Virus record (IMG/VR): IMGVR_UViG_3300005537_000002
Coordinates: 113,638-177,637 of that record
Length of the DNA: 64,000 bases
Source of the DNA: a virus
Reading direction: 5' to 3' (one strand)
Below the pieces are notes generated by a model that saw nothing but the letters and a program-made list of their open reading frames with translations, had not been told where the DNA came from and did no database searches. The position numbers and the translations under genes were made by a program. Of the stretch, positions 1-64,000 are shown piece after piece. Positions within the stretch are counted from its first letter, which is position 1, and every line of letters begins with the position of its first letter.

Positions 1-26
1 ACGACGTAACACTCACGCAGGTAGAG

Positions 27-647
27 TTGGAAAAAGCTAATGCATACATGTACTCACGGAAGACCATTATGCACGACGATGGAGAGTTCTACTTCTATCA
101 CGGACTAAAAGGTGCACTACATCATGCTTTGCGTGTGGCAATTAACGATTACCACGAAGAGCACAGGATGGACTACGAACGCTTTATGAGTATGCCAACA
201 GCTAAGGAAGGCCGGCGTAAGACTATTCTGTACGCCGAACTAGACTCGGAAGGGCTTATGCCTATCTGTGCTGACTGGCAGACGACTCACCAGGAGTTGG
301 AAGACGTAGTTAGACGATGTCTAGAGACAAAGCCTTTCACTGACGATGACTTAGCAGACGCTCTCGTTTGGGGACTTCGCGCTCGTATGGTACTAGCTGT
401 GCAGAGAGTGATAGCCGAATGGAGACCAAAGCTAGAGGCGTTGACGTATACTGTTTGGCTTGCTAACCAGATTGACCTAGCTTGCCAACACATACCGACA
501 GACAGCGAACGGACGTTGGACATCGAGATCGTTGTAGAATGGATGCTATCGCAAGACAAGGCCAAAGTAATGGACCACTGTCTGCGTGGAGTACAGCCAT
601 ACTACGACACAGACGTTTGCGATCTGTGGTTTGCCTATTACAACTAA
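27..647 (+). CDS. Hypothetical protein, possibly 5'-partial
   Basis: A 206-residue product of no recognised family; it looks helical and acidic, with a histidine-rich N-terminal segment. The reading frame is open to the left edge of the window and the TTG at 27 has no good ribosome binding site, so the true start may lie outside. It heads a same-strand series of small genes and is followed by a perfect 14-bp hairpin. Confidence 0.65.
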   Translation: MEKANAYMYSRKTIMHDDGEFYFYHGLKGALHHALRVAINDYHEEHRMDYERFMSMPTAKEGRRKTILYAELDSEGLMPICADWQTTHQELEDVVRRCLETKPFTDDDLADALVWGLRARMVLAVQRVIAEWRPKLEALTYTVWLANQIDLACQHIPTDSERTLDIEIVVEWMLSQDKAKVMDHCLRGVQPYYDTDVCDLWFAYYN

Positions 648-660
648 GTACAGTTAGTTT

Positions 661-693
661 ACAGTGTAGAGTACGTAAAGTACTCTACACTGT
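661..693 (+). terminator. Perfect 14-bp hairpin after the first gene
   Basis: Arms ACAGTGTAGAGTAC (661-674) and its complement (680-693) flank a 5-nt loop. No U-tract follows, so it may act as an RNA processing or stability hairpin rather than an intrinsic terminator. A CTGTGCTA octamer begins at 690 in its 3' arm. Confidence 0.6.
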
Positions 694-713
694 GCTATGA
701 AGGGGGTATAAAC

Positions 714-935
714 ATGCCTTTATGGAAAGTCTCTGATTTCAAGTTGTATCGTGGGACATTTACAGACTCTGAAGGGTTTCACGCGGTTGTGTTCCATGCG
801 CTTGACGAGCTCAACGAGGTATATGTTCTTGGGGATGAGTACACTGACGCCAAGGATATAGAGGTCGAGTTGCATAAACAGCCTTCACTCTACGCCGACC
901 TGGAAATCGGTATCATTATTAAGGAGAGGGAGTAA
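714..935 (+). CDS. Hypothetical small acidic protein
   Basis: 73 residues, no recognised family. It has a GAAGGGGGT ribosome binding site ahead of ATG 714 and its stop lies 2 nt from the next start, so the two are translated from one message. The alternation of short hydrophobic and acidic stretches suggests a small beta-rich fold. Function unknown. Confidence 0.75.
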   Translation: MPLWKVSDFKLYRGTFTDSEGFHAVVFHALDELNEVYVLGDEYTDAKDIEVELHKQPSLYADLEIGIIIKERE

Positions 936-937
936 TT

Positions 938-1231
938 ATGCCGAATACAGCACTAGGCAATGAGTATTGGGATAAAGCTATCCCCTTTCCAGATGCAAGT
1001 CCGGAAGTGGACGTGTACACCAATATCCGAGGTATTGCGGACATGCACAACGGAGACGTAACCAAAGTTGTAGAGCACCTGAAAGTGCATATACTTGACC
1101 GGTGGCGAAAAGTGGCAAAGATTCCAGGCTTTGACCAGCAGTATTACGACAACTGGAACCGTCGAGTACAGTTGTTAGAGACTGAGATACAACATCTCGA
1201 ACAGCGACAGAAAGGGCACGCGAATGCCTAA
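938..1231 (+). CDS. Hypothetical protein with C-terminal coiled coil
   Basis: 97 residues. The last third (about 68-93) is a charged helix with heptad-like Leu/Ile spacing and probably forms a coiled coil. The ribosome binding site AAGGAGAGGGAG lies inside the end of the previous gene. It overlaps the next gene by 8 nt. No family recognised. Confidence 0.75.
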   Translation: MPNTALGNEYWDKAIPFPDASPEVDVYTNIRGIADMHNGDVTKVVEHLKVHILDRWRKVAKIPGFDQQYYDNWNRRVQLLETEIQHLEQRQKGHANA

Positions 1232-1679
1232 AACCGTAGAGCAGTTAGCGTTGGAGTTGGATGACGAAGAAGTACTGGCTGCGTATGCGTACTTGCAGTT
1301 CAACTCAGCCGTAGACAACGACTGTTGGTTGAGAGTCATTCTATCATGCGGTAACGAAGAGGACCGTACTTCGATTGAAGCCTATCTAGCGAAGCTATGG
1401 CCTAGCATACGACTGCCTTCAACTGACGACATGAGAGAGTTCGTCAAGCAGCAGTGGACTAAGTACCCACCGAAGGTACGGGAGACTCCTAGGTTCGTGC
1501 AAGCACAGTTGTATGTGGAGCTTATCAAAGAGGCTCAACAAGGTATCAAGATAGAACGTAACCTCAAACCTAACCCAAATCTAGAGCGCACGACACAACA
1601 GTATACGGATGCCATTGATAGATACCTGTGGTGGTTACGAGTCAATGGCTATGAAGTGGCTGACAGAGCTCATACTTAG
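1224..1679 (+). CDS. Hypothetical protein
   Basis: 151 residues, no recognised family. The N-terminus is acidic and helical, with tryptophan-rich patches in the second half. Its start overlaps the preceding gene, which points to translational coupling. The stop codon sits inside the loop of the hairpin at 1660-1690. Confidence 0.75.
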   Translation: MPKTVEQLALELDDEEVLAAYAYLQFNSAVDNDCWLRVILSCGNEEDRTSIEAYLAKLWPSIRLPSTDDMREFVKQQWTKYPPKVRETPRFVQAQLYVELIKEAQQGIKIERNLKPNPNLERTTQQYTDAIDRYLWWLRVNGYEVADRAHT

Positions 1680-1690
1680 GACTCTGTCAG
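1660..1690 (+). terminator. Hairpin spanning the end of the upstream gene
   Basis: CTGACAGAG (1660-1668) pairs perfectly with CTCTGTCAG (1682-1690) and includes the stop codon region of the preceding gene. No U-tract is present, so it may be a partial terminator or an mRNA-end stabiliser. Confidence 0.45.
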
Positions 1691-1709
1691 TAAGAAATGG
1701 AGGTCAACT

Positions 1710-2045
1710 ATGGGAGCGCTATTTGAGCGCCGACCGGAAAACGCTATTCCGAGGCACGTGAGAACTATGCTGCAAATGTTGTTAGACAACCAGCCGGAGT
1801 TTGCTGGTCGAACGTATCCTGGTATGCCAGATGAGATGTTAGGACCTCACTCGGCAAGCTTCGTAATGGAGTACCATGGACAGGCACTAGTTGTTACTGT
1901 CACTGACGTGGACTCTGTCGCACTAGCGAGGGAGGACGAAAGTGACATGCCCGAGTTTGTGGAGGCTCAGTTGTATCGTATGTGGGAGAACGGACCAACC
2001 GACGAACCCGTCGTACAACCACCACTCTGGTATGAGGAGGACTAA
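1710..2045 (+). CDS. Hypothetical protein
   Basis: 111 residues, no recognised family. A central beta-strand-like segment (about 50-70) is followed by an acidic tail. The leader TGGAGGTCAACT before ATG 1710 is a strong ribosome binding site. It is first of three genes that share closely similar GAGGACTAA-type start regions. Confidence 0.78.
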   Translation: MGALFERRPENAIPRHVRTMLQMLLDNQPEFAGRTYPGMPDEMLGPHSASFVMEYHGQALVVTVTDVDSVALAREDESDMPEFVEAQLYRMWENGPTDEPVVQPPLWYEED

Positions 2046-2048
2046 ACT

Positions 2049-2441
2049 ATGTCTAAGATCTCTTGGTACACACTACTAAGCCGTCTGAACGAATCTTGGT
2101 TAGAAGAGAATGACATGTTAGGAGAAGTAACTGAGATATACTTGCAAGAACCCGAACACAAGGTAGGAGATATGGTAGCACTCTTCTACCACCTACTCGA
2201 CTGTGGTGATGACTTTTTCTGCCACTCGGATAGACATAACCCAGCTTATGCTGCTGAGAACGCTCTTACCAGCGACGGAGACGAAGTTATCCGATTCACA
2301 TTCCCCAACGGTAGCGAGTTTTACCTGACAGTAAGTAAAACTCCACCGGAAGGAGTCTCTACTGCATTCGAAAACACGTTCGACAGAGGTTCTAGCTACC
2401 GTACCGAGGAGTTGCTAGAACGACTCGGTTGGGAGGACTAA
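2049..2441 (+). CDS. Hypothetical acidic protein
   Basis: 130 residues, strongly acidic, no recognised family. ATG 2049 follows a GAGGAGGACTAA leader overlapping the end of the previous gene. Its N-terminus (serine-tryptophan then LxRLxExW) resembles that of the next gene, so the two may be distant paralogues. Confidence 0.78.
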   Translation: MSKISWYTLLSRLNESWLEENDMLGEVTEIYLQEPEHKVGDMVALFYHLLDCGDDFFCHSDRHNPAYAAENALTSDGDEVIRFTFPNGSEFYLTVSKTPPEGVSTAFENTFDRGSSYRTEELLERLGWED

Positions 2442-2444
2442 GCT

Positions 2445-2720
2445 ATGTCTAGACGAAGTTGGAAACGTATACCACTCCGACAACGCTTGGAGGAAGCTTG
2501 GCAGTCGAACCCATGGTACGAACAATCGCTGTACACGTACAGGCTGTATACGAGTGAGGACGATACTTGGAGCTTCCAACAGCACCCGTTGCCGGAACGT
2601 TGCGGTCAGTGTCAGGAACTCTCCGGTTGGTGGGATCCGAGAATCGGTACATACCACTGTGCTAATTGCGGGTCGTACCGAACTCAACTTGCTATACAGG
2701 GCATCGTTTGGGTGCTATAG
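2445..2720 (+). CDS. Small zinc-ribbon protein
   Basis: 91 residues. Cys53, Cys56, Cys72 and Cys75 form a CxxC-x15-CxxC zinc ribbon, a fold known for nucleic-acid or protein binding. The basic N-terminus (about 1-20) resembles that of the preceding gene. It has a strong GGGAGGACTAA leader. Role unknown; this is the last gene before a promoter. Confidence 0.78.
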   Translation: MSRRSWKRIPLRQRLEEAWQSNPWYEQSLYTYRLYTSEDDTWSFQQHPLPERCGQCQELSGWWDPRIGTYHCANCGSYRTQLAIQGIVWVL

Positions 2721-2730
2721 TATAGGCCTC

Positions 2731-2760
2731 TTGTTTTCAGTGGGAGGTTTATATTATAAT
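2731..2760 (+). promoter_or_regulatory. Sigma70-like promoter
   Basis: TTGTTT (2731-2736), an 18-nt spacer and TATAAT (2755-2760), followed by a conserved AT-rich stretch. It lies between the zinc-ribbon gene and the gene at 2801. Confidence 0.75.
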
Positions 2761-2800
2761 ATAATATATAAATGAACTTACAATACACGAAGGAGGGATC

Positions 2801-3451
2801 ATGCTACTACTACGCATACACGTACCAAGTAAAGAGGAGGGGGATCGGTTTCACCATACGGGGCCTACTGACAAGATGGTGGAAGGTGTACGACTATATG
2901 GCACGTTTGGTGTCATTACTAGAGAAGACAAACCCACTTCAGTGGGGTATCGCGGTGGTGGGAGTTACGAGTCTGACGATAGTTATGTAGGATCTGCAGA
3001 CATCACTTGCGACGACGACCAGATAGAGGCTACCTTCCAGTGGTTGCACTCCAACGGCTTTTGGAACGTAACGATAGAAGATGCTGGCTTCTATGTCGAA
3101 CATGATCAACGAGAGGCCGACCGGAAAGCACAATTGCAATGGAAGAAGGACCACGCAACTGAACTGTTGGACCAGATCGTTACGATAGCCGTAGCAGAAG
3201 AACACCAAGCAGTATACAGACTTCCTTACCGGTGCATCTACGAAGTTATGTTGAGAGCATCAGTTAACTTCTCGATTCCAGACGATGAGGACGATCCGAA
3301 CAGTTCAACACACCCACTTACTCCCGCGGAGTTCTTTGAGATGCTCGACGAAGTCGGTTTGTGTAACCGGTGGTTCCGACTAAGTAACGCATTGTACGAA
3401 GCCGACTGGCAACAGTATAAAGTAGCTGACATTAACCACTGGGTTGTATAG
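2801..3451 (+). CDS. Hypothetical protein
   Basis: 216 residues, no recognised family. ATG 2801 follows GAAGGAGGGATC and is the first gene after the promoter at 2731. The N-terminal 70 residues look beta-rich and the middle (about 100-150) helical and charged. An in-frame-shifted ORF beginning at 2772 is a shadow. Confidence 0.75.
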   Translation: MLLLRIHVPSKEEGDRFHHTGPTDKMVEGVRLYGTFGVITREDKPTSVGYRGGGSYESDDSYVGSADITCDDDQIEATFQWLHSNGFWNVTIEDAGFYVEHDQREADRKAQLQWKKDHATELLDQIVTIAVAEEHQAVYRLPYRCIYEVMLRASVNFSIPDDEDDPNSSTHPLTPAEFFEMLDEVGLCNRWFRLSNALYEADWQQYKVADINHWVV

Positions 3452-3469
3452 ATATGGAGTCTAGCCGTG

Positions 3470-3808
3470 ATGAGTGAACGCGAAGATGCCCGATCAGAGG
3501 AGTACGTAGAGTTACCCCTACCGAAGCGTATCTACTATCAAATGTTGGATGCTGTTTCTCGTGTTTTGAAAAGAGATATGACTGACACCGAGTGGTATGC
3601 AGCCGGTAGACCTATGCTTGCAGCAGAAGTCCCACCCAGACGTACTCGCAAGGTGTATAACACATCGTACTGCAGACATTGCAACCGAAATAAAGTTGCA
3701 AGTTGGTCAAAGACCAAACTCTGTAGGTCTTGTAGGCAGCTACACTACACCCGGGGTTGGCCTACCGAAGCTCCGAATACTGTAGAGGAGTCCAACGATG
3801 TTCAGTAG
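3470..3808 (+). CDS. Zinc-ribbon protein
   Basis: 112 residues. Cys68, Cys71, Cys85 and Cys88 form two CxxC knuckles in a basic C-terminal half, the pattern of a nucleic-acid-binding zinc ribbon. The N-terminal half is helical. ATG 3470 is preferred over the overlapping GTG at 3467. It overlaps the next gene by 11 nt. Confidence 0.75.
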   Translation: MSEREDARSEEYVELPLPKRIYYQMLDAVSRVLKRDMTDTEWYAAGRPMLAAEVPPRRTRKVYNTSYCRHCNRNKVASWSKTKLCRSCRQLHYTRGWPTEAPNTVEESNDVQ

Positions 3809-4205
3809 TAGGGATAACCGGTTGCACGCACGTTATATCAACGGTATACCCGTGGGTGAGTGGTTGATGCAACAGCCAGAGTGGGTAGAGGTGTTTGAGC
3901 GTATTAAGCCGACCTACTTAGGTATGACAGTGACTTGCCGCTATAATGGGTACGACGAGTCGACAAGTACTTACTACACTCGTAGGTCTACTGTCGTGGA
4001 TGTGGATATGGGGGCTCACGGTAATGGAGTCTGGTTGGTCGTTGCAAGTAGGGAGTTTGGTAAGTTAGTACGATTGCCGGGATATGCAATCGTCGTAAGG
4101 AATAGACTTATTAAGACTTACCTCGACGATTTGGATCGAGAGCGTAGAGCTAGGTACTTACTACGTTCGCAATTACATGTAGCTGTCGATGTACCAATGG
4201 ACTAG
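3798..4205 (+). CDS. Hypothetical protein
   Basis: 135 residues, no recognised family. The centre (about 45-95) is beta-rich and the C-terminus a basic helix (RERRARYLLRSQ). ATG 3798 lies inside the end of the previous gene behind GTAGAGGAG, so translation is probably coupled. Confidence 0.75.
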   Translation: MFSSRDNRLHARYINGIPVGEWLMQQPEWVEVFERIKPTYLGMTVTCRYNGYDESTSTYYTRRSTVVDVDMGAHGNGVWLVVASREFGKLVRLPGYAIVVRNRLIKTYLDDLDRERRARYLLRSQLHVAVDVPMD

Positions 4206-4229
4206 TCACTGTGCTAGAGGAGGTCAACT

Positions 4230-4634
4230 ATGACACTGGAAGAACTGAACGAACGGTTACCGGAAGAGTTGAGAAGCCGTACGTTAGAGGGAATCAACGA
4301 ACGCATCATCAACCATCCAGCGTTGGGGGTTACATATTGTATCTCGCAAGGGCAATTGGACCGTACAATTGCGGGAGATGAGTGGTCAGAGTACGCGAGT
4401 AACTTAGTCTTAGCCGACATTCAGCAGGAGGTTGTGGCAGCTCGAATGCGTCTGTTCTTAGGAGACATCTTCTCGAAGATGGTTGAGTTCGGTGCCGAAC
4501 TTATCGAACTGGAAGCTGATAGATGGCGTCGGCTACTAGACTACAACGGAGACTGGACGAGTTCTCTCAACTATGATAACGATTGGTTTGCTGTGAGACT
4601 TAGTAAAGAGCTTGAAAAGAAGGGGTTACTATGA
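4230..4634 (+). CDS. Hypothetical helical protein
   Basis: 134 residues, no recognised family. It is helical with several tryptophans. The start region AGGAGGTCAACT is shared with other early genes, and a CTGTGCTA octamer lies at 4209 just upstream. It overlaps the next gene by 4 nt (ATGA-type coupling). Confidence 0.77.
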   Translation: MTLEELNERLPEELRSRTLEGINERIINHPALGVTYCISQGQLDRTIAGDEWSEYASNLVLADIQQEVVAARMRLFLGDIFSKMVEFGAELIELEADRWRRLLDYNGDWTSSLNYDNDWFAVRLSKELEKKGLL

Positions 4635-4963
4635 GTGACAATCCGTATGAGTTGCGTAGTTTTGATCGAGAAGCACTGATAAAGGCAGTGCAACCCGAAC
4701 ATCCGGATGAGTTTAGCGCGTATTACTACTTGATGGAGCAGGCAGGCTTGTTCCGATGGCTGGCATTCGAGACAGATGAAATGTCTACCGCAGCTCAGGA
4801 GCAGGTCGCGGAGACATTTGAGAGCGTTGCCGCAGCAAAAATCTGCTGCTTTGACTTTGACTCTGTGTCAACAGACTGCAACCTGCTACTAGTTTATACT
4901 GACACCCAGTTACATAGCGTACTAACGCACGCGTGTCAGTACTACGAAGAGGAGGTCGAGTAG
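4631..4963 (+). CDS. Hypothetical acidic protein
   Basis: 110 residues, strongly acidic, with three cysteines in the second half that do not form a clear metal site. No recognised family. It starts within the stop region of the preceding gene (ATGA overlap). Confidence 0.75.
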   Translation: MSDNPYELRSFDREALIKAVQPEHPDEFSAYYYLMEQAGLFRWLAFETDEMSTAAQEQVAETFESVAAAKICCFDFDSVSTDCNLLLVYTDTQLHSVLTHACQYYEEEVE

Positions 4964-4969
4964 ACTACT

Positions 4970-5293
4970 ATGCAGACCGGCGGATATGAAGGGTACACGC
5001 TACGCAAGTTCGATTACGTCGACGTACGTGAGATCACTGGCAGATACGAGATGAGCCTTGAGGATTGCCAAGCATATGTACAAGGGCATATACAAGTAGA
5101 CGTCACCATACCTTTTAGTGCAGAAGTCGTAGGTAAGGTAGGGGTAGTAAGAAAGGTTGCAGAAGTAATAGAGTACCTAAGGCCGGACCTTATATGCTTT
5201 CAGTACGTCGTAGTAGGAGGTGCCTTGTTAGTAATCGCCCATCGCAACGGATCGTTCGCTAGACAACTGCTACAAAGGTGTACGTATGAGTGA
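4970..5293 (+). CDS. Hypothetical protein
   Basis: 107 residues, no recognised family. A valine-rich beta-like stretch occupies about residues 38-90. Ribosome binding site GAGGAGGTCGAG lies in the end of the previous gene. It overlaps the next gene by 8 nt. Confidence 0.73.
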   Translation: MQTGGYEGYTLRKFDYVDVREITGRYEMSLEDCQAYVQGHIQVDVTIPFSAEVVGKVGVVRKVAEVIEYLRPDLICFQYVVVGGALLVIAHRNGSFARQLLQRCTYE

Positions 5294-5681
5294 CAGGCTA
5301 GACGACGAGTATGCTAAGGCTGTAGAAGACCTAGCCCGATCGGAGTTGCGAGGAGAGGTTACTGCAGAGGAGTTGGTGTGGCTGTACTCTAACCTACAGT
5401 GGTGGCGAGATGCTCTCCAACGCATTTACGAAGACCAAATGAGGTTTATCGAGTCGATGGCTCGATCGATGGAGTCCATCGGCAAGATAAAGAAGGGAAG
5501 TGACACGCAACGGACGTCACAGGAAGCTAGAGAACGGAAGTCTGCTCTCTTCAACCGTATTAAAAGTCGTAAGCGTTACCTGGAGTGTATCAAAGCACGT
5601 AAGTTGACGGTAGACAACTACATCTACATACGAAACCGACAAGCACAGATCTCGGACGCAGAAGGGGACGACAATGGGTAG
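5286..5681 (+). CDS. Hypothetical basic coiled-coil protein
   Basis: 131 residues. From about residue 45 onward the chain is helical, basic and rich in Arg/Lys, consistent with a coiled coil or nucleic-acid-binding helix. No recognised family. It overlaps both neighbours by 8 nt. Confidence 0.75.
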   Translation: MSDRLDDEYAKAVEDLARSELRGEVTAEELVWLYSNLQWWRDALQRIYEDQMRFIESMARSMESIGKIKKGSDTQRTSQEARERKSALFNRIKSRKRYLECIKARKLTVDNYIYIRNRQAQISDAEGDDNG

Positions 5682-5994
5682 AGAAGACCCTAGAACAGAT
5701 CCTTATGAATCATATTATGGAGAAGAACCGTTTGACAAGACTCCCTATACTCGATCAGAGGAGTTTCAGTCGGCTCTGGATAGCTCTGACTGTAAGGGGG
5801 TTGAAGAGGCACACGCTTTAGGTTTAGCACAGTTGTATGAGCTGCAGGACGAAGTTAACGACGCTATTAGGATAGCTATTGCAAAGAAGGTGATGAAAGT
5901 ACTCGGTCGTATGTTGACTGAGGACGAGCAGGAAGATCTTAGAGACTGGTACGTGTCCGAGACTAGATGGCTGATAGGAGTTATAGAAAGCTAG
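5674..5994 (+). CDS. Hypothetical acidic protein, paralogue of the next gene
   Basis: 106 residues. It shares an MGR start, an acidic N-terminal half and a helical C-terminal half with the downstream product: an Ala-rich helix, then a leucine-arginine-methionine-leucine run and an acidic turn. Tandem duplication is likely. Function unknown. Confidence 0.75.
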   Translation: MGREDPRTDPYESYYGEEPFDKTPYTRSEEFQSALDSSDCKGVEEAHALGLAQLYELQDEVNDAIRIAIAKKVMKVLGRMLTEDEQEDLRDWYVSETRWLIGVIES

Positions 5995-6008
5995 GAGGGA
6001 AATCGACA

Positions 6009-6308
6009 ATGGGTAGAGACATTGATCCGGACGAGTATGAGTACGAGCGACCTACGGATTTGGATGAGGCGTTAAAGACCGTAGGAGATCTACCGACAGT
6101 TAAGGATGCTGAAGAAGTGGCATTCGGTCGCCTAGCGGAAGCAGCTGGAGTAGCAGATGAGTATATAAGGGACGTAATAGTACGCGAACTGTCCGCCATG
6201 TTGCAACGTACACTGAGTAGGGAGGAGGTTGACGACGTAATGGAGTGGGTGCAGTCTAGTCTCCCGTCAGTTGGTTGGAGCATAGTTAGCAGAAGAGACG
6301 GAGTATAG
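6009..6308 (+). CDS. Hypothetical acidic protein, paralogue of the upstream gene
   Basis: 99 residues. ATG 6009 behind TAGGAGGGAAATC is preferred to an earlier in-frame start at 5967 that overlaps the previous gene. Its helical C-terminal half aligns with that of the gene at 5674. No recognised family. Confidence 0.75.
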   Translation: MGRDIDPDEYEYERPTDLDEALKTVGDLPTVKDAEEVAFGRLAEAAGVADEYIRDVIVRELSAMLQRTLSREEVDDVMEWVQSSLPSVGWSIVSRRDGV

Positions 6309-6310
6309 CC

Positions 6311-6838
6311 ATGATGAGGGTGAGTGAGTTGTTACACTCACTACAAGCTCTAAAAGAGGACGAACAGTTCTCTACGCTATATCCACTTATGTTAGGTATT
6401 AGCGGACCGTATAGCTTCCAGACTAGAAGAGGGCGACGACAGTACTACACGACACTGCAGGGCATAGCTGACATAGCAGACGACGACACTGTGCTAGGCC
6501 ACAAAACTGGAGATTTCTTTAGCGAGGCAGATAGAGAGTCCGCCGGCGAGTACGAGATCGGCATCGAGCGGTTGGTGTATATTATAGGTAATATGGTACC
6601 CAACGCTGAAGATGCTATGACCGTGTCTGAAGCCGAGCGTAAGTTAGCACAGCTGTGTAAGTACGGTTTAGGGAACGCTGGCGTGGTATTGATACTGGAC
6701 TGTGACGAGGACGTACCTTGTACGGAGGTTGCGTCAGTGGCAGTAAGTAATGGTCGAGTAGAGCTAGTTTCGACTGGAGCTACCAGTTGGTGTCACATCG
6801 GCTTACAGAACTGGTCGAGGTTTCAGAGGAGGATGTAA
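6311..6838 (+). CDS. Hypothetical protein
   Basis: 175 residues, no recognised family. ATG 6311 and 6314 are alternative starts. A beta-like segment near 120-150 holds two cysteines flanking an acidic patch. It carries a CTGTGCTA octamer (6489) and an inverse copy (6646) within the coding sequence. Confidence 0.76.
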   Translation: MMRVSELLHSLQALKEDEQFSTLYPLMLGISGPYSFQTRRGRRQYYTTLQGIADIADDDTVLGHKTGDFFSEADRESAGEYEIGIERLVYIIGNMVPNAEDAMTVSEAERKLAQLCKYGLGNAGVVLILDCDEDVPCTEVASVAVSNGRVELVSTGATSWCHIGLQNWSRFQRRM

Positions 6839-6873
6839 GAGTATATGTCACACTACGATGATTAAGGAGAAGT

Positions 6874-7269
6874 ATGTCGTATAATAACAGTCGAGGACCT
6901 AGGAGAATACCTCTGACATGGTTTGAGTTGAAATCAATCACTCCTCAACCTCTATTACATAAGGGTACAGTATATGCACAACAGTTAACTGGTACACACT
7001 TCGATCCTGAGAGATGCTCAACTCAAGCATGGCGTGAGTGGGCTTATGATGCCATGCTTGTCGGCATTCGAAGAGCCTTTTGCGAGGAGCTGATTGAACG
7101 CTTACAGAAAGTTGCACTAGAGTACACTACTCAAACACACCAGCACATTAGTGCTTTCCAAGTACTGTATAGTGTCGGGAACGACAACTTGTTCCCGGAT
7201 AACTTAGGAGTCGACCTAGATAGGGACATTGGCGACAACATCTGGCGTCGAGTATCCCGACCTGACTAG
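6874..7269 (+). CDS. Hypothetical protein, last gene of the operon
   Basis: 131 residues, no recognised family; mixed helices with aromatic residues. The leader TAAGGAGAAGT precedes ATG 6874. It is followed after 5 nt by a strong terminator hairpin. Confidence 0.77.
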   Translation: MSYNNSRGPRRIPLTWFELKSITPQPLLHKGTVYAQQLTGTHFDPERCSTQAWREWAYDAMLVGIRRAFCEELIERLQKVALEYTTQTHQHISAFQVLYSVGNDNLFPDNLGVDLDRDIGDNIWRRVSRPD

Positions 7270-7274
7270 GTCCA

Positions 7275-7310
7275 CAAGAGGCCGAAAGCTATTATACTTT
7301 CGGCCTCTTG
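7275..7310 (+). terminator. Terminator hairpin fused to the next promoter
   Basis: A perfect 14-bp stem, CAAGAGGCCGAAAG (7275-7288) with its complement (7297-7310), is followed by TTTTC. The end of the 3' arm and its U-tract also provide the -35 box TTGTTT of the next promoter. Confidence 0.8.
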
Positions 7311-7337
7311 TTTTCGATTGGGTGAATATTTTATAAT
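7308..7337 (+). promoter_or_regulatory. Sigma70-like promoter overlapping a terminator
   Basis: TTGTTT (7308-7313), 18-nt spacer, TATAAT (7332-7337), then the conserved AT-rich tail. Drives the operon beginning at 7385. Confidence 0.8.
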
Positions 7338-7384
7338 ATATTATATAAATATAATTCTTTCACACCTAACGAAAGGGGTAGCTA

Positions 7385-7696
7385 ATGAATACACTAGTTG
7401 GTACAGTTACGGACATCTCTCCGCGGAGGCTTAGGCTTTCACTCATTCGCGGCGGTGGACCTATCGGTACGCCATTGGTTGTAGTCGAGATGTCCGTAGA
7501 GGACCCCTACCGATCTTACTTTGGAGTGAGTTCACGGCAGGAGTTCTGGGGTAGCCGATGGGATGAGATTGCAGCCCCACAAGATATTCAGGTCGGTACG
7601 CGAGTGCGTATCGGTCTCAACCCCATCGGTATCCCGATGGACATTCGAAAGGAGGCACTGAGTGAGACAAACACCATCGACCCCCGAGTTCTTTGA
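7385..7696 (+). CDS. Hypothetical beta-rich protein
   Basis: 103 residues with an OB-like alternation of short strands (LVGTVTDISPRRLRLSLI at 4-21, then GTRVRIGLNPIG near 72). The fold assignment is only a suspicion. Ribosome binding site GAAAGGGGTAGCTA. It overlaps the next gene by 35 nt. Confidence 0.76.
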   Translation: MNTLVGTVTDISPRRLRLSLIRGGGPIGTPLVVVEMSVEDPYRSYFGVSSRQEFWGSRWDEIAAPQDIQVGTRVRIGLNPIGIPMDIRKEALSETNTIDPRVL

Positions 7697-8027
7697 TCAG
7701 TGGGTACAGAGCTTTGCTAGGCGTGGAGAGCGGCCACGACACTGGAACGTTCCACCGGAGCATCCGCGTCTAGTAGAGTTATGCACTCTGCTCGGAACAG
7801 AGGTGAGTGATATAGCGGTCATTCACAGTATACAGTCAGAACCACCGGAGGAGTGTCGCACATCAAAAAGTGGGCGGAGGTACTCAATGCAAATTGGGTC
7901 TCGTGTGACATGGAAGATGGGGTATGACTTCCGAACGGCTGCTCCATACGCCTTCGTATGGCTTGATGGAGAGCAGGTCGTCTACAGATGGCCACAACAA
8001 GGCCAGTCATCACACTGGCTAGATTAA
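7662..8027 (+). CDS. Hypothetical protein (GTG start)
   Basis: 121 residues, no recognised family. GTG 7662 is chosen because AAAGGAGGCACTGA lies directly before it. It overlaps the previous gene by 35 nt in another frame. The C-terminal half is beta-like and tryptophan-rich. Confidence 0.7.
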   Translation: MRQTPSTPEFFDQWVQSFARRGERPRHWNVPPEHPRLVELCTLLGTEVSDIAVIHSIQSEPPEECRTSKSGRRYSMQIGSRVTWKMGYDFRTAAPYAFVWLDGEQVVYRWPQQGQSSHWLD

Positions 8028-8062
8028 ATGCTAGTTTATGTTGTTTAGTAGGGAGAACCAAC

Positions 8063-8656
8063 TTGAGAGAGGACGAGCTAAAAGCTCTATACGACGAACT
8101 GGTAGGCGTCGCTAAGTTCTCAGTCATGAGAGCGTTGCTAGACGTAGCGGATAACAACGGAAGTAGATGGAGTGAGGACCTAGCAGACACCTGCTACTCG
8201 ATGACGGAGCAAGAGGCTGAAGGATTAGCACAGGTGTTTGTCGAGGATCCGGTTGGTGACATGCTAGTCTACTTCACGGACGAGCTTAGACACCTGATAA
8301 GGAAATATACCCACAAACCAGTCGAGGTAGTTGAGCGTGAAGGCTTTACTATCGGAGACCACATGGCAGTGGACGGTAGCGTAGAGGTACGCTACTATAC
8401 CATTGCTGGACCAGGGGTGTACACGAAGTCTTCAGCTGGTTTACAGCACTGCCTCGACGTGTTACGAGCACAGCCAGACCTCACTGTGCTACCAAACCGA
8501 AATGGGATTTATCAGGCCTATGTCAGTTGCAGTCTGATACAACGACCCTCACTAGACGCCCTGCGGAGCTATATCGGAGGCATACTTGTTGAGGCGGGCA
8601 TCCAGCCACTACAGACAAGTATCGTCTTGCAGTTTGGAGGAGAGCCGTATGAATAA
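8063..8656 (+). CDS. Hypothetical protein (TTG start)
   Basis: 197 residues, no recognised family. TTG 8063, behind GTAGGGAGAACCAAC, avoids the 40-nt overlap that ATG 7988 would create; the longer form cannot be excluded. The N-terminal half is helical and acidic, the C-terminal half beta-rich. Confidence 0.7.
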   Translation: MREDELKALYDELVGVAKFSVMRALLDVADNNGSRWSEDLADTCYSMTEQEAEGLAQVFVEDPVGDMLVYFTDELRHLIRKYTHKPVEVVEREGFTIGDHMAVDGSVEVRYYTIAGPGVYTKSSAGLQHCLDVLRAQPDLTVLPNRNGIYQAYVSCSLIQRPSLDALRSYIGGILVEAGIQPLQTSIVLQFGGEPYE

Positions 8657-9128
8657 AGACCAGTTTACAGCATACGTTGAGTCGTTACCTGGGAAGTTTG
8701 TACTCGCAGTTGCAGAGCGTATTACAAACGGCGAGTGCGGTCTTTATGAGAGATTCGAGGTGCACAAGACGCTAACGTACGCCATCGTGTGTAATGACTT
8801 ACCTCATTGGGTGGATAAGTATATATTGGACTCCGAGCATCCCATCGAGTTTCCATACACTGGCGTCCACGAAGACTGGTGGTTGGTGCTCTACAACGCC
8901 TTTAACCGAGAGGCTCAAGTAGTTATAGCGGACAAAGCGATAGAGCACATGGGAGATGTGCTTAAGGAGTTCATGGAGGCTGTGCGTAACAATCTAGCGC
9001 CTCACTTCGAAGGGGAGTTCTACGAAGACCCGAACGATTTCTACAACATACTAGAGAAGTCGATGGATAGTAAAGCGTTCCAAGTGTACATGCCGAACAT
9101 CGCGGCTAAGAAGGAATTCACGATATGA
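8649..9128 (+). CDS. Hypothetical acidic protein
   Basis: 159 residues, no recognised family. ATG 8649 follows TTTGGAGGAGAGCCGT; a longer in-frame start at 8586 lies inside the previous gene and lacks such a site. It overlaps both neighbours by a few nucleotides. Confidence 0.75.
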   Translation: MNKDQFTAYVESLPGKFVLAVAERITNGECGLYERFEVHKTLTYAIVCNDLPHWVDKYILDSEHPIEFPYTGVHEDWWLVLYNAFNREAQVVIADKAIEHMGDVLKEFMEAVRNNLAPHFEGEFYEDPNDFYNILEKSMDSKAFQVYMPNIAAKKEFTI

Positions 9129-9931
9129 GTACGTGGTCTGGACTAACGGTACTCGATGAGGAGACGCAATACCTCATCGAGTACGTAGAAGCGTTACTAG
9201 GGGAGCTGCGGTATACTCGTAGTCAGGTTGAGTACGTAACTGAAGCTGGTTTCTCAGTCCGTAGGGTACTATTAGAAGGGGAGCACTACCCTAGAGGCTC
9301 TTGGTGCTATGAGATACGGTACGAGATTCCTGAAGCGGACGTAGTAGCACACCCCAGCCGTATTGGATTCCGTCGAGGTACTAAGTTGTGGAAAGTCCAG
9401 TTGGATCATCACACCGACCAGCAAATGATCAAGCAGCATTATGTCAGTCGGTATGCGAGAACCATTAACCTATGGCTCTCTCACTATAAAGCGTATGAGT
9501 TCGTCGCCATAGACGACGTTAGTAGCTTACCAGAACCCGTATGTAGAGTTGAGTTCGTGGACGACTACCCAAAACTGGAGACGTATTGGGGGGTTACTAA
9601 CGAACGTCTGAAGTCTTACTGGCTGCGGTTCGCATTTAGTCATTGGAAGCTCATTAGAACACAGTTACATGAGTCCGAGGGGTTTACCATTTGCAAGACG
9701 CTAGTCGGTACTGTACCCGGATACGTTATTGGAGTAGATTATCCATCGTCCGCTAAGGATACTAGCATCTCTCTATACTATTATGATCCGAACGCGGACG
9801 TAGACGAGATTCAAGCGGAATCTGCTAAGTTAGCCAGAAGTTTACACGAGGTAGGAGAGGGTATCTACGTCCGTACGAACTTGATGGGCATATCTCCGTA
9901 TGCCCATATTCGAGTCTTCTTAACCGACTGA
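9125..9931 (+). CDS. Hypothetical protein
   Basis: 268 residues, among the longer early products, and of no recognised family. It is rich in Tyr and Trp with mixed secondary structure, and probably has two domains separated near residue 125. ATG 9125 overlaps the stop of the previous gene by 4 nt. Confidence 0.77.
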   Translation: MSTWSGLTVLDEETQYLIEYVEALLGELRYTRSQVEYVTEAGFSVRRVLLEGEHYPRGSWCYEIRYEIPEADVVAHPSRIGFRRGTKLWKVQLDHHTDQQMIKQHYVSRYARTINLWLSHYKAYEFVAIDDVSSLPEPVCRVEFVDDYPKLETYWGVTNERLKSYWLRFAFSHWKLIRTQLHESEGFTICKTLVGTVPGYVIGVDYPSSAKDTSISLYYYDPNADVDEIQAESAKLARSLHEVGEGIYVRTNLMGISPYAHIRVFLTD

Positions 9932-9943
9932 CAAGGAGGATCT

Positions 9944-10321
9944 ATGACAGTAGACCCAGATCGAGAGTGGGACGACGAGTTCGATCCACGCAACCTACAT
10001 CAAGTACGAGAGGTGATCTTAGACGCACTGTCGTTTAGAGTCACTCAGAACTCTGCCCGTAAGTTATACCCTAATGTATACAACTGGCTGTGTACGTATG
10101 CTTCGTCCATGAGTAACGTCCAGCACTCACCCGACGATAGGATTCAGTCCTTTGACTTGTACAACAGAGTCCGTTGGTACGGAGAGGAAGATTTGAGCTC
10201 TCCGACGCGGGCTGTCACTGACAACGGACTACAACCTGTGCTACCTGGATTCGAACCTCCACAGTCAAGCCCAAGACGTTATCATATTACTATCGAAGTA
10301 TTAGACAACTGGAAGGATTAG
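9944..10321 (+). CDS. Hypothetical protein
   Basis: 125 residues, no recognised family. Acidic N-terminus (about 1-14), helical centre and a proline-rich stretch near 100-112. ATG 9944 follows ACAAGGAGGATCT, a strong ribosome binding site. Confidence 0.76.
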   Translation: MTVDPDREWDDEFDPRNLHQVREVILDALSFRVTQNSARKLYPNVYNWLCTYASSMSNVQHSPDDRIQSFDLYNRVRWYGEEDLSSPTRAVTDNGLQPVLPGFEPPQSSPRRYHITIEVLDNWKD

Positions 10322-10325
10322 GTAT

Positions 10326-10556
10326 ATGTATAGAGCAGAGTGGGATAGGAGACTGCGAGAGAGCAAACGTCAGTTGGAGGAGATAGCTGAAGAGTTCTAT
10401 CCGACGTGGCTCACAGAACTCGCCTCACTAACTGGAGAGAGTGTAGAGACGATAGACCGTAAGGTGATGTACATTGCAGAGCACACGACGTTAGGAGACA
10501 AGTACATAGTCATCAATACCTTGCTTATGTACTACCGACTCCCGTGGAAAGGCTAA
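10326..10556 (+). CDS. Small helical protein
   Basis: 76 residues, predicted all-helical with a basic N-terminus. No recognised family. It lies 4 nt after the previous gene and is last in its operon, before the terminator at 10573. Confidence 0.72.
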   Translation: MYRAEWDRRLRESKRQLEEIAEEFYPTWLTELASLTGESVETIDRKVMYIAEHTTLGDKYIVINTLLMYYRLPWKG

Positions 10557-10572
10557 ACGAGCAACTACAAGT

Positions 10573-10599
10573 AGAGGTGCAAACGTAGTTTGCACCTCT
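10573..10599 (+). terminator. Terminator hairpin fused to the next promoter
   Basis: AGAGGTGCAAAC (10573-10584) pairs perfectly with 10588-10599 and is followed by TGTTTTC. The final bases of the stem begin the -35 box of the next promoter. Confidence 0.8.
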
Positions 10600-10628
10600 T
10601 GTTTTCAACCGGTAGAATTATTTATAAT
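10599..10628 (+). promoter_or_regulatory. Sigma70-like promoter
   Basis: TTGTTT (10599-10604), 18-nt spacer, TATAAT (10623-10628) and the conserved AT-rich tail. Heads the operon from 10673. Confidence 0.8.
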
Positions 10629-10672
10629 ATATTATATAAATATAATCTTACACACCACATGGAGGACTAGTC

Positions 10673-10984
10673 ATGGATATGCGTACTTGGACCCGAACGA
10701 TGTCCTTACAGGAGTACATCGCGTATGAGTGGAATGAGGGTGATTTGAAACTGGTTACAGATTTCATGCGTAAGTATACAGAAAAGTCGTGGACTGAAGT
10801 GTGCAGGCTCCGATTCGTCACGTTCTTTGCAGACCCTACGATGGAACTCCCCATACAACCGAATGGGGAGTGCACTTTAATGGCGTACCAGTTCGGTATT
10901 TGGCATGAGGAAAGGCGGCCAACTCTAACCGTAGGCAACGATGTGTACATTTGTTGGGATATAGAAGAAGGTAAGGAGAACTAA
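10673..10984 (+). CDS. Hypothetical protein
   Basis: 103 residues, no recognised family. ATG 10673 follows ATGGAGGACTAGTC. The N-terminal half is helical; the C-terminal half looks beta-like. First gene of an operon that then holds a duplicated gene pair. Confidence 0.76.
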   Translation: MDMRTWTRTMSLQEYIAYEWNEGDLKLVTDFMRKYTEKSWTEVCRLRFVTFFADPTMELPIQPNGECTLMAYQFGIWHEERRPTLTVGNDVYICWDIEEGKEN

Positions 10985-10985
10985 T

Positions 10986-11309
10986 ATGACGCTAGAAGAG
11001 TTACGAGCAAGAGTCGGAGAACGAGACTGGGAAGCGTTCGAGTCAGTGTATGACGTAGCTAGCATGCTTGCAGACGACGAGTTCGAGCTAGATTGGATTG
11101 ACACCTGGGTCCGAGGTATGAACGACATGCACTGTGCTAGAGCTTTGCCTCGAGTACTAGCTATGTGGACTATCGACTATATTCGCCGTTGCGATGCGAA
11201 TATAGAAGTTGTACTCTCGGCAACTTCTTTTGCTAACCAAGCGTCGCCGAATTTCGGTGATGCCTTTATAGCGGCGGTACGACAGGAACTTCACAAAGAG
11301 GAGTCGTAA
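10986..11309 (+). CDS. Early paralogue family C, copy 1
   Basis: 107 residues, helical and acidic, of no known family. It aligns along its length with the gene at 11748: both begin MTLE, share a (E/K)xxWEAF motif near residue 15, an acidic LDxW segment and an Ile-Asp-Tyr-Ile-like core. With the next gene it forms a duplicated pair. Confidence 0.78.
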   Translation: MTLEELRARVGERDWEAFESVYDVASMLADDEFELDWIDTWVRGMNDMHCARALPRVLAMWTIDYIRRCDANIEVVLSATSFANQASPNFGDAFIAAVRQELHKEES

Positions 11310-11313
11310 GCAC

Positions 11314-11751
11314 ATGTCAAACGTCATTGTGCTACGTCACCAAAAGACGTATATCGTGATAGGAACTCCGCTCGACGACTTAGACAAAATTCGAGCGGAG
11401 ATACCAAATCTAAAACAGGGTGAGTGGAAGCTGTCCAGTCTAGACGACCTCTATCGAGCGTATCAGGCACCGAGGGTGGGTCAAGTCTATGTAGGCGTAG
11501 AACTAGCGAAGGAGTTGCGTAGACTGACCGGCTGGATCGAACATGAGTACAGTGACGACACCGAGTACAAGCTCGTCACTAACGGTGAGGTCGGTAGAGT
11601 ACTCATGTTCTACGCCTGTCACTTACGTAAGTGGAAGCACAGGTACTGGCCCATCAACCGTAATACACTAGGTCAATGTGCTACGTGCTACAACTATGCA
11701 CAAGCTGTTGGTGTACGTCCAGTTAAACTTAAGAAGGAGACAAGCAAATGA
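11314..11751 (+). CDS. Early paralogue family D, copy 1
   Basis: 145 residues. It shares with the gene at 12085 an N-terminal I(V/L)LRH strand, a tyrosine-isoleucine-valine strand, a WxLSxLDxL motif, a (Q/S)VYVG motif and a C-terminal Cys-x-x-Cys (CATC here). Function unknown; the cysteine pair might bind a metal with His residues. Confidence 0.78.
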   Translation: MSNVIVLRHQKTYIVIGTPLDDLDKIRAEIPNLKQGEWKLSSLDDLYRAYQAPRVGQVYVGVELAKELRRLTGWIEHEYSDDTEYKLVTNGEVGRVLMFYACHLRKWKHRYWPINRNTLGQCATCYNYAQAVGVRPVKLKKETSK

Positions 11752-12068
11752 TGACACTCGAACGTGTACGTGAACTCGTCGGAGAGAAGCACTGGGAGGC
11801 TTTTCAGCAAGAGATGGATATGTCCGTGGTGCTCGAGTCTGAAGAGGAAGAACTCTCGTTTTTGGATGCGTGGAAGTACCAACGCGACACTGCTGCGTGC
11901 GCAAGTGACATCTACGAGCAACTCGCTAAGTATGCGGTAGACTACATACTAGGTTGTGGAGTCTCCGTAGAGGACTACCTCGACTTCACTGACATGATCT
12001 ATCGACCAGACTTCGCAGAACAAATGCTAGTAGCTATAGACAAAGAGGGCAGCTCTCGTAAACAGTAA
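11748..12068 (+). CDS. Early paralogue family C, copy 2
   Basis: 106 residues; paralogue of the gene at 10986. Two adjacent ATG codons (11748, 11751) are possible starts; the second exactly matches the MTLE start of copy 1. The ATG overlaps the stop of the previous gene. Confidence 0.77.
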   Translation: MMTLERVRELVGEKHWEAFQQEMDMSVVLESEEEELSFLDAWKYQRDTAACASDIYEQLAKYAVDYILGCGVSVEDYLDFTDMIYRPDFAEQMLVAIDKEGSSRKQ

Positions 12069-12084
12069 GACTAAAGGAGGAACT

Positions 12085-12570
12085 ATGCCAATCACACTCA
12101 TATTAAGACATTGGAAGCACGCTAAATATATCGTGCTTGGGGTAGCAGAGACAGCTAACGAGGATGGGCTAGCTGAATACGACTCGATAGATGCCATCAT
12201 GAACGAGTCTAAGTATCTAGACTCACATAGATGGATTCTATCAGGCTTAGACGAACTTGCCTACGAGTTCGGGGAACAAGCTGTAGCAAGTGTGTATGTA
12301 GGCTCCGTTGTAGCAGCTGAGTGTATAGAACGTGTCGGTTGGCCGTACTACCAACTGAGAATGGCTCTAGAACATGCCTTAGAAGATGAAGGAGATGGTA
12401 TAGCACGTCGGTCTCACACAAGTGGAATCTTCGGTAGGGATCTCATATACGCTGTGTTACACCTGAATAGCACAGGTCACTTGTACAACCCGGTCAATCC
12501 AGAGGAAGGTGTTCCTTCTGGTAACTGTTGCTTTTGTATAGCAGAAAACGTAAACAAAGAAGAGTCGTAA
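12085..12570 (+). CDS. Early paralogue family D, copy 2
   Basis: 161 residues; paralogue of the gene at 11314, with a 16-residue insertion near the start and a C-terminal CCFC cluster. Leader TAAAGGAGGAACT is strong. The C1-D1-C2-D2 order shows that a two-gene unit was duplicated. Confidence 0.78.
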   Translation: MPITLILRHWKHAKYIVLGVAETANEDGLAEYDSIDAIMNESKYLDSHRWILSGLDELAYEFGEQAVASVYVGSVVAAECIERVGWPYYQLRMALEHALEDEGDGIARRSHTSGIFGRDLIYAVLHLNSTGHLYNPVNPEEGVPSGNCCFCIAENVNKEES

Positions 12571-12615
12571 GTGGATGAGCGAGCGTATATGGAACGTATG
12601 ATGGAGTAGGAGTTA

Positions 12616-12924
12616 ATGTTGCGTAGTAGAAGGATTATTACTAGTGTCGTTGCTCTCGCGGTCTGTGCAGTCGCTGGCACAGCAAGCGGAGCGTTAGTGG
12701 AGCTAACTTGGCCTACCGGTCAAGCACAGTGTGTTGTGTTGTTAGCAGGTATGGTCGGACTAGTACTTGGAGGTATGTCCGTACACTACTGGACCCTAAC
12801 CGAACCCAAGTACAAGCAGGTCGCAGTAGTGGAGGAAGATAACTTGCCAACGGCAAGTGCAACTGTGCTAGCGTTAGAGGACTATACGAACGACGAGTTA
12901 GTTCTAGAGGAGGATGCCGTATGA
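12616..12924 (+). CDS. Small membrane protein
   Basis: 102 residues with two hydrophobic helices (about 8-28 and 36-57), a short basic N-terminus and an acidic soluble tail. It probably sits in the host cytoplasmic membrane. Ribosome binding site GGAGTAGGAGTTA. Overlaps the next gene by 4 nt. Family unknown. Confidence 0.76.
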   Translation: MLRSRRIITSVVALAVCAVAGTASGALVELTWPTGQAQCVVLLAGMVGLVLGGMSVHYWTLTEPKYKQVAVVEEDNLPTASATVLALEDYTNDELVLEEDAV

Positions 12925-13322
12925 GCCTACTACACGATTACTTTGCGATTAGAGTGTTTGGTACTCATAAACAGGCTAGGTGGTTTCATAGTTGGGGTAT
13001 ACGAGAACCCCTTACGGTACACGTCGTGCACAGATGGACATACTCCTTAATGCTAGGTGAGAGAGGAGAAGTTGGATTTAGACCTACAGAACTGGACGAG
13101 CTACTGCCAGTGGTAGGCCTTCCAAGGCCGAAGATGTATCGGGCAGAGGGTGCAGCTGCTAAAGAGCTAGGGATACTAGTCTCATGCGTGGAGTGGAAGA
13201 GTATATCGCCTCAGACACCGCATGCTGATGAAGTTGGATATTGGAGGGTACTCAATGGAGTATGGACGTTTTACCTCCGACATGATTGGCTCTGGTTTAT
13301 GTACTCACCCGTAAAGGAATAA
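12921..13322 (+). CDS. Hypothetical protein
   Basis: 133 residues, no recognised family, rich in Trp, Tyr and Phe. It starts by ATGA overlap with the membrane-protein gene and is the last gene before the promoter at 13367. Confidence 0.74.
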   Translation: MSLLHDYFAIRVFGTHKQARWFHSWGIREPLTVHVVHRWTYSLMLGERGEVGFRPTELDELLPVVGLPRPKMYRAEGAAAKELGILVSCVEWKSISPQTPHADEVGYWRVLNGVWTFYLRHDWLWFMYSPVKE

Positions 13323-13333
13323 CGCCAACCCGA

Positions 13334-13377
13334 GTCGAAAACAAGGTACATTTACTCTATGTCCTCTTGTTTTCGAC
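13334..13377 (+). repeat. Inverted repeat around the promoter -35 box
   Basis: GTCGAAAACAAG (13334-13345) is a perfect inverted copy of 13366-13377, which contains the -35 box. The arms are 20 nt apart. It could form a hairpin in read-through transcripts or be an operator. Confidence 0.6.
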
Positions 13378-13396
13378 CGGGGTAATTATTTATAAT
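13367..13396 (+). promoter_or_regulatory. Sigma70-like promoter
   Basis: TTGTTT (13367-13372), 18-nt spacer, TATAAT (13391-13396) with AT-rich tail. Heads the operon from 13442. Confidence 0.8.
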
Positions 13397-13441
13397 ATAA
13401 TTAATAAATAATATTAACTACACCCAAAGGAGGTTGGCATC

Positions 13442-13900
13442 ATGCGTACAGACAGCGGAGAAGAGTTAGTCGAGTTGGATATAGCTACACTAGAGCGTCA
13501 TATCCAACAGTCGAAAGAATATAGACTTTGGTACAGTATATGGGAACTGACTGAGTGGCTCTTTAGCGAAGACGCAAACCATGTGTGGGTGAGGTACTCT
13601 AGAACTGCCGGTAGGTATAGCGTCCAAGTGAAGACAGTAGATGGAGTAGAGATACTCGCCCTAGATAGTCGTGTGAGAGAACTGATGGCTAAGGAAGAGA
13701 ATGTGCGACTCTTCCCTACCGTAGACAACATCTACGAGTATGCACAGTTGTGCATAGAGATGTCGTACACGGACATCATCAAGGAGAAGGCTTGCGGAAT
13801 CTCTCTCCCGAACGGATTCTGGAGGGATAAGCCCCCAATCGTAGAGTATGCCGTATACGGCTGGCGTATACCACAACTAGAAGAGGACCAAGAAGTATGA
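13442..13900 (+). CDS. Hypothetical protein
   Basis: 152 residues, no recognised family. Leader AAAGGAGGTTGGCATC is a strong ribosome binding site. Overlaps the next gene by 4 nt. Confidence 0.76.
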   Translation: MRTDSGEELVELDIATLERHIQQSKEYRLWYSIWELTEWLFSEDANHVWVRYSRTAGRYSVQVKTVDGVEILALDSRVRELMAKEENVRLFPTVDNIYEYAQLCIEMSYTDIIKEKACGISLPNGFWRDKPPIVEYAVYGWRIPQLEEDQEV

Positions 13901-14445
13901 GAGCAGAAGAACTGCTGTACAGGCTATTGAAGTTACGGTCGGGGTCAATCATCAACTTCGTAGGAGACCCTAACGACATGACGTTCCCGACCGTATATGC
14001 GATCCGGTCATTGCAACCGGGTCTCTTTACGGATACTAGCACAGCTACGCTGCCAGCTGTGCCAATGGGTTTCGTATTCGGAGACCCAACAGACTACAAG
14101 CCGAATACGAACAGCGGAGGCTACCCCGTAGGCAACGGCTGGACCGTATGGGATCCGTACGCGGGTAGACCAAACTTGGCGAGAACTGCAGAAGAGTCCC
14201 TGATAACACAGACCTCATATGGTTGGAGTACGTTTCTGCAAGGTCTGCTACAACACCCAAAACCACCGAAGTACGAGACCTACTACACGTACTTCGACTT
14301 TACAGCTCACTTACCTCAGGATGCAAGTCCAGACTCGAGCGTAGTCATACTGGCTGCGTTTGTCGACGATGAGCACAGTGCCATTACGTTCGCGAACGTA
14401 GTGTTTATGCGAGAAGAGTCCTTACAATTTGGAGATTGGAGCTAG
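13897..14445 (+). CDS. Hypothetical protein
   Basis: 182 residues, no recognised family. The middle (about 55-95) is rich in Gly, Pro, Asn and Tyr and probably loop-like; the C-terminal quarter is beta-like. ATGA-type coupling to the upstream gene. Confidence 0.75.
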   Translation: MRAEELLYRLLKLRSGSIINFVGDPNDMTFPTVYAIRSLQPGLFTDTSTATLPAVPMGFVFGDPTDYKPNTNSGGYPVGNGWTVWDPYAGRPNLARTAEESLITQTSYGWSTFLQGLLQHPKPPKYETYYTYFDFTAHLPQDASPDSSVVILAAFVDDEHSAITFANVVFMREESLQFGDWS

Positions 14446-14447
14446 AT

Positions 14448-15146
14448 ATGCCTCAGTACGACTATCCAGTTAAGGCAGTACCGGTATACAGACTACGTAA
14501 GAGGTTAGGGGAGCTACCGTCGTGGGATGATGACAACTGGGTTGACGTCGAACCATTAGCACAGGTGATTGTTGGCCCATACGATGAAGAGACAGCCGAC
14601 TGTGATATCACAGTCACTATTCAGATAGCCATGAACGGTGACACACTTACGACTGTCGGTAGACTAGAGGGCCACAAAGCTATACTCCTTCGACTGTCAG
14701 GTATGTTAACCAACGACGGTCGCATGCAGATACTACCGCTAGTCCACATCGACTGGCAGTCAGCTGGCGAGTGGGATACTTGCCAGTATGATCTAACCGT
14801 CGTCACGACGTACGAAGACTGCGGTCGAACTGAACAACTACTCACTCACGCTAGAGTGGCAGACGACGTATTCTATACTCTGTCGTTTAACAGGATGCTT
14901 GAAGACGAGGCAGAACGTCTACGACAGAGGGACCTTAAACAAATTGAGGTACACAAAGGTCTACTGGAAGAGTTCATACGAGCGCTCGAAGAAGACCTCC
15001 CGAGTAAAAAGAGTTCGTACGTCAACCGAGCTGAAGTGCAGGAGATGTTCTCTAACGCTATTGCTAGAGAACGGGAGGAGTTAGCTAAGTATTGTGAGTA
15101 CACAGTAGACGGCGGGGTAGTTACTATCACGAAGTCATTCGTATAG
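14448..15146 (+). CDS. Hypothetical protein with C-terminal helical region
   Basis: 232 residues. The first 140 look beta-rich; about 145-215 is a charged helix likely to form a coiled coil. ATG 14448, behind GGAGATTGGAGC, is chosen over an upstream TTG inside the previous gene. No recognised family. Confidence 0.75.
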   Translation: MPQYDYPVKAVPVYRLRKRLGELPSWDDDNWVDVEPLAQVIVGPYDEETADCDITVTIQIAMNGDTLTTVGRLEGHKAILLRLSGMLTNDGRMQILPLVHIDWQSAGEWDTCQYDLTVVTTYEDCGRTEQLLTHARVADDVFYTLSFNRMLEDEAERLRQRDLKQIEVHKGLLEEFIRALEEDLPSKKSSYVNRAEVQEMFSNAIAREREELAKYCEYTVDGGVVTITKSFV

Positions 15147-15155
15147 GAGTTTCGT

Positions 15156-15326
15156 ATGCGTAAGTTGTGGCCTATCTATGTAAGGTATTACCCATATTCC
15201 GTCTATAGGTGGCTAAGTATTCACTACCAATACTATAAGTACGAAGACACCTACGCTGGGATAGGCGACTTCGAGCACGAACTCTGGTTAGGCAAGTTAT
15301 GCTTTACATTCGGAAAGTTCATATAA
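15156..15326 (+). CDS. Very small aromatic-rich protein
   Basis: 56 residues with eleven tyrosines and many Trp, Phe and Leu, ending in a phenylalanine-rich tail. ATG 15156 follows TAGGAGTTTCGT, and the stop lies 12 nt before the next gene, whose ribosome binding site overlaps it. It fills an otherwise empty gap in the operon. Family unknown. Confidence 0.65.
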   Translation: MRKLWPIYVRYYPYSVYRWLSIHYQYYKYEDTYAGIGDFEHELWLGKLCFTFGKFI

Positions 15327-15338
15327 GGAGGGTCACTC

Positions 15339-15641
15339 ATGAAAACGATTACGCTAAACAAGTTAGAGCAGATCCTACACCATAAACCACCGACGGAGAC
15401 TTGTTGGTCGCTGCAGAACTCCGTAAGAGAGTTGGAGGGAGTACTCACGACGTTAGGCATTCGAGTGGATAGGGATGAGTACTTCGTCTTCAGCGACATC
15501 GCTAACACTCTCAACGATATCCACAACACTCAATGGCAGGGTTCGGTAGCCATTATACTCATCAATACTCCAAACGCTATGGACTGGTACGTACTAGCGT
15601 TTGTGATACGAGGCTCGTCACTAGACAAGGAGGGAGTGTAA
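15339..15641 (+). CDS. Hypothetical protein
   Basis: 100 residues, no recognised family. Leader TAAGGAGGGTCACTC precedes ATG 15339. Mixed alpha/beta character. Confidence 0.75.
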   Translation: MKTITLNKLEQILHHKPPTETCWSLQNSVRELEGVLTTLGIRVDRDEYFVFSDIANTLNDIHNTQWQGSVAIILINTPNAMDWYVLAFVIRGSSLDKEGV

Positions 15642-15643
15642 AC

Positions 15644-16015
15644 ATGACAAAGCAAGCTGAGTATGGCACACGTATTACGTCGGAGGAAGTACGGCTGTTA
15701 GCTGTGCTATTGACCGAAAAGTTTGTGACAGCTTACGTAGCGGCAGCAGACCCTACGCAAGGAGTCGGACAACCGAGTGGCTGGGAGCATCTTTGGACTA
15801 ACAGCCTACCGACTGAGGTGGTACAGGTGTTAGAGTTGGTATCGTTGGTGGATATATGGAGAGTGGTGGTAGTACAACTCGCTCGTACGGGACTCGAGGG
15901 GTATGACCTTGTAGTAGGTGAGGTGATTGCGTACTTACGACATATTATACTAGGCTCGGGTAAGTTCACGATTGTAACGCGTACGGAGGATACGTATCTT
16001 GAGGAGAAGGAGTAG
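15644..16015 (+). CDS. Hypothetical hydrophobic-rich protein
   Basis: 123 residues, Val/Leu-rich but without a clear membrane helix. ATG 15644 follows AAGGAGGGAGTGTAAAC; the longer in-frame start at 15533 lies within the previous gene. No recognised family. Confidence 0.75.
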   Translation: MTKQAEYGTRITSEEVRLLAVLLTEKFVTAYVAAADPTQGVGQPSGWEHLWTNSLPTEVVQVLELVSLVDIWRVVVVQLARTGLEGYDLVVGEVIAYLRHIILGSGKFTIVTRTEDTYLEEKE

Positions 16016-16018
16016 GCA

Positions 16019-16474
16019 TTGGTATACAAAAGGACGTCGGCAGTGCATATGAGTATGGAACGTCAGTTAGAGATAGCATGTCAACAGGCAACTTCTAAAC
16101 AGGCGATGATAGAGGTGTTGGAGGAGTTGAACTCACAACTCCCGTTAGGGGACCCGACTATTGAAGACGGACGTTCGACAGCTAAGGCTTTGCAGTATGC
16201 CGGGAGTGTAATCTCAGACCTAATCGAGCGGGCGTGTGCATTGCATCAAGTGCCGTTGAAGACCGCTACGATCCAGTCAGACACAGCTACATTCGTCTGG
16301 ATACAAACTGACAGTAACGGTGCCGCCGTAGACGTAACCTGGACTATTAAAAAGCATTGGAGCTCCCGCCTAATGCTCGCACTTAAAGTGCACCTCGTAG
16401 CGAATCCGGAGTATCTCTTCCGACTAACCGCGGGCAGAACGTACGAGGCACTACAAGACTACTTGGAGGACTAG
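16019..16474 (+). CDS. Hypothetical protein (TTG start)
   Basis: 151 residues, no recognised family. TTG 16019 has AAGGAG seven nt upstream; internal ATGs at 16049 and 16055 are weaker alternatives. N-terminal half helical, C-terminal half mixed. Confidence 0.7.
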   Translation: MVYKRTSAVHMSMERQLEIACQQATSKQAMIEVLEELNSQLPLGDPTIEDGRSTAKALQYAGSVISDLIERACALHQVPLKTATIQSDTATFVWIQTDSNGAAVDVTWTIKKHWSSRLMLALKVHLVANPEYLFRLTAGRTYEALQDYLED

Positions 16475-16479
16475 TAGTA

Positions 16480-16800
16480 ATGGTACCGAGCGTAATATAC
16501 ATCATATCGGTGTGCTCAATAGCAGTGGTGCTATTCGTTGCACTGTGGAGCTTAATGCCAGTTGAAATGTCATCTGACAGTAAGTTCAAACGGGTGTCAG
16601 TTCTTGTAGTTATTATTGGGTGGTTGTTCCACGTACTCGTTCCGACAGGTCCGCTAGAAGAGCTAGTAACTGATATAGTCGCGCTACTAGCTGTAGTCGC
16701 CGTCGTAGCGTGTATGATAAGCTTAACTATCACTCACAAAATGGAGCCGTTCTTACACTGGTGGCGTACAGGTGAAGACCTTACTGAACCAAAGGAGTAA
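16480..16800 (+). CDS. Three-helix membrane protein, tandem copy 1
   Basis: 106 residues with three hydrophobic segments (about 4-24, 38-56 and 61-84) and a short Trp-Trp acidic tail. It is paralogous to the next two genes in length, helix spacing, the SxxxFKRVSV-type basic loop and the C-terminal WW motif. It probably inserts in the host membrane; role unknown. Confidence 0.78.
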   Translation: MVPSVIYIISVCSIAVVLFVALWSLMPVEMSSDSKFKRVSVLVVIIGWLFHVLVPTGPLEELVTDIVALLAVVAVVACMISLTITHKMEPFLHWWRTGEDLTEPKE

Positions 16801-16804
16801 GCTT

Positions 16805-17098
16805 ATGTTGACTGGTCTCGAGTACTGGTTGTTACTAGGAGCGTTAGACGTTATTATCGGTACCGTCATGTTTCTCGCGCTAGTAGGTCGTATGTCTCGA
16901 TCAGCCGCGTTCCGTAGGGTAGGTATCGTCGTACTAGTTATCGCTGCAGGTATCGTCGTTTGGGGTATAGGCATAGAGTCGGTACGTGAAGCCCTCGTCG
17001 GTACAGCTGTTACAGTCTTGTTCGTAGGTACATTCGCAATCCTAGCCACTGACAATTGGGGGGACTTCTGGAGTTGGTGGATAGAGGACGAAGACTAG
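16805..17098 (+). CDS. Three-helix membrane protein, tandem copy 2
   Basis: 97 residues, with the same topology as its neighbours: hydrophobic segments near 5-25, 36-56 and 61-80, a MSRSAAFRRVG basic loop and a FWSWW tail. ATG 16805 behind AAAGGAGTAAGCTT is preferred to 16772. Confidence 0.78.
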   Translation: MLTGLEYWLLLGALDVIIGTVMFLALVGRMSRSAAFRRVGIVVLVIAAGIVVWGIGIESVREALVGTAVTVLFVGTFAILATDNWGDFWSWWIEDED

Positions 17099-17115
17099 AA
17101 AGGACTAGCCGTAAG

Positions 17116-17424
17116 ATGATATACGATGCTTCATATTGGGCTGTTGCCCTAGCGTTAGTAGGTCTTGTAAGTATCACGATGTTCCTTGCACTCCCTTGGC
17201 GTATGTCACTGACGTCTAAAGCTCGCCGGGTGGGTATAGTAGTGTTGGTAGCACTATCATACGTACTAGTGATAGGAAGTGGTATCACAAACCTCCAAAA
17301 CTCAGTAGTTGCGTTTACTATACTGGCTATCATTGGAGGAATAGTCGCTTTGATCATAGTCGGCGACTCATCTCGCTTCTTCCGTTGGTGGGTCTCCGAC
17401 GATGACAACAGTAGACCTGACTAG
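17116..17424 (+). CDS. Three-helix membrane protein, tandem copy 3
   Basis: 102 residues. The basic loop MSLTSKARRVGIVVLV (about 32-47) closely matches copy 2, and the tail FFRWWVSDDD matches both. ATG 17116 after AAAGGACTAGCCGTAAG is the preferred start. Last gene of the operon. Confidence 0.76.
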   Translation: MIYDASYWAVALALVGLVSITMFLALPWRMSLTSKARRVGIVVLVALSYVLVIGSGITNLQNSVVAFTILAIIGGIVALIIVGDSSRFFRWWVSDDDNSRPD

Positions 17425-17444
17425 CACAGGGTCTTACGCATATG

Positions 17445-17464
17445 AGGTGAGCGAGAGCTCACCT
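17445..17464 (+). terminator. Hairpin after the membrane-protein triplet
   Basis: AGGTGAGC (17445-17452) pairs with GCTCACCT (17457-17464) with a GAGA loop, followed by TG-rich sequence. A modest terminator candidate. Confidence 0.5.
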
Positions 17465-17494
17465 TGTAGCATGTTTAACTGACGTAATTACCTC

Positions 17495-17524
17495 TTGTTT
17501 TCAACCGGGGTAATTCTTTATAAT
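17495..17524 (+). promoter_or_regulatory. Sigma70-like promoter
   Basis: TTGTTT (17495-17500), 18-nt spacer, TATAAT (17519-17524) with AT-rich tail. The 5' leader downstream carries the shared ACATACACACAAGG motif (17583-17596). Confidence 0.8.
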
Positions 17525-17606
17525 ATAATTAATAAATATAAAATTTATTACCCCATGGAATGGTCCAAAGGGGTTACACACTACATACACACAAGGGAGT
17601 ACAACA

Positions 17607-17834
17607 ATGGAGTCTAACTTAGAGAGCATCCTACAATCTCTAACATCTACTACACATTACGGTACTGTACACTCTCAGGCAAGTCAGGCGTACCAAGTAC
17701 TCATAGCTAACTACACCAATAGTACAGTACGTCTAGTACTACAGTTGGTTAACAGGGAACTCTCACCGGAAGAGGTCAACACTATCCGTAGATGGGCAGA
17801 AGAGGGTATACGTACATCTCTAGCGGACATCTAA
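17607..17834 (+). CDS. Small hypothetical protein
   Basis: 75 residues, Ser/Thr-rich, probably helical in the second half. Leader AAGGGAGTACAACA. It is flanked downstream by a 17-bp hairpin, so it may be transcribed as a short, separate message. No recognised family. Confidence 0.74.
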   Translation: MESNLESILQSLTSTTHYGTVHSQASQAYQVLIANYTNSTVRLVLQLVNRELSPEEVNTIRRWAEEGIRTSLADI

Positions 17835-17837
17835 GTT

Positions 17838-17876
17838 TATAAGGGTTACTATTACGGTATAATAGTAACCCTTATA
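17838..17876 (+). terminator. Perfect 17-bp intergenic hairpin
   Basis: 17838-17854 is a perfect inverted copy of 17860-17876 with a 5-nt loop (stem TATAAGGGTTACTATTA). The stem is AU-rich at its end, without a separate U-tract. It acts as a terminator or an mRNA processing hairpin. Confidence 0.6.
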
Positions 17877-17893
17877 CAAAGGGAGAACCAATC

Positions 17894-18274
17894 ATGACAA
17901 CCAACCAATCCCCATTGGAGCTAGCTAAGTTCTACTACACATACAACAGTACGTTACGTAGGGAGCAAGTGGAGTATTCAAGCTCAGACTACCAGAGTTA
18001 CCTATTAGCCGTGCGGGAACTGCTATACTATACGGAGATAGCGTCTACACTACTCACTCTGGAGGACAGGTTTGGTGCAGTAGAGGACGCTATTGAGTAC
18101 TACCGCTTACCAGAAAGTGCTACAGAAGACGTTGAGATGGGTGGAGGTGAAGTGGCTGGATTCTATGGACTCTGGCGAAGAAAGTACATCCTGTCTGTAC
18201 TCAAAAGTCTGTCCAACAGCGCGGTAGTACAAGCTCTGCAAGAGTACTACGACCGCATGTATAAAGTGGCATAG
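17894..18274 (+). CDS. Hypothetical helical protein
   Basis: 126 residues, Tyr-rich and helical. The N-terminal SPLELAKFYYTYN stretch resembles the SPxELxxEYH start of the proteins at 20788 and 21716, so it may be a distant member of that family. Leader AAAGGGAGAACCAATC. Confidence 0.74.
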   Translation: MTTNQSPLELAKFYYTYNSTLRREQVEYSSSDYQSYLLAVRELLYYTEIASTLLTLEDRFGAVEDAIEYYRLPESATEDVEMGGGEVAGFYGLWRRKYILSVLKSLSNSAVVQALQEYYDRMYKVA

Positions 18275-18289
18275 AAAGGGGAACCAATC

Positions 18290-18676
18290 ATGATACCAGA
18301 CACAAACGTTGTCATGCGTTTGACTAACACTGATAGTGATTCGATCACGCCTGAAGATGTTCGGGACATTATACTGAAGCTAAGGGAGGCAAGAGCTGAG
18401 CTTGCAAAGCACCCGAAGGATAACTCAACTCCCGTAGAGAAGATGTACTTTGAGTTGTTCTGGCTTGCAGGACCTTTCTTGCAAAAGGTAGTCAATGTCT
18501 GGAACGAGTTGCACGCAGAAGAACTCCAACGGATGTTGTTCAAAGCACCGGACGGTACTATAGGAGAGGGAGAGAGCTACTTGTTCGATGCACTCAGTAA
18601 GTTCTGCTTGTGCCCGGTAGGATTACCTAATAAGGCGTGCTACGAAGTTGTACGTGAGATGACTGAAGAGCAGTAG
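18290..18676 (+). CDS. Hypothetical protein
   Basis: 128 residues, no recognised family. Helical, with a two-cysteine motif near residue 104. Leader AAAGGGGAACCAATC is nearly identical to that of the previous gene. Confidence 0.74.
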   Translation: MIPDTNVVMRLTNTDSDSITPEDVRDIILKLREARAELAKHPKDNSTPVEKMYFELFWLAGPFLQKVVNVWNELHAEELQRMLFKAPDGTIGEGESYLFDALSKFCLCPVGLPNKACYEVVREMTEEQ

Positions 18677-18684
18677 ATAACTAC

Positions 18685-18718
18685 TTGCAACTGTGCTATA
18701 TTATTAGCACAGTTGCAA
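18685..18718 (+). terminator. Hairpin built from the CTGTGCTA octamer
   Basis: TTGCAACTGTGCTA (18685-18698) pairs perfectly with 18705-18718. Both arms contain the over-represented octamer, and the loop is TATTAT. It is followed by AAACAG, not a U-tract. Confidence 0.6.
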
Positions 18719-18742
18719 AACAGCTAGTAGAGGGAGCAGACT

Positions 18743-19171
18743 ATGTCACGGAAGAAAGATTCACGAACGCTGACTACTATTATAAGTAGGTTGCCCTCGG
18801 TAGATGAACTGTTTAAGGGTATCTACCCACGCTACGACATTCCAGAGGGTGTAGACGTTACTCAGGGTAGGTACCTCGTATCACTTGACGACATACCATC
18901 CGCACCAGGTAAGGAAGTCGTAGTAGTGTATGTGCTGTATTATCAGTTTAAGGACTACGCGGCTACACTTACGTACTTCAATATGCAGGAGGCACTACAA
19001 ATAGTAGAACTTGCACTCAAACAGTACGTACCCGGTCTAACTATCCACCGAGATAACGACACTATGCAAGTTCCCGGTGTCGAGCACGAGATTAAGGCAC
19101 CCGTGTTGGTAGTGCACTTCGGCAACTGCGACAATCGTAGTATACATACACAAGAAGGACACTTACACTAG
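18743..19171 (+). CDS. Hypothetical protein
   Basis: 142 residues, mixed alpha/beta, no recognised family. Leader GTAGAGGGAGCAGACT. It follows the octamer hairpin. Confidence 0.74.
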   Translation: MSRKKDSRTLTTIISRLPSVDELFKGIYPRYDIPEGVDVTQGRYLVSLDDIPSAPGKEVVVVYVLYYQFKDYAATLTYFNMQEALQIVELALKQYVPGLTIHRDNDTMQVPGVEHEIKAPVLVVHFGNCDNRSIHTQEGHLH

Positions 19172-19191
19172 CAAAGAAGGAGAACTAAGCT

Positions 19192-19548
19192 ATGACACAA
19201 CTATATAGCACACACTTACATGACCTATTCAATTCGGCAGCAGTCGGTAGAGTGATAGAGCTTTGCGAAGGGGACGAAGCAGTTCGGTTCTTTGTGGTGA
19301 ACTCAGACGACATGCAACTGCAGTATGTCTTTCGAGGGGATACGGAATGCCCTCCAGACGAGGATAAAACGTTCTGGCACCCGATCGAGGCTCTGCGCAA
19401 AGCTCTGAACTCTGTCATTGACGATATACTGACACTCTGTCGGGAGTTTGATATAGACGCCGATCGAGACACGATGTGGGATGAGTTTCTAGCACAAGAC
19501 TATGTCGGTGTGCACTTGTTCACAACCCGTATAGTGCACAGCATCTAA
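19192..19548 (+). CDS. Hypothetical acidic protein
   Basis: 118 residues, acidic, no recognised family. Leader AAGGAGAACTAAGCT precedes ATG 19192. Confidence 0.75.
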   Translation: MTQLYSTHLHDLFNSAAVGRVIELCEGDEAVRFFVVNSDDMQLQYVFRGDTECPPDEDKTFWHPIEALRKALNSVIDDILTLCREFDIDADRDTMWDEFLAQDYVGVHLFTTRIVHSI

Positions 19549-19574
19549 GTCGTAGTAAAGGGAGGTCAATAGCA

Positions 19575-20012
19575 ATGTCAGAAGAGCGTAGGAAGTCACC
19601 TAGACGCACGTGGGACGAGAAGGTGAATGCGTTGCTATATACGAGGACGTTGACTGAGCCACAGCGCGAGCGTGCTAGAAACTGGTTAGGGGCGACTCTG
19701 ACGTCGCACTCGTATGATAAGGAGTTGCGTACCTTTCCTACGGGTATTGCCATTGACTTCTTAGAGTCCGAAAGTGGAGACGCAGTATGGCTCTTACTAG
19801 ACGTAGAGGGAGACAATGGTGAACGTGGATATCACGCCTACCGCAAGATTCCACGCGAACCAAAACGGTCGTGGAAGAGATTCGGTCCAAGGAGACCTTA
19901 TAGGAAGCGTGAAGCTCCGAAGCACAACGACACGTCACTAGTCGTACCGCACGACTTTGACGATGAACAAGAAGAACGAACCGACCTGTTTGACGACGAA
20001 CCTAGCGAATAA
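19575..20012 (+). CDS. Hypothetical protein, basic core with acidic tail
   Basis: 145 residues. Residues about 90-118 are very basic (KxxWKRFGPRRPYRKR) and the last 20 are acidic, a pattern that could reflect nucleic-acid binding. No recognised family. Last gene before the promoter at 20029. Confidence 0.74.
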   Translation: MSEERRKSPRRTWDEKVNALLYTRTLTEPQRERARNWLGATLTSHSYDKELRTFPTGIAIDFLESESGDAVWLLLDVEGDNGERGYHAYRKIPREPKRSWKRFGPRRPYRKREAPKHNDTSLVVPHDFDDEQEERTDLFDDEPSE

Positions 20013-20028
20013 GACTTTGTGTACCAAC

Positions 20029-20058
20029 TTGTAAAACAATGGGGGTTTATATTATAAT
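20029..20058 (+). promoter_or_regulatory. Sigma70-like promoter
   Basis: TTGTAA (20029-20034), 18-nt spacer, TATAAT (20053-20058), AT-rich tail; the shared leader ACATACACACAAGG follows at 20091. Confidence 0.78.
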
Positions 20059-20113
20059 ATATTATATAAATATAAATTCTTACCACCACTACATACACAC
20101 AAGGGGGTACACA

Positions 20114-20455
20114 ATGGTACACACTACCAACATTACATTCTCACACACAAGTATTACAGTGGCTTACCATAACTTACCGGAAGGTTATGTATCGGGCATG
20201 CAAAGGAAGTCTCTAGTAAGTCTACTAGGCCAAAACTTACTAGCACTGTGTGACTGGTACGGAGAGGTAAAGGACTCTGAGTGGGAGATAGTAGTACGTA
20301 ACCACGAAAGCGACTTAGCGTATTACGAAAGCGGTATGGCGGACGGGATACAGTGGCCTATGAGGTACTTAGCACAGGAGAGTCGTGATGAGGAACGTGA
20401 GAACCGTAGGCGTAACCCACACCAGTACGACAACAGCTGGCTGTACGCTAGCTGA
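20114..20455 (+). CDS. Hypothetical protein
   Basis: 113 residues, no recognised family; the last third is highly charged. ATG 20114 after AAGGGGGTACACA is chosen over 20039, which lies in the promoter. First gene of its operon. Confidence 0.74.
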   Translation: MVHTTNITFSHTSITVAYHNLPEGYVSGMQRKSLVSLLGQNLLALCDWYGEVKDSEWEIVVRNHESDLAYYESGMADGIQWPMRYLAQESRDEERENRRRNPHQYDNSWLYAS

Positions 20456-20479
20456 ACTAGTAAGCAAAGGAGAACGGAC

Positions 20480-20728
20480 ATGACAAACAATACTAATCCA
20501 ACCTACAACTCCAGGTTGAATGGGATAGTGCAAGAGCTAGTGCGCCATTTCGTACAAAGTGCAGCGCTGTCGATGGACACGGAAGAGGCTGACGCACTTA
20601 CAGAAGGAGACCCACAAGCAGAAGCTATCCGTAGAGCTTTTGCAGAACAAGGCAGTTCCAGTCCAGTAGTAGACGCTCTTTGGGAGGTTATACGTAAGGT
20701 AGCACCCGAAGCTGAATCACCCAGCTAA
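20480..20728 (+). CDS. Small acidic protein
   Basis: 82 residues, acidic and helical. Leader AAAGGAGAACGGAC. No recognised family. Followed by a GTAGGGGTAGAA inverted repeat. Confidence 0.72.
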   Translation: MTNNTNPTYNSRLNGIVQELVRHFVQSAALSMDTEEADALTEGDPQAEAIRRAFAEQGSSSPVVDALWEVIRKVAPEAESPS

Positions 20729-20737
20729 TACTTCACG

Positions 20738-20762
20738 GTAGGGGTAGAACTTCTACCCCTAC
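20738..20762 (+). terminator. Intergenic hairpin
   Basis: GTAGGGGTAGAA (20738-20749) and its exact complement (20751-20762) are separated by one base. The stem would open a few pairs to form a loop. No U-tract. Confidence 0.5.
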
Positions 20763-20787
20763 ACCCAACAAACAAAGGAGAACTAAC

Positions 20788-21267
20788 ATGCCAGATCAGA
20801 CTTACGTACAGCAGTTGCAAGCAATGTCACCTATCGAGTTGGTACGAGAGTACCACGAGCAATGGTTGAGAGCCTGCCTAGAGCGCATTAGAGATGGTGA
20901 CGCGGAGAATCTAGCTCGTACATGCGCTAATATCATAACACACACGAACGCCAATGCAGTACTAGATAGCATTGCGACTTGGAGGGAGGGTGGAGAATAC
21001 GAGTGGCTGCTAGAACAGCACCCTGAAGTGAGCCGTATGACTACGGTTGACGCTATGCTACTATTCTACAGGACAAAGGTAGAGTCAACCGAAGAGCGTA
21101 TAGAAAACGGTGAGTACACTAGACTCTATGAGGTGCTAGAAGTAGCGGACTTCCTCAAAGAGTACAACTACGCTATAATTGTACTAGAGTCGATATCGGA
21201 CGAGAGTGAACTAGCTCCTATGCGTCATTGGCTGTGGCGCAACTTAGGCGAAACAGATCCAGAATAG
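20788..21267 (+). CDS. Early paralogue family A, copy 1
   Basis: 159 residues, all-helical and acidic. It is clearly paralogous to the gene at 21716: shared MSPxEL start, a (E/D)YEWLLE core, a VESxEERIE-type helix with EYTR, and a C-terminal MRxWLxR(D/N)L. Function unknown. First of an A-B-A-B array. Confidence 0.8.
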   Translation: MPDQTYVQQLQAMSPIELVREYHEQWLRACLERIRDGDAENLARTCANIITHTNANAVLDSIATWREGGEYEWLLEQHPEVSRMTTVDAMLLFYRTKVESTEERIENGEYTRLYEVLEVADFLKEYNYAIIVLESISDESELAPMRHWLWRNLGETDPE

Positions 21268-21288
21268 GTACACGCAAGGAGAACAGAC

Positions 21289-21714
21289 ATGACTAAAGGC
21301 CAATCGCAACTCACAACACTGCAGCTTGAGTACATTCAAGCGTGCAAAGCTAATATACAGCGTCTCTGTGAGGAGAAGCCGGAAGTAGCCGAATACATGA
21401 AGACACTCACACCGGACACGTTGCATGAGAGAGTAGTCCAATTCGACAGCATGTACGGTGAGGATAACTACCTAAAGCCGGAGTATCAAGACTACTACAT
21501 GTCGAGGGAACACGCTGAAGAGTGGGGAGTTTTAGTTGAGTTACACGTAAGTATGCACCAAAACGTGCTGTCTAAAGGTACGTTCAGTGACAAGTTAGGG
21601 CCTTACGGAAGCGAGGAACGTCACCGTAACCTGCAAGAGTGCTATGCGGTAGCACTGCTAGACGTCCGAGTAGCCGAACTTATGTGGGATTGGAACCCAC
21701 GAGAGGCTGACTGA
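21289..21714 (+). CDS. Early paralogue family B, copy 1
   Basis: 141 residues, helical. Paralogous to the gene at 22217: shared LQxEYIQAC near the start, PEVAxYM, LTPxT, FSDxLG and a C-terminal AELMWDWN. Leader AAGGAGAACAGAC is identical in both copies. Function unknown. Confidence 0.8.
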   Translation: MTKGQSQLTTLQLEYIQACKANIQRLCEEKPEVAEYMKTLTPDTLHERVVQFDSMYGEDNYLKPEYQDYYMSREHAEEWGVLVELHVSMHQNVLSKGTFSDKLGPYGSEERHRNLQECYAVALLDVRVAELMWDWNPREAD

Positions 21715-21715
21715 T

Positions 21716-22189
21716 ATGACTTACAGCCAGAGGTTGAAGCAGATGTCACCTACCGAGCTAGCGGTAGAGTACCATACTAAGCAGTTGGAGGAACGGGAGT
21801 CGAAATTACACGACCCGGATGAGGACCGACAAGTGCTGCTAGGTGACATGATGGACCACGAACAAGCGCTAGAACTACTACATAGTCTAGACGATTGGAA
21901 GTCTAGTGGAGACTATGAGTGGCTATTAGAGACGTATGACGAGCGTGACGGAGTGACGGCTGACATGCCAGTGCATAGAGCTATGCTAATCTACTACCAG
22001 AAAAAGACTGAGTCAGTAGAGGATCGCATAGAGAGTGGTGAGTACACAAGGGTTCACGACGTACTCATGATTACAGACTACCTCACGGACAACTACAAAG
22101 CTATGGCAGTGCTGCAATCACTAGCGAACCCTCAAGAGCTACTTAATATGCGTCTGTGGCTGATGAGAGACTTACTCAGCAAGATGTAG
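21716..22189 (+). CDS. Early paralogue family A, copy 2
   Basis: 157 residues; paralogue of the gene at 20788 and more distantly of that at 27544. It starts 1 nt after the family B gene, so the pair is one translational unit. Confidence 0.8.
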   Translation: MTYSQRLKQMSPTELAVEYHTKQLEERESKLHDPDEDRQVLLGDMMDHEQALELLHSLDDWKSSGDYEWLLETYDERDGVTADMPVHRAMLIYYQKKTESVEDRIESGEYTRVHDVLMITDYLTDNYKAMAVLQSLANPQELLNMRLWLMRDLLSKM

Positions 22190-22216
22190 TACAAGCACAC
22201 CTAAAGGAGAACAGAC

Positions 22217-22630
22217 ATGACAAGCAACCTCACGAGGCTGCAGATAGAGTACATTCAAGCGTGTGAGGCTAGTATACGACAGCTCCTTACAGATAGACCG
22301 GAAGTAGCTGCGTATATGCAGACACTCACACCAGAAACCTTCTACCAGAAGGTTATACGCTTTGGTGACTACTTCGCCTCGGACGACCGACTGAAGCAGG
22401 AATATCACTTCTACATGACGAGAGAGTACGCGCAGGAGTGGAAAGCGTTAGTCAATCTAGCAGCCGCTGTAGATGTGGTACTGATGGGCGGAGAGTTCAG
22501 TGACAGCTTGGGCGAGCACGGTACTGTAGAAAGAATTGAGGGCTTAGTAGAGTGCCACAAGGTGGCGGACTTAGGACCAACTATAGCTGAACTCATGTGG
22601 GACTGGAACTCGCAGAAGGAGGAGTACTAG
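22217..22630 (+). CDS. Early paralogue family B, copy 2
   Basis: 137 residues; paralogue of the gene at 21289. The cysteine of LQxEYIQAC is retained. The next gene follows after 1 nt. Confidence 0.8.
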   Translation: MTSNLTRLQIEYIQACEASIRQLLTDRPEVAAYMQTLTPETFYQKVIRFGDYFASDDRLKQEYHFYMTREYAQEWKALVNLAAAVDVVLMGGEFSDSLGEHGTVERIEGLVECHKVADLGPTIAELMWDWNSQKEEY

Positions 22631-22631
22631 C

Positions 22632-22958
22632 ATGGAGTATCCAGAACTAACACCACCGACGGGTAAAGAGTGCTTTGACTGGGCTCGTAAGTACGGACTG
22701 GCTGAAGAGTTTCTAGCACGAATGTACGAGGAGTTCGGTAGCGACGTGAGGACTTGGTTCCCGATGGCAGCATTGGGGTTGGTATTGAGATACCACTATC
22801 AAGCTAAGTTGCAAGAGGCAACTAAGGAGTACTTCAGTCAGTACAAAGGCTTGCACCCCGCTGTGCTGGAATGGATAGGATACCATCTAGACAAGGACTT
22901 CATGGAAGAAGTCTTTATTCCAAGTAGTATCGCAGAGCAGAAGGAGGAACACGACTAA
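22632..22958 (+). CDS. Hypothetical helical protein
   Basis: 108 residues, helical, no recognised family. Leader AAGGAGGAGTACTAGC. Its stop overlaps the start of the next gene. Confidence 0.75.
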   Translation: MEYPELTPPTGKECFDWARKYGLAEEFLARMYEEFGSDVRTWFPMAALGLVLRYHYQAKLQEATKEYFSQYKGLHPAVLEWIGYHLDKDFMEEVFIPSSIAEQKEEHD

Positions 22959-23329
22959 TGAGAGCACATTATTGGTACGAAGGCGAGAACACGTCCGGTG
23001 TAGAACGACAGCAGAGCATCGAAAACGGGAGTTGGCTTCCGACAGAGACGGAACTGGGGACTATCAGAGTGTTGAAGACGATAGTACGTAGTCGAGTGCG
23101 TAGAGTGATAGCAGAAATGAGGCAAGAGTTTCCTGACTTAATAGACCAAGTCCGTTGGGCAGCGTATACCCAGTTTGAGGAGGCTGACGCTCATTGTTCA
23201 GACACGGACATGCATAAAGATCCTGGTGAGATCATCGAGGGTGACACGAGAGACGTCTTTCAGGCGCTAGACTTTGATCCTTTGTACAACGATTGGCCAT
23301 CACTCTTCCGAGAAGACACCACACTGTGA
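22958..23329 (+). CDS. Early paralogue family E, copy 1
   Basis: 123 residues. It is paralogous to the gene at 37322: a basic helix with RxxVIAxMR, then VRWxAYxQ, an acidic linker and a C-terminal WPSLFxE. No recognised family. It may bind nucleic acid through the basic helix, but this is a guess. Confidence 0.77.
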   Translation: MRAHYWYEGENTSGVERQQSIENGSWLPTETELGTIRVLKTIVRSRVRRVIAEMRQEFPDLIDQVRWAAYTQFEEADAHCSDTDMHKDPGEIIEGDTRDVFQALDFDPLYNDWPSLFREDTTL

Positions 23330-23342
23330 AGGAGGTCTCCCA

Positions 23343-23495
23343 ATGCCTACCCCAAACGACATACTAGCATTCTTATACGTACTGGCAGCTATATTCGCGG
23401 TCATCGTGACAATAGGTAGTGGCTTTGCAGCCATATACGTCATAACCACATTGGCAATGCGTTGGATGGACCGACTTGACGAAAGGGAGAAGTAG
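23343..23495 (+). CDS. Single-pass membrane peptide
   Basis: 50 residues with one long hydrophobic segment (about 7-39) and a charged C-terminal tail. ATG 23343 follows AAGGAGGTCTCCCA, whereas the earlier in-frame start at 23274 lies inside the previous gene. It resembles small phage membrane proteins such as holin-like peptides only in size; no such role can be asserted. Confidence 0.72.
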   Translation: MPTPNDILAFLYVLAAIFAVIVTIGSGFAAIYVITTLAMRWMDRLDEREK

Positions 23496-23498
23496 CTC

Positions 23499-23795
23499 AT
23501 GTGTGACGTTATAGAACAGGTACACGGAGCTGTAGAAGAGGTGCTAGACTATACCTTGACATCGCCGTATGCAGACGGTATGTTTGCTGGTAGTCCAGTA
23601 GAGCTGCTCTACTACGACGGAGTCTATGTTGGGTACGAACTCACCATTAAGCAGTCTCCTCAATGCGTCAACGGACCGAACTGTCAAGAGTGTAAGAGCG
23701 CTATTGGTACGAGAGTGAGAGTCTACATTGACTTCCCGGACATTGACACGTTCGGCGATAGTCCGAACCCGTTCGCAGAGTTGAGAAAGGGGTAG
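23499..23795 (+). CDS. Hypothetical protein with cysteine cluster
   Basis: 98 residues. Three cysteines lie close together at about 57-67 (two of them CxxC-spaced) and could help to form a metal-binding knuckle; the arrangement is not a clean zinc ribbon. Leader AAGGGAGAAGTAGCTC. Confidence 0.73.
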   Translation: MCDVIEQVHGAVEEVLDYTLTSPYADGMFAGSPVELLYYDGVYVGYELTIKQSPQCVNGPNCQECKSAIGTRVRVYIDFPDIDTFGDSPNPFAELRKG

Positions 23796-23799
23796 TACT

Positions 23800-24114
23800 G
23801 TGAGTAGTAGTTCAGAGAGGTTGTCCCGGGAGGAACTTGATACGTATTGGGACACTGATCAAGAGGACTGCCGAGAGGCTATCGACCTCATGTACGGTAA
23901 GGAGACTTGGACATCCGGTTCGATACTCAACGTACTGGAAGGTTGGCAACACTTCGTACTCGGGTACGGTAACCCGATGGTAGAAGACGGAGAGGTCAAT
24001 GGAAACCTAGGTATGCAACTAGAGGGTGTAGGTGACCCGACGCTGAAGAAGGTGATCTGCATCACTGGCCAAGTGTTTTGGCTGAAGGTGTCTTATGAAA
24101 GGCCTGAAGGATAG
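23800..24114 (+). CDS. Hypothetical acidic protein (GTG start)
   Basis: 104 residues, no recognised family. GTG 23800 follows AAAGGGGTAGTACT. The last 30 residues look beta-like. Confidence 0.72.
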   Translation: MSSSSERLSREELDTYWDTDQEDCREAIDLMYGKETWTSGSILNVLEGWQHFVLGYGNPMVEDGEVNGNLGMQLEGVGDPTLKKVICITGQVFWLKVSYERPEG

Positions 24115-24120
24115 AACTAC

Positions 24121-24438
24121 ATGTACTCATTTCAAGTAGATGCTGTACGAGAGGCTGTACTCCCGAGTAAGGTCACGAGTATCGGTTCATATCACGTATG
24201 GGTTGACAGAATAGACGAGTCGCTAGATGAGGTTCTAAGCAGAGTAGTATCCAGTCTCCACTTGGGGGATGGTAGTGGAGGAGATTACAGCCCGAACTAC
24301 AGTGGGTGGTGCTGGAGATGTTGGCGTAGAACCAACTGGGAGTACTACACTTCCGAGGTCTACGGAAGGTCTTGGTGGACTGCTAGCAGATGCCAAAGAT
24401 GTCTTCGCACTAAAATCGAGTACCTATATGGTATCTGA
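24121..24438 (+). CDS. Zinc-ribbon protein
   Basis: 105 residues. Cys64, Cys67, Cys91 and Cys94 form a CxxC-x23-CxxC zinc ribbon in a Trp- and Arg-rich C-terminal half. Function unknown, likely nucleic-acid or protein binding. Confidence 0.76.
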   Translation: MYSFQVDAVREAVLPSKVTSIGSYHVWVDRIDESLDEVLSRVVSSLHLGDGSGGDYSPNYSGWCWRCWRRTNWEYYTSEVYGRSWWTASRCQRCLRTKIEYLYGI

Positions 24439-24449
24439 AAGGAGAAGTA

Positions 24450-24782
24450 ATGACCAAGCACCTGCTGTCATTAACGGAGTTGGAGGCTGCCGTAGAAGAG
24501 TGGCAGTATCTCAATGCGTGGTATGCCATACAAAAGGTAGTTGAAGGAAGGAGCATAGACTTAGTAAAGTTCGACTTCTCCTACTGTACCGATCAGTACG
24601 ATCCGGAGTACGTACAAGTTAGCTATTCCGGAAGTCGACTTGAAGTAAGCGAAGAACTGCGGGAGAGTCTACACAAGACAGTATCGGATCATATGACACT
24701 AGAAGGTTACTTTGATGTGTCTTTCGACATGACTACACAACCGAAACTGGGATATGACGAGATTTGGGGGAGTAACTCTTGA
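24450..24782 (+). CDS. Hypothetical protein
   Basis: 110 residues, no recognised family, mixed alpha/beta and acidic. Leader AAAGGAGAAGTA precedes ATG 24450. Confidence 0.74.
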   Translation: MTKHLLSLTELEAAVEEWQYLNAWYAIQKVVEGRSIDLVKFDFSYCTDQYDPEYVQVSYSGSRLEVSEELRESLHKTVSDHMTLEGYFDVSFDMTTQPKLGYDEIWGSNS

Positions 24783-24797
24783 TAGAGAGGAGCAGTA

Positions 24798-25322
24798 ATG
24801 TACAACGGTGGCGAAGAAGTCAAAGTCGTAGGATATGCTGACGAGCCTAGCGGGTACATTCCGCTGTATGTACCTGAACGACTGTATGATAAGATGTGTA
24901 GGTTCTTAGCGAGGTTGTTAGCTAGGGAAGCTGGTGAAGACGATGGTGTGTTCGATCCGGAACGGTTGGGGAATCCGTCTAGACTCTGGAGAGAACCGGA
25001 CTTAATGAGACTAGCTAGAGACTACGATCAACTTGCGGTAGGTGTACAGATGCTGCTGACACTTACATCGGAGAGCCCTGGCGAGTGGGTAAGCTTTGCA
25101 GAGTTGATGGAAGCTTCCGGACGAACGAAACGTCAGTTAATGGGGGAGTTAGGAGGTTTCACTCAATACTTGAAGAAGCTCTTTAACCTGCAGTCGGAGT
25201 ACGGGACTAAGGCAGAGTTGTTTCCCGTAAGACTTAGTTATAGAGATGGTCAACGCTATTACACCATGCCACAAGACATTGCGAACTTGTGGATCATCGC
25301 AAGGAGAGAAGTCGATGGCTAA
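24798..25322 (+). CDS. Possible winged-helix DNA-binding protein
   Basis: 174 residues. Residues about 85-165 look like a winged helix: a helix, WVSFAELMEASGRTKRQL as a helix-turn-helix-like pair, GxFTQYLKKLF as a recognition-type helix, then two strands (FPVRLSYRDG, RYYTMP). It may be an early DNA-binding regulator. The fold is an inference from the pattern. Overlaps the next gene by 8 nt. Confidence 0.72.
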   Translation: MYNGGEEVKVVGYADEPSGYIPLYVPERLYDKMCRFLARLLAREAGEDDGVFDPERLGNPSRLWREPDLMRLARDYDQLAVGVQMLLTLTSESPGEWVSFAELMEASGRTKRQLMGELGGFTQYLKKLFNLQSEYGTKAELFPVRLSYRDGQRYYTMPQDIANLWIIARREVDG

Positions 25323-25572
25323 CGTCAAGCACAACGGAGCATACAGACGTAGGGTAAGACCTCTGTGGAGAGACAACTTTTGGCTGAAGAATGCGGACCT
25401 GACACAACTCAATGACGCTGTGCTAACCGAGTTTGAACAGCACCCAACGTCGATGGAGTGTCCGAGGTGCGATGGCATCGTATGGTGGAACGCATTCATT
25501 AGCATGCACCAGTGTGCTAAGTGTAAAGTGGCGAAGTATGCACTAGGATGGATGGTACCTATCCATGGCTAA
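25315..25572 (+). CDS. Zinc-ribbon protein
   Basis: 85 residues; Cys49, Cys52, Cys67 and Cys70 form a zinc ribbon and the N-terminus is very basic. ATG 25315 behind AAGGAGAGAAGTCG is preferred over 25246. Overlaps both neighbours by 8 nt, which suggests coupled translation with the winged-helix gene. Confidence 0.75.
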   Translation: MANVKHNGAYRRRVRPLWRDNFWLKNADLTQLNDAVLTEFEQHPTSMECPRCDGIVWWNAFISMHQCAKCKVAKYALGWMVPIHG

Positions 25573-25792
25573 GCACAAGTTTACTTCCGAAAACGCGGCC
25601 ACCTATGGTGCGAAAGGTGGCCGTAAAGCCGTCGAGAACGGTACGCTACATAAGCTGACGAAAGAAGAGAGTAGTCGTGGAGGCAAAGCTTGCTTCGAGC
25701 GGCTTATGCAAACCAAGCCGCAAACGTTACTGTCACTGAAGCCAAAGATTCGAGGCTTCTACAACAAGAAAGGTCAACCTACAGATGAGTAA
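25565..25792 (+). CDS. Small basic protein with KGG-like motifs
   Basis: 75 residues, strongly basic, with two Gly-Gly-(Arg/Lys)-(Lys/Ala) motifs (AKGGRKA near 16-22 and RGGKA near 38-42) that resemble the KGG repeats of some bacterial stress proteins. Probably binds nucleic acid. Function unproven. Confidence 0.7.
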   Translation: MAKHKFTSENAATYGAKGGRKAVENGTLHKLTKEESSRGGKACFERLMQTKPQTLLSLKPKIRGFYNKKGQPTDE

Positions 25793-26147
25793 TGGTAGTT
25801 TCTTTACTAATATGCGGGGTGTGCTCAGTACAACGAACGGTGATGTCACTGTACTAGTTGTGCTTGCAGTTGGAGACCGTATACTGGATAGCACAGACGA
25901 CTTAACTCGCTTACACGAGATACCCGACGAGAAGGTGCGGGATGTAGTAGAGGGAGTAGAGACTGGACAGCAGCAGTATAAGGTGCGAGTGACTAACCTT
26001 GCACTCACAGTTATGTTCCGCTTACTCGAGCGCGGCGATCTGGAGTCGGAAGTCTCTAGTATACCCGCACATATCGTAGAAGCGTTGAGGACCGAGTACA
26101 CTAGGGATCCAGGAGCAGCATACTACACGTTAGTACCAGTAGAGTAG
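25785..26147 (+). CDS. Early paralogue family F, copy 1
   Basis: 120 residues. It shares layout with the next gene: an N-terminal strand pair with a D(V/K)VxVL core, an acidic middle, a strand with (V/I)RV/ITxxA, a helix and a C-terminal hydrophobic strand. Weak but end-to-end similarity suggests tandem duplication. Confidence 0.74.
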   Translation: MSNGSFFTNMRGVLSTTNGDVTVLVVLAVGDRILDSTDDLTRLHEIPDEKVRDVVEGVETGQQQYKVRVTNLALTVMFRLLERGDLESEVSSIPAHIVEALRTEYTRDPGAAYYTLVPVE

Positions 26148-26158
26148 GAGTGAAGTAC

Positions 26159-26515
26159 ATGCAAGAGTTACTACAAGCGAAAGCGATTCGTAAGTCTCCT
26201 ACCGGGGACAAGGTTGTACTAGTGCATCATCTAGCGAGTGAGGACTTATCAGATGTATTAGACGGTCTTACGGATATTACTTACGTAAGCGTCCGAGAGA
26301 TGAGTACACTGTCCCACGCGCTAGGGGATGCTGGTACTGCATACTACATTCGAATAACTCGAGGAGCTTACTACGATATACGCGCAAAGTTTCGCGTAGT
26401 AGAAGAGTTAGACACTAGTAGTACACCCGCACTAGCAGCCCAAGGTATATATGCTATGGGTAGAGAGTTCGAGGAGCACCCAGACCTAACTTTCGTCGAA
26501 CTCTCGGTAGTGTAG
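26159..26515 (+). CDS. Early paralogue family F, copy 2
   Basis: 118 residues. ATG 26159 lies 8 nt after AGGAG; the upstream GTG at 26150 overlaps that site and is less likely. Similar in layout to the gene at 25785. Last gene of the operon. Confidence 0.73.
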   Translation: MQELLQAKAIRKSPTGDKVVLVHHLASEDLSDVLDGLTDITYVSVREMSTLSHALGDAGTAYYIRITRGAYYDIRAKFRVVEELDTSSTPALAAQGIYAMGREFEEHPDLTFVELSVV

Positions 26516-26547
26516 TAGACTATTCCTTCTCTCCTTTGTGTGTGTGG

Positions 26548-26579
26548 AGGCCTAGCTACAATTGTAGCTAGGCCTTTTT
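26548..26579 (+). terminator. Intrinsic terminator
   Basis: A 28-nt perfect palindrome with arm AGGCCTAGCTACAA (26548-26575) is followed by a short U-tract. This is the cleanest intrinsic terminator of the early region. Confidence 0.85.
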
Positions 26580-26603
26580 GCATGTCTTTATGGCTGTGTC
26601 ATC

Positions 26604-26633
26604 TTGTAAACAATAGGGGGTTTATATTATAAT
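26604..26633 (+). promoter_or_regulatory. Sigma70-like promoter
   Basis: TTGTAA (26604-26609), 18-nt spacer, TATAAT (26628-26633), AT-rich tail; shared leader ACATACACACAAGG at 26668. Confidence 0.8.
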
Positions 26634-26692
26634 ATTATTAATAAATATACATTCTTACTACCAACCCACATACACACAAGGAGGTACCAACT

Positions 26693-27070
26693 ATGGCAAC
26701 CAACAGTACTATCACTAACATCTTACACGTACAGATACAAGAAGGGGGAAAGGCAGACTATCCACCGGAGGTGGTAGTAGAGATAGCTAGGGAGTTGCAT
26801 CAACACGAACAGCGGTTAGTACGACACGGTAAGAACCCTACGGAAGCAAGGTTCGGTGCGTACTTACGAGTACTGCATAGCTTTGCGGAGATGGTGGAGA
26901 GCATATGGTTTAGCGCGTATGAAGGTGACTTAAGAGCACTATCAGAAGAAGACTACAGGAGTCAGAGAGCGAAAGTCTACCAAATGATGGTAGAGACTGT
27001 GCATCCTATATGGATATCCGGTGAGTGTGAAGCAGCTATACAGTCGGCCTACAACCAAGAGGAGAACTAG
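26693..27070 (+). CDS. Hypothetical helical protein
   Basis: 125 residues, helical, no recognised family. Leader AAGGAGGTACCAACT precedes ATG 26693. First gene after the promoter at 26604. Confidence 0.76.
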   Translation: MATNSTITNILHVQIQEGGKADYPPEVVVEIARELHQHEQRLVRHGKNPTEARFGAYLRVLHSFAEMVESIWFSAYEGDLRALSEEDYRSQRAKVYQMMVETVHPIWISGECEAAIQSAYNQEEN

Positions 27071-27071
27071 T

Positions 27072-27488
27072 ATGTCAACCAACCAATCACTTACACCACT
27101 TGAGAAGGCATTACGCTACTATGAAGTTTGTTTCCAACTGGAGGTAGATGAAACCAAGGCGGAGGAGTTCCTCAACGACAATGACATGCTGCGTAGTCTA
27201 GGCTTCCATACGGACATTATACCTATGCTACGTAGTCTGGTTGAGTTGGGTCGTGAGGGTATGCTGACAGCACTACTAAAGATGCAGGGCACGTTTACGG
27301 AGTCACCAGCTGAGTGGTCGGACTTACGATTGGCAAATGTGTACGCAATGTCTTCGTACACATACCTGATGGGGATGGTACGTCAGGGATACGACCACGA
27401 TGACCTACCGCTAGCGCTGGAAGACATACTCCGCACCATACATGCGATGTACTTCGTGACCAGAGACGAACACCTTTGGAACATCTAG
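27072..27488 (+). CDS. Early paralogue family G, copy 1
   Basis: 138 residues, helical. Clear paralogue of the gene at 36612: shared LEKAxxYY start, MLRSL/VIRTL helix, a (S/D)PxEWSDL motif and a C-terminal LRxxxAxxxVxxDxLxW. ATG 27072 is chosen over 27021. Function unknown. Confidence 0.78.
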   Translation: MSTNQSLTPLEKALRYYEVCFQLEVDETKAEEFLNDNDMLRSLGFHTDIIPMLRSLVELGREGMLTALLKMQGTFTESPAEWSDLRLANVYAMSSYTYLMGMVRQGYDHDDLPLALEDILRTIHAMYFVTRDEHLWNI

Positions 27489-27495
27489 TTAGCAC

Positions 27496-27523
27496 CGTAG
27501 TGGGTATACCTATACCCACTACG
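27496..27523 (+). terminator. Intergenic hairpin
   Basis: CGTAGTGGGTATA (27496-27508) and TATACCCACTACG (27511-27523) are perfect inverted repeats. No U-tract follows. Confidence 0.5.
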
Positions 27524-27543
27524 CACAAAGAAGGAGAACAGAC

Positions 27544-28056
27544 ATGTTAGACTATGATAGCAGGTATGAAGAAGGTTACGACAGTATTGAGGAGATAGTG
27601 TGGGAGTACTATACACGACGGGCTTCCGCATTGAACAAGGAGTTAGCAGAAGCTACTCCCAACAGAGATCTAAGGCACGTTGTAGAGGAACTAGCACAAG
27701 TGATGACTGCTGTAGACGTACTAGAAGAAGGTAACTGTATACCGAGGTTGGTAGAGATGCAAGAGTGGCTGAATACGACGTACGGGTACAAGTATGACGT
27801 GCTAGCAGATATAGAGCGCCTAGCGGAAGTGGATCCGAATGAAGATGTGCAACTAGTATACTACCAAAAGAAAGTACAGGCGGTAGCGGAGAACTTTACG
27901 TATGGAGCGTATACAACGCCAGACGAAATAGCAGCCGCCGGCAAGAGACTAGCGGAGTATCAAGCGGCTGTAGCTGTGCTAGAGGAACTGAACGATCCAG
28001 AACGCATACTAGGTATGGAACGTTGGTTGTGTGATTGCACAGATTGGAGGTCGTAG
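27544..28056 (+). CDS. Early paralogue family A, distant member
   Basis: 170 residues, helical. It resembles the genes at 20788 and 21716 in order: an EYYTxR start helix, a helix ending in VLEE/LxE, a DVQLVYYQKKVQ-type helix matching AMLIYYQKKTES, GxYT, and MExWL near the end. The family also recurs weakly at 34547. Confidence 0.76.
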   Translation: MLDYDSRYEEGYDSIEEIVWEYYTRRASALNKELAEATPNRDLRHVVEELAQVMTAVDVLEEGNCIPRLVEMQEWLNTTYGYKYDVLADIERLAEVDPNEDVQLVYYQKKVQAVAENFTYGAYTTPDEIAAAGKRLAEYQAAVAVLEELNDPERILGMERWLCDCTDWRS

Positions 28057-28058
28057 AC

Positions 28059-28517
28059 ATGACAATAGAAGAGTTTGTACGTGCTATGCCATTGGACTTT
28101 CTGTTGGAAGCGGCTGCTCAAGAGTATATTGGTAGTCCAGTACCTACTACGGTGGATGAACTGTTGAGCACGTGGGAGGGAGCTGTAGAGGGTATAGCGC
28201 CACCGTATAGCCACTTAACGCAGTTGGTAGCTACAGACTGGGTGTACGGCGCATTAGGTGCGATAGAAGAGGCAGATCGTACGTGGATTCCACGACACAA
28301 GTTAGTATTCGACTTGCTAAAGCAAGCAAAGGAGGAGTACCTACAAGCGAACGTAGCAGATGATATTGAATCGGACGCACCTTGGGATGTACAAGGGCGT
28401 ATTGAGTTTGACACTGACAACAATAGCAGTTGGGGTGAGTACTGGCCGAGTGTAGTACTATGGAAGTGGCTTGAAGCTGCAGGTTGTGAGTATAGGGAAG
28501 AGACTGCGCTAGAGTAG
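28059..28517 (+). CDS. Hypothetical acidic protein
   Basis: 152 residues, acidic, helical, no recognised family. ATG 28059 follows TTGGAGGTCGTAGAC and starts just after the previous stop. Confidence 0.75.
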   Translation: MTIEEFVRAMPLDFLLEAAAQEYIGSPVPTTVDELLSTWEGAVEGIAPPYSHLTQLVATDWVYGALGAIEEADRTWIPRHKLVFDLLKQAKEEYLQANVADDIESDAPWDVQGRIEFDTDNNSSWGEYWPSVVLWKWLEAAGCEYREETALE

Positions 28518-28528
28518 AGGAGATAGAC

Positions 28529-29008
28529 ATGAGATTAGACCCAATGGAACTGCTACAACCTTTACATGATGAGTGGAGGGAAGCTATTCAAGCCTATGTA
28601 GACGAGCACAAAACAGAACTGGCCCGATTGAAGTTATTGGACTGGAACGTGTTGACTGATGGTACCATTGGTGGGCTAGACTTTCTAGAGGATCACGTCT
28701 TTGATGGTACAGGAGCTATAGAGAAACTAAAGACTGTAGAGGATTCAGTCGTGGAGAGCTATTACGACGAAGACCCGAGTAGGTGCTATACAGGAGTTGG
28801 CAAGGACTTCGTTAGCTTCTGGGATGGGGTATACGACATTCGTGAGGTTTGTAGGTTAGCGTATGACAAGTTCACTACAGAACACCCGGATGCCGTAGCT
28901 GAGATGCTTTCGCAAGAGCTGTCAGATAGACGTTACCTGTATGAGTACTACGACGAGAGTTGGGGTACACTAGCAGATATATTAATAGAGGTGCACGCAA
29001 CTATATAG
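28529..29008 (+). CDS. Hypothetical acidic protein
   Basis: 159 residues, strongly acidic and Tyr-rich, no recognised family. Leader GAGGAGATAGAC precedes ATG 28529. Confidence 0.75.
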   Translation: MRLDPMELLQPLHDEWREAIQAYVDEHKTELARLKLLDWNVLTDGTIGGLDFLEDHVFDGTGAIEKLKTVEDSVVESYYDEDPSRCYTGVGKDFVSFWDGVYDIREVCRLAYDKFTTEHPDAVAEMLSQELSDRRYLYEYYDESWGTLADILIEVHATI

Positions 29009-29022
29009 AAGGAGTAGAGAGC

Positions 29023-29304
29023 ATGAAACTGACGGAACTAGGGTTGGTATCAGAGTTTAAGCAGCCTTGTGGTTGTTGCGAGACTTCAGCTGTTTGCGAG
29101 GACGGACAGCAGCTGAAGGAGGCTGCAAATAAAGCGTTAGCTGCGTACTTCGATGTGCTAGACCTAATCGACGTTGCAGAAGAAGGTGTACGTGGTGATC
29201 CGATGGACGCGGAAGTGTTAGCAGACCTTAGGGAGCTGAAGGCGAAGTATTCAGCGCTTGAGAGTGCAACGGCAACAGCTTGGCAGGAGCATTTGGGTGC
29301 GTGA
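29023..29304 (+). CDS. Small protein with cysteine cluster
   Basis: 93 residues. A CGCC doublet (about 16-19) plus a nearby Cys could bind a metal; the remainder is one long acidic helix. ATG 29023 follows AAGGAGTAGAGAGC. Last gene of the operon. Confidence 0.73.
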   Translation: MKLTELGLVSEFKQPCGCCETSAVCEDGQQLKEAANKALAAYFDVLDLIDVAEEGVRGDPMDAEVLADLRELKAKYSALESATATAWQEHLGA

Positions 29305-29322
29305 GTTTGATAGTAGTACCTC

Positions 29323-29352
29323 TTGTTTTTGGCAGGAGGTACTAGTTATAAT
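29323..29352 (+). promoter_or_regulatory. Sigma70-like promoter
   Basis: TTGTTT (29323-29328), 18-nt spacer, TATAAT (29347-29352). The tail differs from the other early promoters (ATAATAGTATATAAA). Confidence 0.75.
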
Positions 29353-29395
29353 AATAGTATATAAAGTAGTTACTAGTTCAAAGAAGGAGTAGGGC

Positions 29396-29734
29396 ATGTT
29401 TCCAGTAGACTATAGAGAGCAAAGGTTGTTAGCTTGTCGGAATAGCACAGCTGACTCAGCTCCGTTCGAGGTTGACGGGTCGTTATTGGTTGGTACTTGT
29501 TATGTGCTGAAGTACCATGATAACTTTTCTCAGTATGGGAACGATGTAGTGTACTTGTATCCAGCGTTCCATAAGGGGGAGAGGTGTTGGCTACGTAGGT
29601 TTGTGTGGAGTGCGGACTCGCCGTATACAGCATACGGTACGATGGAAGAGATCATCTCGTTCGAGGACGGTGTACAACTGTTTCTGGAGCAAGGTGTGTT
29701 CGAATTCCCCGTTCCGGTTGAGTCCGATCGTTAG
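29396..29734 (+). CDS. Hypothetical protein
   Basis: 112 residues, beta-rich by pattern, no recognised family. Leader AAGGAGTAGGGC. First gene after the promoter at 29323. Confidence 0.74.
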   Translation: MFPVDYREQRLLACRNSTADSAPFEVDGSLLVGTCYVLKYHDNFSQYGNDVVYLYPAFHKGERCWLRRFVWSADSPYTAYGTMEEIISFEDGVQLFLEQGVFEFPVPVESDR

Positions 29735-29752
29735 TGAGAAAGAAGGTTACTT

Positions 29753-30409
29753 ATGTCGACTGGTCGTCCGTATGCAAGAGTCGAGGTAGTAGAGATAATG
29801 ACACTATTACCTATCGAGGAGGCACTGTCTACACTTATAGGGAAGGTTGGTGAGTGGGAACCCGAGTTCGACTACGAATTGATGCAGCAAATCTACGAAG
29901 ACGGAGAGAGGAAGTTTCAAATCGTGCGTGCGTGGGTTGACCTCACTTATGATGAAGAACAGTTTCCGCGAGGATATGTCCTCGTAGATACTGTACCAGT
30001 AGTTGACGAGCAGCGAGAACCAGTACAGAAGCTTGTGGACTACGCAACTTCTTTAGGGCTAGACTCGATAGACTTATCGTGGCTAGAGGACTACATTAAG
30101 GAGTTGCAAGCAGTTACTGACGAACAGCGAGAACTCGAAAGGGAAGTTGAGTCAGTTACGGATACTCAGCAAGAGTCTTTTGGGGCCCTTGAGGACTACA
30201 TTAGGGAGTTGCAGGCTGGTGCAGTAGATTTACCACCAGTTAAGCACACGTCACTGCCTTGCTCTCACTGTCAGAGTAGACATCCTGGATACGCGTGCTC
30301 TCCAAGCGTATTGTACAGTCCACATACGCTGTATCCGACTGCTAACAAAGGAGAGTGGTTATATCAGTGTGAGGGTTGCGGCCACTTAGGCCGTTGTTAC
30401 GATCGCTAG
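29753..30409 (+). CDS. Protein with internal repeat and C-terminal zinc ribbon
   Basis: 218 residues. A helix motif LEDYI(K/R)ELQA occurs twice (about 111-121 and 144-154) with similar linkers, an internal duplication of about 33 residues. The C-terminus has CSHC and CEGC plus further Cys/His, a probable zinc ribbon. Function unknown; binding to nucleic acid or an RNA polymerase subunit is possible. Confidence 0.76.
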   Translation: MSTGRPYARVEVVEIMTLLPIEEALSTLIGKVGEWEPEFDYELMQQIYEDGERKFQIVRAWVDLTYDEEQFPRGYVLVDTVPVVDEQREPVQKLVDYATSLGLDSIDLSWLEDYIKELQAVTDEQRELEREVESVTDTQQESFGALEDYIRELQAGAVDLPPVKHTSLPCSHCQSRHPGYACSPSVLYSPHTLYPTANKGEWLYQCEGCGHLGRCYDR

Positions 30410-30428
30410 TTGGTAAGAAAGGTAAGAT

Positions 30429-30827
30429 ATGTCTGATTTGCATGAGATTGTACAGAATAGTACGGTGACTAGTTCCGCTGCTACCGAGCTTGCCAGTGAG
30501 TTGTTACTGGCTGTATCCCGTATACGTAACAGAGGCTATGATCCACTTCCCGAGGATCAGGTACTGTTTGCTGCACTTGCCGAGGTGTCAGCTAAGATGA
30601 CTTCGGCGGTGTATAGTGTGTGGTTTGAGTTGTTAGGGGAACAAGTTATGCAGTTAGCGACCTCCGAGGAGCGTCGAGAACTGTTTGCGTACTATATGAG
30701 GACCCGTATGGTAAGCTCCCTGCAGGTATGGCGTTTAGACTGGGAAGCACAGGACTCAGTCAAACAGTCCGCTCGTATTATTGGTGGAGTTACGCCAACC
30801 CTAGAGGAGGGAGAAACGGATGCTTGA
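30429..30827 (+). CDS. Hypothetical helical protein
   Basis: 132 residues, all-helical, no recognised family. Leader AAAGGTAAGAT is weaker than most. Overlaps the next gene by 8 nt. Confidence 0.73.
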   Translation: MSDLHEIVQNSTVTSSAATELASELLLAVSRIRNRGYDPLPEDQVLFAALAEVSAKMTSAVYSVWFELLGEQVMQLATSEERRELFAYYMRTRMVSSLQVWRLDWEAQDSVKQSARIIGGVTPTLEEGETDA

Positions 30828-31026
30828 CTTACAGGAATTAGTGAGAATACAAGGCATCCGACGTGATGCCGTAGGTAATCTCTTTCATGAAAGCGGAAGG
30901 GACCTTACTCAAGAAGACTGGGAAGCACTGTACAGTACATTCCTAGCAAACCATCCGGATTGGACGCGAGACGAGCTAGAGGAAGTAGATATTGCCTCAC
31001 TTACGGAACTTGGAGAAGGCGTATGA
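30820..31026 (+). CDS. Small acidic protein
   Basis: 68 residues, acidic, helical. Translation is probably coupled to the upstream gene (8-nt overlap, GAGGAGGGAGAAACGG leader) and to the downstream gene (4-nt overlap). Confidence 0.72.
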   Translation: MLDLQELVRIQGIRRDAVGNLFHESGRDLTQEDWEALYSTFLANHPDWTRDELEEVDIASLTELGEGV

Positions 31027-31334
31027 AGAGTATGACGATGTTAGAAGCAGCTAGTATATGTGAACTTAGCGAGAAGTTCGAGCATTGTCTGTGGCAGGCG
31101 CAGTTTACGTTGTTGTGGGAGGCGCTTAGTAAGGATGACGATGTACTACAAGTGGTAATCATTCCGACACGTTGTGAGATCTATGAGGTCGCATCGCTTA
31201 TAAGCGATGCGATAAGTAGCTTGGAGGAGTGGGTACCCTTTCATATTGTAGAAGTGCGTACAAAGGGTGAGCAACCGTACATGTACTTGTTGGTACGAGC
31301 CAATAGTAGATTCGATGCAGGAGTGGAAGCATGA
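31023..31334 (+). CDS. Tandem family H, copy 1
   Basis: 103 residues. Three adjacent genes share an MKxMxM/MRRVTM start, ICEL near residue 13, a (V/I)xVV(I/T)xP strand, a helix, a (F/W)HIVEV strand and a PY(M/L/V)(Y/F)xxV C-terminal strand. This alpha/beta fold of about 100 residues is unassigned. ATG 31023 is chosen by alignment to copies 2 and 3. Confidence 0.78.
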   Translation: MKSMTMLEAASICELSEKFEHCLWQAQFTLLWEALSKDDDVLQVVIIPTRCEIYEVASLISDAISSLEEWVPFHIVEVRTKGEQPYMYLLVRANSRFDAGVEA

Positions 31335-31630
31335 AACGTATGCCTATGAGAACCGCTATTCGTATATGTGAACTAGATTCAGAAGTCTCGATTTGGCCAG
31401 CGAGAGAGCAGTTTGAGGCGTTGAGGGATGCATTACGGCGTCGTTCTGATGTGTTTCAGGTGTTAGTTATGCCTGAGGAGTACACTGTCTCGCAGACAGT
31501 GTCTGTTATCAATGACGCTTTAGAGGAGGTGCAAACGACTCGATTGTGGTTCAGTATAGTGGAGATTGACACGAGTAACGACTTACCGTACTTGTTTATT
31601 GTAGTGGGTACGACTAGCGACTTTATGTGA
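31331..31630 (+). CDS. Tandem family H, copy 2
   Basis: 99 residues, paralogue of its two neighbours (RICEL at 11-15, SIVEI and PYLFIVV near the C-terminus). ATGA overlap with copy 1. Confidence 0.78.
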   Translation: MKRMPMRTAIRICELDSEVSIWPAREQFEALRDALRRRSDVFQVLVMPEEYTVSQTVSVINDALEEVQTTRLWFSIVEIDTSNDLPYLFIVVGTTSDFM

Positions 31631-31645
31631 TAGGGGTACAGTGAT

Positions 31646-31957
31646 ATGAGGCGTGTTACGATGTTGACGGCCGCTCGTATATGCGAACTAGAGTCTGAGC
31701 TAGATGAGCTTACGCTTGAGGACGTGATTGAGTTGTTCAACTTGTTGTTAGCACAGTTGAGTACGCACAAGGTTGTGATAAGCGTAGTAACGGTACCGGT
31801 AGGTGCCACTCCGGATGAGGTCATGGACGCTTTGGACGCTAAGTTGCGGTTTACGACCAAAGGCGATTTAGTACCCTTCCATATTGTGGAAGTGGTAACT
31901 CCCATACAGTTACCTTACGTCTTTGTGTTAGTTCGTCAGGATAGTGAGTTTGAGTGA
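31646..31957 (+). CDS. Tandem family H, copy 3
   Basis: 103 residues, paralogue of the two upstream genes (RICEL at 11-15, FHIVEV and PYVFVLV near the C-terminus). A TAGCACAG octamer lies in the coding sequence. Confidence 0.78.
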   Translation: MRRVTMLTAARICELESELDELTLEDVIELFNLLLAQLSTHKVVISVVTVPVGATPDEVMDALDAKLRFTTKGDLVPFHIVEVVTPIQLPYVFVLVRQDSEFE

Positions 31958-31970
31958 CAGGAGGCTAACT

Positions 31971-32342
31971 ATGTCCGTAGGTACATCACGTAGTTGGACT
32001 GAGGCGTACTTTCAAAGCGAGCACGGTACCCGTAGGTATACGATGGTTACGCTGCCTTTGGAGGGTAAGGCTATCATTGGTAGGTTAGGTCATCCAGGAG
32101 GGCAGGCGGTAGCTGTAGTAGGTCTACAGTTCTCTAGGGAGGCGTTTGACATTCTATCAGGTGGAGAAAAGGTGTTTGTCATGCGGGGGCAAGCCATACT
32201 TTTCAACTCATCTGGTTGGATGAGTCCGGAAGAGTGTATGCTGTTTGCGTCACGATGCGGTGAGAAGAACGACCTAGTAGGCACAGTTGACTTTTACGGT
32301 GACTGTGCCGAAAGCAACTTAGCTGCGTTTTGGGAGTCGTAA
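31971..32342 (+). CDS. Hypothetical protein
   Basis: 123 residues, beta-rich N-terminal half, no recognised family. ATG 31971 follows CAGGAGGCTAACT and is preferred to the in-frame GTG at 31944 inside the previous gene. Confidence 0.74.
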   Translation: MSVGTSRSWTEAYFQSEHGTRRYTMVTLPLEGKAIIGRLGHPGGQAVAVVGLQFSREAFDILSGGEKVFVMRGQAILFNSSGWMSPEECMLFASRCGEKNDLVGTVDFYGDCAESNLAAFWES

Positions 32343-32363
32343 CGAATAAAGGAGGAGTACAGT

Positions 32364-32927
32364 ATGGCGACGACGTATCCACCCAAGGTGCTTGATTTGA
32401 GTTTTAGGGCCGAGATTGAGGGTAGGCATTATAACCGCCCTACGCAGTATGTAGCTGTTGATCCACCGGTTGGGTTTCGTATGAGTATGCAAGAGTTGAG
32501 GGACGTAGTCTGGTACTACACGCATGGTGGCGTTGAGTCGATGCACGTGGATGACGTAGCTGCGTCACTACAGTGTGAGTGGGTAGCGGTTCAGCGTAAC
32601 TACCAGTCGTATCCGTCAGGAGGGGAGAGTCACTACGCTTCGTATGCGTACTGGGATGGTGAAAAGTTGCACAGCGCGCAGGGAAATGGTCAGATTAAGT
32701 GGATGGAGGTCGATGTCTATCGTGTGGAACGTTCCTACGAGGAACTCGAGATGCCCTCGAAAGCACAGCAGCAACTGGCACTCGACAACATCGACTGGAG
32801 TATAGAGGCATTTAACTCGCCAGACTATGAGAGACGGTATACAGAGTTGCGTAGTTTGCGAGAGTCAATGCAGCAACAGACTGCTACGAAAGCTCAGTGG
32901 TGGCATTGGGTATATCATCTCGCATAG
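32364..32927 (+). CDS. Hypothetical protein
   Basis: 187 residues, no recognised family. A mixed N-terminal domain is followed by a helical C-terminal third rich in Gln (about 130-175). Leader AAAGGAGGAGTACAGT. Confidence 0.75.
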   Translation: MATTYPPKVLDLSFRAEIEGRHYNRPTQYVAVDPPVGFRMSMQELRDVVWYYTHGGVESMHVDDVAASLQCEWVAVQRNYQSYPSGGESHYASYAYWDGEKLHSAQGNGQIKWMEVDVYRVERSYEELEMPSKAQQQLALDNIDWSIEAFNSPDYERRYTELRSLRESMQQQTATKAQWWHWVYHLA

Positions 32928-32946
32928 CATTGGAGGTTAGGCAGAT

Positions 32947-33201
32947 ATGGAATTACATGTAGTAGACGTTACGATGACAGACCCTATTACGAAAGGGGCG
33001 CTTAGAGCGGCTCACGTTACGAGTAAGGTGGAGTTTGCAAGCCTAGTCGGCCGACTAGTAGCACGGGACACTCGTAGACCGGTAACAGGTGTGTTGATCG
33101 ATGGGTATGTACACTTATTGATAGAGGAGCAACACCTTCGGCATGTCTCGGACTACCTTAAGGCTTGTACACTGCCGCATTGTTGGGAGAGTGAGGAGTG
33201 A
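32947..33201 (+). CDS. Small hypothetical protein
   Basis: 84 residues, alpha/beta, no recognised family. Leader TTGGAGGTTAGGCAGAT. Overlaps the next gene by 4 nt. Confidence 0.73.
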   Translation: MELHVVDVTMTDPITKGALRAAHVTSKVEFASLVGRLVARDTRRPVTGVLIDGYVHLLIEEQHLRHVSDYLKACTLPHCWESEE

Positions 33202-33497
33202 AGACGATCACGGTTAAGATGCGTCGGACTTCGTCTGGTAGGAAGGTAGTGACAGCTTACATTGGTGGGCCGGAGTATATACTACTCACGGTTAAGCGTG
33301 GGCCTAGGGTAGCAGAGGTATTAGCTGTACTGTCAGAGCAGTTTGGAGTACACGGAGTATGCGGATGGCCAATAGATTGGCTTGCCTCTGACAACTTCGA
33401 AGAGTTAAGACTTAATGAGGCTGTCGGTGCTGTAGGTATCTACGTGCCAGCCCACATGTATGAGAGCCTATTACAGTCCGGTTATAACTGGGGTTAG
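33198..33497 (+). CDS. Hypothetical protein (GTG start)
   Basis: 99 residues, basic N-terminus with a beta-like first half. GTG 33198 overlaps the previous stop and lies just after GTGAGGA. No recognised family. Confidence 0.7.
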   Translation: MKTITVKMRRTSSGRKVVTAYIGGPEYILLTVKRGPRVAEVLAVLSEQFGVHGVCGWPIDWLASDNFEELRLNEAVGAVGIYVPAHMYESLLQSGYNWG

Positions 33498-33639
33498 GGC
33501 TGATTAGGGGGAGGACTTAAACGCTTACCGAAGATCCGGGTTGAGGTCGGTGTTAGCGTGTGAATTTTAGGGGACAGTGGTACTATTATGTGCCGCCGTC
33601 TTTGTATGTTTGGCTAGAACGAAAGGAGTTCCGGAAAGT

Positions 33640-34017
33640 ATGGAGGATATCACGAGTTTAGTCGAGAGCGTAGTCCTTTTGCTCGGTACGAAGGCTGTGT
33701 CTCAACCGTTGATGCATGAAGTACCCCCAGACCTTAGCACAGGTTTTGCTGTCGTGCGGGATCCCTCAGGAGGGTGTAGGATTTTCTGGAAGGTAGCCCG
33801 TACGCAGGAGGACAGTGATGAGGTTCGGATAGCACAGTTGGATTGGTGCCTAGCCTTTTTCAAAGAGCTGAAATGCGGGGTAAAACGGGAGATTTGGAGG
33901 CATCAAGATTGCGTCATGGTGACCATGACCCCCAGTGTTAGGTCGGCAATTAGGGGGAGAGTACAGTCGGTCACCATGTCGAGTAAACAAGCAAAACCTG
34001 TAGATTTCCCCAGCTAA
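33640..34017 (+). CDS. Hypothetical protein
   Basis: 125 residues with mixed features and three cysteines, no recognised family. ATG 33640 has AAAGGAG 11 nt upstream; the earlier in-frame GTG at 33577 has no such site. A 140-nt gap before it holds no clear promoter. Its codon choice and GC-richer leader differ slightly from the genes upstream. Confidence 0.66.
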   Translation: MEDITSLVESVVLLLGTKAVSQPLMHEVPPDLSTGFAVVRDPSGGCRIFWKVARTQEDSDEVRIAQLDWCLAFFKELKCGVKREIWRHQDCVMVTMTPSVRSAIRGRVQSVTMSSKQAKPVDFPS

Positions 34018-34030
34018 CCACGTCTACTAG

Positions 34031-34132
34031 AAATCCAGTTCTAGTTAGTTTTTACACGGACTGATTCGATACGCAGCATAAATCATACACACTCAAGTTA
34101 AGTCCGTGTAAAAACTAACTATAGCTGGATTT
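34031..34132. repeat. Long inverted repeat element, copy 1
   Basis: Arms 34031-34061 and 34102-34132 match over 31 nt except for three central positions; the core arm is TAGTTAGTTTTTACACGGAC. The 40-nt loop contains ATAAATCATAC at 34078. A second element with the same layout lies at 44860-44938. Confidence 0.75.
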
Positions 34133-34301
34133 AACATGTATTACGCGTGTATCTAGTTCAGTACTATATACTCTCCCAAGTAATGTACACCCACACAGAG
34201 TTCGTCTACAGTCCTAAAAGACTTCCCCCTGGAGGACAGTCAACGATAAGGTGTGTATTGGTACTTTGCTCCTATGGAAAGGTTCTTCGAGCGAGGAGAG
34301 C

Positions 34302-34377
34302 ACGGACTTTTTTTTAGATCCCCCCCATATATATTGATAAAGGCGGTCGGCTTGAAAATATATCCGTGCTATCGAAG
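34302..34377 (+). ncRNA. Structured element with CCCCCCATATATAT, copy 1
   Basis: AGCACGGA near 34299-34306 can pair with TCCGTGCT (34363-34370), and CTTCGA upstream with TCGAAG downstream, enclosing a U-tract, CCCCCCATATATAT (34321-34334) and an AATATAT stretch. A diverged copy lies at 46761. Whether it acts as RNA or DNA is unknown. Confidence 0.4.
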
Positions 34378-34542
34378 ATCTGGTAAACGCTAAACCTAAG
34401 CTATAAGTACGTTTGCCCGGGATTTGAATAAAAACGCAAGCTCATCTATATCCCAGCAGGCAGGCAGGAGGATTTTTGGGCACTGGTTTTTTTACCCGTG
34501 CTATCGAAGCTCTAAATTTGGCCCAGCAGGTAGGCAGGAGGA
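34364..34542 (+). repeat. Duplicated leader segment
   Basis: CCGTGCTATCGAAG occurs at 34364 and 34496, and a 21-nt CCCAGCAGG-type sequence with one difference occurs at 34452-34472 and 34522-34542. The second copy supplies the ribosome binding site of the gene at 34547; the first has the site but no start codon. Confidence 0.7.
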
Positions 34543-34546
34543 CCAA

Positions 34547-34927
34547 ATGCTACTCGCTTGCTTACTACGTATTATGCGAGTCAGCACGCTCTTGTATTCA
34601 CCGACAGGATACACTATAATTGACGTAACTACTACATATAAGGAGTTCACGACATTGGGAGAACGGACTAGAGAAGACATCGAAACTGCCGTTGAGTATT
34701 ATCGCATGAAACATGCATATTTGTGGGGATTAGTCGTCGGAAACCAAATAAAGCCCACGCATATTGAAGCAACCATCCGGAATCTTCAAAAGTACGCTGC
34801 AGCGAGGGCAGCACTTGACGCTGTGCTAGACGACGTCCTACTTAACCGTATGCGTAGGTTTGTACTGAAGACCACTCAAGTCGACCCCGACGTAGAGTTT
34901 GAGGGAGAGACCGTAGAAGAAGGCTAG
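34547..34927 (+). CDS. Hypothetical helical protein, possible family A relative
   Basis: 126 residues. ATG 34547 follows GCAGGAGGACCAA; the longer ORF from 34424 would read through the repeat and is rejected. The helical part has AVEYYRMKH, then an RNLQKYAAARAALDAVLDD helix reminiscent of family A (27544). Function unknown. Confidence 0.7.
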   Translation: MLLACLLRIMRVSTLLYSPTGYTIIDVTTTYKEFTTLGERTREDIETAVEYYRMKHAYLWGLVVGNQIKPTHIEATIRNLQKYAAARAALDAVLDDVLLNRMRRFVLKTTQVDPDVEFEGETVEEG

Positions 34928-34953
34928 TCACCTGTGCTAACCTAGACCGCTTG

Positions 34954-34988
34954 GCCCGGTTGTTTGTACATCTTGTAAACAACCGGGC
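34954..34988 (+). terminator. Hairpin fused to the next promoter
   Basis: GCCCGGTTGTTT (34954-34965) pairs with AAACAACCGGGC (34977-34988). The 3' arm overlaps the -35 box of the promoter at 34973. Confidence 0.7.
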
Positions 34989-35002
34989 GTTTATATTATA
35001 AT
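34973..35002 (+). promoter_or_regulatory. Sigma70-like promoter
   Basis: TTGTAA (34973-34978), 18-nt spacer, TATAAT (34997-35002), AT-rich tail. Heads the operon from 35077. Confidence 0.8.
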
Positions 35003-35076
35003 ATTATTAATAAATATAAAATTTATTACCCCCACGGACGTTCCGGAAGGGTACTAGCACACGAGGAGATACCACA

Positions 35077-35622
35077 ATGGCTAAGGCAACCAAGACTACC
35101 ACATACCACTACTACGCCGTTAGGGACTATGTTGAGTCCGATGACGTGACTGTGGACAATGAACTTATGGAGACGTTCGTGCAGAGAGTTCTTAATGGAG
35201 AGGATAAGGACTACCAACTGTATGAGTGGCAGACTGATCCGGAGGAGCGTCGAGAGCAAGCCATCCAGTACTACGTAGCTGACCAGTTCCGGAAAGGTCA
35301 TCCGTTGCAGGACTGGCAGTACTGCGAGAACTGCTTCGACATAGGAGCTAAGCCGGTAGAGACTCCAGCACAGTACGCGGAAGAGGCTAAGTTGGATACG
35401 GATGAGCAAGGTACGCTCTACGGTAGGGAGTTGCGAGAACGCTTGCTGGATACGATTGCGGTTTGGTTCGAGGAGAACTACGGACGTATGGTGGCTGCAG
35501 ACGCGCACGTAGAAGGGACAGAGATCTTCAACTGGATGGATGCGGTGATAAAGGAAGGTGTAAGTATCCAAGCTATGCTGGAACGGGAACACGCTCGTAT
35601 ACAGAGCCGCAAGTCGGAGTAG
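35077..35622 (+). CDS. Hypothetical acidic protein
   Basis: 181 residues, acidic, helical. A single YCENCFD motif (about 88-94) holds a CxxC without a partner pair. No recognised family. Leader GAGGAGATACCACA. Confidence 0.75.
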   Translation: MAKATKTTTYHYYAVRDYVESDDVTVDNELMETFVQRVLNGEDKDYQLYEWQTDPEERREQAIQYYVADQFRKGHPLQDWQYCENCFDIGAKPVETPAQYAEEAKLDTDEQGTLYGRELRERLLDTIAVWFEENYGRMVAADAHVEGTEIFNWMDAVIKEGVSIQAMLEREHARIQSRKSE

Positions 35623-35630
35623 TTGATTAG

Positions 35631-35660
35631 CCGGTAGGTAGTAGCGCTACTACCTACCGG
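35631..35660 (+). terminator. Intergenic 14-bp hairpin
   Basis: CCGGTAGGTAGTAG (35631-35644) pairs perfectly with 35647-35660. No U-tract; same style as other intergenic hairpins in this genome. Confidence 0.55.
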
Positions 35661-35680
35661 GCACAAAGGAGATACCAATT

Positions 35681-36214
35681 ATGGCAAGCAAGCGACGGAT
35701 GGTTGCCACTATTGACCAAGTATACAAGTGGTATATACTAGAGGGCTTGACTCTAGAAGAGATGGCTAGTAAGTTTGGAATAAAACTGCCTTCTATGTAT
35801 GAATGGGTCGTTCGTTGGGGTCTTGATAAGTCTCATTGGAGTCTCCTTCCTAGGCTGGAGCAAGACACACTTGCGTCTATGCCTACTAGACAACTAGTAC
35901 TGGAGTACTACAAGGTCTTGCGAGTGGAGGAGCTCTTCGCTAGTAAGAATCCGAATAGCAAGCATGTATTAGAGTTGAATAGTGCCCTAGAGTTGATATT
36001 CACGACTGTGGCAACGAAAGGTCTCTCGAGTCTGTCTCAAGTCGAGATGGATAACGGGGGTTACTTGGTAGGAGACCTAAACAGTTACGAACTGGCGTGG
36101 CTGAGGCACAAGACGAGATGCTTCTACAGTGAACATGCCGGTTGGTCAATCACGACTGATGCAGCTGTGCAAGACTCGGGTGACGCATTCGAGTACTACT
36201 TACGGAACCAATAG
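35681..36214 (+). CDS. Helix-turn-helix protein
   Basis: 177 residues. Residues about 10-40 fit a resolvase/transposase-type helix-turn-helix (EGLTLEEMASKFGI then LPSMYEWVVRWGL). The remainder is helical and unassigned. It may be an early DNA-binding regulator. Leader AAAGGAGATACCAATT. Confidence 0.75.
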   Translation: MASKRRMVATIDQVYKWYILEGLTLEEMASKFGIKLPSMYEWVVRWGLDKSHWSLLPRLEQDTLASMPTRQLVLEYYKVLRVEELFASKNPNSKHVLELNSALELIFTTVATKGLSSLSQVEMDNGGYLVGDLNSYELAWLRHKTRCFYSEHAGWSITTDAAVQDSGDAFEYYLRNQ

Positions 36215-36236
36215 TACACAACCAGGAGATACCACT

Positions 36237-36602
36237 ATGACAATGACGATGGAGGAACTGAAGCTGATAGTCACCAATGACTACGATGCTGAGATACTTG
36301 TACAGGCGTTTGTACCTAGCGCTCACGGTACTTCGCTAGAGGAAGATGTATGGCCGTTGCTGTACGAGGGCGTTAAGGACTTCTATCCACAGGTGTTAGT
36401 GCAGTACCTTGCAGGTCACCACCACACTACCGCACGACTAGAACTGCAGGACGAACTGACTGTAGCCGTTGGTGAGACCGTAGACAAGTTCGTACAGGAG
36501 CACTTTCCGGGAGAGGACTCTGAAGCGATTGCAGAACGTTGGGGGCCTCGATTGAGAGGTCTGATTGAAGACTGGATGTTGGAGCTTATGCCAGACCGAT
36601 AG
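36237..36602 (+). CDS. Hypothetical acidic protein
   Basis: 121 residues, acidic, helical, no recognised family. ATG 36237 after CCAGGAGATACCACT replaces a longer ORF from 36129 that overlaps the previous gene. Confidence 0.75.
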   Translation: MTMTMEELKLIVTNDYDAEILVQAFVPSAHGTSLEEDVWPLLYEGVKDFYPQVLVQYLAGHHHTTARLELQDELTVAVGETVDKFVQEHFPGEDSEAIAERWGPRLRGLIEDWMLELMPDR

Positions 36603-36611
36603 GAGGTAGAC

Positions 36612-36998
36612 ATGCTAGAGAAGGCGGTTGGGTATTACCAAGACAAGTTGCTAGGACGCTTAATGGATATACCCCTACAGATGTGGTTGACTGACGAGGA
36701 TCTGCTTAACGAGTTGTCTGATGTGACAGACGTTATACGCACGTTGAAGAAACTGTCGGATAGGGACGGCTTGCTAGCGACTATAGCTGAGATACCCGGA
36801 GACTACGTAACGGATCCGACTGAATGGTCAGATTTGGACGTAGCGATTACGTTCGCGACCGTGAGTTACCAAATTATACTAACCAGTATACAAGTTGGTG
36901 AAGACCCTTCCGACACTCACGAACTGATGCTAGAGGTACTACGTAGTATGTATGCGCTGTGTATTGTCGAACATGACAGACTCGAATGGGACGTATAG
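36612..36998 (+). CDS. Early paralogue family G, copy 2
   Basis: 128 residues; paralogue of the gene at 27072 (LEKAVGYY start, TDPTEWSDL, LRSMYALCIVEHDRLEW at the C-terminus). Leader ATAGGAGGTAGAC. Confidence 0.78.
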   Translation: MLEKAVGYYQDKLLGRLMDIPLQMWLTDEDLLNELSDVTDVIRTLKKLSDRDGLLATIAEIPGDYVTDPTEWSDLDVAITFATVSYQIILTSIQVGEDPSDTHELMLEVLRSMYALCIVEHDRLEWDV

Positions 36999-37008
36999 GA
37001 GGGTACCC

Positions 37009-37332
37009 ATGCCACCACTTGACGTTGCCCAAACGTTCCCCGTAGAAGGCAGCAAGGTCTGTAGACCTTATGGAGCACCTAGACGCCTGCTATACCGACG
37101 TACAGATCTTGGACCTGAGTACGTGATAGCGGGAGTGCAGTTTAGCACAGTTGACATTGTGCTCATGCTATCCCGGTATAGCGGACGTTGTCACTGTTGT
37201 GGAACCGAGTTTAGTGTAGGCGACCCTATCGCTTACGTCCCGAAGGAGGATGGAGTTCGTGATAGAGGCAGAGCGTATTGTGTAGACATGCATTGCTGTA
37301 CAAGGCAGAAAGGGTACGAACATGAGTGCTAG
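37009..37332 (+). CDS. Zinc-binding protein
   Basis: 107 residues. CHCCG (about 64-68) and C-x3-HCC (about 94-100) flank a GDPIAYVP strand, a pattern that recalls small phage treble-clef or HNH-like zinc folds, although no catalytic His is identified. ATG 37009 after ATAGGAGGGTACCC. Confidence 0.74.
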   Translation: MPPLDVAQTFPVEGSKVCRPYGAPRRLLYRRTDLGPEYVIAGVQFSTVDIVLMLSRYSGRCHCCGTEFSVGDPIAYVPKEDGVRDRGRAYCVDMHCCTRQKGYEHEC

Positions 37333-37648
37333 TTACAACATCGAGAATAACAGTGGGCAAGCACGAAAACAGCTCGACAACGGTACGTATGAAGCTACTC
37401 CGTACGAGCTTGCTGTGATACAGACGTTGCAAGCTGAGGCGAGAGCTCGTATACATGGGGTGATAGCACAGATGCGTAAGGACTATGCGGACTCTATCGC
37501 AAGGGTACGTTGGGTTGCGTACGACCAGTACAGGCAGTCGGGTAACGAAGATGTCGATCCGTATGAGGATGAGGCTGACGTTTGGGGTGCGTTCTACTAC
37601 GGAGGAGAATGGCCGTCACTCTTCCACGAACCGGAGGATAAGTCGTGA
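37322..37648 (+). CDS. Early paralogue family E, copy 2
   Basis: 108 residues; paralogue of the gene at 22958 (GVIAQMRKDY, RVRWVAYDQY, WPSLFHE). Overlaps the previous gene by 11 nt. Confidence 0.76.
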   Translation: MSASYNIENNSGQARKQLDNGTYEATPYELAVIQTLQAEARARIHGVIAQMRKDYADSIARVRWVAYDQYRQSGNEDVDPYEDEADVWGAFYYGGEWPSLFHEPEDKS

Positions 37649-37935
37649 TGGAAGGTGTACCGGAACCGTTAGGGTTCACTGTCTATGACGACTTCGAGAT
37701 GTACGCATACCAATTGGGTGTGTCTCAGTTGTTCTTCGAAGCGTTAGCGATAGAGTTAGATGCCGCTCGACTAGTCGGGCATATACCAGACGGGTGTACA
37801 GTGTCGGACTTAGTTGCCGGTTCGGATTGGTCCACCGAGAACGGGGTGGTAGTTTGCTGTGAACGTGCGATGTCGACTGCCCGTAGACGGTCTCGGGGCG
37901 ATTGGTCGGCCGAAATAGTATCCGGGGATGCTTGA
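37648..37935 (+). CDS. Hypothetical protein
   Basis: 95 residues, no recognised family. ATG 37648 directly follows the overlapping GTG at 37645 and the stop of the previous gene. Last of its gene series before an 80-nt gap. Confidence 0.7.
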   Translation: MEGVPEPLGFTVYDDFEMYAYQLGVSQLFFEALAIELDAARLVGHIPDGCTVSDLVAGSDWSTENGVVVCCERAMSTARRRSRGDWSAEIVSGDA

Positions 37936-38016
37936 CGGGGGGAGATAGTCCCCGGCGTTAGTTCCCCCGAAACGTGATAGCGGTAGACATACAACGACTG
38001 TAGAAGGAGATATGCA

Positions 38017-38436
38017 ATGCCAGAACGGACTGATGAGCACTTAGGTAACTACGTGTGGAGAAGGGCGAACGGTACGTACTATCGTAAACCAGGCGGCAGT
38101 CAAGAATCTAGAGAACTCAACTCAAGCCAAGCACTTTTCCTAGCGAGCGATGACTACGAAGCAAGACTAGAGATGTGGAAGCGAGTTGGCGGACAGAAGT
38201 TGTTGCTCTACTACCTGATGAGACTTGTAGAGGTACACGAAGAGTTCCGTATACAGTATAAGTACTCTGTTAAGAAACTAGAAGATGCTACTGGATACTC
38301 GTTTGACTCTCCACTCGTACTAGTACTGCGAAACGGTGATCGAGAAGTCTGGCTCGGAGATCTCTCAGACTTCACCGAAGAAGGTTGGCAGTCTGAACTC
38401 AAGGGGTACGTCGATGAGACCTTCCCGATCGAGTAA
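38017..38436 (+). CDS. Hypothetical protein
   Basis: 139 residues, basic N-terminus, alpha/beta, no recognised family. Leader AGAAGGAGATATGCA precedes ATG 38017. It is the last gene before the origin-like region. Confidence 0.74.
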   Translation: MPERTDEHLGNYVWRRANGTYYRKPGGSQESRELNSSQALFLASDDYEARLEMWKRVGGQKLLLYYLMRLVEVHEEFRIQYKYSVKKLEDATGYSFDSPLVLVLRNGDREVWLGDLSDFTEEGWQSELKGYVDETFPIE

Positions 38437-38545
38437 CCGACAGTAGACATGAGTATGTATACTGTCGAAGCTAGTTAGGTAGAACGCAGACTCTAGCAAG
38501 TTCGTGATAGCATAGTAGAGTGCATACCTCTCTATACTTGCGTAG

Positions 38546-38576
38546 AACGGTCGAGTACGACATGTACTCGACCGTT
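38546..38576 (+). terminator. 13-bp hairpin
   Basis: AACGGTCGAGTAC (38546-38558) pairs perfectly with 38564-38576 and is followed by TGTGTTGG. It probably ends the transcript of the gene at 38017. Confidence 0.65.
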
Positions 38577-38609
38577 TGTGTTGGTCAGATCGCACGGTAG
38601 AACGTGATA

Positions 38610-38790
38610 GCCGTAGACTGTTGGAGGTTGCATGGCCGTAGTCCCGTAGACCGAACGGATGCGTGTTGCCCGTAGTCCGTTCCCGGTTGGGGGTGGCCGG
38701 TCGTACGTACGTGACGGTCAGGTCGGTAAGGGGGTCACCGGGGACGCCCGTAGGCAGTAACGGCCGTAGACGAACTGGCCCGTAGGACTT
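38610..38790. repeat. Cluster of CCGTAG words
   Basis: CCGTAG occurs about seven times in under 200 bp, mostly as (G/C)CCGTAG followed by T, A or G, with irregular spacing. They are short iteron-like direct repeats. Confidence 0.55.
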
Positions 38791-39228
38791 TCCAAGGGGG
38801 CCTTGTCCATGGGGGTAAGGGGGTGTTTAGCCCAGGGGGTCAAATTTCACCCTTCACAAACTAAAAATTCACACCGCCGCCCCCACTAAATCCCACCTTC
38901 ACAAAAATAAACTTCAGGTTTCACAACCCTAAAACTTTACCTTCGCCAACCACAAATTTACACTCAGTCAACTCAAATTTTACCAACCTAAAACTTTTAT
39001 CGCTTGTTGCCTGGTTAGGTCGCTGTTTTGTGGCTTATAAGGAACTGCTTCCAGTGAACACGTTCACTAGTGGCTGTACTGCGGGCCAGCTTCCTGGCAG
39101 AAGGCCAGCTTACGCTAGCATTCAGGCGTCGTAGCTCGTTACGGAGAGGGTAGTAACGAAACGTTAGCGCTAGCCCACGAACTTCTACGAAGTGTTAGCA
39201 AATTGGGCAAAACTGTAACGTATTTTCC

Positions 39229-39257
39229 TTGACATCCGTGTATTGGCATGGTATACT
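39229..39257 (+). promoter_or_regulatory. Consensus sigma70 promoter
   Basis: TTGACA (39229-39234), 17-nt spacer, TATACT (39252-39257). It lacks the AT-rich tail of the early promoters and is the only one here with a full consensus -35. It drives the parS-like operon from 39341. Confidence 0.8.
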
Positions 39258-39340
39258 CCTTGTGTAGGGTGAGGGAGTGAGGAAACGGGTTACACAGTGT
39301 AACCCTCCTACAATCCAGGTACACCCACAAAGGAGATTTC

Positions 39341-39841
39341 ATGGCTAGCTTAAACATCACTGCACAAAATGTTGACTCACAAGCACGCGACAAAGCGTTA
39401 AAGCTCGCGCAACAGTTGAACGTCACACTACACGGCTTTCCAACAGGGAAGGCACCTATGCTGGCAGTCATTGAGCGTGCTGGAGAAAAGCAGTGTGATG
39501 TGTACTACTCTGAGAGCCAATCACCACAAGGCATGTGTCACATCGCCGCAAGGTCAACGGGCAAGGGACCGTCAAGCAGCAACGCAAACGCAAACGGCCC
39601 ATTCAACGCCCGTGAAGTGTCGGAGCAAGTAGCTTTCCTGTTCACACGACACTATATGAACTTGCGCGTCGGAACGCCAGGACACATTACTAACCCACAA
39701 GAGACGGTAGCCAATGCCGATGGTACGGTTACGTTGAGACTGCACAACGGTCAAGCCTTTACGATCTCTGTCACTGCTGTTAAGCCTGTTACTGTCACTG
39801 AGGTTAGCCCGCTTCTTGCCAAGACTGCCAACGCTAAGTAA
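39341..39841 (+). CDS. Hypothetical protein, first gene of the parS-like operon
   Basis: 166 residues, Ala/Thr/Val-rich, no recognised family. Residues about 80-92 are a low-complexity Ser/Asn/Gly stretch and the C-terminal 60 look beta-rich. Leader AAAGGAGATTTC. It is followed by the first parS-like palindrome. Confidence 0.77.
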   Translation: MASLNITAQNVDSQARDKALKLAQQLNVTLHGFPTGKAPMLAVIERAGEKQCDVYYSESQSPQGMCHIAARSTGKGPSSSNANANGPFNAREVSEQVAFLFTRHYMNLRVGTPGHITNPQETVANADGTVTLRLHNGQAFTISVTAVKPVTVTEVSPLLAKTANAK

Positions 39842-39847
39842 CTCACC

Positions 39848-39879
39848 TGAGACAGTGTTTCACATGAAACACTGTCTCA
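39848..39879. promoter_or_regulatory. parS-like palindrome 1
   Basis: The 16-bp core at 39856-39871 is TGTTTCACATGAAACA, one base from the bacterial parS consensus TGTTTCACGTGAAACA. It is extended by perfect flanking arms (TGAGACAG and its complement) to a 32-nt inverted repeat. It may be a ParB centromere site, or an operator or terminator hairpin. Confidence 0.6.
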
Positions 39880-39903
39880 TACTTCAAAGAAGGAGATTTC
39901 ACC

Positions 39904-40278
39904 ATGTCAAGGCTGTCTAAGCTCATGGCGCAAGAGGCATTGCTCTCTGACGACGTACTGTTGACTTCGCTCGTTGCGCTTGCCGACCTATGTATGCCTA
40001 TGCCTATCGCAAAGCTTACCGACGTGCAGCAGAAAAGACTGCTCAAGATTGGCTGTACCTTTGACTTGACCGTACAGTTGACACCGTACAAGGTACACGC
40101 TCGTCTAGCGTTCGATAACTCTGAGTGCGCGTACACGCTGTATCGTTGCTCTCATCGTCAAGAGTGCAAGTTTGAACAGGTTGAACTAGCTTCAACGAGC
40201 TACCACTTGGCTGAACTGATACAGGACAACATCGATCTAGTACGACTCATGCACTTGACTGTACTCACTATCCGCTAG
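39904..40278 (+). CDS. Hypothetical protein between the parS-like sites
   Basis: 124 residues, helical N-terminal half, two to three cysteines in a beta-like centre, no recognised family. Leader AAGAAGGAGATTTCACC. Confidence 0.76.
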   Translation: MSRLSKLMAQEALLSDDVLLTSLVALADLCMPMPIAKLTDVQQKRLLKIGCTFDLTVQLTPYKVHARLAFDNSECAYTLYRCSHRQECKFEQVELASTSYHLAELIQDNIDLVRLMHLTVLTIR

Positions 40279-40281
40279 TTA

Positions 40282-40297
40282 TGTTTCACATGAAACA
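40282..40297. promoter_or_regulatory. parS-like palindrome 2
   Basis: An identical core, TGTTTCACATGAAACA, without the extended arms of copy 1. The two sites are 426 bp apart and both fall in short intergenic gaps. Confidence 0.6.
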
Positions 40298-40327
40298 CCC
40301 AATACTTAGAAAGAAGGATCTACCATC

Positions 40328-40780
40328 GTGACTACTACAACCAACCAACCTGCTACCCGTTCACTGATGTCAATCTTGCGCTCGTACGGCTACACGCGTG
40401 AGACAGCGTGTGACATCCCTACTGAGACGTTACGCGGTATAGTCGATGTACACATGTACCCATGTGAGTACCTTGTAGAAATGGCTGATACGCCGTTTCC
40501 AGTTGTCGAGTCCCTTCTGTATATGGGCTATGCCTTACAGTGTACGATTGAGCGCTACATCGACACGGTACACTGTGAGCGTATAGTCGCGCTTGACGGT
40601 CAGGTACACGTATTGGGAGTCGAACAGTCTCGACACTCCTTTACAGAGATAGTAGACCTTGCGTACAGCTTCCCTACACTGTCAGACCTTGCACTAGAGT
40701 ACAGTACCGACCCCATAGTATGCGGTATCCTGATCGACTCAACCACTTATCCGTACAGTGAGGTGCAACCATGCGCATAG
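40328..40780 (+). CDS. Hypothetical protein (GTG start)
   Basis: 150 residues, no recognised family. GTG 40328 follows AAGAAGGATCTACCATC. Mixed alpha/beta with four cysteines spread along the chain. Overlaps the next gene by 10 nt. Confidence 0.74.
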   Translation: MTTTTNQPATRSLMSILRSYGYTRETACDIPTETLRGIVDVHMYPCEYLVEMADTPFPVVESLLYMGYALQCTIERYIDTVHCERIVALDGQVHVLGVEQSRHSFTEIVDLAYSFPTLSDLALEYSTDPIVCGILIDSTTYPYSEVQPCA

Positions 40781-40950
40781 TTGCCCAACGACCAACTGAC
40801 ACGCCTTCTAAGTTGAGACAGGCGCACATCACACTACGACGCCTGTACCTGACATCGCTCGTCGTGTGTCGTGTGTCTGGCGCTATCGTAGAGGTACTAC
40901 GACTAGCACGCTACCGTATTGTTACAGCGTGGATCGACTCAGCAGAATAA
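40771..40950 (+). CDS. Small basic protein
   Basis: 59 residues, strongly basic (many Arg). ATG 40771 overlaps the end of the previous gene behind GTGAGGTGCAACC, and the stop lies 12 nt before the next start. It fills the gap between two genes of the operon. Family unknown. Confidence 0.62.
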   Translation: MRIVAQRPTDTPSKLRQAHITLRRLYLTSLVVCRVSGAIVEVLRLARYRIVTAWIDSAE

Positions 40951-40962
40951 GGAGTTACCTCA

Positions 40963-41298
40963 ATGGAGAGACGATTTTCACTATGGCCCGTTGGCGTAGA
41001 CATGCATACCCTTGTACCTATGATTGCGCTATTCTTTGTACTACTGGCATACGCCCTACACCCACGTACAGACGAGCGTTACAGTTTTGATGCGTTCTAC
41101 AATCGGTTGACCCCTACAACTCAGGATCAAGTAGGCTATTGCCCACCTGAGAATGTGCCTACTGGTATGGTTGTACACTGTGCCAACACTGGCGCTAACC
41201 CTACTGTACAACAAAGTGACTTGTGGTCTATGTGGGATGAGTGGAAACTGTGTACACACTATCAGGACAGTTTCGCGTGTGCATCGTTGCAGCAATAG
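40963..41298 (+). CDS. Membrane-anchored or secreted protein
   Basis: 111 residues. Residues about 15-34 are hydrophobic, after a short basic N-terminus. The rest is soluble and has four cysteines that could form disulfides outside the membrane. Leader AAGGAGTTACCTCA. Confidence 0.74.
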   Translation: MERRFSLWPVGVDMHTLVPMIALFFVLLAYALHPRTDERYSFDAFYNRLTPTTQDQVGYCPPENVPTGMVVHCANTGANPTVQQSDLWSMWDEWKLCTHYQDSFACASLQQ

Positions 41299-41343
41299 TA
41301 GAATGGCCCTCCCTATGGCTGAGGTGGTGGTATGGTAGAGGTC

Positions 41344-41378
41344 TGAGTCGATCAGTAGTGCAATGGCTGATCGACTCA
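41344..41378 (+). terminator. 12-bp hairpin
   Basis: TGAGTCGATCAG (41344-41355) pairs with 41367-41378. Part of a double-hairpin end to the operon. Confidence 0.55.
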
Positions 41379-41451
41379 GCGTACAGGAGCCACTAGCAGA
41401 GTGTTTCGTATAGCCAAGCCAAGATGAACTGGTGCGACCCTGGATAGTTTC

Positions 41452-41493
41452 TAGCCCTAGTGCAATCGCTTAAACAGCGTTGCACTAGGGCTA
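41452..41493 (+). terminator. 14-bp hairpin
   Basis: TAGCCCTAGTGCAA (41452-41465) pairs perfectly with 41480-41493. A TTTTAAGTTTTAG stretch follows, consistent with termination. Confidence 0.6.
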
Positions 41494-41662
41494 CAGGCGT
41501 TTTAAGTTTTAGTTGAGTAAGGGAGCGGCGATGAAATGGTCCCGAAGCGCCCCCTGGGCAAAACGCAGCATGACTCTCACTCCACTCCGCCTTTTGTAGC
41601 TAGCGATTTCCCCTGCCAATGTGTAAGCCAACGTTGCTGACGTAAGGGTCACCAGCCGCCTC

Positions 41663-41691
41663 TTGATTTCTGAGACGACATCATGTATAAT
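41663..41691 (+). promoter_or_regulatory. Sigma70-like promoter, TTGATT class
   Basis: TTGATT (41663-41668), 17-nt spacer, TATAAT (41686-41691). First of a second promoter class used in the right half of the window. Confidence 0.75.
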
Positions 41692-41827
41692 ATAATTACT
41701 TAATCACATGCGGATACTGGTACCGCAGACTCCCGCCGTCAGGAAATTGCACCCGTACGGATCGCGATGGAGTCAGCTCTACACCGGCCACGGTATTTCC
41801 GCACCATACAATAAGAAGGAGAACGCG

Positions 41828-42175
41828 ATGTCAGACTCTACATTCCTCACGGGGAACGAACCAAGCGGCAACGATGGTGGTACTAGGCTCGACTTCACCG
41901 GCAGTAACCGCATGTCCACACATTCAGGCAACGGTCTCGATCAAGTCGCCCTCAATCGTCTACTGCCTGTGCTCGTAGAGGCACGTACTAGAGGACGAAT
42001 GATGCCCGCGGACCTATCACGAACAGCGCAGGAATGGTTGGCCGAGTACGCCAACGAGAACTATGCCACTGTGCTAACCGGAACGGCAAGGGTGGAATGG
42101 CGTATTCATCACCTAGCAGTCGTGATGGAGCAAATGAAAGCACAGGAAGACACGCTCAAAGCGATGTCGAAGTAA
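41828..42175 (+). CDS. Hypothetical protein
   Basis: 115 residues. The N-terminal 40 are Ser/Gly/Asn-rich and probably disordered; the rest is helical. ATG 41828 after AAGAAGGAGAACGCG is chosen over 41708. No recognised family. Confidence 0.74.
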   Translation: MSDSTFLTGNEPSGNDGGTRLDFTGSNRMSTHSGNGLDQVALNRLLPVLVEARTRGRMMPADLSRTAQEWLAEYANENYATVLTGTARVEWRIHHLAVVMEQMKAQEDTLKAMSK

Positions 42176-42190
42176 AGGAGGAAGACTCGG

Positions 42191-42940
42191 ATGCGTTTGT
42201 TTATGCTACCTTCGAGTGGCGACTTTTGCTCTAAGCACCTAGTTATCGAACACGCTAGTACGCACTTGTGTAGCAGACTGTTTCAACGCGGTAAGAGGTT
42301 TGACACCTACCGTGGTCGCAACTTACTACAACTACACGGTTTGGAGGACTACCACGACACGCTAGTAGCAGAAATGGAACGTCGTGGTATGCGACATCGC
42401 AGTCCTTTCCCTGAAGGGCTGCAGTACCCAAACGTTGGAACTGTCGATACTAAGCAGTCTAGTATCGAACTAGGTGTGATGTGCGATGAGTGTCGTGTAC
42501 GACTGGAACTGAACATGAACACAGGTGAGTTATTAACTGCGTTTCGACGCCTGCTAGAGGAACGTAACTCACTGGCTGATGAGCACACGTTAGTATTGTG
42601 GCAGTTGGATCAAGCGTTACAAAGCGTTGAACCGATTGTCCGTCAGTACGACCCAACTGAACTTGAGACTATGGTCCGTTGGGCCGAACACATTCACCTG
42701 AAAGAGACCACAGAGCGAATTCAGCTAACTAACAAGTCTGAAGAGGTTCGGTGGCTCGCTGCTAACATCGCTGCCATTTACGGTATGCTGTCAACTCGAG
42801 CGACTCAAGGCTTGAAACTCGCTGAAAGTACAGGTAGAGACTACGTAGACACCGTAGTTGAAGACCTGCAGGTTATGTTCGGGCCAGAAGAAGACGACAG
42901 TGACGGCGACGGTAACACAGGCAACCCCAAGACGAACTAA
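42191..42940 (+). CDS. DenV-like (pyrimidine-dimer glycosylase-type) protein with extra C-terminal domain
   Basis: 249 residues. The first 75 resemble proteins annotated as pyrimidine-dimer DNA glycosylase: an MRL start, a KHLVIEHASTH motif with Glu20 (T4 endonuclease V uses a similarly placed Glu), and a YHDTLVAEMERRGMRHRSP helix-loop. Such enzymes excise UV photoproducts. The remaining 170 residues, helical with a CDEC pair near 98-101 and an acidic tail, are unassigned. Function is inferred from pattern only. Confidence 0.6.
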   Translation: MRLFMLPSSGDFCSKHLVIEHASTHLCSRLFQRGKRFDTYRGRNLLQLHGLEDYHDTLVAEMERRGMRHRSPFPEGLQYPNVGTVDTKQSSIELGVMCDECRVRLELNMNTGELLTAFRRLLEERNSLADEHTLVLWQLDQALQSVEPIVRQYDPTELETMVRWAEHIHLKETTERIQLTNKSEEVRWLAANIAAIYGMLSTRATQGLKLAESTGRDYVDTVVEDLQVMFGPEEDDSDGDGNTGNPKTN

Positions 42941-42942
42941 TC

Positions 42943-42984
42943 ATAGTATCAGTGGCTGTCCTACTCCATAGCCACTGATACTAT
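42943..42984 (+). terminator. 15-bp hairpin
   Basis: ATAGTATCAGTGGCT (42943-42957) pairs perfectly with 42970-42984, directly after the stop of the previous gene, and is followed by AGTTTG. Confidence 0.65.
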
Positions 42985-43026
42985 AGTTTGAGAGTGTCCC
43001 TACTACTAAACGTCAAACGGTTACTC

Positions 43027-43056
43027 TTGATTTGGGTTTCGGTTTACGATTATAAT
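43027..43056 (+). promoter_or_regulatory. Sigma70-like promoter, TTGATT class
   Basis: TTGATT (43027-43032), 18-nt spacer, TATAAT (43051-43056). Drives the gene at 43154. Confidence 0.75.
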
Positions 43057-43153
43057 ATAAACATATAGGTACTCTTCGCTACAGTGGTGCCTATTTTACT
43101 TAGTAGAAGGCCAACATTTCTCAACAAAGGAATGTGGGAGGAAGGAAGAAGTT

Positions 43154-44185
43154 ATGAAGAATACTTGCGCCCGTGAAGGTTGCAACAACGATGCAGTTAA
43201 TAAGTACTGCAGCATGAGGTGCTTCGGCTTGGATAGGTCAGCTAAACAAGCACTTGCACCAGTTCCTGTAAACACCTGTGCTTTACCGACATGCAACGCA
43301 CCCCTGCCAAAGGGTCATACCGGTAAGTACTGCCCTAAGACGGATCACTTCCCGCAGCATATGGCACTGAAGCGAGCAGTCTCTGCTGAAGAGCGTGAAG
43401 AGCAGTCTGTGTCGATCGCTTCACGCACAACCACTACGGAGACTGTGTTCGCTGCACAGTACAAAGTGGAACGGTCGAGAGCGTTTTTTGAGAAGACACA
43501 GGAAGAGTTGCGACAGACTCGAGAGGATAGCGAAAGGGAGGATAAGTGGTCCGCTTTTGAACACAGGTTTTCAGAGGTTGGAGCAGCTCTTATCCCAGTC
43601 ATCATGGCTATCGCCATTGGTGCTGACATCGCCGTGTTTCTGTGGAAACACAGTGGTGAGACCAATCCGTTTCTCAACCTACCCCTGCTGTTCCTGTCGA
43701 TTGGTTTTGAGATTGCACTCGCGGCTCTCACGTATCATATTAGGGGCTTACTGAAGGACAAGACTCTAGCACCTGAGTCGATGAAGGAGTCGGTAGAGCA
43801 GCGTTTTCGATCAGCTAGGACCGGTTGGTTCTTCCTAGCTATAGTATCATCACTAGCACAGTTTGCTGCTATCACCGGTGCAGACCTTACTGGACTAAAC
43901 TTACTAGTTGGGACTGTCATCGCAGTACGTGTATTGGGAACAACTGGCGTAGATGGAGTCATTGCGCTGTGCTTTGCACCGCGAGTCAAGACTCCTGCGA
44001 TGAGGGTCGCAGAACTGCGACAGGAAGCTGATGACTTACTCCAGTTGGCTGGAGCAATGAGGGAACGGCTTATCGCTGAGGGTGCTGTACGGTTGCAGTT
44101 CTTAGAGCTAGATCGACCTGCAGTGGGGTCTGTTAACGGGATCACGGAAGTACCTGACGCTAACGATTCCCAAGCTTCCGCGTGA
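43154..44185 (+). CDS. Multi-pass membrane protein with N-terminal zinc fingers
   Basis: 343 residues. The N-terminus has two Cys-rich units (Cys5/Cys10/Cys19/Cys23 and Cys42/Cys47/Cys60 with His), then a charged coiled coil (about 95-135), then four or more hydrophobic helices (about 140-163, 172-196, 224-245, 252-278) and a charged C-terminal tail. A cytoplasmic sensor tethered to the host membrane is a reasonable picture. No family recognised. Leader AGGAAGGAAGAAGTT. Confidence 0.78.
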   Translation: MKNTCAREGCNNDAVNKYCSMRCFGLDRSAKQALAPVPVNTCALPTCNAPLPKGHTGKYCPKTDHFPQHMALKRAVSAEEREEQSVSIASRTTTTETVFAAQYKVERSRAFFEKTQEELRQTREDSEREDKWSAFEHRFSEVGAALIPVIMAIAIGADIAVFLWKHSGETNPFLNLPLLFLSIGFEIALAALTYHIRGLLKDKTLAPESMKESVEQRFRSARTGWFFLAIVSSLAQFAAITGADLTGLNLLVGTVIAVRVLGTTGVDGVIALCFAPRVKTPAMRVAELRQEADDLLQLAGAMRERLIAEGAVRLQFLELDRPAVGSVNGITEVPDANDSQASA

Positions 44186-44573
44186 TACGATCGAAGATGC
44201 TAGTAACGTTCGATGGTGGAGCTGCTGTTTGCTGTCGAACGTTCAGTTCCAATACTGTGGAGTGGTAGTAGCAGTGGATGAAATAACGTCCTTCATCGTG
44301 GAGTTTGAGGTCACAGGCAATGCCTCCACGATGAAGGACGTCTAAACAATCAACTAGTTGTTCGTATTCCGCTTGGTAACCGTCCTCAGTGGTTTCGTCG
44401 TCTTCCATGAAACGAGTCCATACTACGCAGACTGCACCGGTTTGAGGATCAATGTACAGTTCGTAGCCCGAACTTAGTAACGGACGGTTATCATCAACTT
44501 CTGGACCGTATTTGCATCTTACTACACTACGCAAAGCTAAGTGTGCTTGTAGCGCAGTACGAGATGCATACAT
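44160..44573 (-). CDS. Hypothetical protein, convergent with the membrane gene
   Basis: 137 residues, alpha/beta, no recognised family. It overlaps the end of the + strand gene by 26 nt. Its coding sequence contains an 18-bp perfect inverted repeat (44286-44341). First of a minus-strand block. Confidence 0.72.
   Translation of the reverse strand: MYASRTALQAHLALRSVVRCKYGPEVDDNRPLLSSGYELYIDPQTGAVCVVWTRFMEDDETTEDGYQAEYEQLVDCLDVLHRGGIACDLKLHDEGRYFIHCYYHSTVLELNVRQQTAAPPSNVTSIFDRITRKLGNR
44286..44341. repeat. 18-bp perfect inverted repeat inside a gene
   Basis: ACGTCCTTCATCGTGGAG (44286-44303) is the exact complement of 44324-44341, with 20 nt between. It would form a strong hairpin in the mRNA of the minus-strand gene. 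Confidence 0.75.
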
Positions 44574-44579
44574 AACAGA

Positions 44580-44831
44580 TTACACCTTTCCAGCTTTGAC
44601 GGCTACGCAATACAGACGTCGTGCTTGGTTGTAGCTGAATAACGTGTCAGTGTTTAAACCTCTCCAGAAGTTGATGAACGCAACATCCGCCTCTATACGA
44701 CGTGCTAGTTCCTCACGTGTACAGACAGTTGCGTTACCGCAGTTCGCACACTTAGTACGTGTACGTTCGTTACGCTCAAACCCACACTCCAGACAGACTC
44801 GATGAGGTTCCTCAGTCCCGTACTCGATCAT
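44580..44831 (-). CDS. Zinc-ribbon protein
   Basis: 83 residues from ATG 44831. CLEC and CANC with a C-x-x-C spacing of 14-15 residues make a zinc ribbon, followed by a basic helix. A longer ORF up to 44903 would translate the conserved inverted repeat at 44860-44938, so the shorter start is preferred although its ribosome binding site is weak. Confidence 0.66.
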   Translation of the reverse strand: MIEYGTEEPHRVCLECGFERNERTRTKCANCGNATVCTREELARRIEADVAFINFWRGLNTDTLFSYNQARRLYCVAVKAGKV

Positions 44832-44859
44832 ATATTCGACCTGACTTACTATAACGCTA

Positions 44860-44938
44860 TAGTTAGTTTTTACTGGGTGTATATACATAGATATATAAAT
44901 CATACGTATACGTTTGCAGCCCGAGTAAAAACTAACTA
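44860..44938. repeat. Long inverted repeat element, copy 2
   Basis: TAGTTAGTTTTTACTGGG (44860-44877) pairs with the end of the element (44920-44938) through a one-base bulge. The loop holds ATAAATCATAC at 44895, the same offset as in copy 1 at 34042. Lower-stem bases differ between copies in a way that keeps pairing. Confidence 0.7.
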
Positions 44939-44951
44939 CAACCGTTTCTAA

Positions 44952-45536
44952 TTATGGTTGCTTGTAAATGGGTCTTCCAGTTTCAGTGCTTTTCCCAACA
45001 GGCTGTTGTGCTCGCCTTGCAGCAGCGATGTTATCCTTTACTGTTTGGCTAAGCGTCTTTCCCTTCATGGGATGGTCATTATGTTTGTAGTACTCTGTCA
45101 CAGCCACTCGCAGCTTCTCCTTCTGTTCCGGGGGCATAGGTGGACGTTTACCCGCAGTCGTTGGTGTAGTAGTTGGCTGCACTATCTGCGTTTGAGTCAC
45201 GACTACAACCGGTGTCTCTTCCGTGACGGGTTCAGCAATCTCGGATGGCTCAGCTACTACTGTAGTTGCATCGTCTAGCACAGACGGGTGTTCTTGCACC
45301 TCAACAACTGGCAGTTCAGTCTCAGTGTCAGGACCTTCTTCTACGTCAGGTTTAGGACTAGCGTCAACTACTTCCTCGACGGGTTTGACTACGACAGCAT
45401 CTAGCTGTGCTTCTGTAGTTGGCTCGACAGAGCCTAATTCTGGTTCGCCCAACTCAAGCTCGAGTGTGGCGGTCTCAACGTTAGCGACTGCCTTACGACG
45501 ACGTGATGTTCCTTCGGATGTCTTCTTACGTGGCAT
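44952..45536 (-). CDS. Putative DNA-binding protein with NUMOD-like motif
   Basis: 194 residues. A basic N-terminus (about 1-17) is followed by about 110 residues of acidic Val/Thr/Pro/Glu-rich linker, then a basic C-terminal part where HPMKGKTLSQTVKDNIAAARR resembles NUMOD3, a DNA-binding motif common in homing endonucleases. No nuclease domain is seen. Leader AAAAGGAGTTGGATCCCC. It may be a nucleoid-type or regulatory protein. Confidence 0.74.
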   Translation of the reverse strand: MPRKKTSEGTSRRRKAVANVETATLELELGEPELGSVEPTTEAQLDAVVVKPVEEVVDASPKPDVEEGPDTETELPVVEVQEHPSVLDDATTVVAEPSEIAEPVTEETPVVVVTQTQIVQPTTTPTTAGKRPPMPPEQKEKLRVAVTEYYKHNDHPMKGKTLSQTVKDNIAAARRAQQPVGKSTETGRPIYKQP

Positions 45537-45597
45537 GGGGATCCAACTCCTTTTCGGTACAATGGAGCGTTTGCTCCTTGTTTTATTATATATGTAT

Positions 45598-45627
45598 ATT
45601 ATAAACGAAGTACCGACAGAAAATCAA
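45598..45627 (-). promoter_or_regulatory. Minus-strand sigma70-like promoter
   Basis: On the minus strand, TTGATT (45627-45622), 18-nt spacer, TATAAT (45603-45598). It drives the gene ending at 45536. Confidence 0.75.
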
Positions 45628-45667
45628 GAGTGTCCCCTACAGTTATGACTGCAATTTTTCTCAGGCG

Positions 45668-46102
45668 TTACCTGCTTAGGTTGTGGAGGCCCACTAAAAC
45701 CTCTAGCGATAGATGCTGATAACTACCTACTGTGGAGTGCAAGTACCGCAATAAGTGAGCACAGGCGTCAATGTGATGTGCGAGCACCTTATGAGGTTTC
45801 AACAGTAAGGTTGCGTCATCTAAGAACGCTGTCCGAGACGAGGGTGTTTGCTGCACCAACAGTAGGTGGTGCAATTCTGAGAAGGCTTCGATGGCACCGA
45901 TGACTTTGACTGTACGTAGCATCGGTCCATGAGACACATTACCTGAGTTGAACGACTCGCACACGATAACCCCAGAGGGTCCGATGTGCTGCAGATACAG
46001 ATGTAAGTCTGTATACGTCTTTAGCACATCGGTGTAGAGCGTTAGCTCCCTTAGGTACGCGATCCCGATACTGACTCCAGGATCGACACAGAAAACTTCC
46101 AA
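45668..46102 (-). CDS. RuvC-like resolvase/nuclease
   Basis: 144 residues with an RNase H/RuvC-like pattern: VDPGVSIGIAYL at about 6-17 (first catalytic Asp), VIVCESF near 45-51 (Glu) and AHHIDACAHLLRYL near 109-122 (late His/Asp). Phages use such enzymes to resolve Holliday junctions and trim branched DNA before packaging. The start is TTG 46102. It is co-directional with the wHTH gene upstream. Confidence 0.78.
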   Translation of the reverse strand: MEVFCVDPGVSIGIAYLRELTLYTDVLKTYTDLHLYLQHIGPSGVIVCESFNSGNVSHGPMLRTVKVIGAIEAFSELHHLLLVQQTPSSRTAFLDDATLLLKPHKVLAHHIDACAHLLRYLHSTVGSYQHLSLEVLVGLHNLSR

Positions 46103-46121
46103 CTGACTACCACTCCAACTG

Positions 46122-46580
46122 TTACGCTACCGCTTCCTCCTCAGCAACGTAGTACGTCTTCACGGACCGTTCTCCGTGAAGGAACTTAGGTCTGCTGTAG
46201 ATGCGGCCTTCTTGTTCCAATCGTGCAAGAGCCTCTTCCACAATACTTCTCTTGAATGAGGTCATCAGACAATTCGATCCTGGTTGCCCTGGATTGGTTC
46301 TGATCCATCGATAGACTTTGTCCGCGACTTCATCCTCCTTTGTACGTAAGAGCTCGGATTCAGGTGCCTGTCCTTTTGGGTAGTATTTTGTGATTGGTCT
46401 GTGGTCCGTCCTTACTAGACGGACTTCGATGAGACCTGCTTCCTCCAACTCACGTAATGCTTCGTGTACTTGCACACGTGCAGTACCTGCCATTAGATTC
46501 GTGAGCGGCACTCCGGGCCATAGTTCGATTTGTGCCAACGCTCTCTCGGCGTGTTTCGAGAGCTCAATCGTTGAGACCAT
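46122..46580 (-). CDS. Winged-helix transcriptional regulator
   Basis: 152 residues with two winged-helix-like units: residues about 8-55 (AERALAQIEL, GVPLTNLMAGTARVQVHEALRELEEAGLIEVR) and about 80-140 (SNCLMTSFKRSIVEEALARLEQEGRIYSR). ATG 46580 lies 10 nt after AAGGAG and is preferred over 46589. It may control the minus-strand block or the divergent genes to the right. Confidence 0.77.
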   Translation of the reverse strand: MVSTIELSKHAERALAQIELWPGVPLTNLMAGTARVQVHEALRELEEAGLIEVRLVRTDHRPITKYYPKGQAPESELLRTKEDEVADKVYRWIRTNPGQPGSNCLMTSFKRSIVEEALARLEQEGRIYSRPKFLHGERSVKTYYVAEEEAVA

Positions 46581-46645
46581 GTTCTGCATTCTCCTTGCTT
46601 ATTGAAACTACTTGGCACTGCGAGGCACTCCGACTGATGTTTATA

Positions 46646-46674
46646 ATTATATAATATAGCATAATGAAAATCAA
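46646..46674 (-). promoter_or_regulatory. Minus-strand sigma70-like promoter
   Basis: TTGATT (46674-46669), 17-nt spacer, TATAAT (46651-46646) on the minus strand. It drives the winged-helix and RuvC-like genes. Confidence 0.75.
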
Positions 46675-46760
46675 GGTGGTTCGGGTCTCCTACGCAAAGC
46701 ACAGTCGCGTTGTAGGGACTTTATACAAGAACTTCGATAACTCGGATAATTTTTTAAGCT

Positions 46761-46820
46761 CCCCCCATATATATAATATTTTATCGCGGGGGTATTAAAA
46801 ATATAACGTTGCTATCGATC
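46761..46820 (+). ncRNA. Structured element with CCCCCCATATATAT, copy 2
   Basis: It shares with 34321-34377, in the same order, a U-tract, CCCCCCATATATAT, an AATATA stretch and (G)TGCTATCGA. The stems are less clear in this copy. RNA nature is an inference. Confidence 0.35.
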
Positions 46821-47008
46821 TCTACTTTACTTATCAATGGTGTACCATGTATATCACACATGATTTCTAAAGTGAAAGTACTTGTTTGCCTTAATTTCGA
46901 AATGGCGCCATATAGCATAGCTGAGCCGTGTTTTTACAATACATGAGCTTATCTGGAAACGTAGCTAGGTTGCTTACGTACATCCTAGGGGTGGACCTAC
47001 AACTGCCC

Positions 47009-47038
47009 TTGATTTTTCATATGTACGTCATGTATAAT
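47009..47038 (+). promoter_or_regulatory. Promoter with operator-like inverted repeat
   Basis: TTGATT (47009-47014), 18-nt spacer, TATAAT (47033-47038). CATATGTACGTCAT (47018-47031) and its perfect complement (47046-47059) enclose the -10 box, as expected of a repressor operator or a hairpin at the transcript start. Confidence 0.75.
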
Positions 47039-47076
47039 TAAATTAATGACGTACATATGTGACAAAGGTGGTGTAT

Positions 47077-47250
47077 ATGCCTCAGCCGATCTGGCAAGTG
47101 TTTCTTATCTGTGTTGTAGCTGAGCTGCTAGCGTACGTACTGTGCACGTATGGGAGTAGGAAGTCTATTCCTCCAATGCATTGGACTACTCTAGGGGATG
47201 CTCCCACATTAAAGTTGAAGTCGACGAAGCATAGAGAGTTGCATGTCTGA
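47077..47250 (+). CDS. Small membrane protein
   Basis: 57 residues with one hydrophobic helix (about 5-24) and a basic C-terminal tail. ATG 47077 behind AAAGGTGGTGTAT is preferred to the GTG at 47059. Overlaps the next gene by 8 nt. Confidence 0.7.
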   Translation: MPQPIWQVFLICVVAELLAYVLCTYGSRKSIPPMHWTTLGDAPTLKLKSTKHRELHV

Positions 47251-47920
47251 GTTGGTGTTAACGATGACAGGAACACCTCATATGCTCAAGCGCGTGAGTG
47301 AGTACGTACTCGTACACTTTCCGTATGAGGTTGGTGACCTCCCGCTAGGTATGAAGCCTTCTGTAGAGGGTTTGGTGCTGATCCTACACGTAAGTGAGTT
47401 TGCAGAACGTTCGATGTCGTACCCAACCTTTATAACGCAAACAGTGGAGTATTTTCGTAACGATAGAGTGCCGATAGTGTACGAGTTGGTGTCGGACTAC
47501 TACCCATTGCAGCTGTGCTTTACGAGTGGGGTAGTAGCAGAACGTGTAGTGGAGCAGATACGTGCTATCGCGAACGAACCTTGGGTAGTGAGTTTGGATC
47601 GGCGGTGCGTGTATGTGATGCTCAAGAGGGCGTTCCTGTCGCCGTTACAGTGCAGTAGTTTAGTCGAACATAGAGATATTGAGTGGTGGGACTTCCTAGG
47701 CGGAGAAGATGACTGGTCCTACGAAAAGTTGTGTGGACTGTTGTGTAGGTTATACAGTCCAGGGTATATAATAGTAGTGGATAAGCACGGTAGGTTTCAA
47801 CCAAGACCGGCTATACAGATGGCGTCTTGGACAGATGTTACCTTCACGAGATTAGAGTCTGCTCTTAACTACTTGCGAAAGCGGAAAGGGGTGAGTGATG
47901 CCACCACAGTGGAGAGCTAA
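47243..47920 (+). CDS. Hypothetical protein
   Basis: 225 residues, no recognised family; mixed alpha/beta, with a predicted two-domain layout. It overlaps the membrane-peptide gene and the nuclease gene, which makes a coupled three-gene unit. Confidence 0.74.
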   Translation: MSELVLTMTGTPHMLKRVSEYVLVHFPYEVGDLPLGMKPSVEGLVLILHVSEFAERSMSYPTFITQTVEYFRNDRVPIVYELVSDYYPLQLCFTSGVVAERVVEQIRAIANEPWVVSLDRRCVYVMLKRAFLSPLQCSSLVEHRDIEWWDFLGGEDDWSYEKLCGLLCRLYSPGYIIVVDKHGRFQPRPAIQMASWTDVTFTRLESALNYLRKRKGVSDATTVES

Positions 47921-48719
47921 AGAGACCTCCTACAAAGGCGTGCAGTTCCGTAGTAGGATTGAGGCTCGCTGGGCAACAGTATTGGACGGGTTAGGAGTAG
48001 TTTGGCAGTACGAACGGCAAGGGTTTGTACTAGGTACGCTGTCGTATCTACCTGACCTGTACCTGCCACAGATCGGAGCTTCTGGCGTCTGGCTGGAGAT
48101 TAAGGGAGAGAAACCCTCCGATCAGGAGTTAGAGAAAGCTGACCTACTAGCGTTGTATACACGTAAACCAGTATACGTGCAGTGGGGTGACATTGAGTTA
48201 CCGGTTGAGAGCCAGACCGAGAGTGCGATCGTATACTGGCCAAGTCGTATCTACCACTACGAACCAAGGAAGTTTAAGATGACTCGCATGCCGATGGATG
48301 TCGAACCGTCTATTGCATCTGTGCTAACCCGCCTTCAGCAACAAGACTTGTACGTGTACGTGAGAGACCACCGGTTATATACGAAGGATCCGTATAGCCA
48401 CTGTACGGATATGTGGACCGCTCTTATCGACAAGTATAGAGCGGAACTAACAGCGACTCTACAGCAGATGCCAGAAGGTAGGAAATGGCGAGTCGAAGGT
48501 GGTTGGGATACGAATCAGTGGTGGTGTGAGTGTCCGAAGTGTGGGCTGATAGGACTTGCATGGCGGGGTAGAGTCGACAAGTTGCTGTGCAGATGCGTGA
48601 AGACTGTTGCACAGTCTTACCTAACTCCTAAGATTGTGAAGGCATTTGAGGATGGTCGTAGCGCTAGATTTGAGTTCCCCTCGCCTATCCCAATAGTTGC
48701 GACCTCGGCAGCTAGCTAG
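47898..48719 (+). CDS. PD-(D/E)XK-like nuclease
   Basis: 273 residues. The N-terminal 80 carry the pattern YKGVQFRSRIEARWA (catalytic Glu), LGVVWQYERQGF, YLPDLYLP (Asp) and VWLEIKGE (ExK), typical of a phage PD-(D/E)XK nuclease domain. A zinc-ribbon-like CPKC/CRC motif sits near 212-232. Possible roles are DNA branch resolution, recombination or host DNA degradation. The exact substrate is unknown. Confidence 0.74.
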   Translation: MPPQWRAKETSYKGVQFRSRIEARWATVLDGLGVVWQYERQGFVLGTLSYLPDLYLPQIGASGVWLEIKGEKPSDQELEKADLLALYTRKPVYVQWGDIELPVESQTESAIVYWPSRIYHYEPRKFKMTRMPMDVEPSIASVLTRLQQQDLYVYVRDHRLYTKDPYSHCTDMWTALIDKYRAELTATLQQMPEGRKWRVEGGWDTNQWWCECPKCGLIGLAWRGRVDKLLCRCVKTVAQSYLTPKIVKAFEDGRSARFEFPSPIPIVATSAAS

Positions 48720-48728
48720 AAAGCCCTC

Positions 48729-48757
48729 TTGTAACTTCCACGTTTATATATTATAAT
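48729..48757 (+). promoter_or_regulatory. Sigma70-like promoter
   Basis: TTGTAA (48729-48734), 17-nt spacer, TATAAT (48752-48757). It is followed by a 13-bp hairpin in the leader of the gene at 48843. Confidence 0.7.
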
Positions 48758-48770
48758 ATAAACAAGAGAT

Positions 48771-48830
48771 GTTGTTGCTTCTGAAGTCCTTCCACGTTCG
48801 TACTCTCCAGAAGCAACAACTGGCTTTAGT
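48771..48830 (+). promoter_or_regulatory. 5'-leader hairpin
   Basis: GTTGTTGCTTCTG (48771-48783) pairs perfectly with CAGAAGCAACAAC (48818-48830), with a 34-nt loop. It lies wholly between promoter and gene and so may regulate expression or stabilise the 5' end. Confidence 0.6.
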
Positions 48831-48842
48831 GTAGGAGGTTAC

Positions 48843-49301
48843 ATGTATACGATGGTGCTGGTGAGTGGAGACGTCGACGACGATACGAGACTGCTACTAG
48901 AAAGGCATTTACCGAGGGAAGTTTGTAGGACCGCCGTAACCGATAGTGGAGTTACGTGTTGGTTCTTTCCTGTAGGTACTAGAGTGGACCTTATTGAGGA
49001 GTTCGAGAAAGCTCGACCAGTTCTAGGCGATAGGTTCGGGATGCTGCGAGAGATAGGCATGCAACTAGCGTATGTAAGGATGCCGAATCTGGTGGCACAG
49101 ATACACTTGATATACGCCTATGGACCGGATGCTCGCTACAACACGTTTGTAGTTGGGCGACGGTGTGGAAAATGTCACTACTACTATGGAGTAGTAGAGT
49201 TCAATAAGCACGCTACAAGTGCTGAAGGGTTTCAAAGTTGGTGTCGACGGTGTTCGTCCCAACTCGGGCACAAGCCGAAAAGAGAGGATGTAGATGGTTA
49301 G
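48843..49301 (+). CDS. Zinc-knuckle protein
   Basis: 152 residues. Cys108, Cys111, Cys134 and Cys137 form a CxxC-x22-CxxC zinc unit of the kind placed before HNH domains, but no HNH His-Asn-His set follows. Leader GTAGGAGGTTAC. The N-terminal 90 residues are alpha/beta and unassigned. Confidence 0.75.
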   Translation: MYTMVLVSGDVDDDTRLLLERHLPREVCRTAVTDSGVTCWFFPVGTRVDLIEEFEKARPVLGDRFGMLREIGMQLAYVRMPNLVAQIHLIYAYGPDARYNTFVVGRRCGKCHYYYGVVEFNKHATSAEGFQSWCRRCSSQLGHKPKREDVDG

Positions 49302-50025
49302 TTTAATAGATACGTGTGTGTCTACAATACCTAAGTCCTATCGAGAGGTATTGTGGAGTATGTTGTTGGGTGAGTTGCTGTCTGCGTTGCGGTCCAGTGA
49401 AGGTTCCTCAACCTTGTATGAGTATGCGGAACAGCACTTGCAGTTGGAGCCTCCGTATGTACGTTCCTATATGAGGTTATCCCGACGCTTCGCAGAACGT
49501 GCTGACGAAGTGAAGTCGATTCCAATTGCTGGACTTAGAGCTCTAGCTGGGGAACAGCTAACAGATGAAGAGGCCGAAAGACTACTTGCCGATGTGCTAG
49601 ATGGGAAGATAGAACGACGTAGTTTGAGCATCACCGAGGTAGCCTTTAGACTGTCGCCTACCGCGATGCCGGAGTCCGAAGCGGCTCTTGTAGAGTTAGC
49701 CGTAGCGGTGGAAGCGACCAGTGTCGAGGTTGAAACTACGCCAGAAGGGGTGAGAGAGGTTGACCTTACTGGGATAGACGTGGATACAACTCTTTGGGGT
49801 GAGTCTGAACGCGGTTTGGAGTACGTAGAACCTCCAGTAGATGAAGAGATTCCTCTGCTTCCTTCGATGAGGGAACTCTCATACAGGGTCGTAACTTCGA
49901 GGGAGAGTGTAGAGCAAGAAATGGAGATTGCTCTACAGACAGTTGCGGGTCGTCTACGCCGATGGTCTGAGTTATTGGCTAAAGAAGCCTCTTATGTAGA
50001 ACGTGTACTCAAGAGGGTCCACTAA
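49294..50025 (+). CDS. Hypothetical protein with HTH-like N-terminal half
   Basis: 243 residues. Residues about 40-105 include a possible helix-turn-helix (YEYAEQHLQLEPPYVRSYMRL) and resemble ParB-associated or KfrA-like helical domains only vaguely. An acidic linker follows, then a C-terminal coiled coil (about 200-243). Function unknown. Overlaps the upstream gene by 8 nt. Confidence 0.72.
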   Translation: MVSLIDTCVSTIPKSYREVLWSMLLGELLSALRSSEGSSTLYEYAEQHLQLEPPYVRSYMRLSRRFAERADEVKSIPIAGLRALAGEQLTDEEAERLLADVLDGKIERRSLSITEVAFRLSPTAMPESEAALVELAVAVEATSVEVETTPEGVREVDLTGIDVDTTLWGESERGLEYVEPPVDEEIPLLPSMRELSYRVVTSRESVEQEMEIALQTVAGRLRRWSELLAKEASYVERVLKRVH

Positions 50026-50034
50026 GAGACTAAC

Positions 50035-50063
50035 TTGATTTTGTATATATTGTATACTATAAT
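50035..50063 (+). promoter_or_regulatory. Sigma70-like promoter, TTGATT class
   Basis: TTGATT (50035-50040), 17-nt spacer, TATAAT (50058-50063). Drives the gene at 50104. Confidence 0.72.
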
Positions 50064-50103
50064 TATATACAAGGACGTTGTTAGTTAGAAAGGTGTCCAC
50101 TGT

Positions 50104-50337
50104 ATGCATTCTTTAAGGGTTATGTCCTCTAGGGGAGACGACGCAGTTGTATGGAGCGATGATCTAGCGGAAGCTCAAACAGCCGCTGTAAGGGAAGCGG
50201 AAAGCATCTTCCAGAGCGCTATGCTGAGGAGAGACTCCGCCTTTGTGATCGTCGAGGGAGAGAAACCTCGACGTGTTACTACATTTGATCGTACAGCACC
50301 CCTAATTCTTATACTTCCTCGGGTAGTAGGTGGCTAG
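50104..50337 (+). CDS. Small protein, family I copy 1
   Basis: 77 residues. It is paralogous to the minus-strand gene at 57782-58030: both have a short N-terminal strand pair, a long Ala/Glu helix with Q(A/T)AVxEA, and a C-terminal FDRTAxxIxxxPR(V/I)VGG. Leader GTTAGAAAGGTGTCCACTGT. Function unknown. Confidence 0.75.
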   Translation: MHSLRVMSSRGDDAVVWSDDLAEAQTAAVREAESIFQSAMLRRDSAFVIVEGEKPRRVTTFDRTAPLILILPRVVGG

Positions 50338-50368
50338 AGACAGATAGGTTCATCTGCTCTCCCTTCTA

Positions 50369-50407
50369 AAACAACACGGTGAGTACTAAGTACTCACCGT
50401 GTTGTTT
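50369..50407 (+). terminator. 18-bp terminator hairpin
   Basis: AAACAACACGGTGAGTAC (50369-50386) pairs perfectly with 50390-50407, whose end is GTTGTTT. With A-rich and U-rich ends it could terminate in both directions. Confidence 0.75.
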
Positions 50408-50438
50408 GGTTGGTAACTACGTTTTCAGACGCCACCTC

Positions 50439-50468
50439 TTGATTTCTGGGTTCAATGTCAGTTATAAT
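50439..50468 (+). promoter_or_regulatory. Sigma70-like promoter, TTGATT class
   Basis: TTGATT (50439-50444), 18-nt spacer, TATAAT (50463-50468). Drives the regulator-like gene and terminase small subunit. Confidence 0.76.
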
Positions 50469-50515
50469 ATCTTCATCCGGACATTGCGAGCCCATAGCAA
50501 GAATGTAGGTGGACA

Positions 50516-50926
50516 TTGGACCAAAGTCTTCATCATCTGCACGAAGAGATCCGTTTATTTCCTGCTTGGTTGAGAGAACTTCACGATATTGAGAGTGACG
50601 CTTATAGCTCACAATATACACGTCCTCCGTCAGACACGCCATTCGTAAGTGGCGGCTGGAGAGTCAACTCCCCAGTTGAACGTATAGTCATCAATGTATT
50701 GTGTAAAGATCACGTAGTACAGTTAGCTACGATTGTGAGAGCGTGCTTAGCACTGTACTTAGCGTGTCAGAATAAGGACAAGGTAGTACTCGTACAACTA
50801 TGGCGAGGTAAGCACCACGATATGCTGCCTGAAGACGTATTGCTACGGTACGAGGTATTGAAATCCCAAACGATACCCAATGACACTGTGCTAGAAGAGA
50901 TGGAGGCTACATGGCTAGAGTCCTAA
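50516..50926 (+). CDS. ArpU/RinA-like late-regulator candidate
   Basis: 136 residues. The N-terminal pattern FPAWLRELHDIESDAYSSQ followed by SPVERIVI resembles phage ArpU/RinA-type sigma-like late transcription activators, which are typically encoded just upstream of terminase, as here. The start is TTG 50516 behind GTAGGTGGACA. Similarity is by pattern only. Confidence 0.6.
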   Translation: MDQSLHHLHEEIRLFPAWLRELHDIESDAYSSQYTRPPSDTPFVSGGWRVNSPVERIVINVLCKDHVVQLATIVRACLALYLACQNKDKVVLVQLWRGKHHDMLPEDVLLRYEVLKSQTIPNDTVLEEMEATWLES

Positions 50927-51381
50927 CGCCAAAGTTTAACTCAGAGGTTACTAACACTATTATTGCGTACCTCGAGGAAGGTGCGTTCTTACATGTAGCC
51001 GCAGAAGCTGCCGGTGTAGGAGACAGCACCCTAGAAGGTTGGATAGCACGTGGCAAGAACTCGCCAGAAGGAGACCCCTACCACGACTTCTACATGGAAG
51101 TGATGAGTGCCCGAGCAGGCGCACGTGCTAAAGCGGAAGCGCGAGTGTATAAGGAGAACGCTCTTGCGTGGCTGATGTACGGACCGGGTAAATCTAAACC
51201 TAATAGTGAAGGTTGGTCAAGGTCTATGGAGGTCACAGGGACCCAAACGGTTGAAGTAAGGATACAGACTCAGTGGGGAGGCGGTCAACTAGAGCAACCT
51301 AGCGGCGAAACCAAGCAAGCGACTGTAGTAGACTCACAACCACCTGTGCTAGCGATTGATGAACGTAGCTCGCTTACTTGA
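50911..51381 (+). CDS. terS: Terminase small subunit
   Basis: 156 residues. An N-terminal helix-turn-helix (FLHVAAEAAGVGDSTLEGWIARG) is the classical DNA-recognition domain of phage terminase small subunits, followed by an AxAxAEARVYKE helix for oligomerisation and a WLMYGPG motif often seen in this family. It recognises the packaging site and recruits the large subunit. Unusually, it is separated from the large subunit by the tRNA array. Overlaps the upstream gene by 16 nt. Confidence 0.82.
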   Translation: MARVLTPKFNSEVTNTIIAYLEEGAFLHVAAEAAGVGDSTLEGWIARGKNSPEGDPYHDFYMEVMSARAGARAKAEARVYKENALAWLMYGPGKSKPNSEGWSRSMEVTGTQTVEVRIQTQWGGGQLEQPSGETKQATVVDSQPPVLAIDERSSLT

Positions 51382-51406
51382 TTTCGTGGGGAGTATATTA
51401 TATAAT
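51378..51406 (+). promoter_or_regulatory. Promoter for the tRNA array
   Basis: TTGATT (51378-51383), 17-nt spacer, TATAAT (51401-51406). The -35 box overlaps the stop of the terminase small subunit gene. Confidence 0.75.
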
Positions 51407-51474
51407 AATATCGAGAGCATTCTCTCGTTAGTTCAGGTGGTACTACATCTCCCTTGTTACCACCCGGAATCTAT

Positions 51475-51544
51475 TCACGCGGTGGTGTTGTGGTAACACA
51501 CTCAGGCTAACTAGGTGTTTCCCGTTCGAGTCGGGACGCGTGAT
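51475..51544 (+). tRNA. tRNA-like, anticodon not assignable
   Basis: The acceptor TCACGCG pairs with CGCGTGA, the T arm is canonical (TCCCG, TTCGAGT, CGGGA) and a short D arm is present. The anticodon arm is irregular: AACAC/GTGTT can close a 15-nt loop containing GCTAACT. A CTA anticodon is possible but would lack U33. Confidence 0.5.
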
Positions 51545-51712
51545 CCGTAGTGGGGTAGCGACCTGCTACGATTCAGTAGATGCCAGTCGCAGTGGTCTTG
51601 TGGAATCTCCGTCTGCGGCGAAGCATTTGTTGACCTTCTACTAAGTACACGTGCTCCACAACCTTTTACTGTATGGCAGTGTATGAGAGCAGGTATTACT
51701 TAGCGGAAGCGT
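51545..51712 (+). other. Spacer with hairpins in the tRNA array
   Basis: 168 nt without a recognised gene. Contains GTAGC/GCTAC and a long-range TTGTGGA/TCCACAA pairing (about 51599-51606 with 51655-51661). Probably structured RNA; no known family recognised. Confidence 0.4.
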
Positions 51713-51782
51713 AGCGAGGAGAGCCGGTGCTCCGGGAGGTCTCATAAGCCTCCCTTGGCTAGTTCAACCCTAGCCCTCGCCA
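51713..51782 (+). tRNA. tRNA-Met(CAT)
   Basis: The anticodon loop CTCATAA is closed by GAGGT/GCCTC. The T arm is GCTAG, TTCAACC, CTAGC. The acceptor AGCGAGG/CCTCGCC has one terminal A-C mismatch. CAT could also mark an initiator or a lysidine-modified Ile tRNA. No encoded CCA. Confidence 0.75.
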
Positions 51783-51794
51783 TTATGGAGACCC

Positions 51795-51823
51795 TTGATT
51801 TTAAGAGTTTAGTATTATATAAT
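51795..51823 (+). promoter_or_regulatory. Internal promoter in the tRNA array
   Basis: TTGATT (51795-51800), 17-nt spacer, TATAAT (51818-51823), between the Met and Pro tRNAs. Confidence 0.72.
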
Positions 51824-51834
51824 TAATACAAGGA

Positions 51835-51900
51835 GTTATGTAAATGAGTGTATGTGTCCATACCTTTCTTTGTGGAGAAAGCCTCAATTATTTACATAAC
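51835..51900 (+). ncRNA. Hairpin spacer before tRNA-Pro
   Basis: GTTATGTAAAT (51835-51845) pairs perfectly with 51890-51900 and encloses a smaller CTTTCTT/AGAAAG hairpin. It lies at the predicted 5' end of the transcript from the internal promoter. Confidence 0.5.
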
Positions 51901-51904
51901 GCTT

Positions 51905-51976
51905 CCGAATGAAGTGCAGGGGTTGCACACTCGCCCTGGGAGCGAGAAGTCGTTGGTTCGAATCCAACCATTCGGA
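51905..51976 (+). tRNA. tRNA-Pro(TGG)
   Basis: Full cloverleaf: CCGAATG/CATTCGG acceptor, GTGC/GCAC D stem, CTCGC/GCGAG anticodon stem, GTTGG/CCAAC T stem. The loop CCTGGGA gives anticodon TGG but with C instead of U at position 33. No encoded CCA. Confidence 0.82.
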
Positions 51977-52080
51977 CCGAGAAGGCTCTAGTGATTGCAC
52001 ATCACTTAAACTCAAATTTACCTGTGAGGGGGTAACTTAGAGGATAGAGCACTTCTCTATTTCATTCAGTCACGAAGTTG

Positions 52081-52156
52081 GCTAGTATAACTCAATTGGT
52101 AGAGTAGCGCTCCTGTAAAGCGCCTGTTGAGAGTTCGAGTCTCTCTGCTAGCTCCA
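52081..52156 (+). tRNA. tRNA-Thr(TGT)
   Basis: GCTAGTA/TGCTAGC acceptor, ACTC/GAGT D stem, GCGCT/AGCGC anticodon stem, GAGAG/CTCTC T stem, discriminator T and encoded CCA. The loop CCTGTAA gives TGT with C33. Confidence 0.85.
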
Positions 52157-52214
52157 AGACCTCTCGGGAAGGTCTTGCGATACTCTATGGAAGAGGAGTT
52201 GCTTCCATAGAGTA
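52156..52214 (+). ncRNA. Two hairpins after tRNA-Thr
   Basis: AAGACCT/AGGTCTT (52156-52176) is followed by a 13-bp perfect hairpin TACTCTATGGAAG/CTTCCATAGAGTA (52181-52193, 52202-52214). They may be processing signals. Confidence 0.5.
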
Positions 52215-52311
52215 CTTGATACACTTTGCCCTGTGAAGCCCTACTAATAAGCGTTGCTTCTCGCCGGACGCAACGGTATTGGTAGTACCTACTGAGCGAG
52301 TTGTATCAAGT
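52214..52311 (+). ncRNA. Pseudoknot-like structured RNA 1
   Basis: Outer stem ACTTGATACA/TGTATCAAGT (52214-52223, 52302-52311), inner stem CTACTAATA/TATTGGTAG (52241-52249, 52277-52285), apical stem CGTTG/CAACG (52252-52256, 52271-52275), and a possible pseudoknot CTCGC (52260-52264) with GCGAG (52296-52300). No known family is recognised. Confidence 0.45.
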
Positions 52312-52387
52312 CTTATGTGAGTCGACTGGCGTCTCCCTGGTATCGACAAGTACTCAGCTGGACCTCTGAACAGTCGACTCACATAAG
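52312..52387 (+). ncRNA. 17-bp stem with 42-nt internal segment
   Basis: CTTATGTGAGTCGACTG (52312-52328) pairs perfectly with 52371-52387. The enclosed 42 nt have only weak pairing. It directly abuts the previous element. Confidence 0.5.
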
Positions 52388-52410
52388 TATTCGGTCCCGT
52401 CACGTCTAGG

Positions 52411-52454
52411 CTTTGTAGAACCCGTTGCATCAGTGCTACAAAGTTGTGCGGGTT
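52411..52454 (+). ncRNA. Pseudoknot-like structured RNA 2
   Basis: CTTTGTAG/CTACAAAG (52411-52418, 52436-52443) forms a hairpin whose loop AACCCG (52419-52424) can pair with CGGGTT (52449-52454), a classical H-type pseudoknot layout. Confidence 0.45.
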
Positions 52455-52459
52455 GCAGA

Positions 52460-52523
52460 AGTCAGCAGTAGCGTTCTTTACTTTGCTTCGACCTCAAGTA
52501 AAGGTCGCCATCCACTGCTGACT
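52460..52523 (+). ncRNA. Nested hairpin spacer
   Basis: AGTCAGCAGT/ACTGCTGACT (52460-52469, 52514-52523) encloses CTTTACTT/AAGTAAAG (52476-52483, 52496-52503). Confidence 0.5.
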
Positions 52524-52531
52524 CCCGAGAC

Positions 52532-52662
52532 TATTTCGTTGTACCCTAACCGTACGAGCGTACAAACTTAGCTCACTGGTAGAGCAATTGCTTTCGGTGC
52601 AATGGGTTACTGGTTCAAGTCCAGTAGTTTACCTTAGCTCTTACAACTCGTACAGCGAAATA
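52532..52662 (+). repeat. Inverted repeats flanking tRNA-Arg
   Basis: TATTTCGTTGTAC (52532-52544) pairs with GTACAGCGAAATA (52650-52662), with one G-U pair, bracketing the tRNA so that it sits in the loop of a long precursor stem. Confidence 0.65.
52562..52633 (+). tRNA. tRNA-Arg(TCG)
   Basis: GCTC/GAGC D stem, ATTGC/GCAAT anticodon stem with loop TTTCGGT (anticodon TCG), ACTGG/CCAGT T stem. The acceptor ACAAACT/AGTTTAC has two mismatches at its outer end, so function is slightly uncertain. Confidence 0.7.
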
Positions 52663-52663
52663 C

Positions 52664-52739
52664 GCTAGAGTAACTCAATTGGTAGAGTGCTTGTTTTCCA
52701 AACAAGCGGTTGAGGGTTCAAGTCCCTTCTCTAGCTCCA
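52664..52739 (+). tRNA. tRNA-Gly(TCC)
   Basis: GCTAGAG/CTCTAGC acceptor, ACTC/GAGT D stem, CTTGT/ACAAG anticodon stem with loop TTTCCAA, GAGGG/CCCTT T stem, discriminator T and encoded CCA. Confidence 0.87.
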
Positions 52740-52776
52740 CGGTACTTAGGAGATGAGGTACCGTGACAGTGTCGCG

Positions 52777-52813
52777 AAAGTGCGTGAGAGTATACGGAGC
52801 TCTCACGCACTTT
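52777..52813 (+). ncRNA. 14-bp hairpin before a tRNA-like unit
   Basis: AAAGTGCGTGAGAG (52777-52790) pairs perfectly with 52800-52813, ending 2 nt before the next tRNA-like 5' end. Confidence 0.55.
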
Positions 52814-52815
52814 GC

Positions 52816-52896
52816 AGAGTCTTTAGCTTAAAAGGTAAAGCACTACTCGAACGGGGGTGTCTGAGTAAGGATGTGGTTCGATTCCACAAGGCTCTA
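52816..52896 (+). tRNA. tRNA-like with enlarged anticodon loop
   Basis: AGAGTCT/AGGCTCT acceptor, GCTT/AAGC D stem and TGTGG/CCACA T stem are sound, but TACTC/GAGTA closes a 14-nt loop (GAACGGGGGTGTCT). The anticodon is not assignable. Confidence 0.5.
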
Positions 52897-52961
52897 TCGT
52901 AGATCGCGTCGGCACTAGGCACGCCGACGAGTCCGTTCCAGGATAATGACGCGATCTACGA
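52897..52961 (+). ncRNA. Structured RNA immediately after a tRNA-like 3' end
   Basis: TCGTAGATCGCGTC (52897-52910) pairs perfectly with 52948-52961. Inside are GGC/GCC and TCC/GGA mini-stems and a GACGAGTCC motif reminiscent of the hammerhead core, but the required CUGANGA and GAAA are not intact. Its position right after a tRNA recalls tRNA-trailer ribozymes. Confidence 0.4.
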
Positions 52962-53065
52962 CTTTGATTAGTGTGAGAAGCTAATCAAAGTCGGGACTAG
53001 TTTACACTTGGTCATACTGAACTGGATGAGTCTCTCTTAAGCATGATGGAGCTATAACTAGTCCC
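52962..53065 (+). ncRNA. Two stem structures between tRNA-like units
   Basis: CTTTGATTAG/CTAATCAAAG (52962-52971, 52981-52990) is followed by GGGACTAGTT/AACTAGTCCC (52993-53002, 53056-53065) enclosing a 53-nt segment with GGATGAGTCTC. Confidence 0.45.
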
Positions 53066-53069
53066 ACTA

Positions 53070-53154
53070 GGGAGTGAGGGTAGCACTATGATAACGTTTG
53101 TTTCCAGGTTGCAAGCGCTCGTAGGGTGCAGTTCGAATCTGCACGCTTCCACCA
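53070..53154 (+). tRNA. tRNA-like with enlarged anticodon loop and encoded CCA
   Basis: GGGAGTG/CGCTTCC acceptor, TGCAG/CTGCA T stem with TTCGAAT loop and encoded CCA. CGTTTG/CAAGCG closes an 11-nt loop; the D arm is poor. Anticodon not assignable. Confidence 0.5.
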
Positions 53155-53234
53155 GGAGTAGCGGAGTCCATCTCTTGCGACTTTCTGACTTGGGGAATAT
53201 GGGGATCAACGCGCAAGCATAGATCCTCTCGCTT

Positions 53235-53307
53235 GCCAGTGTGGTGCAACGGCAGACACCTATGGTTTAGGCCCATAGCATTAAGGGTTCGATTCCCTTC
53301 ACTGGCA
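53235..53307 (+). tRNA. tRNA-Leu(TAG)
   Basis: GCCAGTG/CACTGGC acceptor, TATGG/CCATA anticodon stem with loop TTTAGGC (anticodon TAG), AAGGG/CCCTT T stem. The variable loop is only 5 nt, unusual for bacterial Leu tRNAs, so identity should be treated with care. Confidence 0.75.
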
Positions 53308-53375
53308 TTCCTTTGAGGAACTCCGCGCCTTCAAAGGAAATCTTCCGCTTCAGTGCTTTACAACTGAATAAGGTC

Positions 53376-53444
53376 TGTGAAGTCGTACAACCGGTAGTAC
53401 CAGCTTAGGACAGGTTGATGTAGGTTCGAATCCTACTTTCGCAA
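53376..53444 (+). tRNA. tRNA-like, possibly Ser(GGA)
   Basis: TGTGAAG/TTTCGCA acceptor, GTAC/GTAC D stem and GTAGG/CCTAC T stem. CAGCT/GGTTG closes loop TAGGACA by wobble pairs, giving GGA but with A33 and a very short variable region. Confidence 0.5.
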
Positions 53445-53631
53445 TGAGAGGCTGACTACATTCAATTTCGGGAGTGTAGTGTGTCGGAATGAATTGTGGT
53501 TGGTCTTTCTCACGGGAGTTGCGGTCCGTAGGGAGAGGACACCGTTCTGAGTACCGGGAATGAGCAAGAACATTCTGTCGGCTCCAGGAGAGGACACTGT
53601 AGTTCGTAGGTGACTCCTGACGCCACCAAAG
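53445..53631 (+). other. Unassigned spacer in the tRNA array
   Basis: 187 nt. A GAGAGGACAC word occurs twice (near 53529 and 53588), and a CTACATTC/GAGTGTAG hairpin is present. Ends in CCACCA just before the next tRNA-like unit. No gene recognised. Confidence 0.35.
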
Positions 53632-53762
53632 CAAGTTGGTCCATTGGGTTGTTGCTTGCTTGCGGAAAGGATGTACCGAAAGACTATAGCAGACTCAACG
53701 GAGACTGCGTAGTAGGGTATGCGGTCACGCGGAGAAGTGAGTTCGAATCTCACCAACTTCCA
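53632..53762 (+). tRNA. tRNA-like with long internal insertion
   Basis: CAAGTTG/CAACTTC (one outer mismatch) and a canonical T arm GTGAG, TTCGAAT, CTCAC enclose about 130 nt, far above normal. The interior contains the hairpin ACTATAGCAGACTC/GAGACTGCGTAGT. It could be a degenerate tRNA, a tRNA with an insertion, or a chance 3' half. Confidence 0.35.
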
Positions 53763-53847
53763 TCACTAAGGGATGAGTTGCCTGTCGACCTTAGTGACGA
53801 CTTTCTAGGGGTAGTGTCGTATCCGGTCTCAATAACGACACTACTTC

Positions 53848-53921
53848 GTCCGACTAGCTTAACAAGGAAGAGCGCTTCACTCCAAATGAAGCAGATGAGG
53901 GTTCGAGTCCTTCGTCGGGCG
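53848..53921 (+). tRNA. tRNA-Trp(CCA)
   Basis: GTCCGAC/GTCGGGC acceptor, GCTT/GAGC D stem, CTTCA/TGAAG anticodon stem with loop CTCCAAA, GAGGG/CCTTC T stem, discriminator G as expected for Trp. Confidence 0.87.
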
Positions 53922-53923
53922 TT

Positions 53924-54030
53924 AGTGTAGGGTTAGCTTCTTTCCTTCTAACCTACACTATAAAGGTCATCGATCCTTTCGCGGTGACTTACTAGCTACA
54001 CGAGGACGTAAAGATGTTTTACGTCCTTCA
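53924..54030 (+). ncRNA. Two hairpin spacers before tRNA-Ile
   Basis: TAGTGTAGGGTTAG pairs with CTAACCTACACTA (about 53926-53963), and GGACGTAAA with TTTACGTCC (about 54004-54026). Confidence 0.5.
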
Positions 54031-54036
54031 CTTTTC

Positions 54037-54112
54037 GGTCTTGTAGCTCAACGGTAGAGAGCACCGACCTTATAAGTCGAAGATAGTGGTTCAACTCCAC
54101 TCGAGACTACCA
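54037..54112 (+). tRNA. tRNA-Ile(TAT)
   Basis: GGTCTTG/CGAGACT acceptor with wobble pairs, GCTC/GAGC D stem, CCGAC/GTCGA-type anticodon stem with loop CTTATAA, AGTGG/CCACT T stem, encoded CCA. It would read the rare AUA codon. Confidence 0.83.
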
Positions 54113-54136
54113 AAAACAAACAGAGGAGAGTTAGTA

Positions 54137-54442
54137 GTGCGTATCTATTGTGAAGACGGTAAGTTGTTTCTCGCTATCAACGACAGTACATTCTTCCACA
54201 CTATTGAGGAGTGGAGTCAATTCTTTATTAAGTGTAATTGGTTCGACTTCCATCTATGGCAGGCATACCTAATGTGGGATATCTGCGTTCCAGGTGTAGA
54301 AGCGGAATTTATTCTATTAGGGTTGGGAGTTCGCTTTCGAATGAACTTCGATTGGGAAGGAAGCGAGATTGGAGACCGACTAGAAGAACTTCGTAGGTCT
54401 CGGGAGCCCGATCCGTGTGAGGATGAATATGAGTTGTCTTAG
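54137..54442 (+). CDS. Hypothetical protein between tRNAs (GTG start)
   Basis: 101 residues, no recognised family. GTG 54137 after AGAGGAGAGTTAGTA is chosen; a longer frame from 54086 would run through the tRNA-Ile. Its last codons and stop lie inside the tRNA-Phe gene (10-nt overlap). Confidence 0.72.
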   Translation: MRIYCEDGKLFLAINDSTFFHTIEEWSQFFIKCNWFDFHLWQAYLMWDICVPGVEAEFILLGLGVRFRMNFDWEGSEIGDRLEELRRSREPDPCEDEYELS

Positions 54443-54505
54443 CTCAGTAGGTAGAGCGCCACACTGAAAATGTGGGTGTCACTGGTTCGAGTCCAGTAGG
54501 CAACA
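54433..54505 (+). tRNA. tRNA-Phe(GAA)
   Basis: GTTGTCT/AGGCAAC acceptor, GCTC/GAGC D stem, CCACA/TGTGG anticodon stem with loop CTGAAAA, ACTGG/CCAGT T stem, discriminator A. It overlaps the 3' end of the preceding gene. Confidence 0.88.
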
Positions 54506-54591
54506 TTGACTGTAGGCATTAGCAGCTGTGCTAAACCGGTCTAGCTAACCGGAAGAGACCTACAGAAAAGTACTTAGCAGAAGGAGACCCC

Positions 54592-55101
54592 ATGAAATCG
54601 TTGTCACCGTCACTGTTGATGAAGGCCGCAGTTATTGTCGTCGTAGCATGGTTGTTGCTGATCGGTATACCTAACCTTTTGAAGCCGACTGAAGCAGCAA
54701 CGCAATCGAACTTGCGACCTACTGCACAGTCAGGTAGTAGTCTTTTTCCATCCGACGTGAGACCTAGTCCTCAAAGTGCCTGTATCTCAGCGAAGCATAG
54801 TAACGACCCAACTATGACTTCCGATTTACAATATTGTGGTAGCAACCAGTACGTACTAGTGATTACTCCCGGTGGAGGATTCAATACGGGGAACGTTGTT
54901 AGTTGTACTGAGACAACTGCAGCGAATCCAGGAGGCGTAGCGTTACAAGCGTACCCATTCCTTGGTGGACATGAGTACAACTGCTTCCCTATAGGAGATT
55001 GGCTTTCAGTAAGCGCCATTTGGTACTCTAGTGATGATGCTAATCCTAGTTTGGGTAATCGAATGTCAGTGACATATCAACGACCTGTAGCAAATCCCTA
55101 G
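54592..55101 (+). CDS. Secreted or membrane-anchored protein
   Basis: 169 residues. A Lys-bearing N-terminus and a hydrophobic helix (about 11-30) form a signal anchor or signal peptide. The remaining Ser/Thr/Pro-rich domain has four cysteines and appears extracytoplasmic. No family recognised. Leader AGAAGGAGACCCC. Confidence 0.76.
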   Translation: MKSLSPSLLMKAAVIVVVAWLLLIGIPNLLKPTEAATQSNLRPTAQSGSSLFPSDVRPSPQSACISAKHSNDPTMTSDLQYCGSNQYVLVITPGGGFNTGNVVSCTETTAANPGGVALQAYPFLGGHEYNCFPIGDWLSVSAIWYSSDDANPSLGNRMSVTYQRPVANP

Positions 55102-55122
55102 TAGATCGTTTTCATAACCGGC

Positions 55123-55154
55123 CTTAACCGTAGAGTTCGAACTCTACGGTTAAG
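55123..55154 (+). terminator. 15-bp palindromic hairpin
   Basis: CTTAACCGTAGAGTT (55123-55137) pairs perfectly with 55140-55154 after the secreted-protein gene; followed by a short ATTTCC stretch. Confidence 0.6.
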
Positions 55155-55177
55155 TATTTCCCTCGAAAGGTCTCCCA

Positions 55178-55420
55178 ATGCTAAGACTCTCAGAGACATT
55201 CTCTCCTATCGGCAGTTGTAGTATCTGTAAAGCTCCAGTGTACATGCAGAAGAAGTATCGAGAAGGTGCAAACTACCGACGTAAGACTTGCGAACACACA
55301 CAAGCCCGTATTATGGTACAAGATCTCGAATACCTCAACAGCTTACCTAAACTTACATACCTAACGTTTTGTCTAGGTATGTACATGAAACGGATCTACC
55401 TCGAGTCTTTGGTAGCCTAA
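55178..55420 (+). CDS. Small Cys/His protein
   Basis: 80 residues with CSICK (about 14-18) and CEH (about 38-40), a possible zinc site; basic centre. No recognised family. Leader GAAAGGTCTCCCA. Confidence 0.7.
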   Translation: MLRLSETFSPIGSCSICKAPVYMQKKYREGANYRRKTCEHTQARIMVQDLEYLNSLPKLTYLTFCLGMYMKRIYLESLVA

Positions 55421-55469
55421 ACAGCAAAAACGCCTGAGTTCAGTTAAGAACTCAGGCGTTTTTGCTGTT
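55420..55469. terminator. Bidirectional terminator
   Basis: A 22-bp perfect stem (55420-55441 with 55448-55469) has a CGCCTGAG core and runs of A and T at either end. It lies between convergent genes and fits termination on both strands. Confidence 0.88.
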
Positions 55470-55472
55470 AAT

Positions 55473-56183
55473 TTAGTCTTCCCAAACGTGTTTAGCGTAG
55501 CGAAGACCCTCTTTCATAAAGAGGATAGCTTCCTGCAAGTCGTATTCAGCAGCGTTGTGGTCTTTTTGGAATATGGTGATGTCTGTTCGATATGGCGTCG
55601 GATGCCCAACAGGCATTCCTGGCCATCGGCCGTGTTTATTTGGGTAGTGTACTGGACTTTCGTCCCAAATGGCGTAGCTACCGTTGCTGTATTGCATGAT
55701 GTAAGCTTTCGAGACGTACTCTCCGTACCTCTGTATAGCAAGTACATTGTTGTATGTACTTCTTACGGTCGCTTCGTTCGCAAGTGGAGGAAGTTGTATA
55801 AGACGACGCACACTTAACGGAGTAACTAGTTCAATAGGTACGAGGTCTATGAGTTTCATGCACCTATACATGAGTCTCATAAGAGAGCCTTCTACAGGCG
55901 TGTCTGGAAAGCTACTGCTGAACGAGTATTCGTAGCCCCCTGGAAAGTCACTTTCTGTGTGAGGGTCGTGAGCACTCGGTACAAGAATATGGATAGATCC
56001 ATAGTCATCGAAGAGTGCTGTACGAAACGTACCCGATAGGAAGTTACAGAACGTCTGCTTGTGAGTAGCGTACGTGTCACTCACACTATCTGAGTTGTCT
56101 GACCAATCACGCATAGTTGCTGGGTAACTTGGGTAGTTTGGGTGGACTGGTGCCCGGAAGTCTTCAACAAATTGTTCTGTCAA
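55473..56183 (-). CDS. Hypothetical protein
   Basis: 236 residues, Tyr/Pro-rich N-terminal half, no recognised family. It is transcribed against the structural genes from its own promoter at 56230-56259. Leader AAGGAGAAAACCTTG-type region precedes ATG 56183. Confidence 0.75.
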   Translation of the reverse strand: MTEQFVEDFRAPVHPNYPSYPATMRDWSDNSDSVSDTYATHKQTFCNFLSGTFRTALFDDYGSIHILVPSAHDPHTESDFPGGYEYSFSSSFPDTPVEGSLMRLMYRCMKLIDLVPIELVTPLSVRRLIQLPPLANEATVRSTYNNVLAIQRYGEYVSKAYIMQYSNGSYAIWDESPVHYPNKHGRWPGMPVGHPTPYRTDITIFQKDHNAAEYDLQEAILFMKEGLRYAKHVWED

Positions 56184-56229
56184 GGTTTTCTCCTTCGGCT
56201 GGTGAGACTATACTAACTTTATATAATAT

Positions 56230-56259
56230 ATTATAATATAAACGTGCGGTTGAAATCAA
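56230..56259 (-). promoter_or_regulatory. Minus-strand sigma70-like promoter
   Basis: TTGATT (56259-56254), 18-nt spacer, TATAAT (56235-56230) on the minus strand. The surrounding AT tract also contains TATAAT on the + strand. Confidence 0.78.
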
Positions 56260-56282
56260 GAGGACTGTACGCATTCCCCCAC

Positions 56283-56311
56283 TTGATTTTTCTGTCGATG
56301 TCCATTATACT
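56283..56311 (+). promoter_or_regulatory. Promoter for terminase large subunit
   Basis: TTGATT (56283-56288), 17-nt spacer, TATACT (56306-56311), divergent from the minus-strand promoter 24 nt away. Confidence 0.68.
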
Positions 56312-56398
56312 TATTAACAGACAGATGAGTATGTTCGCCCACTGATAGCGACGACTTAGGGACACGTTAGTGTCCATTTTACATGTTTAGGGTGTTTG

Positions 56399-57757
56399 AT
56401 GGCTCCGACTAAGTCACTGACAGTAGAACTGTATACCCCTCACGAAGGTCAAAAGCTCCTACACAACTGTGCTTCACGTTTCCGGGTTATGAGTTGTGGT
56501 AGACGTTTCGGTAAGACGATGGCGTGTACGAATGAGGTTGCTAAGTTTGCGTTAGAGCACAGTGACACGCTGTCTATGTGGGTTGCTCCCGTGTATAGAC
56601 AGACTCAAATCGCCTTTCGCTTGATGTCGAAGGCGCTCAAGCAAGTATTAGCTGCAGACCCGAACAAGACTGAGTTGAGACTGGAGCTTATTAACGGTAG
56701 CACAGTTGAGTTTAGGTCTACCGAGCGGTTTGACCATTTACGCGGTGAGGGTATACACTTTCTGGTGATTGACGAAGCTGCTAGAGTAGCACAGGAAGCT
56801 TGGGAAGCCGCCTTACGTCCAGCCCTTTCTGACACTAACGGGAGGGCTATCTTTATTAGCACCCCGTTAGGTCGGAATTGGTTCTATCGAATGTTCTTAC
56901 GAGGGCAAGACTCGAGTCAGGATCAGTATAGGTCGTTTACATTCCCAACCTCTGCTAACCCCTATGTACGGAAGGACGACATTGAAGAGGCTAGACTTGC
57001 GCTTCCACAGGATGTATTCCGGCAAGAGTACTTAGCGGAGTTCCTAGAAGAGTCTGCGGGTGTCTTCCGTAACGTCGATGACTGTGTGCAAGGTGAGTTG
57101 GAGGAACCCAAGTTCGGTCACTCGTATATACTCGGTTGGGATCCAGCGAAGTATGCAGACTTCTCTGTTATGACAGTAGTCGACGTCGAGGAGCAGAAGG
57201 TCGTAGCGTTTGATCGTTCGAATGGTGTGGAATACAGAGCACAGCTAGACCGACTGGTTGATCTAGCGTATCGATATAACGGTGCGTTCGTCGTAATGGA
57301 CTGTACCGGAGTAGGTGATCCTCTACTAGAACAGGTTCGAGAACGTAATCTGCAGGTTGAGGGCTTTCTGTTTACGTCGACTAGTAAGTCACAGTTGGTG
57401 GAGAACCTGATTGTGAAGCTCGAGAAGGCGCAAATAACGTTCCCGGACATTCCTATACTCATTAACGAACTAAAGTCGTTTGAACACCGCTATACGCCCT
57501 CTCGATATTTGCAATACAGTGCTCCTGAAGGTATGACAGACGACTGTGTGATGTCACTGGCATTAGCCGCTTGGAGATTAGTGACGAGCGTGCAGACCAT
57601 ACCTCTCGCCGTGTCGTATAGTGTGCCTGTACCAGTTGTAGTGAGAAGTATTCCGAGTGTGGTAGAGACTGACGACGAGGAAGTAAACCGGAGACAGTTG
57701 CAGGCGAGTAGATTTCTGAGAGAAGTGTTTACGAATGTACAGCGTCAGTTGATGTAG
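56399..57757 (+). CDS. terL: Terminase large subunit
   Basis: 452 residues. ATPase: Walker A SCGRRFGKT (32-40), Walker B FLVIDEAAR (121-129) and the coupling motif IFISTP (151-156). Nuclease: GWDPAKYAD with Asp248, Asp301 in VVMDCTG, and MTDD near 379-382. It powers DNA packaging and cuts concatemers. ATG 56399 is preferred to TTG 56396. It lies 5 kb from terS, which is unusual. Confidence 0.95.
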   Translation: MAPTKSLTVELYTPHEGQKLLHNCASRFRVMSCGRRFGKTMACTNEVAKFALEHSDTLSMWVAPVYRQTQIAFRLMSKALKQVLAADPNKTELRLELINGSTVEFRSTERFDHLRGEGIHFLVIDEAARVAQEAWEAALRPALSDTNGRAIFISTPLGRNWFYRMFLRGQDSSQDQYRSFTFPTSANPYVRKDDIEEARLALPQDVFRQEYLAEFLEESAGVFRNVDDCVQGELEEPKFGHSYILGWDPAKYADFSVMTVVDVEEQKVVAFDRSNGVEYRAQLDRLVDLAYRYNGAFVVMDCTGVGDPLLEQVRERNLQVEGFLFTSTSKSQLVENLIVKLEKAQITFPDIPILINELKSFEHRYTPSRYLQYSAPEGMTDDCVMSLALAAWRLVTSVQTIPLAVSYSVPVPVVVRSIPSVVETDDEEVNRRQLQASRFLREVFTNVQRQLM

Positions 57758-57774
57758 ACCAACTGACGCTGTAC
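57737..57774. terminator. 15-bp hairpin at the end of terL
   Basis: GTACAGCGTCAGTTG (57737-57751) pairs perfectly with 57760-57774, spanning the terL stop codon. It lies between convergent genes and so may serve both. Confidence 0.7.
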
Positions 57775-57781
57775 TTGAGTG

Positions 57782-58030
57782 CTAACCCCCTACGATACGT
57801 GGGATCATTGTGATGTGGTCAGCAGTCCGATCGAAGTGCTTGATGACTTTACGCTGGTCGCCGTAAGTGGCGATAGCTAAGTACTGTGTCGTCTGCTGCT
57901 TCTCAGCGAAGATGCGTACTGCTTCCTGGACTGCTGCGATTTGATCTTCGACAAGCGTAGCAGCCTCCGAGACTGTCGGGTAGTCGTAGGTTGTATCGCC
58001 TGTACGGTCAAGGATTCTGAGTTTACCCAC
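57782..58030 (-). CDS. Small protein, family I copy 2 (GTG start)
   Basis: 82 residues. Paralogue of the + strand gene at 50104 (long Ala/Glu helix, then FDRTADHITMIPRIVGG). GTG 58030 follows AAAGGAAGGTACCCAA. It is antisense to the structural genes and has its own promoter. Confidence 0.76.
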   Translation of the reverse strand: MGKLRILDRTGDTTYDYPTVSEAATLVEDQIAAVQEAVRIFAEKQQTTQYLAIATYGDQRKVIKHFDRTADHITMIPRIVGG

Positions 58031-58079
58031 TTGGGTACCTTCCTTTCGTTGTAGAGAAAGTATTTCTTCCTCTATTTAT

Positions 58080-58109
58080 ATTATAAAGTATTTACATATC
58101 GTTTTACAA
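58080..58109 (-). promoter_or_regulatory. Minus-strand sigma70-like promoter
   Basis: TTGTAA (58109-58104), 18-nt spacer, TATAAT (58085-58080) on the minus strand. Drives the gene ending at 58030. Confidence 0.75.
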
Positions 58110-58114
58110 GAGGG

Positions 58115-59008
58115 CTATTCCTCTCTAAGTAGTTGCAGGGCTCTACGCTGTAAGTAGTCCGTATGGTAGTATCTATTGCCTGTACTTAAGAATGTAGCTT
58201 CGTCAGCCCATAGTAGTAGTATCAGTGAGAGAATCTGGTCAGCGATAGGGAGTTCAGTTACCTTGCCCGACGTTTGGATACAGACTTGGTCTACCTGTAT
58301 GTCACGTTCGTAAATGTACGTGTTGATGTGGTGGTCCTTGCGGGATCTCACTGCGTTTACTGCGACTTGTAGTGCAGTTGTGTTCATAGCAAACTCTCTA
58401 TCCGCCGTGAGTGGGTCCGATTCTGGGCCTCTCCAGGTAGGGTAGTAGTATTGACTAGTTACTCCAGTGAAGACGTAGACTCTACTAGGTACATTAACGC
58501 TACGGACGGGAACACAACCTAGTTGTACGTAGCACTGCCACTGTGCTTCCGTAAGGTGTGAACGTAGCGTGTTTTCAGCTCGCTCGACGACTTCAGCTTC
58601 AGCTTTGTAACGTCGTTCGTATGCGTCTCGACGCTCTTCGGCTTCTCTCGCCATAGCGTCTCGGCGCGCTTGTGAGTATCGTTCTAGTTCGTTCTCAAGC
58701 GCTTCCTCATCGTCCTGGATCTGAGTAACCCACCAAAGAGCGACTTCTTTAGGTACCAGCGTTCGAAAGTGGTCGTAGTCTCCGTGTAGAGACTCTATTC
58801 TTCTACCGCCGTGTCTAGCGATATTAAGTGCAGCTGTCTCAAGCTTAATACGGTAGTGTTCTCCCTGATGTACTTGAGAATCTAGCTCGATGTACTTGTT
58901 AGCACATGCTTGAGCCCATGGAACGTTGCCAAGGCGGAGCTTTAAGGCCTTAGAGGCAGCAAATCCTCTACGTACTCTGTCTGCTAATGAGGTTGAGGTA
59001 TCCGGCAC
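58115..59008 (-). CDS. Hypothetical protein with helical charged centre (GTG start)
   Basis: 297 residues. About 110-155 is an Arg/Glu/Ala-rich coiled-coil-like helix; the flanks are mixed. No recognised family. GTG 59008 follows AGGAAAGGATACGCTC. It interrupts the terminase-portal cassette. Confidence 0.75.
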   Translation of the reverse strand: MPDTSTSLADRVRRGFAASKALKLRLGNVPWAQACANKYIELDSQVHQGEHYRIKLETAALNIARHGGRRIESLHGDYDHFRTLVPKEVALWWVTQIQDDEEALENELERYSQARRDAMAREAEERRDAYERRYKAEAEVVERAENTLRSHLTEAQWQCYVQLGCVPVRSVNVPSRVYVFTGVTSQYYYPTWRGPESDPLTADREFAMNTTALQVAVNAVRSRKDHHINTYIYERDIQVDQVCIQTSGKVTELPIADQILSLILLLWADEATFLSTGNRYYHTDYLQRRALQLLREE

Positions 59009-59046
59009 GAGCGTATCCTTTCCTGGTAAAAGTATTTACTAATTAT

Positions 59047-59076
59047 ATTATAATATAAACTCTCGGTTGAAATCAA
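59047..59076. promoter_or_regulatory. Minus-strand promoter in a palindromic -10 tract
   Basis: On the minus strand, TTGATT (59076-59071), 18-nt spacer, TATAAT (59052-59047). The tract TTATATTATAATATAA reads TATAAT on both strands, so it could also start transcription toward the portal gene. Confidence 0.72.
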
Positions 59077-59084
59077 GAGGGTGT

Positions 59085-60797
59085 ATGACGAAGAAACGTC
59101 GCAAACAGCTTACTCCCGTTCCTAGAGGGTCCGAGAAAGCTTATAGACAGCTAGTTCAACTAGTAGAGGCTCCCGAACTCGATGTGCAACGAGTGCAGCA
59201 ACTGTTAGTATCGAACCCGGTGCTGCTAAAGGTACTGGACGGTGTAAGGAATCGAGAGTTAGCAAGACAGGAAGCGTTGACTAGACCAGATATAGCGTTA
59301 GCATCCCCGACTCAGGACTTTCCGAGAGGTGGTGAGTCAGGATTTCCAGCTGCTTGGACTGGTGCTAGGAACTATCCTATCGGAGTTAGTAACGCTAGGG
59401 TACTACGTCAGTTAGCAGATACCGACCCATGGGTTAGAGCAGCTATTACCGTACGTAGACAGCAGATTGGTCGAGCGGATATAGCCGTAGTACCACTGAA
59501 CGAGCGTAAACCCTATAGTCGTACTGTTATGAAGAAGGTACAGCACCTCTTAGATCAGCCGAATGAGTATAGGGACAGTTACCGGTCACTCATTGAGCCT
59601 GTGCTAGAAGACGTGCTCGTGTTGGACCGTGGTGTTATTACCAAGAACATGACGATTATGCGCCAGCCAGTCGGTTTGTACTACGAGGACGGAGCTACGA
59701 TTAAGATCTACCCACAATGGTCAGGAGACCCGAACGAACCTAGATATTTGTATGAAGACGACGTTGGTAGAGTGAAGAAACCCCTCCGTAATGACGAGTG
59801 CATCGTCATAATGGCCAACCCCGCGTCGTACCGATACGGATTGTCGCCGGTGCAAGTGTTGTATGAGACCATTCAAGCGGACTTGAAAGCGTCTACAGCG
59901 GCTATGCACATGGTAGATATGAAACCACCACCTCACGCTGTGCAAGTACCCGGTGCTACGGAAGCACAGATCACTCGCTTGCGGATGATGTACGACACTG
60001 AGATTGCTGGCCGTAAGGAAGTGTTCTGGTTCGGTGGTAATAACCCTGCGAATCACTTTCCGCTGATATTCTCCGCTAAAGACAATCAGTGGCTCGAGTG
60101 GCAGGTGTATATTGTCCGTAAAATGTCCGCAGTCTTTCAACTCTCACCTCAGCAGTTAGGAGTGACATTCGATATTAACAAGGCAAACGCTGAGGTTCAG
60201 CAGGAGATTTTTGAGGATACCGGTTTAATTCCCCTATTATTACTGCTCGAAGAGTTCCTCAATCGAGAGTTACTAGCAGACTATGCACAGCAACTGCCGA
60301 ACGACCGTTCTAATTTAGCAGCTCTTAACCTTCGTATCGTGTATCCAGAAGTAAGTGAAGCCGCTCGACAGTTACACGCTGAACGTGCTGTAAACCTAGC
60401 TGCGAAGGGTATGGCGGGTCTGCCTTCTATGACCCTGAATCAGGTACTGGCGATGCGTGGTGAGGAACCCGTAGCTGGAGGAGACGCATTCTACGTCAAT
60501 ACGACTGCTGGACCACTAAAGTGGCTGTCATACGGAACGGGTTATCTAGGTGGAGACTATGGTCCACGTTCAGGCTCTGGTGTTATCGGTGCTCAAGATC
60601 CTGCTAGTGGAACTAGTGAGGACGCTGACTCACCTTCTACTACACCTGCCGACGATGATCCGACTTCTTCTGGACCCCCACCAGTGTTAGGCGAGTTAGG
60701 TCAACCGGTTGAGTCGGTACAAGTCGGCAGTAAGTCATTTGCTTATACACGTAGTCGGCCGCCAGGTAAGCGCTGGACTAGTAGATATACAGATTAA
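59085..60797 (+). CDS. Portal protein
   Basis: 570 residues, HK97-like phage portal. Typical features are the N-terminal DTDPWVRAAITVRRQQIG segment (about 108-126), LEPVLEDVLVLDRG, an ANPASYRYGLSP motif (about 243-255), and RKMSAVFQLSPQQLGV (about 343-358). The portal forms the dodecameric entry vertex through which terminase pumps DNA. ATG 59085 behind AAGAGGGTGT is preferred to the TTG at 59067, which overlaps the divergent promoter. The C-terminal 75 residues are Ser/Pro/Gly-rich. Confidence 0.92.
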   Translation: MTKKRRKQLTPVPRGSEKAYRQLVQLVEAPELDVQRVQQLLVSNPVLLKVLDGVRNRELARQEALTRPDIALASPTQDFPRGGESGFPAAWTGARNYPIGVSNARVLRQLADTDPWVRAAITVRRQQIGRADIAVVPLNERKPYSRTVMKKVQHLLDQPNEYRDSYRSLIEPVLEDVLVLDRGVITKNMTIMRQPVGLYYEDGATIKIYPQWSGDPNEPRYLYEDDVGRVKKPLRNDECIVIMANPASYRYGLSPVQVLYETIQADLKASTAAMHMVDMKPPPHAVQVPGATEAQITRLRMMYDTEIAGRKEVFWFGGNNPANHFPLIFSAKDNQWLEWQVYIVRKMSAVFQLSPQQLGVTFDINKANAEVQQEIFEDTGLIPLLLLLEEFLNRELLADYAQQLPNDRSNLAALNLRIVYPEVSEAARQLHAERAVNLAAKGMAGLPSMTLNQVLAMRGEEPVAGGDAFYVNTTAGPLKWLSYGTGYLGGDYGPRSGSGVIGAQDPASGTSEDADSPSTTPADDDPTSSGPPPVLGELGQPVESVQVGSKSFAYTRSRPPGKRWTSRYTD

Positions 60798-60812
60798 AAG
60801 GAGTAATACAAT

Positions 60813-61082
60813 ATGTATCACAACGGAGACCATTCGGTTCTCGAGCTGGGTAATGACATTTACGAAGTGAAAGCTGTCGAGTTACAGACAGCAGAAGATG
60901 GGACAGTTACAGCACAGATTACAGCGACTCTAGTCCCGGGTAAGGACTATTCGCAAATGACACGTGTGCATAATACTGATGGCGTCACCCATCAGTATCA
61001 TCATGTGACTGCGACGACTGCAGTTAAACCGACTGTGCCAAAGCCAACTATCGTTCAGAAGCCCGCGAGTAGCACTAAGTAG
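60813..61082 (+). CDS. Small hypothetical protein
   Basis: 89 residues, beta-rich N-terminal two thirds, Pro/Lys/Thr tail. It sits between portal and protease, where small accessory head genes are common. No recognised family. Leader AAAGGAGTAATACAAT. Confidence 0.75.
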   Translation: MYHNGDHSVLELGNDIYEVKAVELQTAEDGTVTAQITATLVPGKDYSQMTRVHNTDGVTHQYHHVTATTAVKPTVPKPTIVQKPASSTK

Positions 61083-61090
61083 AGGAATGT

Positions 61091-64000
61091 ATGACAACGA
61101 TCGAGCCTGCACAAATGGACAGCAAGGTCGGTGGTCTGTCTCCAGACTTCGTCATCTATACTGCTTCGATGGAACCCCTGCTTACGCAGGATGCTGTCCA
61201 TGGAGGTATAGAGCCTATAGTACATATGGTAGGCTCGAGTACAGTACGAGACCTAGAAGAGGACTCTATGCAGATGTCAGCACTAGCTGACATGATGCAA
61301 GTGCGTCCTAAGTTGTCGATTTGGCTGAATCACGACTACGCTCTTCCGGATTCGCTGTTTGGTAGTTTAGTAGATAGACCGGAGCTGTTTACAGCGAATG
61401 GTATAGCTGACCTACATCTCAATGTTGGTGTAGAGATGGACAACCCAAACGCTGCTAGGACCTACAAGTACATTCGAAACGGGAGACAGTTCGGTTGTAG
61501 CGTAGGTTGTATGGTAAAGGATTGGGAAGCTGCCGACGACGACGATTACGGCGGACCGATTAATATCTTACACGTGGAGGTCGTCGAGTTCTCAGTCGTC
61601 GGTATCCCTGCTAACCAGCGGTGTTGGGTTGAGAACGCGATTAAGGGTATATTCTCTCGCTCATTAAGAGAAGGCGTACTTAGTGACGCTGAGAAACTAG
61701 CTCCTGTTATGCGGGGCTTGTTTCCTAGAGACTACGAGAGTGCAATTGGACGTACCTTTACAGACGGTGACTTAAGGAAGCACTTTAACAGTATTAAAGC
61801 TCGCCCTTCTAATAAGCGCGTGTTATGGTCTCCAACTAAAAAGATGTTTGTACTGTCTCACAACGGTAAATTGGAGGAGATTACTCCCGCTCAAGTACCT
61901 ACTGTGCTTGCGACTGAGACTAAGAAGTACTCACCAGATGTTAAAGTGGTGTTGGACGGTGAGTCAATCGCTGCTATGGTGTCTAAGGAGCTTGCAGGTG
62001 ATGTAATTATTACACCGACGACTAGGTTCGAGGTTACGGAAAAGGGTAGAGCGTTCTTTAAGACACTAGAACTAGTACAGTCTGAAGAGGAAGTCGATGC
62101 CCTTATCGAGTCCGAACTGTTTCCGGATGAGGCTAAGGCTGCTAGTGGCAAGACGAGTTGGCCTCTAGCAGATAGAGGGGCAGGTTGGGATGGAAGTGGC
62201 GCTAGACATAGACTAGTCGAGTGGGCCGGTGGTAAAGACAGCATGTCGTCAGCTAAGATGAAACAGTGCTTCTTCTGGTACGATGCTTCTACTCCCGATA
62301 ACATTGGTTCGTATAAGCTACCTTTCTGTGACGTGGTAGGTGGCAGCGTGAAGGCGATACCGAAGGGTATCTTTGCTGCAGCCGCCGCAGTACAGGGAGC
62401 ACGTGGTGGTGTGAGTATACCTAGTGGGGATGTAGGTGCTGTCAGATCTAGGATTGCTGCCTACTACCACCGAATGTCTTCAGCATTCAATGACCCTGAT
62501 ATTACACCACCATGGGAAGGTGGTAAGGAGGTACAACCCGACGTGCTACAGACAACGCACATCGATCCTGACCTTATCAAGACTGATAACCGCGGTATGT
62601 CGATTGACTCAGATGGCTCGCACGAACCATTTAAGGGTTCTCATACGCACGCTCATCCGTCTTTCGGTCAGAAGAGTATAGATTCAGACCTACACGCTCA
62701 CGAGCATGAGCACGACAACGACTTCAATCACGCTCATCCGCACGTAGACTTTCCTACCAATCCGGAGGATGGTAAAGCCCCCTCGCCGCAGATAGCTCCG
62801 ACTGGAGGAGCTCAAACAGGACCTGCCGGTCCAGCTACGCCAGCAGTTACGCCAGGTTACTCTCCTACACCAGCAAAGACTCCTTCTGACAGTGGACAGA
62901 CTGGACCTACTTATAATCCTCCGGGTCCAACAGACGTTGGTGCCGATCCAGACGGTGCTTCAGCTATGCAAAGTCAACCAGTAAGTGCAAGTACGCAGGC
63001 AGAAGTGACCAAGGGTAAGGTGGAGGTTTCGAGAGACGGTACTCACGCGGTAATGAGTGGGACTCATACTCATATACATAAGGCGTTTGGGTCTCAAGGT
63101 GAAGATGAGACGCATACACACACTCACTCACACGATGACGATGCCGGACATAAGCACAGCCATAGCGGAGATAAGAGTCTACAAGTAGCGCACGATGCTA
63201 TGCTTGCAACCTATAACCAACTCGGTGCCGCTCTTGGCTTTAGTGCCGTTGATGCTACTAAAGCTATTGCTACGAAGGATATGGATTGGTCAGCACTTGC
63301 GACTGCTATTACCACGATCGACGCCCACATCGATGCAGCTGATGGTGCTATAGACTCGTTAATGGCCGTACTAGGTATTCCAGACTATGATAACGGTGAC
63401 GATGATGACGGAGATAGCGGGGAACTAATTCGATCTGTTGCTAGACGTCGGTTACAGAGAGAGTTGGCTTCTTCTACAGACGGTGCTATTACTAGGTCGT
63501 TGCCAGAACTGCCGGATGCGTCACATATGGCAATGGCACACGTTATGCACAAGTGCCTGTCGTTTATGTCGGGTGGTAAGACATGTGCAGTTGGCGGTAT
63601 TCCAGGTTCGGACGCGAATCCAATACCAGAGACTCATATGCCTCTAGCTCACGTCATACATCATGCGTTACAGCATATGACTGGTGGCAAAGTGTGCAGT
63701 GTAGGTAGCCCTACTGTATCCAATATGGAGCCTACTCAACCGGATATGGGTTCTGGCGTAAGTGGAGGCACTTACAATAGTACAGAACCCGTTGGTGGTT
63801 ATCCCAACGCTTCGGCGAGTGCTCCAGTGGATACAAAGTCACTAGCAGCTGTGCTAGGCCTTAGTAACGTGAGTCTATCGCCTTCTATCGATAAACTGAC
63901 GAGAGCTTTAGATGGTATCAACGTAAAAGGGTTGCAGAGTAGCGTGCAAGAAGCTCAACAGACTCTAGCGAGTATACAGTTAGAGGTCGCTGAACTTCAG
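61091..64000 (+). CDS. Prohead protease with C-terminal extension, 3'-partial
   Basis: 970 codons to the window edge, without a stop. Residues about 20-180 match HK97-type (U35) prohead proteases: WLNHDY with His81, FGCSVGCMV with Ser137, and VVEFSVVGIPANQR (about 164-177). These enzymes mature the capsid. A second conserved unit (about 355-460, RHRLVEWAGG, FWYDASTPDNIGSYKLP, YYHRM) is known as a partner domain in phage proteases. Two His-rich segments (about 508-553 and 655-693), a Pro/Gly linker and a further helical part follow. It may include a fused scaffold. Confidence 0.9.
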   Translation, partial: MTTIEPAQMDSKVGGLSPDFVIYTASMEPLLTQDAVHGGIEPIVHMVGSSTVRDLEEDSMQMSALADMMQVRPKLSIWLNHDYALPDSLFGSLVDRPELFTANGIADLHLNVGVEMDNPNAARTYKYIRNGRQFGCSVGCMVKDWEAADDDDYGGPINILHVEVVEFSVVGIPANQRCWVENAIKGIFSRSLREGVLSDAEKLAPVMRGLFPRDYESAIGRTFTDGDLRKHFNSIKARPSNKRVLWSPTKKMFVLSHNGKLEEITPAQVPTVLATETKKYSPDVKVVLDGESIAAMVSKELAGDVIITPTTRFEVTEKGRAFFKTLELVQSEEEVDALIESELFPDEAKAASGKTSWPLADRGAGWDGSGARHRLVEWAGGKDSMSSAKMKQCFFWYDASTPDNIGSYKLPFCDVVGGSVKAIPKGIFAAAAAVQGARGGVSIPSGDVGAVRSRIAAYYHRMSSAFNDPDITPPWEGGKEVQPDVLQTTHIDPDLIKTDNRGMSIDSDGSHEPFKGSHTHAHPSFGQKSIDSDLHAHEHEHDNDFNHAHPHVDFPTNPEDGKAPSPQIAPTGGAQTGPAGPATPAVTPGYSPTPAKTPSDSGQTGPTYNPPGPTDVGADPDGASAMQSQPVSASTQAEVTKGKVEVSRDGTHAVMSGTHTHIHKAFGSQGEDETHTHTHSHDDDAGHKHSHSGDKSLQVAHDAMLATYNQLGAALGFSAVDATKAIATKDMDWSALATAITTIDAHIDAADGAIDSLMAVLGIPDYDNGDDDDGDSGELIRSVARRRLQRELASSTDGAITRSLPELPDASHMAMAHVMHKCLSFMSGGKTCAVGGIPGSDANPIPETHMPLAHVIHHALQHMTGGKVCSVGSPTVSNMEPTQPDMGSGVSGGTYNSTEPVGGYPNASASAPVDTKSLAAVLGLSNVSLSPSIDKLTRALDGINVKGLQSSVQEAQQTLASIQLEVAELQ

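Follow-up and report, generated by a model that had tools for sequence, protein, structure and literature searches.

Chi is a DNA word at which a bacterial repair enzyme ceases to destroy DNA and recombines it instead. The known Chi sequences are G-rich and, to our knowledge, have been established in no more than a few bacteria. Among other repeated sites, the stoperators of L5-type mycobacteriophages lie mostly between genes and are oriented with transcription, primase sites other than that of T7 are about 3 nt long, and degenerate sites are as a rule accepted by DNA-architecture, partition and packaging proteins. T7 primase uses the 5-nt site 5'-(G/T)2GTC-3'. According to Bobay et al. (2013, PMC3784561), Chi is over-represented in phages that need concatemers, and T5-like phages are named among the Chi-richest. 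In the same paper, phages that have their own recombinase and lack a RecBCD inhibitor also over-represent Chi (median O/E 2.50), the lambdoid O/E medians are 2.3-3.1, Chi occurs at about 0.2 per kb in Rec- phages and their host, and RecBCD inhibitors are described as small and fast-evolving. The HIP1 octamer of cyanobacteria (GCGATCGC) is palindromic and tied to methyltransferase target sites, and a model in PMC4390886 would permit about one copy per kilobase.

The window analysed here is a stretch of 64,000 nt, positions 113,638 to 177,637 of the 177.6-kb soil bacteriophage record IMGVR_UViG_3300005537_000002, in which an earlier note had reported an octamer about 20-fold over-represented on both strands. 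CTGTGCTA occurs 21 times and its complement TAGCACAG 20 times in the window, so that the earlier counts of about 20 and 18 were slightly low, and the ten positions quoted with them, 690, 2657, 4209, 6489, 8484, 18691, 25418, 50886, 59599 and 63849, are all exact and all on the + strand. The 41 copies compare with 2.96 expected under a second-order Markov model (z 22), which is an excess of about 14-fold; the 20-fold figure holds only against equal base frequencies, under which 1.95 are expected. In the full record there are 125 copies, 66 and 59 by strand, as against 11.8 expected under a third-order model. The O/E in the record is about 10-15 and the density is 0.70 per kb (704 per Mb), which is one copy every 1.4 kb on average. 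It had been suggested that a Markov model in which the sub-words account for the octamer would refute the claim, and at the sixth, maximal order this nearly happens, since 35.2 of the 41 copies in the window and 109.7 of the 125 in the record are predicted. That model, however, argues in a circle: the window has 69 CTGTGCT and 53 TGTGCTA, and in each case 41 of them belong to copies of the octamer. The excess at third order stands. The reported over-representation is confirmed; it is real and was understated.

On the + strand of the window, the copies that are non-coding by the gene model are at 690..697, directly 3' of an inverted repeat, 2657..2664, 4209..4216, just before a ribosome-binding-site-like GAGGAGG, 10236..10243, 34932..34939, 50886..50893, 54526..54533, which follows a tRNA gene by about 20 nt, and 63849..63856; on the - strand they are at 17422..17429, 29443..29450, 33735..33742, 33830..33837 and 37143..37150. 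The copies at 18691..18698 (+) and 18705..18712 (-) form the left and right arms of one 34-nt inverted repeat. Two copies in the terminase large subunit gene, 56698..56705 and 56787..56794 (both -), are absent from the sister phage, and one in the portal gene, 59599..59606 (+), is retained there. The other + copies are at 6489..6496, 8484..8491, 11132..11139, 12863..12870, 15702..15709, 25418..25425, 27974..27981, 34821..34828, 42069..42076, 48319..48326 and 51344..51351, and the other - copies are at 5825..5832, 6645..6652, 8226..8233, 12468..12475, 14037..14044, 14557..14564, 20370..20377, 25889..25896, 31749..31756, 37464..37471, 43854..43861 and 45276..45283.

Predicted genes carry 94 of the 125 copies in the record. 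Codon usage as the cause of this is ruled out by synonymous shuffling because 200 shuffles gave 7.2 +/- 2.6 in-gene copies and at most 14. The octamer spells 30 of the 43 [LIV]AQ and 45 of the 104 [SPTA]VL tripeptides of the record, whereas rough expectations from codon usage are 5.6% and 1.8%, respectively. The copies in genes occupy four of the six frames; in the other two the octamer would bring in TAG or TAN as a codon. Both orientations occur with similar frequency in a record that has 190 of its 197 predicted genes on the + strand, and a transcription or RNA signal is therefore disfavoured. As to strand or replication polarity, there is no orientation skew along the record (p 0.41), and repeats spread by copying are rejected since the flanks of the copies share no long sequence. 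The gaps between copies vary a little less in length than random placement would give (CV 0.84, p 0.02-0.03); neither the densest stretch, 26 copies in the 20 kb from 34.6 kb, nor the lack of any 10-kb stretch without copies (minimum 3) is significant (p 0.09 for each). Since the excess goes beyond codon choice and is indifferent to transcription and strand, the octamer is a DNA signal and not a matter of codon usage. The view that it is frame-independent and bidirectional thus finds support in the shuffles, the peptide spelling, the flanks and the strand tests.

The unit in the record is best described as CTGTGCT with A (125), T (40), G (18) or C (18) as the next base, and the word is asymmetric, CTGTGCTA not being a palindrome. 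Core positions 2-7 are strict, with in-gene one-step neighbours at or below expectation except at position 5, where tolerance is mild (28 against 18.7 expected), and slightly at position 7 (15 against 11.6). Positions 8 and 1 are looser, with in-gene neighbours at 51 against 13.7 and 27 against 11.3 expected, respectively, and this graded strictness looks like that of a site read by a protein. In genes, beyond codon choice, A is preferred at -6, C at -3, and C and not T at -2; outside genes T is found at -1 in 0 of 31 sites. The earlier observation that the base after the octamer is usually A or G holds for the raw count (86 of 125), but once codon choice is corrected for, genes show too many A and too few G at this place.

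The most likely explanation, to which we give a probability of about 0.45, is that CTGTGCT(A>T) is a Chi-like resection/recombination signal. The asymmetric octamer would be read by an enzyme travelling inward from a broken DNA end and would make this resecting machine give up the destruction of the phage genome and instead protect and recombine it. A T4-type terminase is encoded and the map of the record is circular, which makes headful packaging from concatemers probable. If DNA ends then arise anywhere and are entered from either side, many copies in both orientations are predicted throughout the genome, in genes or not, and the word is indeed over-represented beyond composition and codon use both inside and outside genes. 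The reader, presumed to be a resection or recombination enzyme, could be a RecBCD/AddAB-type enzyme of the host, which is somewhat more likely, or the exonuclease-Sak4 system of the phage itself. Like the phages in which Bobay et al. (2013) describe Chi as over-represented, this one probably goes through concatemers, to judge from its terminase and map, and it has its own Sak4-type recombinase; no RecBCD inhibitor was found by name among the matches of general family scans, which were not aimed at inhibitors. Support comes from a positive control in which in-gene 8-mers were ranked against synonymous shuffles in 50 of the 94.8 kb of P1 and in 50 kb of T5. In P1 the E. coli Chi octamer, GCTGGTGG, was the top in-gene 8-mer with 23 copies against 1.7-2.4 expected, and because the same test ranks Chi first there, a Chi-like signal is the best reading of the phage octamer. 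P1 Chi, which occurs in those 50 kb at 0.54 per kb, 15 and 12 by strand and in five frames, resembles the phage word in being an asymmetric octamer about 10-fold enriched on both strands and in several frames, with one-mismatch neighbours little enriched. The two differ in sequence and in spacing, P1 Chi being clustered (CV 1.9) whereas the sites here are even, and in that no host with matching enrichment was found here among 891 genomes.

Several results count against a Chi-like signal. T5 showed no Chi excess in its 50 kb (2 copies against 1.5 expected in genes), although PMC3784561 counts T5-like phages among the Chi-richest. The O/E of the octamer is far above the lambdoid medians, P1 itself being at about 11, the octamer is not G-rich as known Chi sequences are, and none of the genomes sampled is enriched, the richest having 51.5 per Mb, whereas for Rec- phages and their host the cited paper gives about 0.2 Chi per kb. 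Furthermore, the region at 46-61 kb of the record brings together genes for helicases, a DUF669 protein, a Sak4-like recombinase and two PD-(D/E)XK exonucleases of phrog_1218. A phage with its own Sak4-type recombinase and exonucleases has less need of a host enzyme, which weighs against a Chi read by the host, and its own machinery may itself read the word. The octamer could then be a self-marker: the phage's resection system would spare phage DNA, with its mark at intervals of about 1.4 kb, and digest that of the host, the word being found in the sampled bacterial genomes only about once in 20 kb or more; we regard this phage-owned Chi as unlikely.

The average spacing and the presence of copies on both strands, in coding and non-coding DNA alike, would also suit a site of the replication machinery placed every kilobase or two, such as a priming site for the D5-type primase-helicase that the phage encodes. 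T7 primase sites are likewise short, asymmetric and on both strands, but at 5 nt they are far shorter than the strict 7-8 nt here, as are the others at about 3 nt. The orientation switch expected with one or two fixed origins, as for lagging-strand priming, is absent (p 0.41), and we consider a priming site improbable. It is of similarly low probability that a mutational drive writes the word, for example through mismatch repair that is biased or through repair near a modified site, an origin also suggested for the cyanobacterial HIP sequences. The permissive peptides are near saturation, the phage encodes a UDG-polymerase fusion as well as FolE- and amidotransferase-QueC-type genes that suggest a 7-deazaguanine pathway, and PMC4390886 argues that repair may produce the HIP excess as a side effect. 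HIP1 is, like the phage word, a single octamer highly iterated through a genome. The phage octamer, however, is non-palindromic, in-gene one-step neighbours ending in A show no general deficit (108 against 96.7 expected) although some single ones do, the graded tolerance at positions 1 and 8 resembles recognition, and no DNA methyltransferase family appeared among the matches of about 149 distinct proteins scanned with Pfam. This last result also bears on the proposal that the word is a modification target, which is disfavoured; a methylation site, moreover, needs no excess. The FolE and amidotransferase-QueC genes nevertheless suggest 7-deazaguanine as a modification.

A Chi-like signal has also to be weighed against a binding site for a DNA-architecture, partition or packaging protein of the phage, with which the broad spread of the copies, independent of genes, would agree. 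The core, however, tolerates little, unlike the usual degenerate sites, no candidate protein was identified among the phage products and a packaging site would be needed only once, so that this is quite unlikely. Just as unlikely is it that the phage has copied a host-wide signature word, uptake-like or HIP-like. This may hold for a host beyond the genomes sampled, but among 891 bacterial genomes, drawn from a small number of phyla, none is enriched: the phage has 704 per Mb and the richest of them 51.5 per Mb. The scans covered 301 genomes from the phylum of a Caldilineae genome, 398 from that of a Pseudomonas genome, 149 from that of a Thermoanaerobacterales genome and 46 PolA-bearing genomes; Actinobacteriota and Acidobacteriota are outside the sample, and the phylum of the host may be absent from it. 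Of the three readings first offered for the octamer, the Chi-like one fits best in the light of the P1 control and the modification target is backed by no methyltransferase match among the proteins scanned, while the third, stoperator-like sites for a repressor that would keep the phage genome silent in a lysogen, fits badly and is very unlikely. The octamer has in common with L5-type stoperators that it is a short asymmetric site repeated in many copies through a phage genome, its two closely spaced inverted pairs could serve as operators, and among 51 proteins scanned one matches a PHROG named transcriptional regulator and another sigma-70 region 4. Unlike those stoperators, it is neither mainly intergenic, 94 of 125 copies being inside predicted genes, nor oriented with transcription, and no integrase was found by name among the family-scan matches.

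A comparable density was found in none of 84 other virus records, a set that leaves out two records taken as the same phage (G001 and G009) and in which most records were given raw counts beside a reversed control word without a computed expectation. Two relatives among them have a weak excess: G002, with 5 copies in 20 kb against 0.70 expected, and G383, with 11 copies in 96 kb against 3.83 expected (6 against 3.6 in genes). G391 has 5 copies against 2.03 expected. The joining of G002 to G003 is rough, the overlap being only 65% identical position by position, and the figures are therefore given for G002 alone; G002 and G003 may be two related phages. A scan of viruses for a two-copy pattern gave at least 120 stretches, of which 80 were listed, and copies were counted in 25 whole records from among these matches, picked for high copy number or for length. 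None of the 25 was near 0.70 per kb throughout, and the densest had tandem or clustered repeats. As literal text the octamer gave, among the literature matches listed, only subjects unrelated by title, and CTGTGCTA was not found described among the matches listed on iterated octamers in phages, on Chi in phages or on HIP1 in cyanobacteria.

Because the octamer is spelled at 43-70% of its main permissive peptide places, the word was revealed without knowing the host, and it offers a direct test of whether phages advertise the Chi of their host or bear their own Chi-like code. The ranking of in-gene octamers against synonymous shuffles, which recovered Chi from 50 kb of P1 and not from 50 kb of T5, can be applied to all large phage genomes in the search for hidden signals. 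As to the host, the hints in the phage genes disagree. The DUF7873 of the phage is closest to those of actinobacterial phages, whereas for its PolA, 7 of the best 9 among the matches listed are from genomes titled Chloroflexi, Caldilineae, Thermoflexales or Anaerolineaceae.

The earlier note had claimed that the octamer CTGTGCTA is over-represented on both strands, and this was confirmed by counting. There are 21 copies of CTGTGCTA and 20 of TAGCACAG, which is the same octamer read on the opposite strand, in the window against 2.96 expected from a second-order model, and 125 (66 and 59 by strand) in the whole record, where a third-order model gives 11.8; the z of CTGTGCTA is the highest among all 8-mers of the record. 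Of the single-base neighbours of the octamer in the record, only those changed at the last position (T 40, G 18, and C 18, with 7-9 expected for each) or at the first (G 18, with 9.3 expected) clearly exceed expectation. At positions 2-7 most neighbours are at or under expectation, and a moderate excess was seen for CTGTACTA (25 against 17 in the record and 19 against 9.0 in genes) and for CTGTGCCA (11 against 6.1 in the record). With codon choice corrected for, the flanks of the octamers in genes favour C at both -3 and -2 and A at -6 and directly 3' of the octamer, and disfavour T at -2, while T at -1 is found in 0 of the 31 sites outside genes. The gene set, 197 genes covering 67% of the record, comes from a simple home-made caller, and sites labelled non-coding may fall in genes that it missed. 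Two arrangements of paired octamers were also observed. At 18685-18718 of the window, between two genes, a perfect 14-base inverted repeat around TATTAT is formed by two facing octamers, and at 47172/47182 of the record a second pair points outwards at a distance of 10 bases.

It had also been argued that the excess is not due to codon usage, and this is borne out because predicted genes contain 94 octamers whereas 200 within-gene synonymous-codon shuffles gave 7.2 +/- 2.6 with a maximum of 14. Codon usage is thus ruled out as the source. There are 0.79 octamers per kb within genes and 0.51 per kb elsewhere, and 26 of the 41 octamers in the window lie inside predicted genes. The peptide [LIV]AQ is spelled NTA GCA CAG in 30 of 43 cases, for which codon usage roughly predicts 5.6%, and [SPTA]VL is spelled NCT GTG CTA in 45 of 104, for which it roughly predicts 1.8%. 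In the third frame only 16 of 212 peptides are spelled with the octamer and in the fourth frame 10 of 32, both counted with seven letters of the octamer. Compared to shuffled proteins, [SPTA]VL is commoner (104 against 78.8, s.d. 8.5) and [LIV]AQ slightly so (43 against 30.4, s.d. 6.4). Since [LIV]QA, the reversed order, is raised equally (47 against 30.5), these higher counts need not reflect an effect of the octamer on protein sequence.

The most likely explanation, to which we give a probability of roughly 0.45, is that the octamer is a Chi-like signal, and about a third of this figure is for a reader owned by the phage. Judged by this analysis it would belong with signals that work like Chi rather than with proven Chi sites, and its recognition by an enzyme is putative. 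The signature of E. coli Chi, GCTGGTGG, in phage P1 is closely similar. When the opening 50 kb of P1 (94.8 kb in total) were put through the identical procedure, no in-gene 8-mer ranked above Chi, of which genes contain 23 copies where two runs predicted 1.7-2.4. These 50 kb have 27 copies altogether, a density of 0.54 per kb; 15 are on one strand and 12 on the other, five frames are used, and the neighbours of Chi are little enriched. However, Chi in P1 is clustered (CV 1.9) whereas the octamers in this phage are evenly spaced. A 50-kb stretch of T5, out of 121.75 kb, showed no enrichment of Chi (2 copies). In the data on lambdoid phages within Bobay et al. 2013 (PMC3784561), the median observed/expected ratio of Chi is 3.12 for phages without recombinases, 2.50 for those with a recombinase and without a RecBCD inhibitor, and 0 for those with both, and of the other genera examined there P1-like and T5-like phages are the strongest. 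This phage has a Sak4-like protein and an exonuclease block and is therefore recombinase-bearing.

The octamer would be either the Chi of the host or a site read by the phage's own block at 42-61 kb of the record. This replication and recombination block, which sits outside the window, encodes a D5-type primase-helicase, an SNF2-type helicase, a full-length PolA, a second helicase (Helicase_C_2) that we read as DinG-like, two PD-(D/E)XK exonucleases (phrog_1218), the Sak4-like protein, and a DUF669 protein. The ssDNA-binding-protein PHROGs matched one protein each among the 51 scanned. As for the host, DUF7873 has its nearest matches in phages of Gordonia, Arthrobacter, and Rhodococcus, and PolA is closest, among the matches listed, to genomes that are Chloroflexota by title, with identity of at most 42%; these hints conflict. 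A rival reading is that the octamer is a host-wide word. Among 891 different bacterial genomes (46 and a further 300, 397, and 148) none came near the 704 per Mb of the phage; the densest has 170 in 3.3 Mb, or 51.5 per Mb with sizes rounded, and 103 of the reversed control word. Since Actinobacteriota and Acidobacteriota lie outside this sample, the octamer may still be the Chi of a host.

The remaining rivals to a Chi-like signal are that the octamer is a replication site, an architectural site, or the product of mutational drive; that the octamers are stoperators is unlikely. The near-equal orientations, when 190 of 197 predicted genes are on one strand, argue against a transcription or strand signal. 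No block structure of orientation was found along the genome (cumulative-skew range p 0.41; 70 runs where 63.5 are expected). Spacing between octamers is a little more regular than chance would give (CV 0.84, p about 0.02-0.03), and every 10-kb stretch tried has at least three octamers, which alone is not significant (p 0.09).

Contig G001 is the same phage, and G009, which comes from the same sample and whose PolA is identical, is assumed to be the same phage too. None of 84 other virus records counted has a comparable octamer density throughout, and in 16 other virus records (G002, G003, G005, G010-G013, G015, G018, G019, G381, G383-G385, G389, and G391) the top in-gene 8-mers have z of at most 10.3 against about 30 in this phage. 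The nearest relative is the sister phage G002/G003, with 66% terminase identity. There is a weak excess in G002, with 5 octamers in 20 kb where 0.70 are expected, and in G383, a more distant relative, with 11 in 96 kb where 3.83 are expected. Of four octamer sites in DNA alignable with the sister (about 67-71% identity), two are kept, and within the alignable stretches the sister has no octamer elsewhere. In the related 106-kb phage contig G005 (L029-L034) another repeat was observed, with 39 occurrences of GTGGGCAGGAAA and neighbouring words.

The only longer-word family in the record comparable to the octamer is TATATTATAA with its overlaps. TATATTATAA occurs 46 times with both strands counted, for example at 2750, 20048, 26623, 34992, 48747, 56227, and 59044 of the window, and never inside a predicted gene. 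A strong promoter-like element, made up of CCTCTTG(T/A)TTT, a spacer, and TATAATATAAA and often readable both ways, has TATATTATAA as its core.

The window corresponds to 113638-177637 of a virus record that is 177,637 bases long. G001 bridges both ends of the record in one piece (100% and 99.996% identity) and the two ends carry a 110-base direct repeat; therefore, the phage map is circular. Its genes include those for a portal protein and the large subunit of a T4-type terminase, and one of the 51 proteins scanned is an SU10-type capsid protein. Megablast of 49 of the 64 kb of the window against 50,697 phage genomes gave no matching record. The window at 1224-54442 is a dense block of small orphan genes, where of 65 predicted proteins of at least 100 aa in one batch none matched Pfam and one matched a PHROG (terminase small subunit). 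Outside the window, genes for GTP cyclohydrolase I (62414-63028 of the record) and for a QueC protein that also has a glutamine amidotransferase domain (64474-66048) suggest 7-deazaguanine in the phage DNA. Also outside it, 78982-82032 of the record (L314:482-3532) encodes a 1016-aa protein in which an N-terminal uracil-DNA glycosylase domain is fused to a DNA polymerase of family A, and the full-length PolA at 52859-55648 is a second polymerase of this kind. ARAGORN found ten tRNA genes in the window, and the sister phage has 27 in about 11.5 kb (L035 of G002, 6930-18408).
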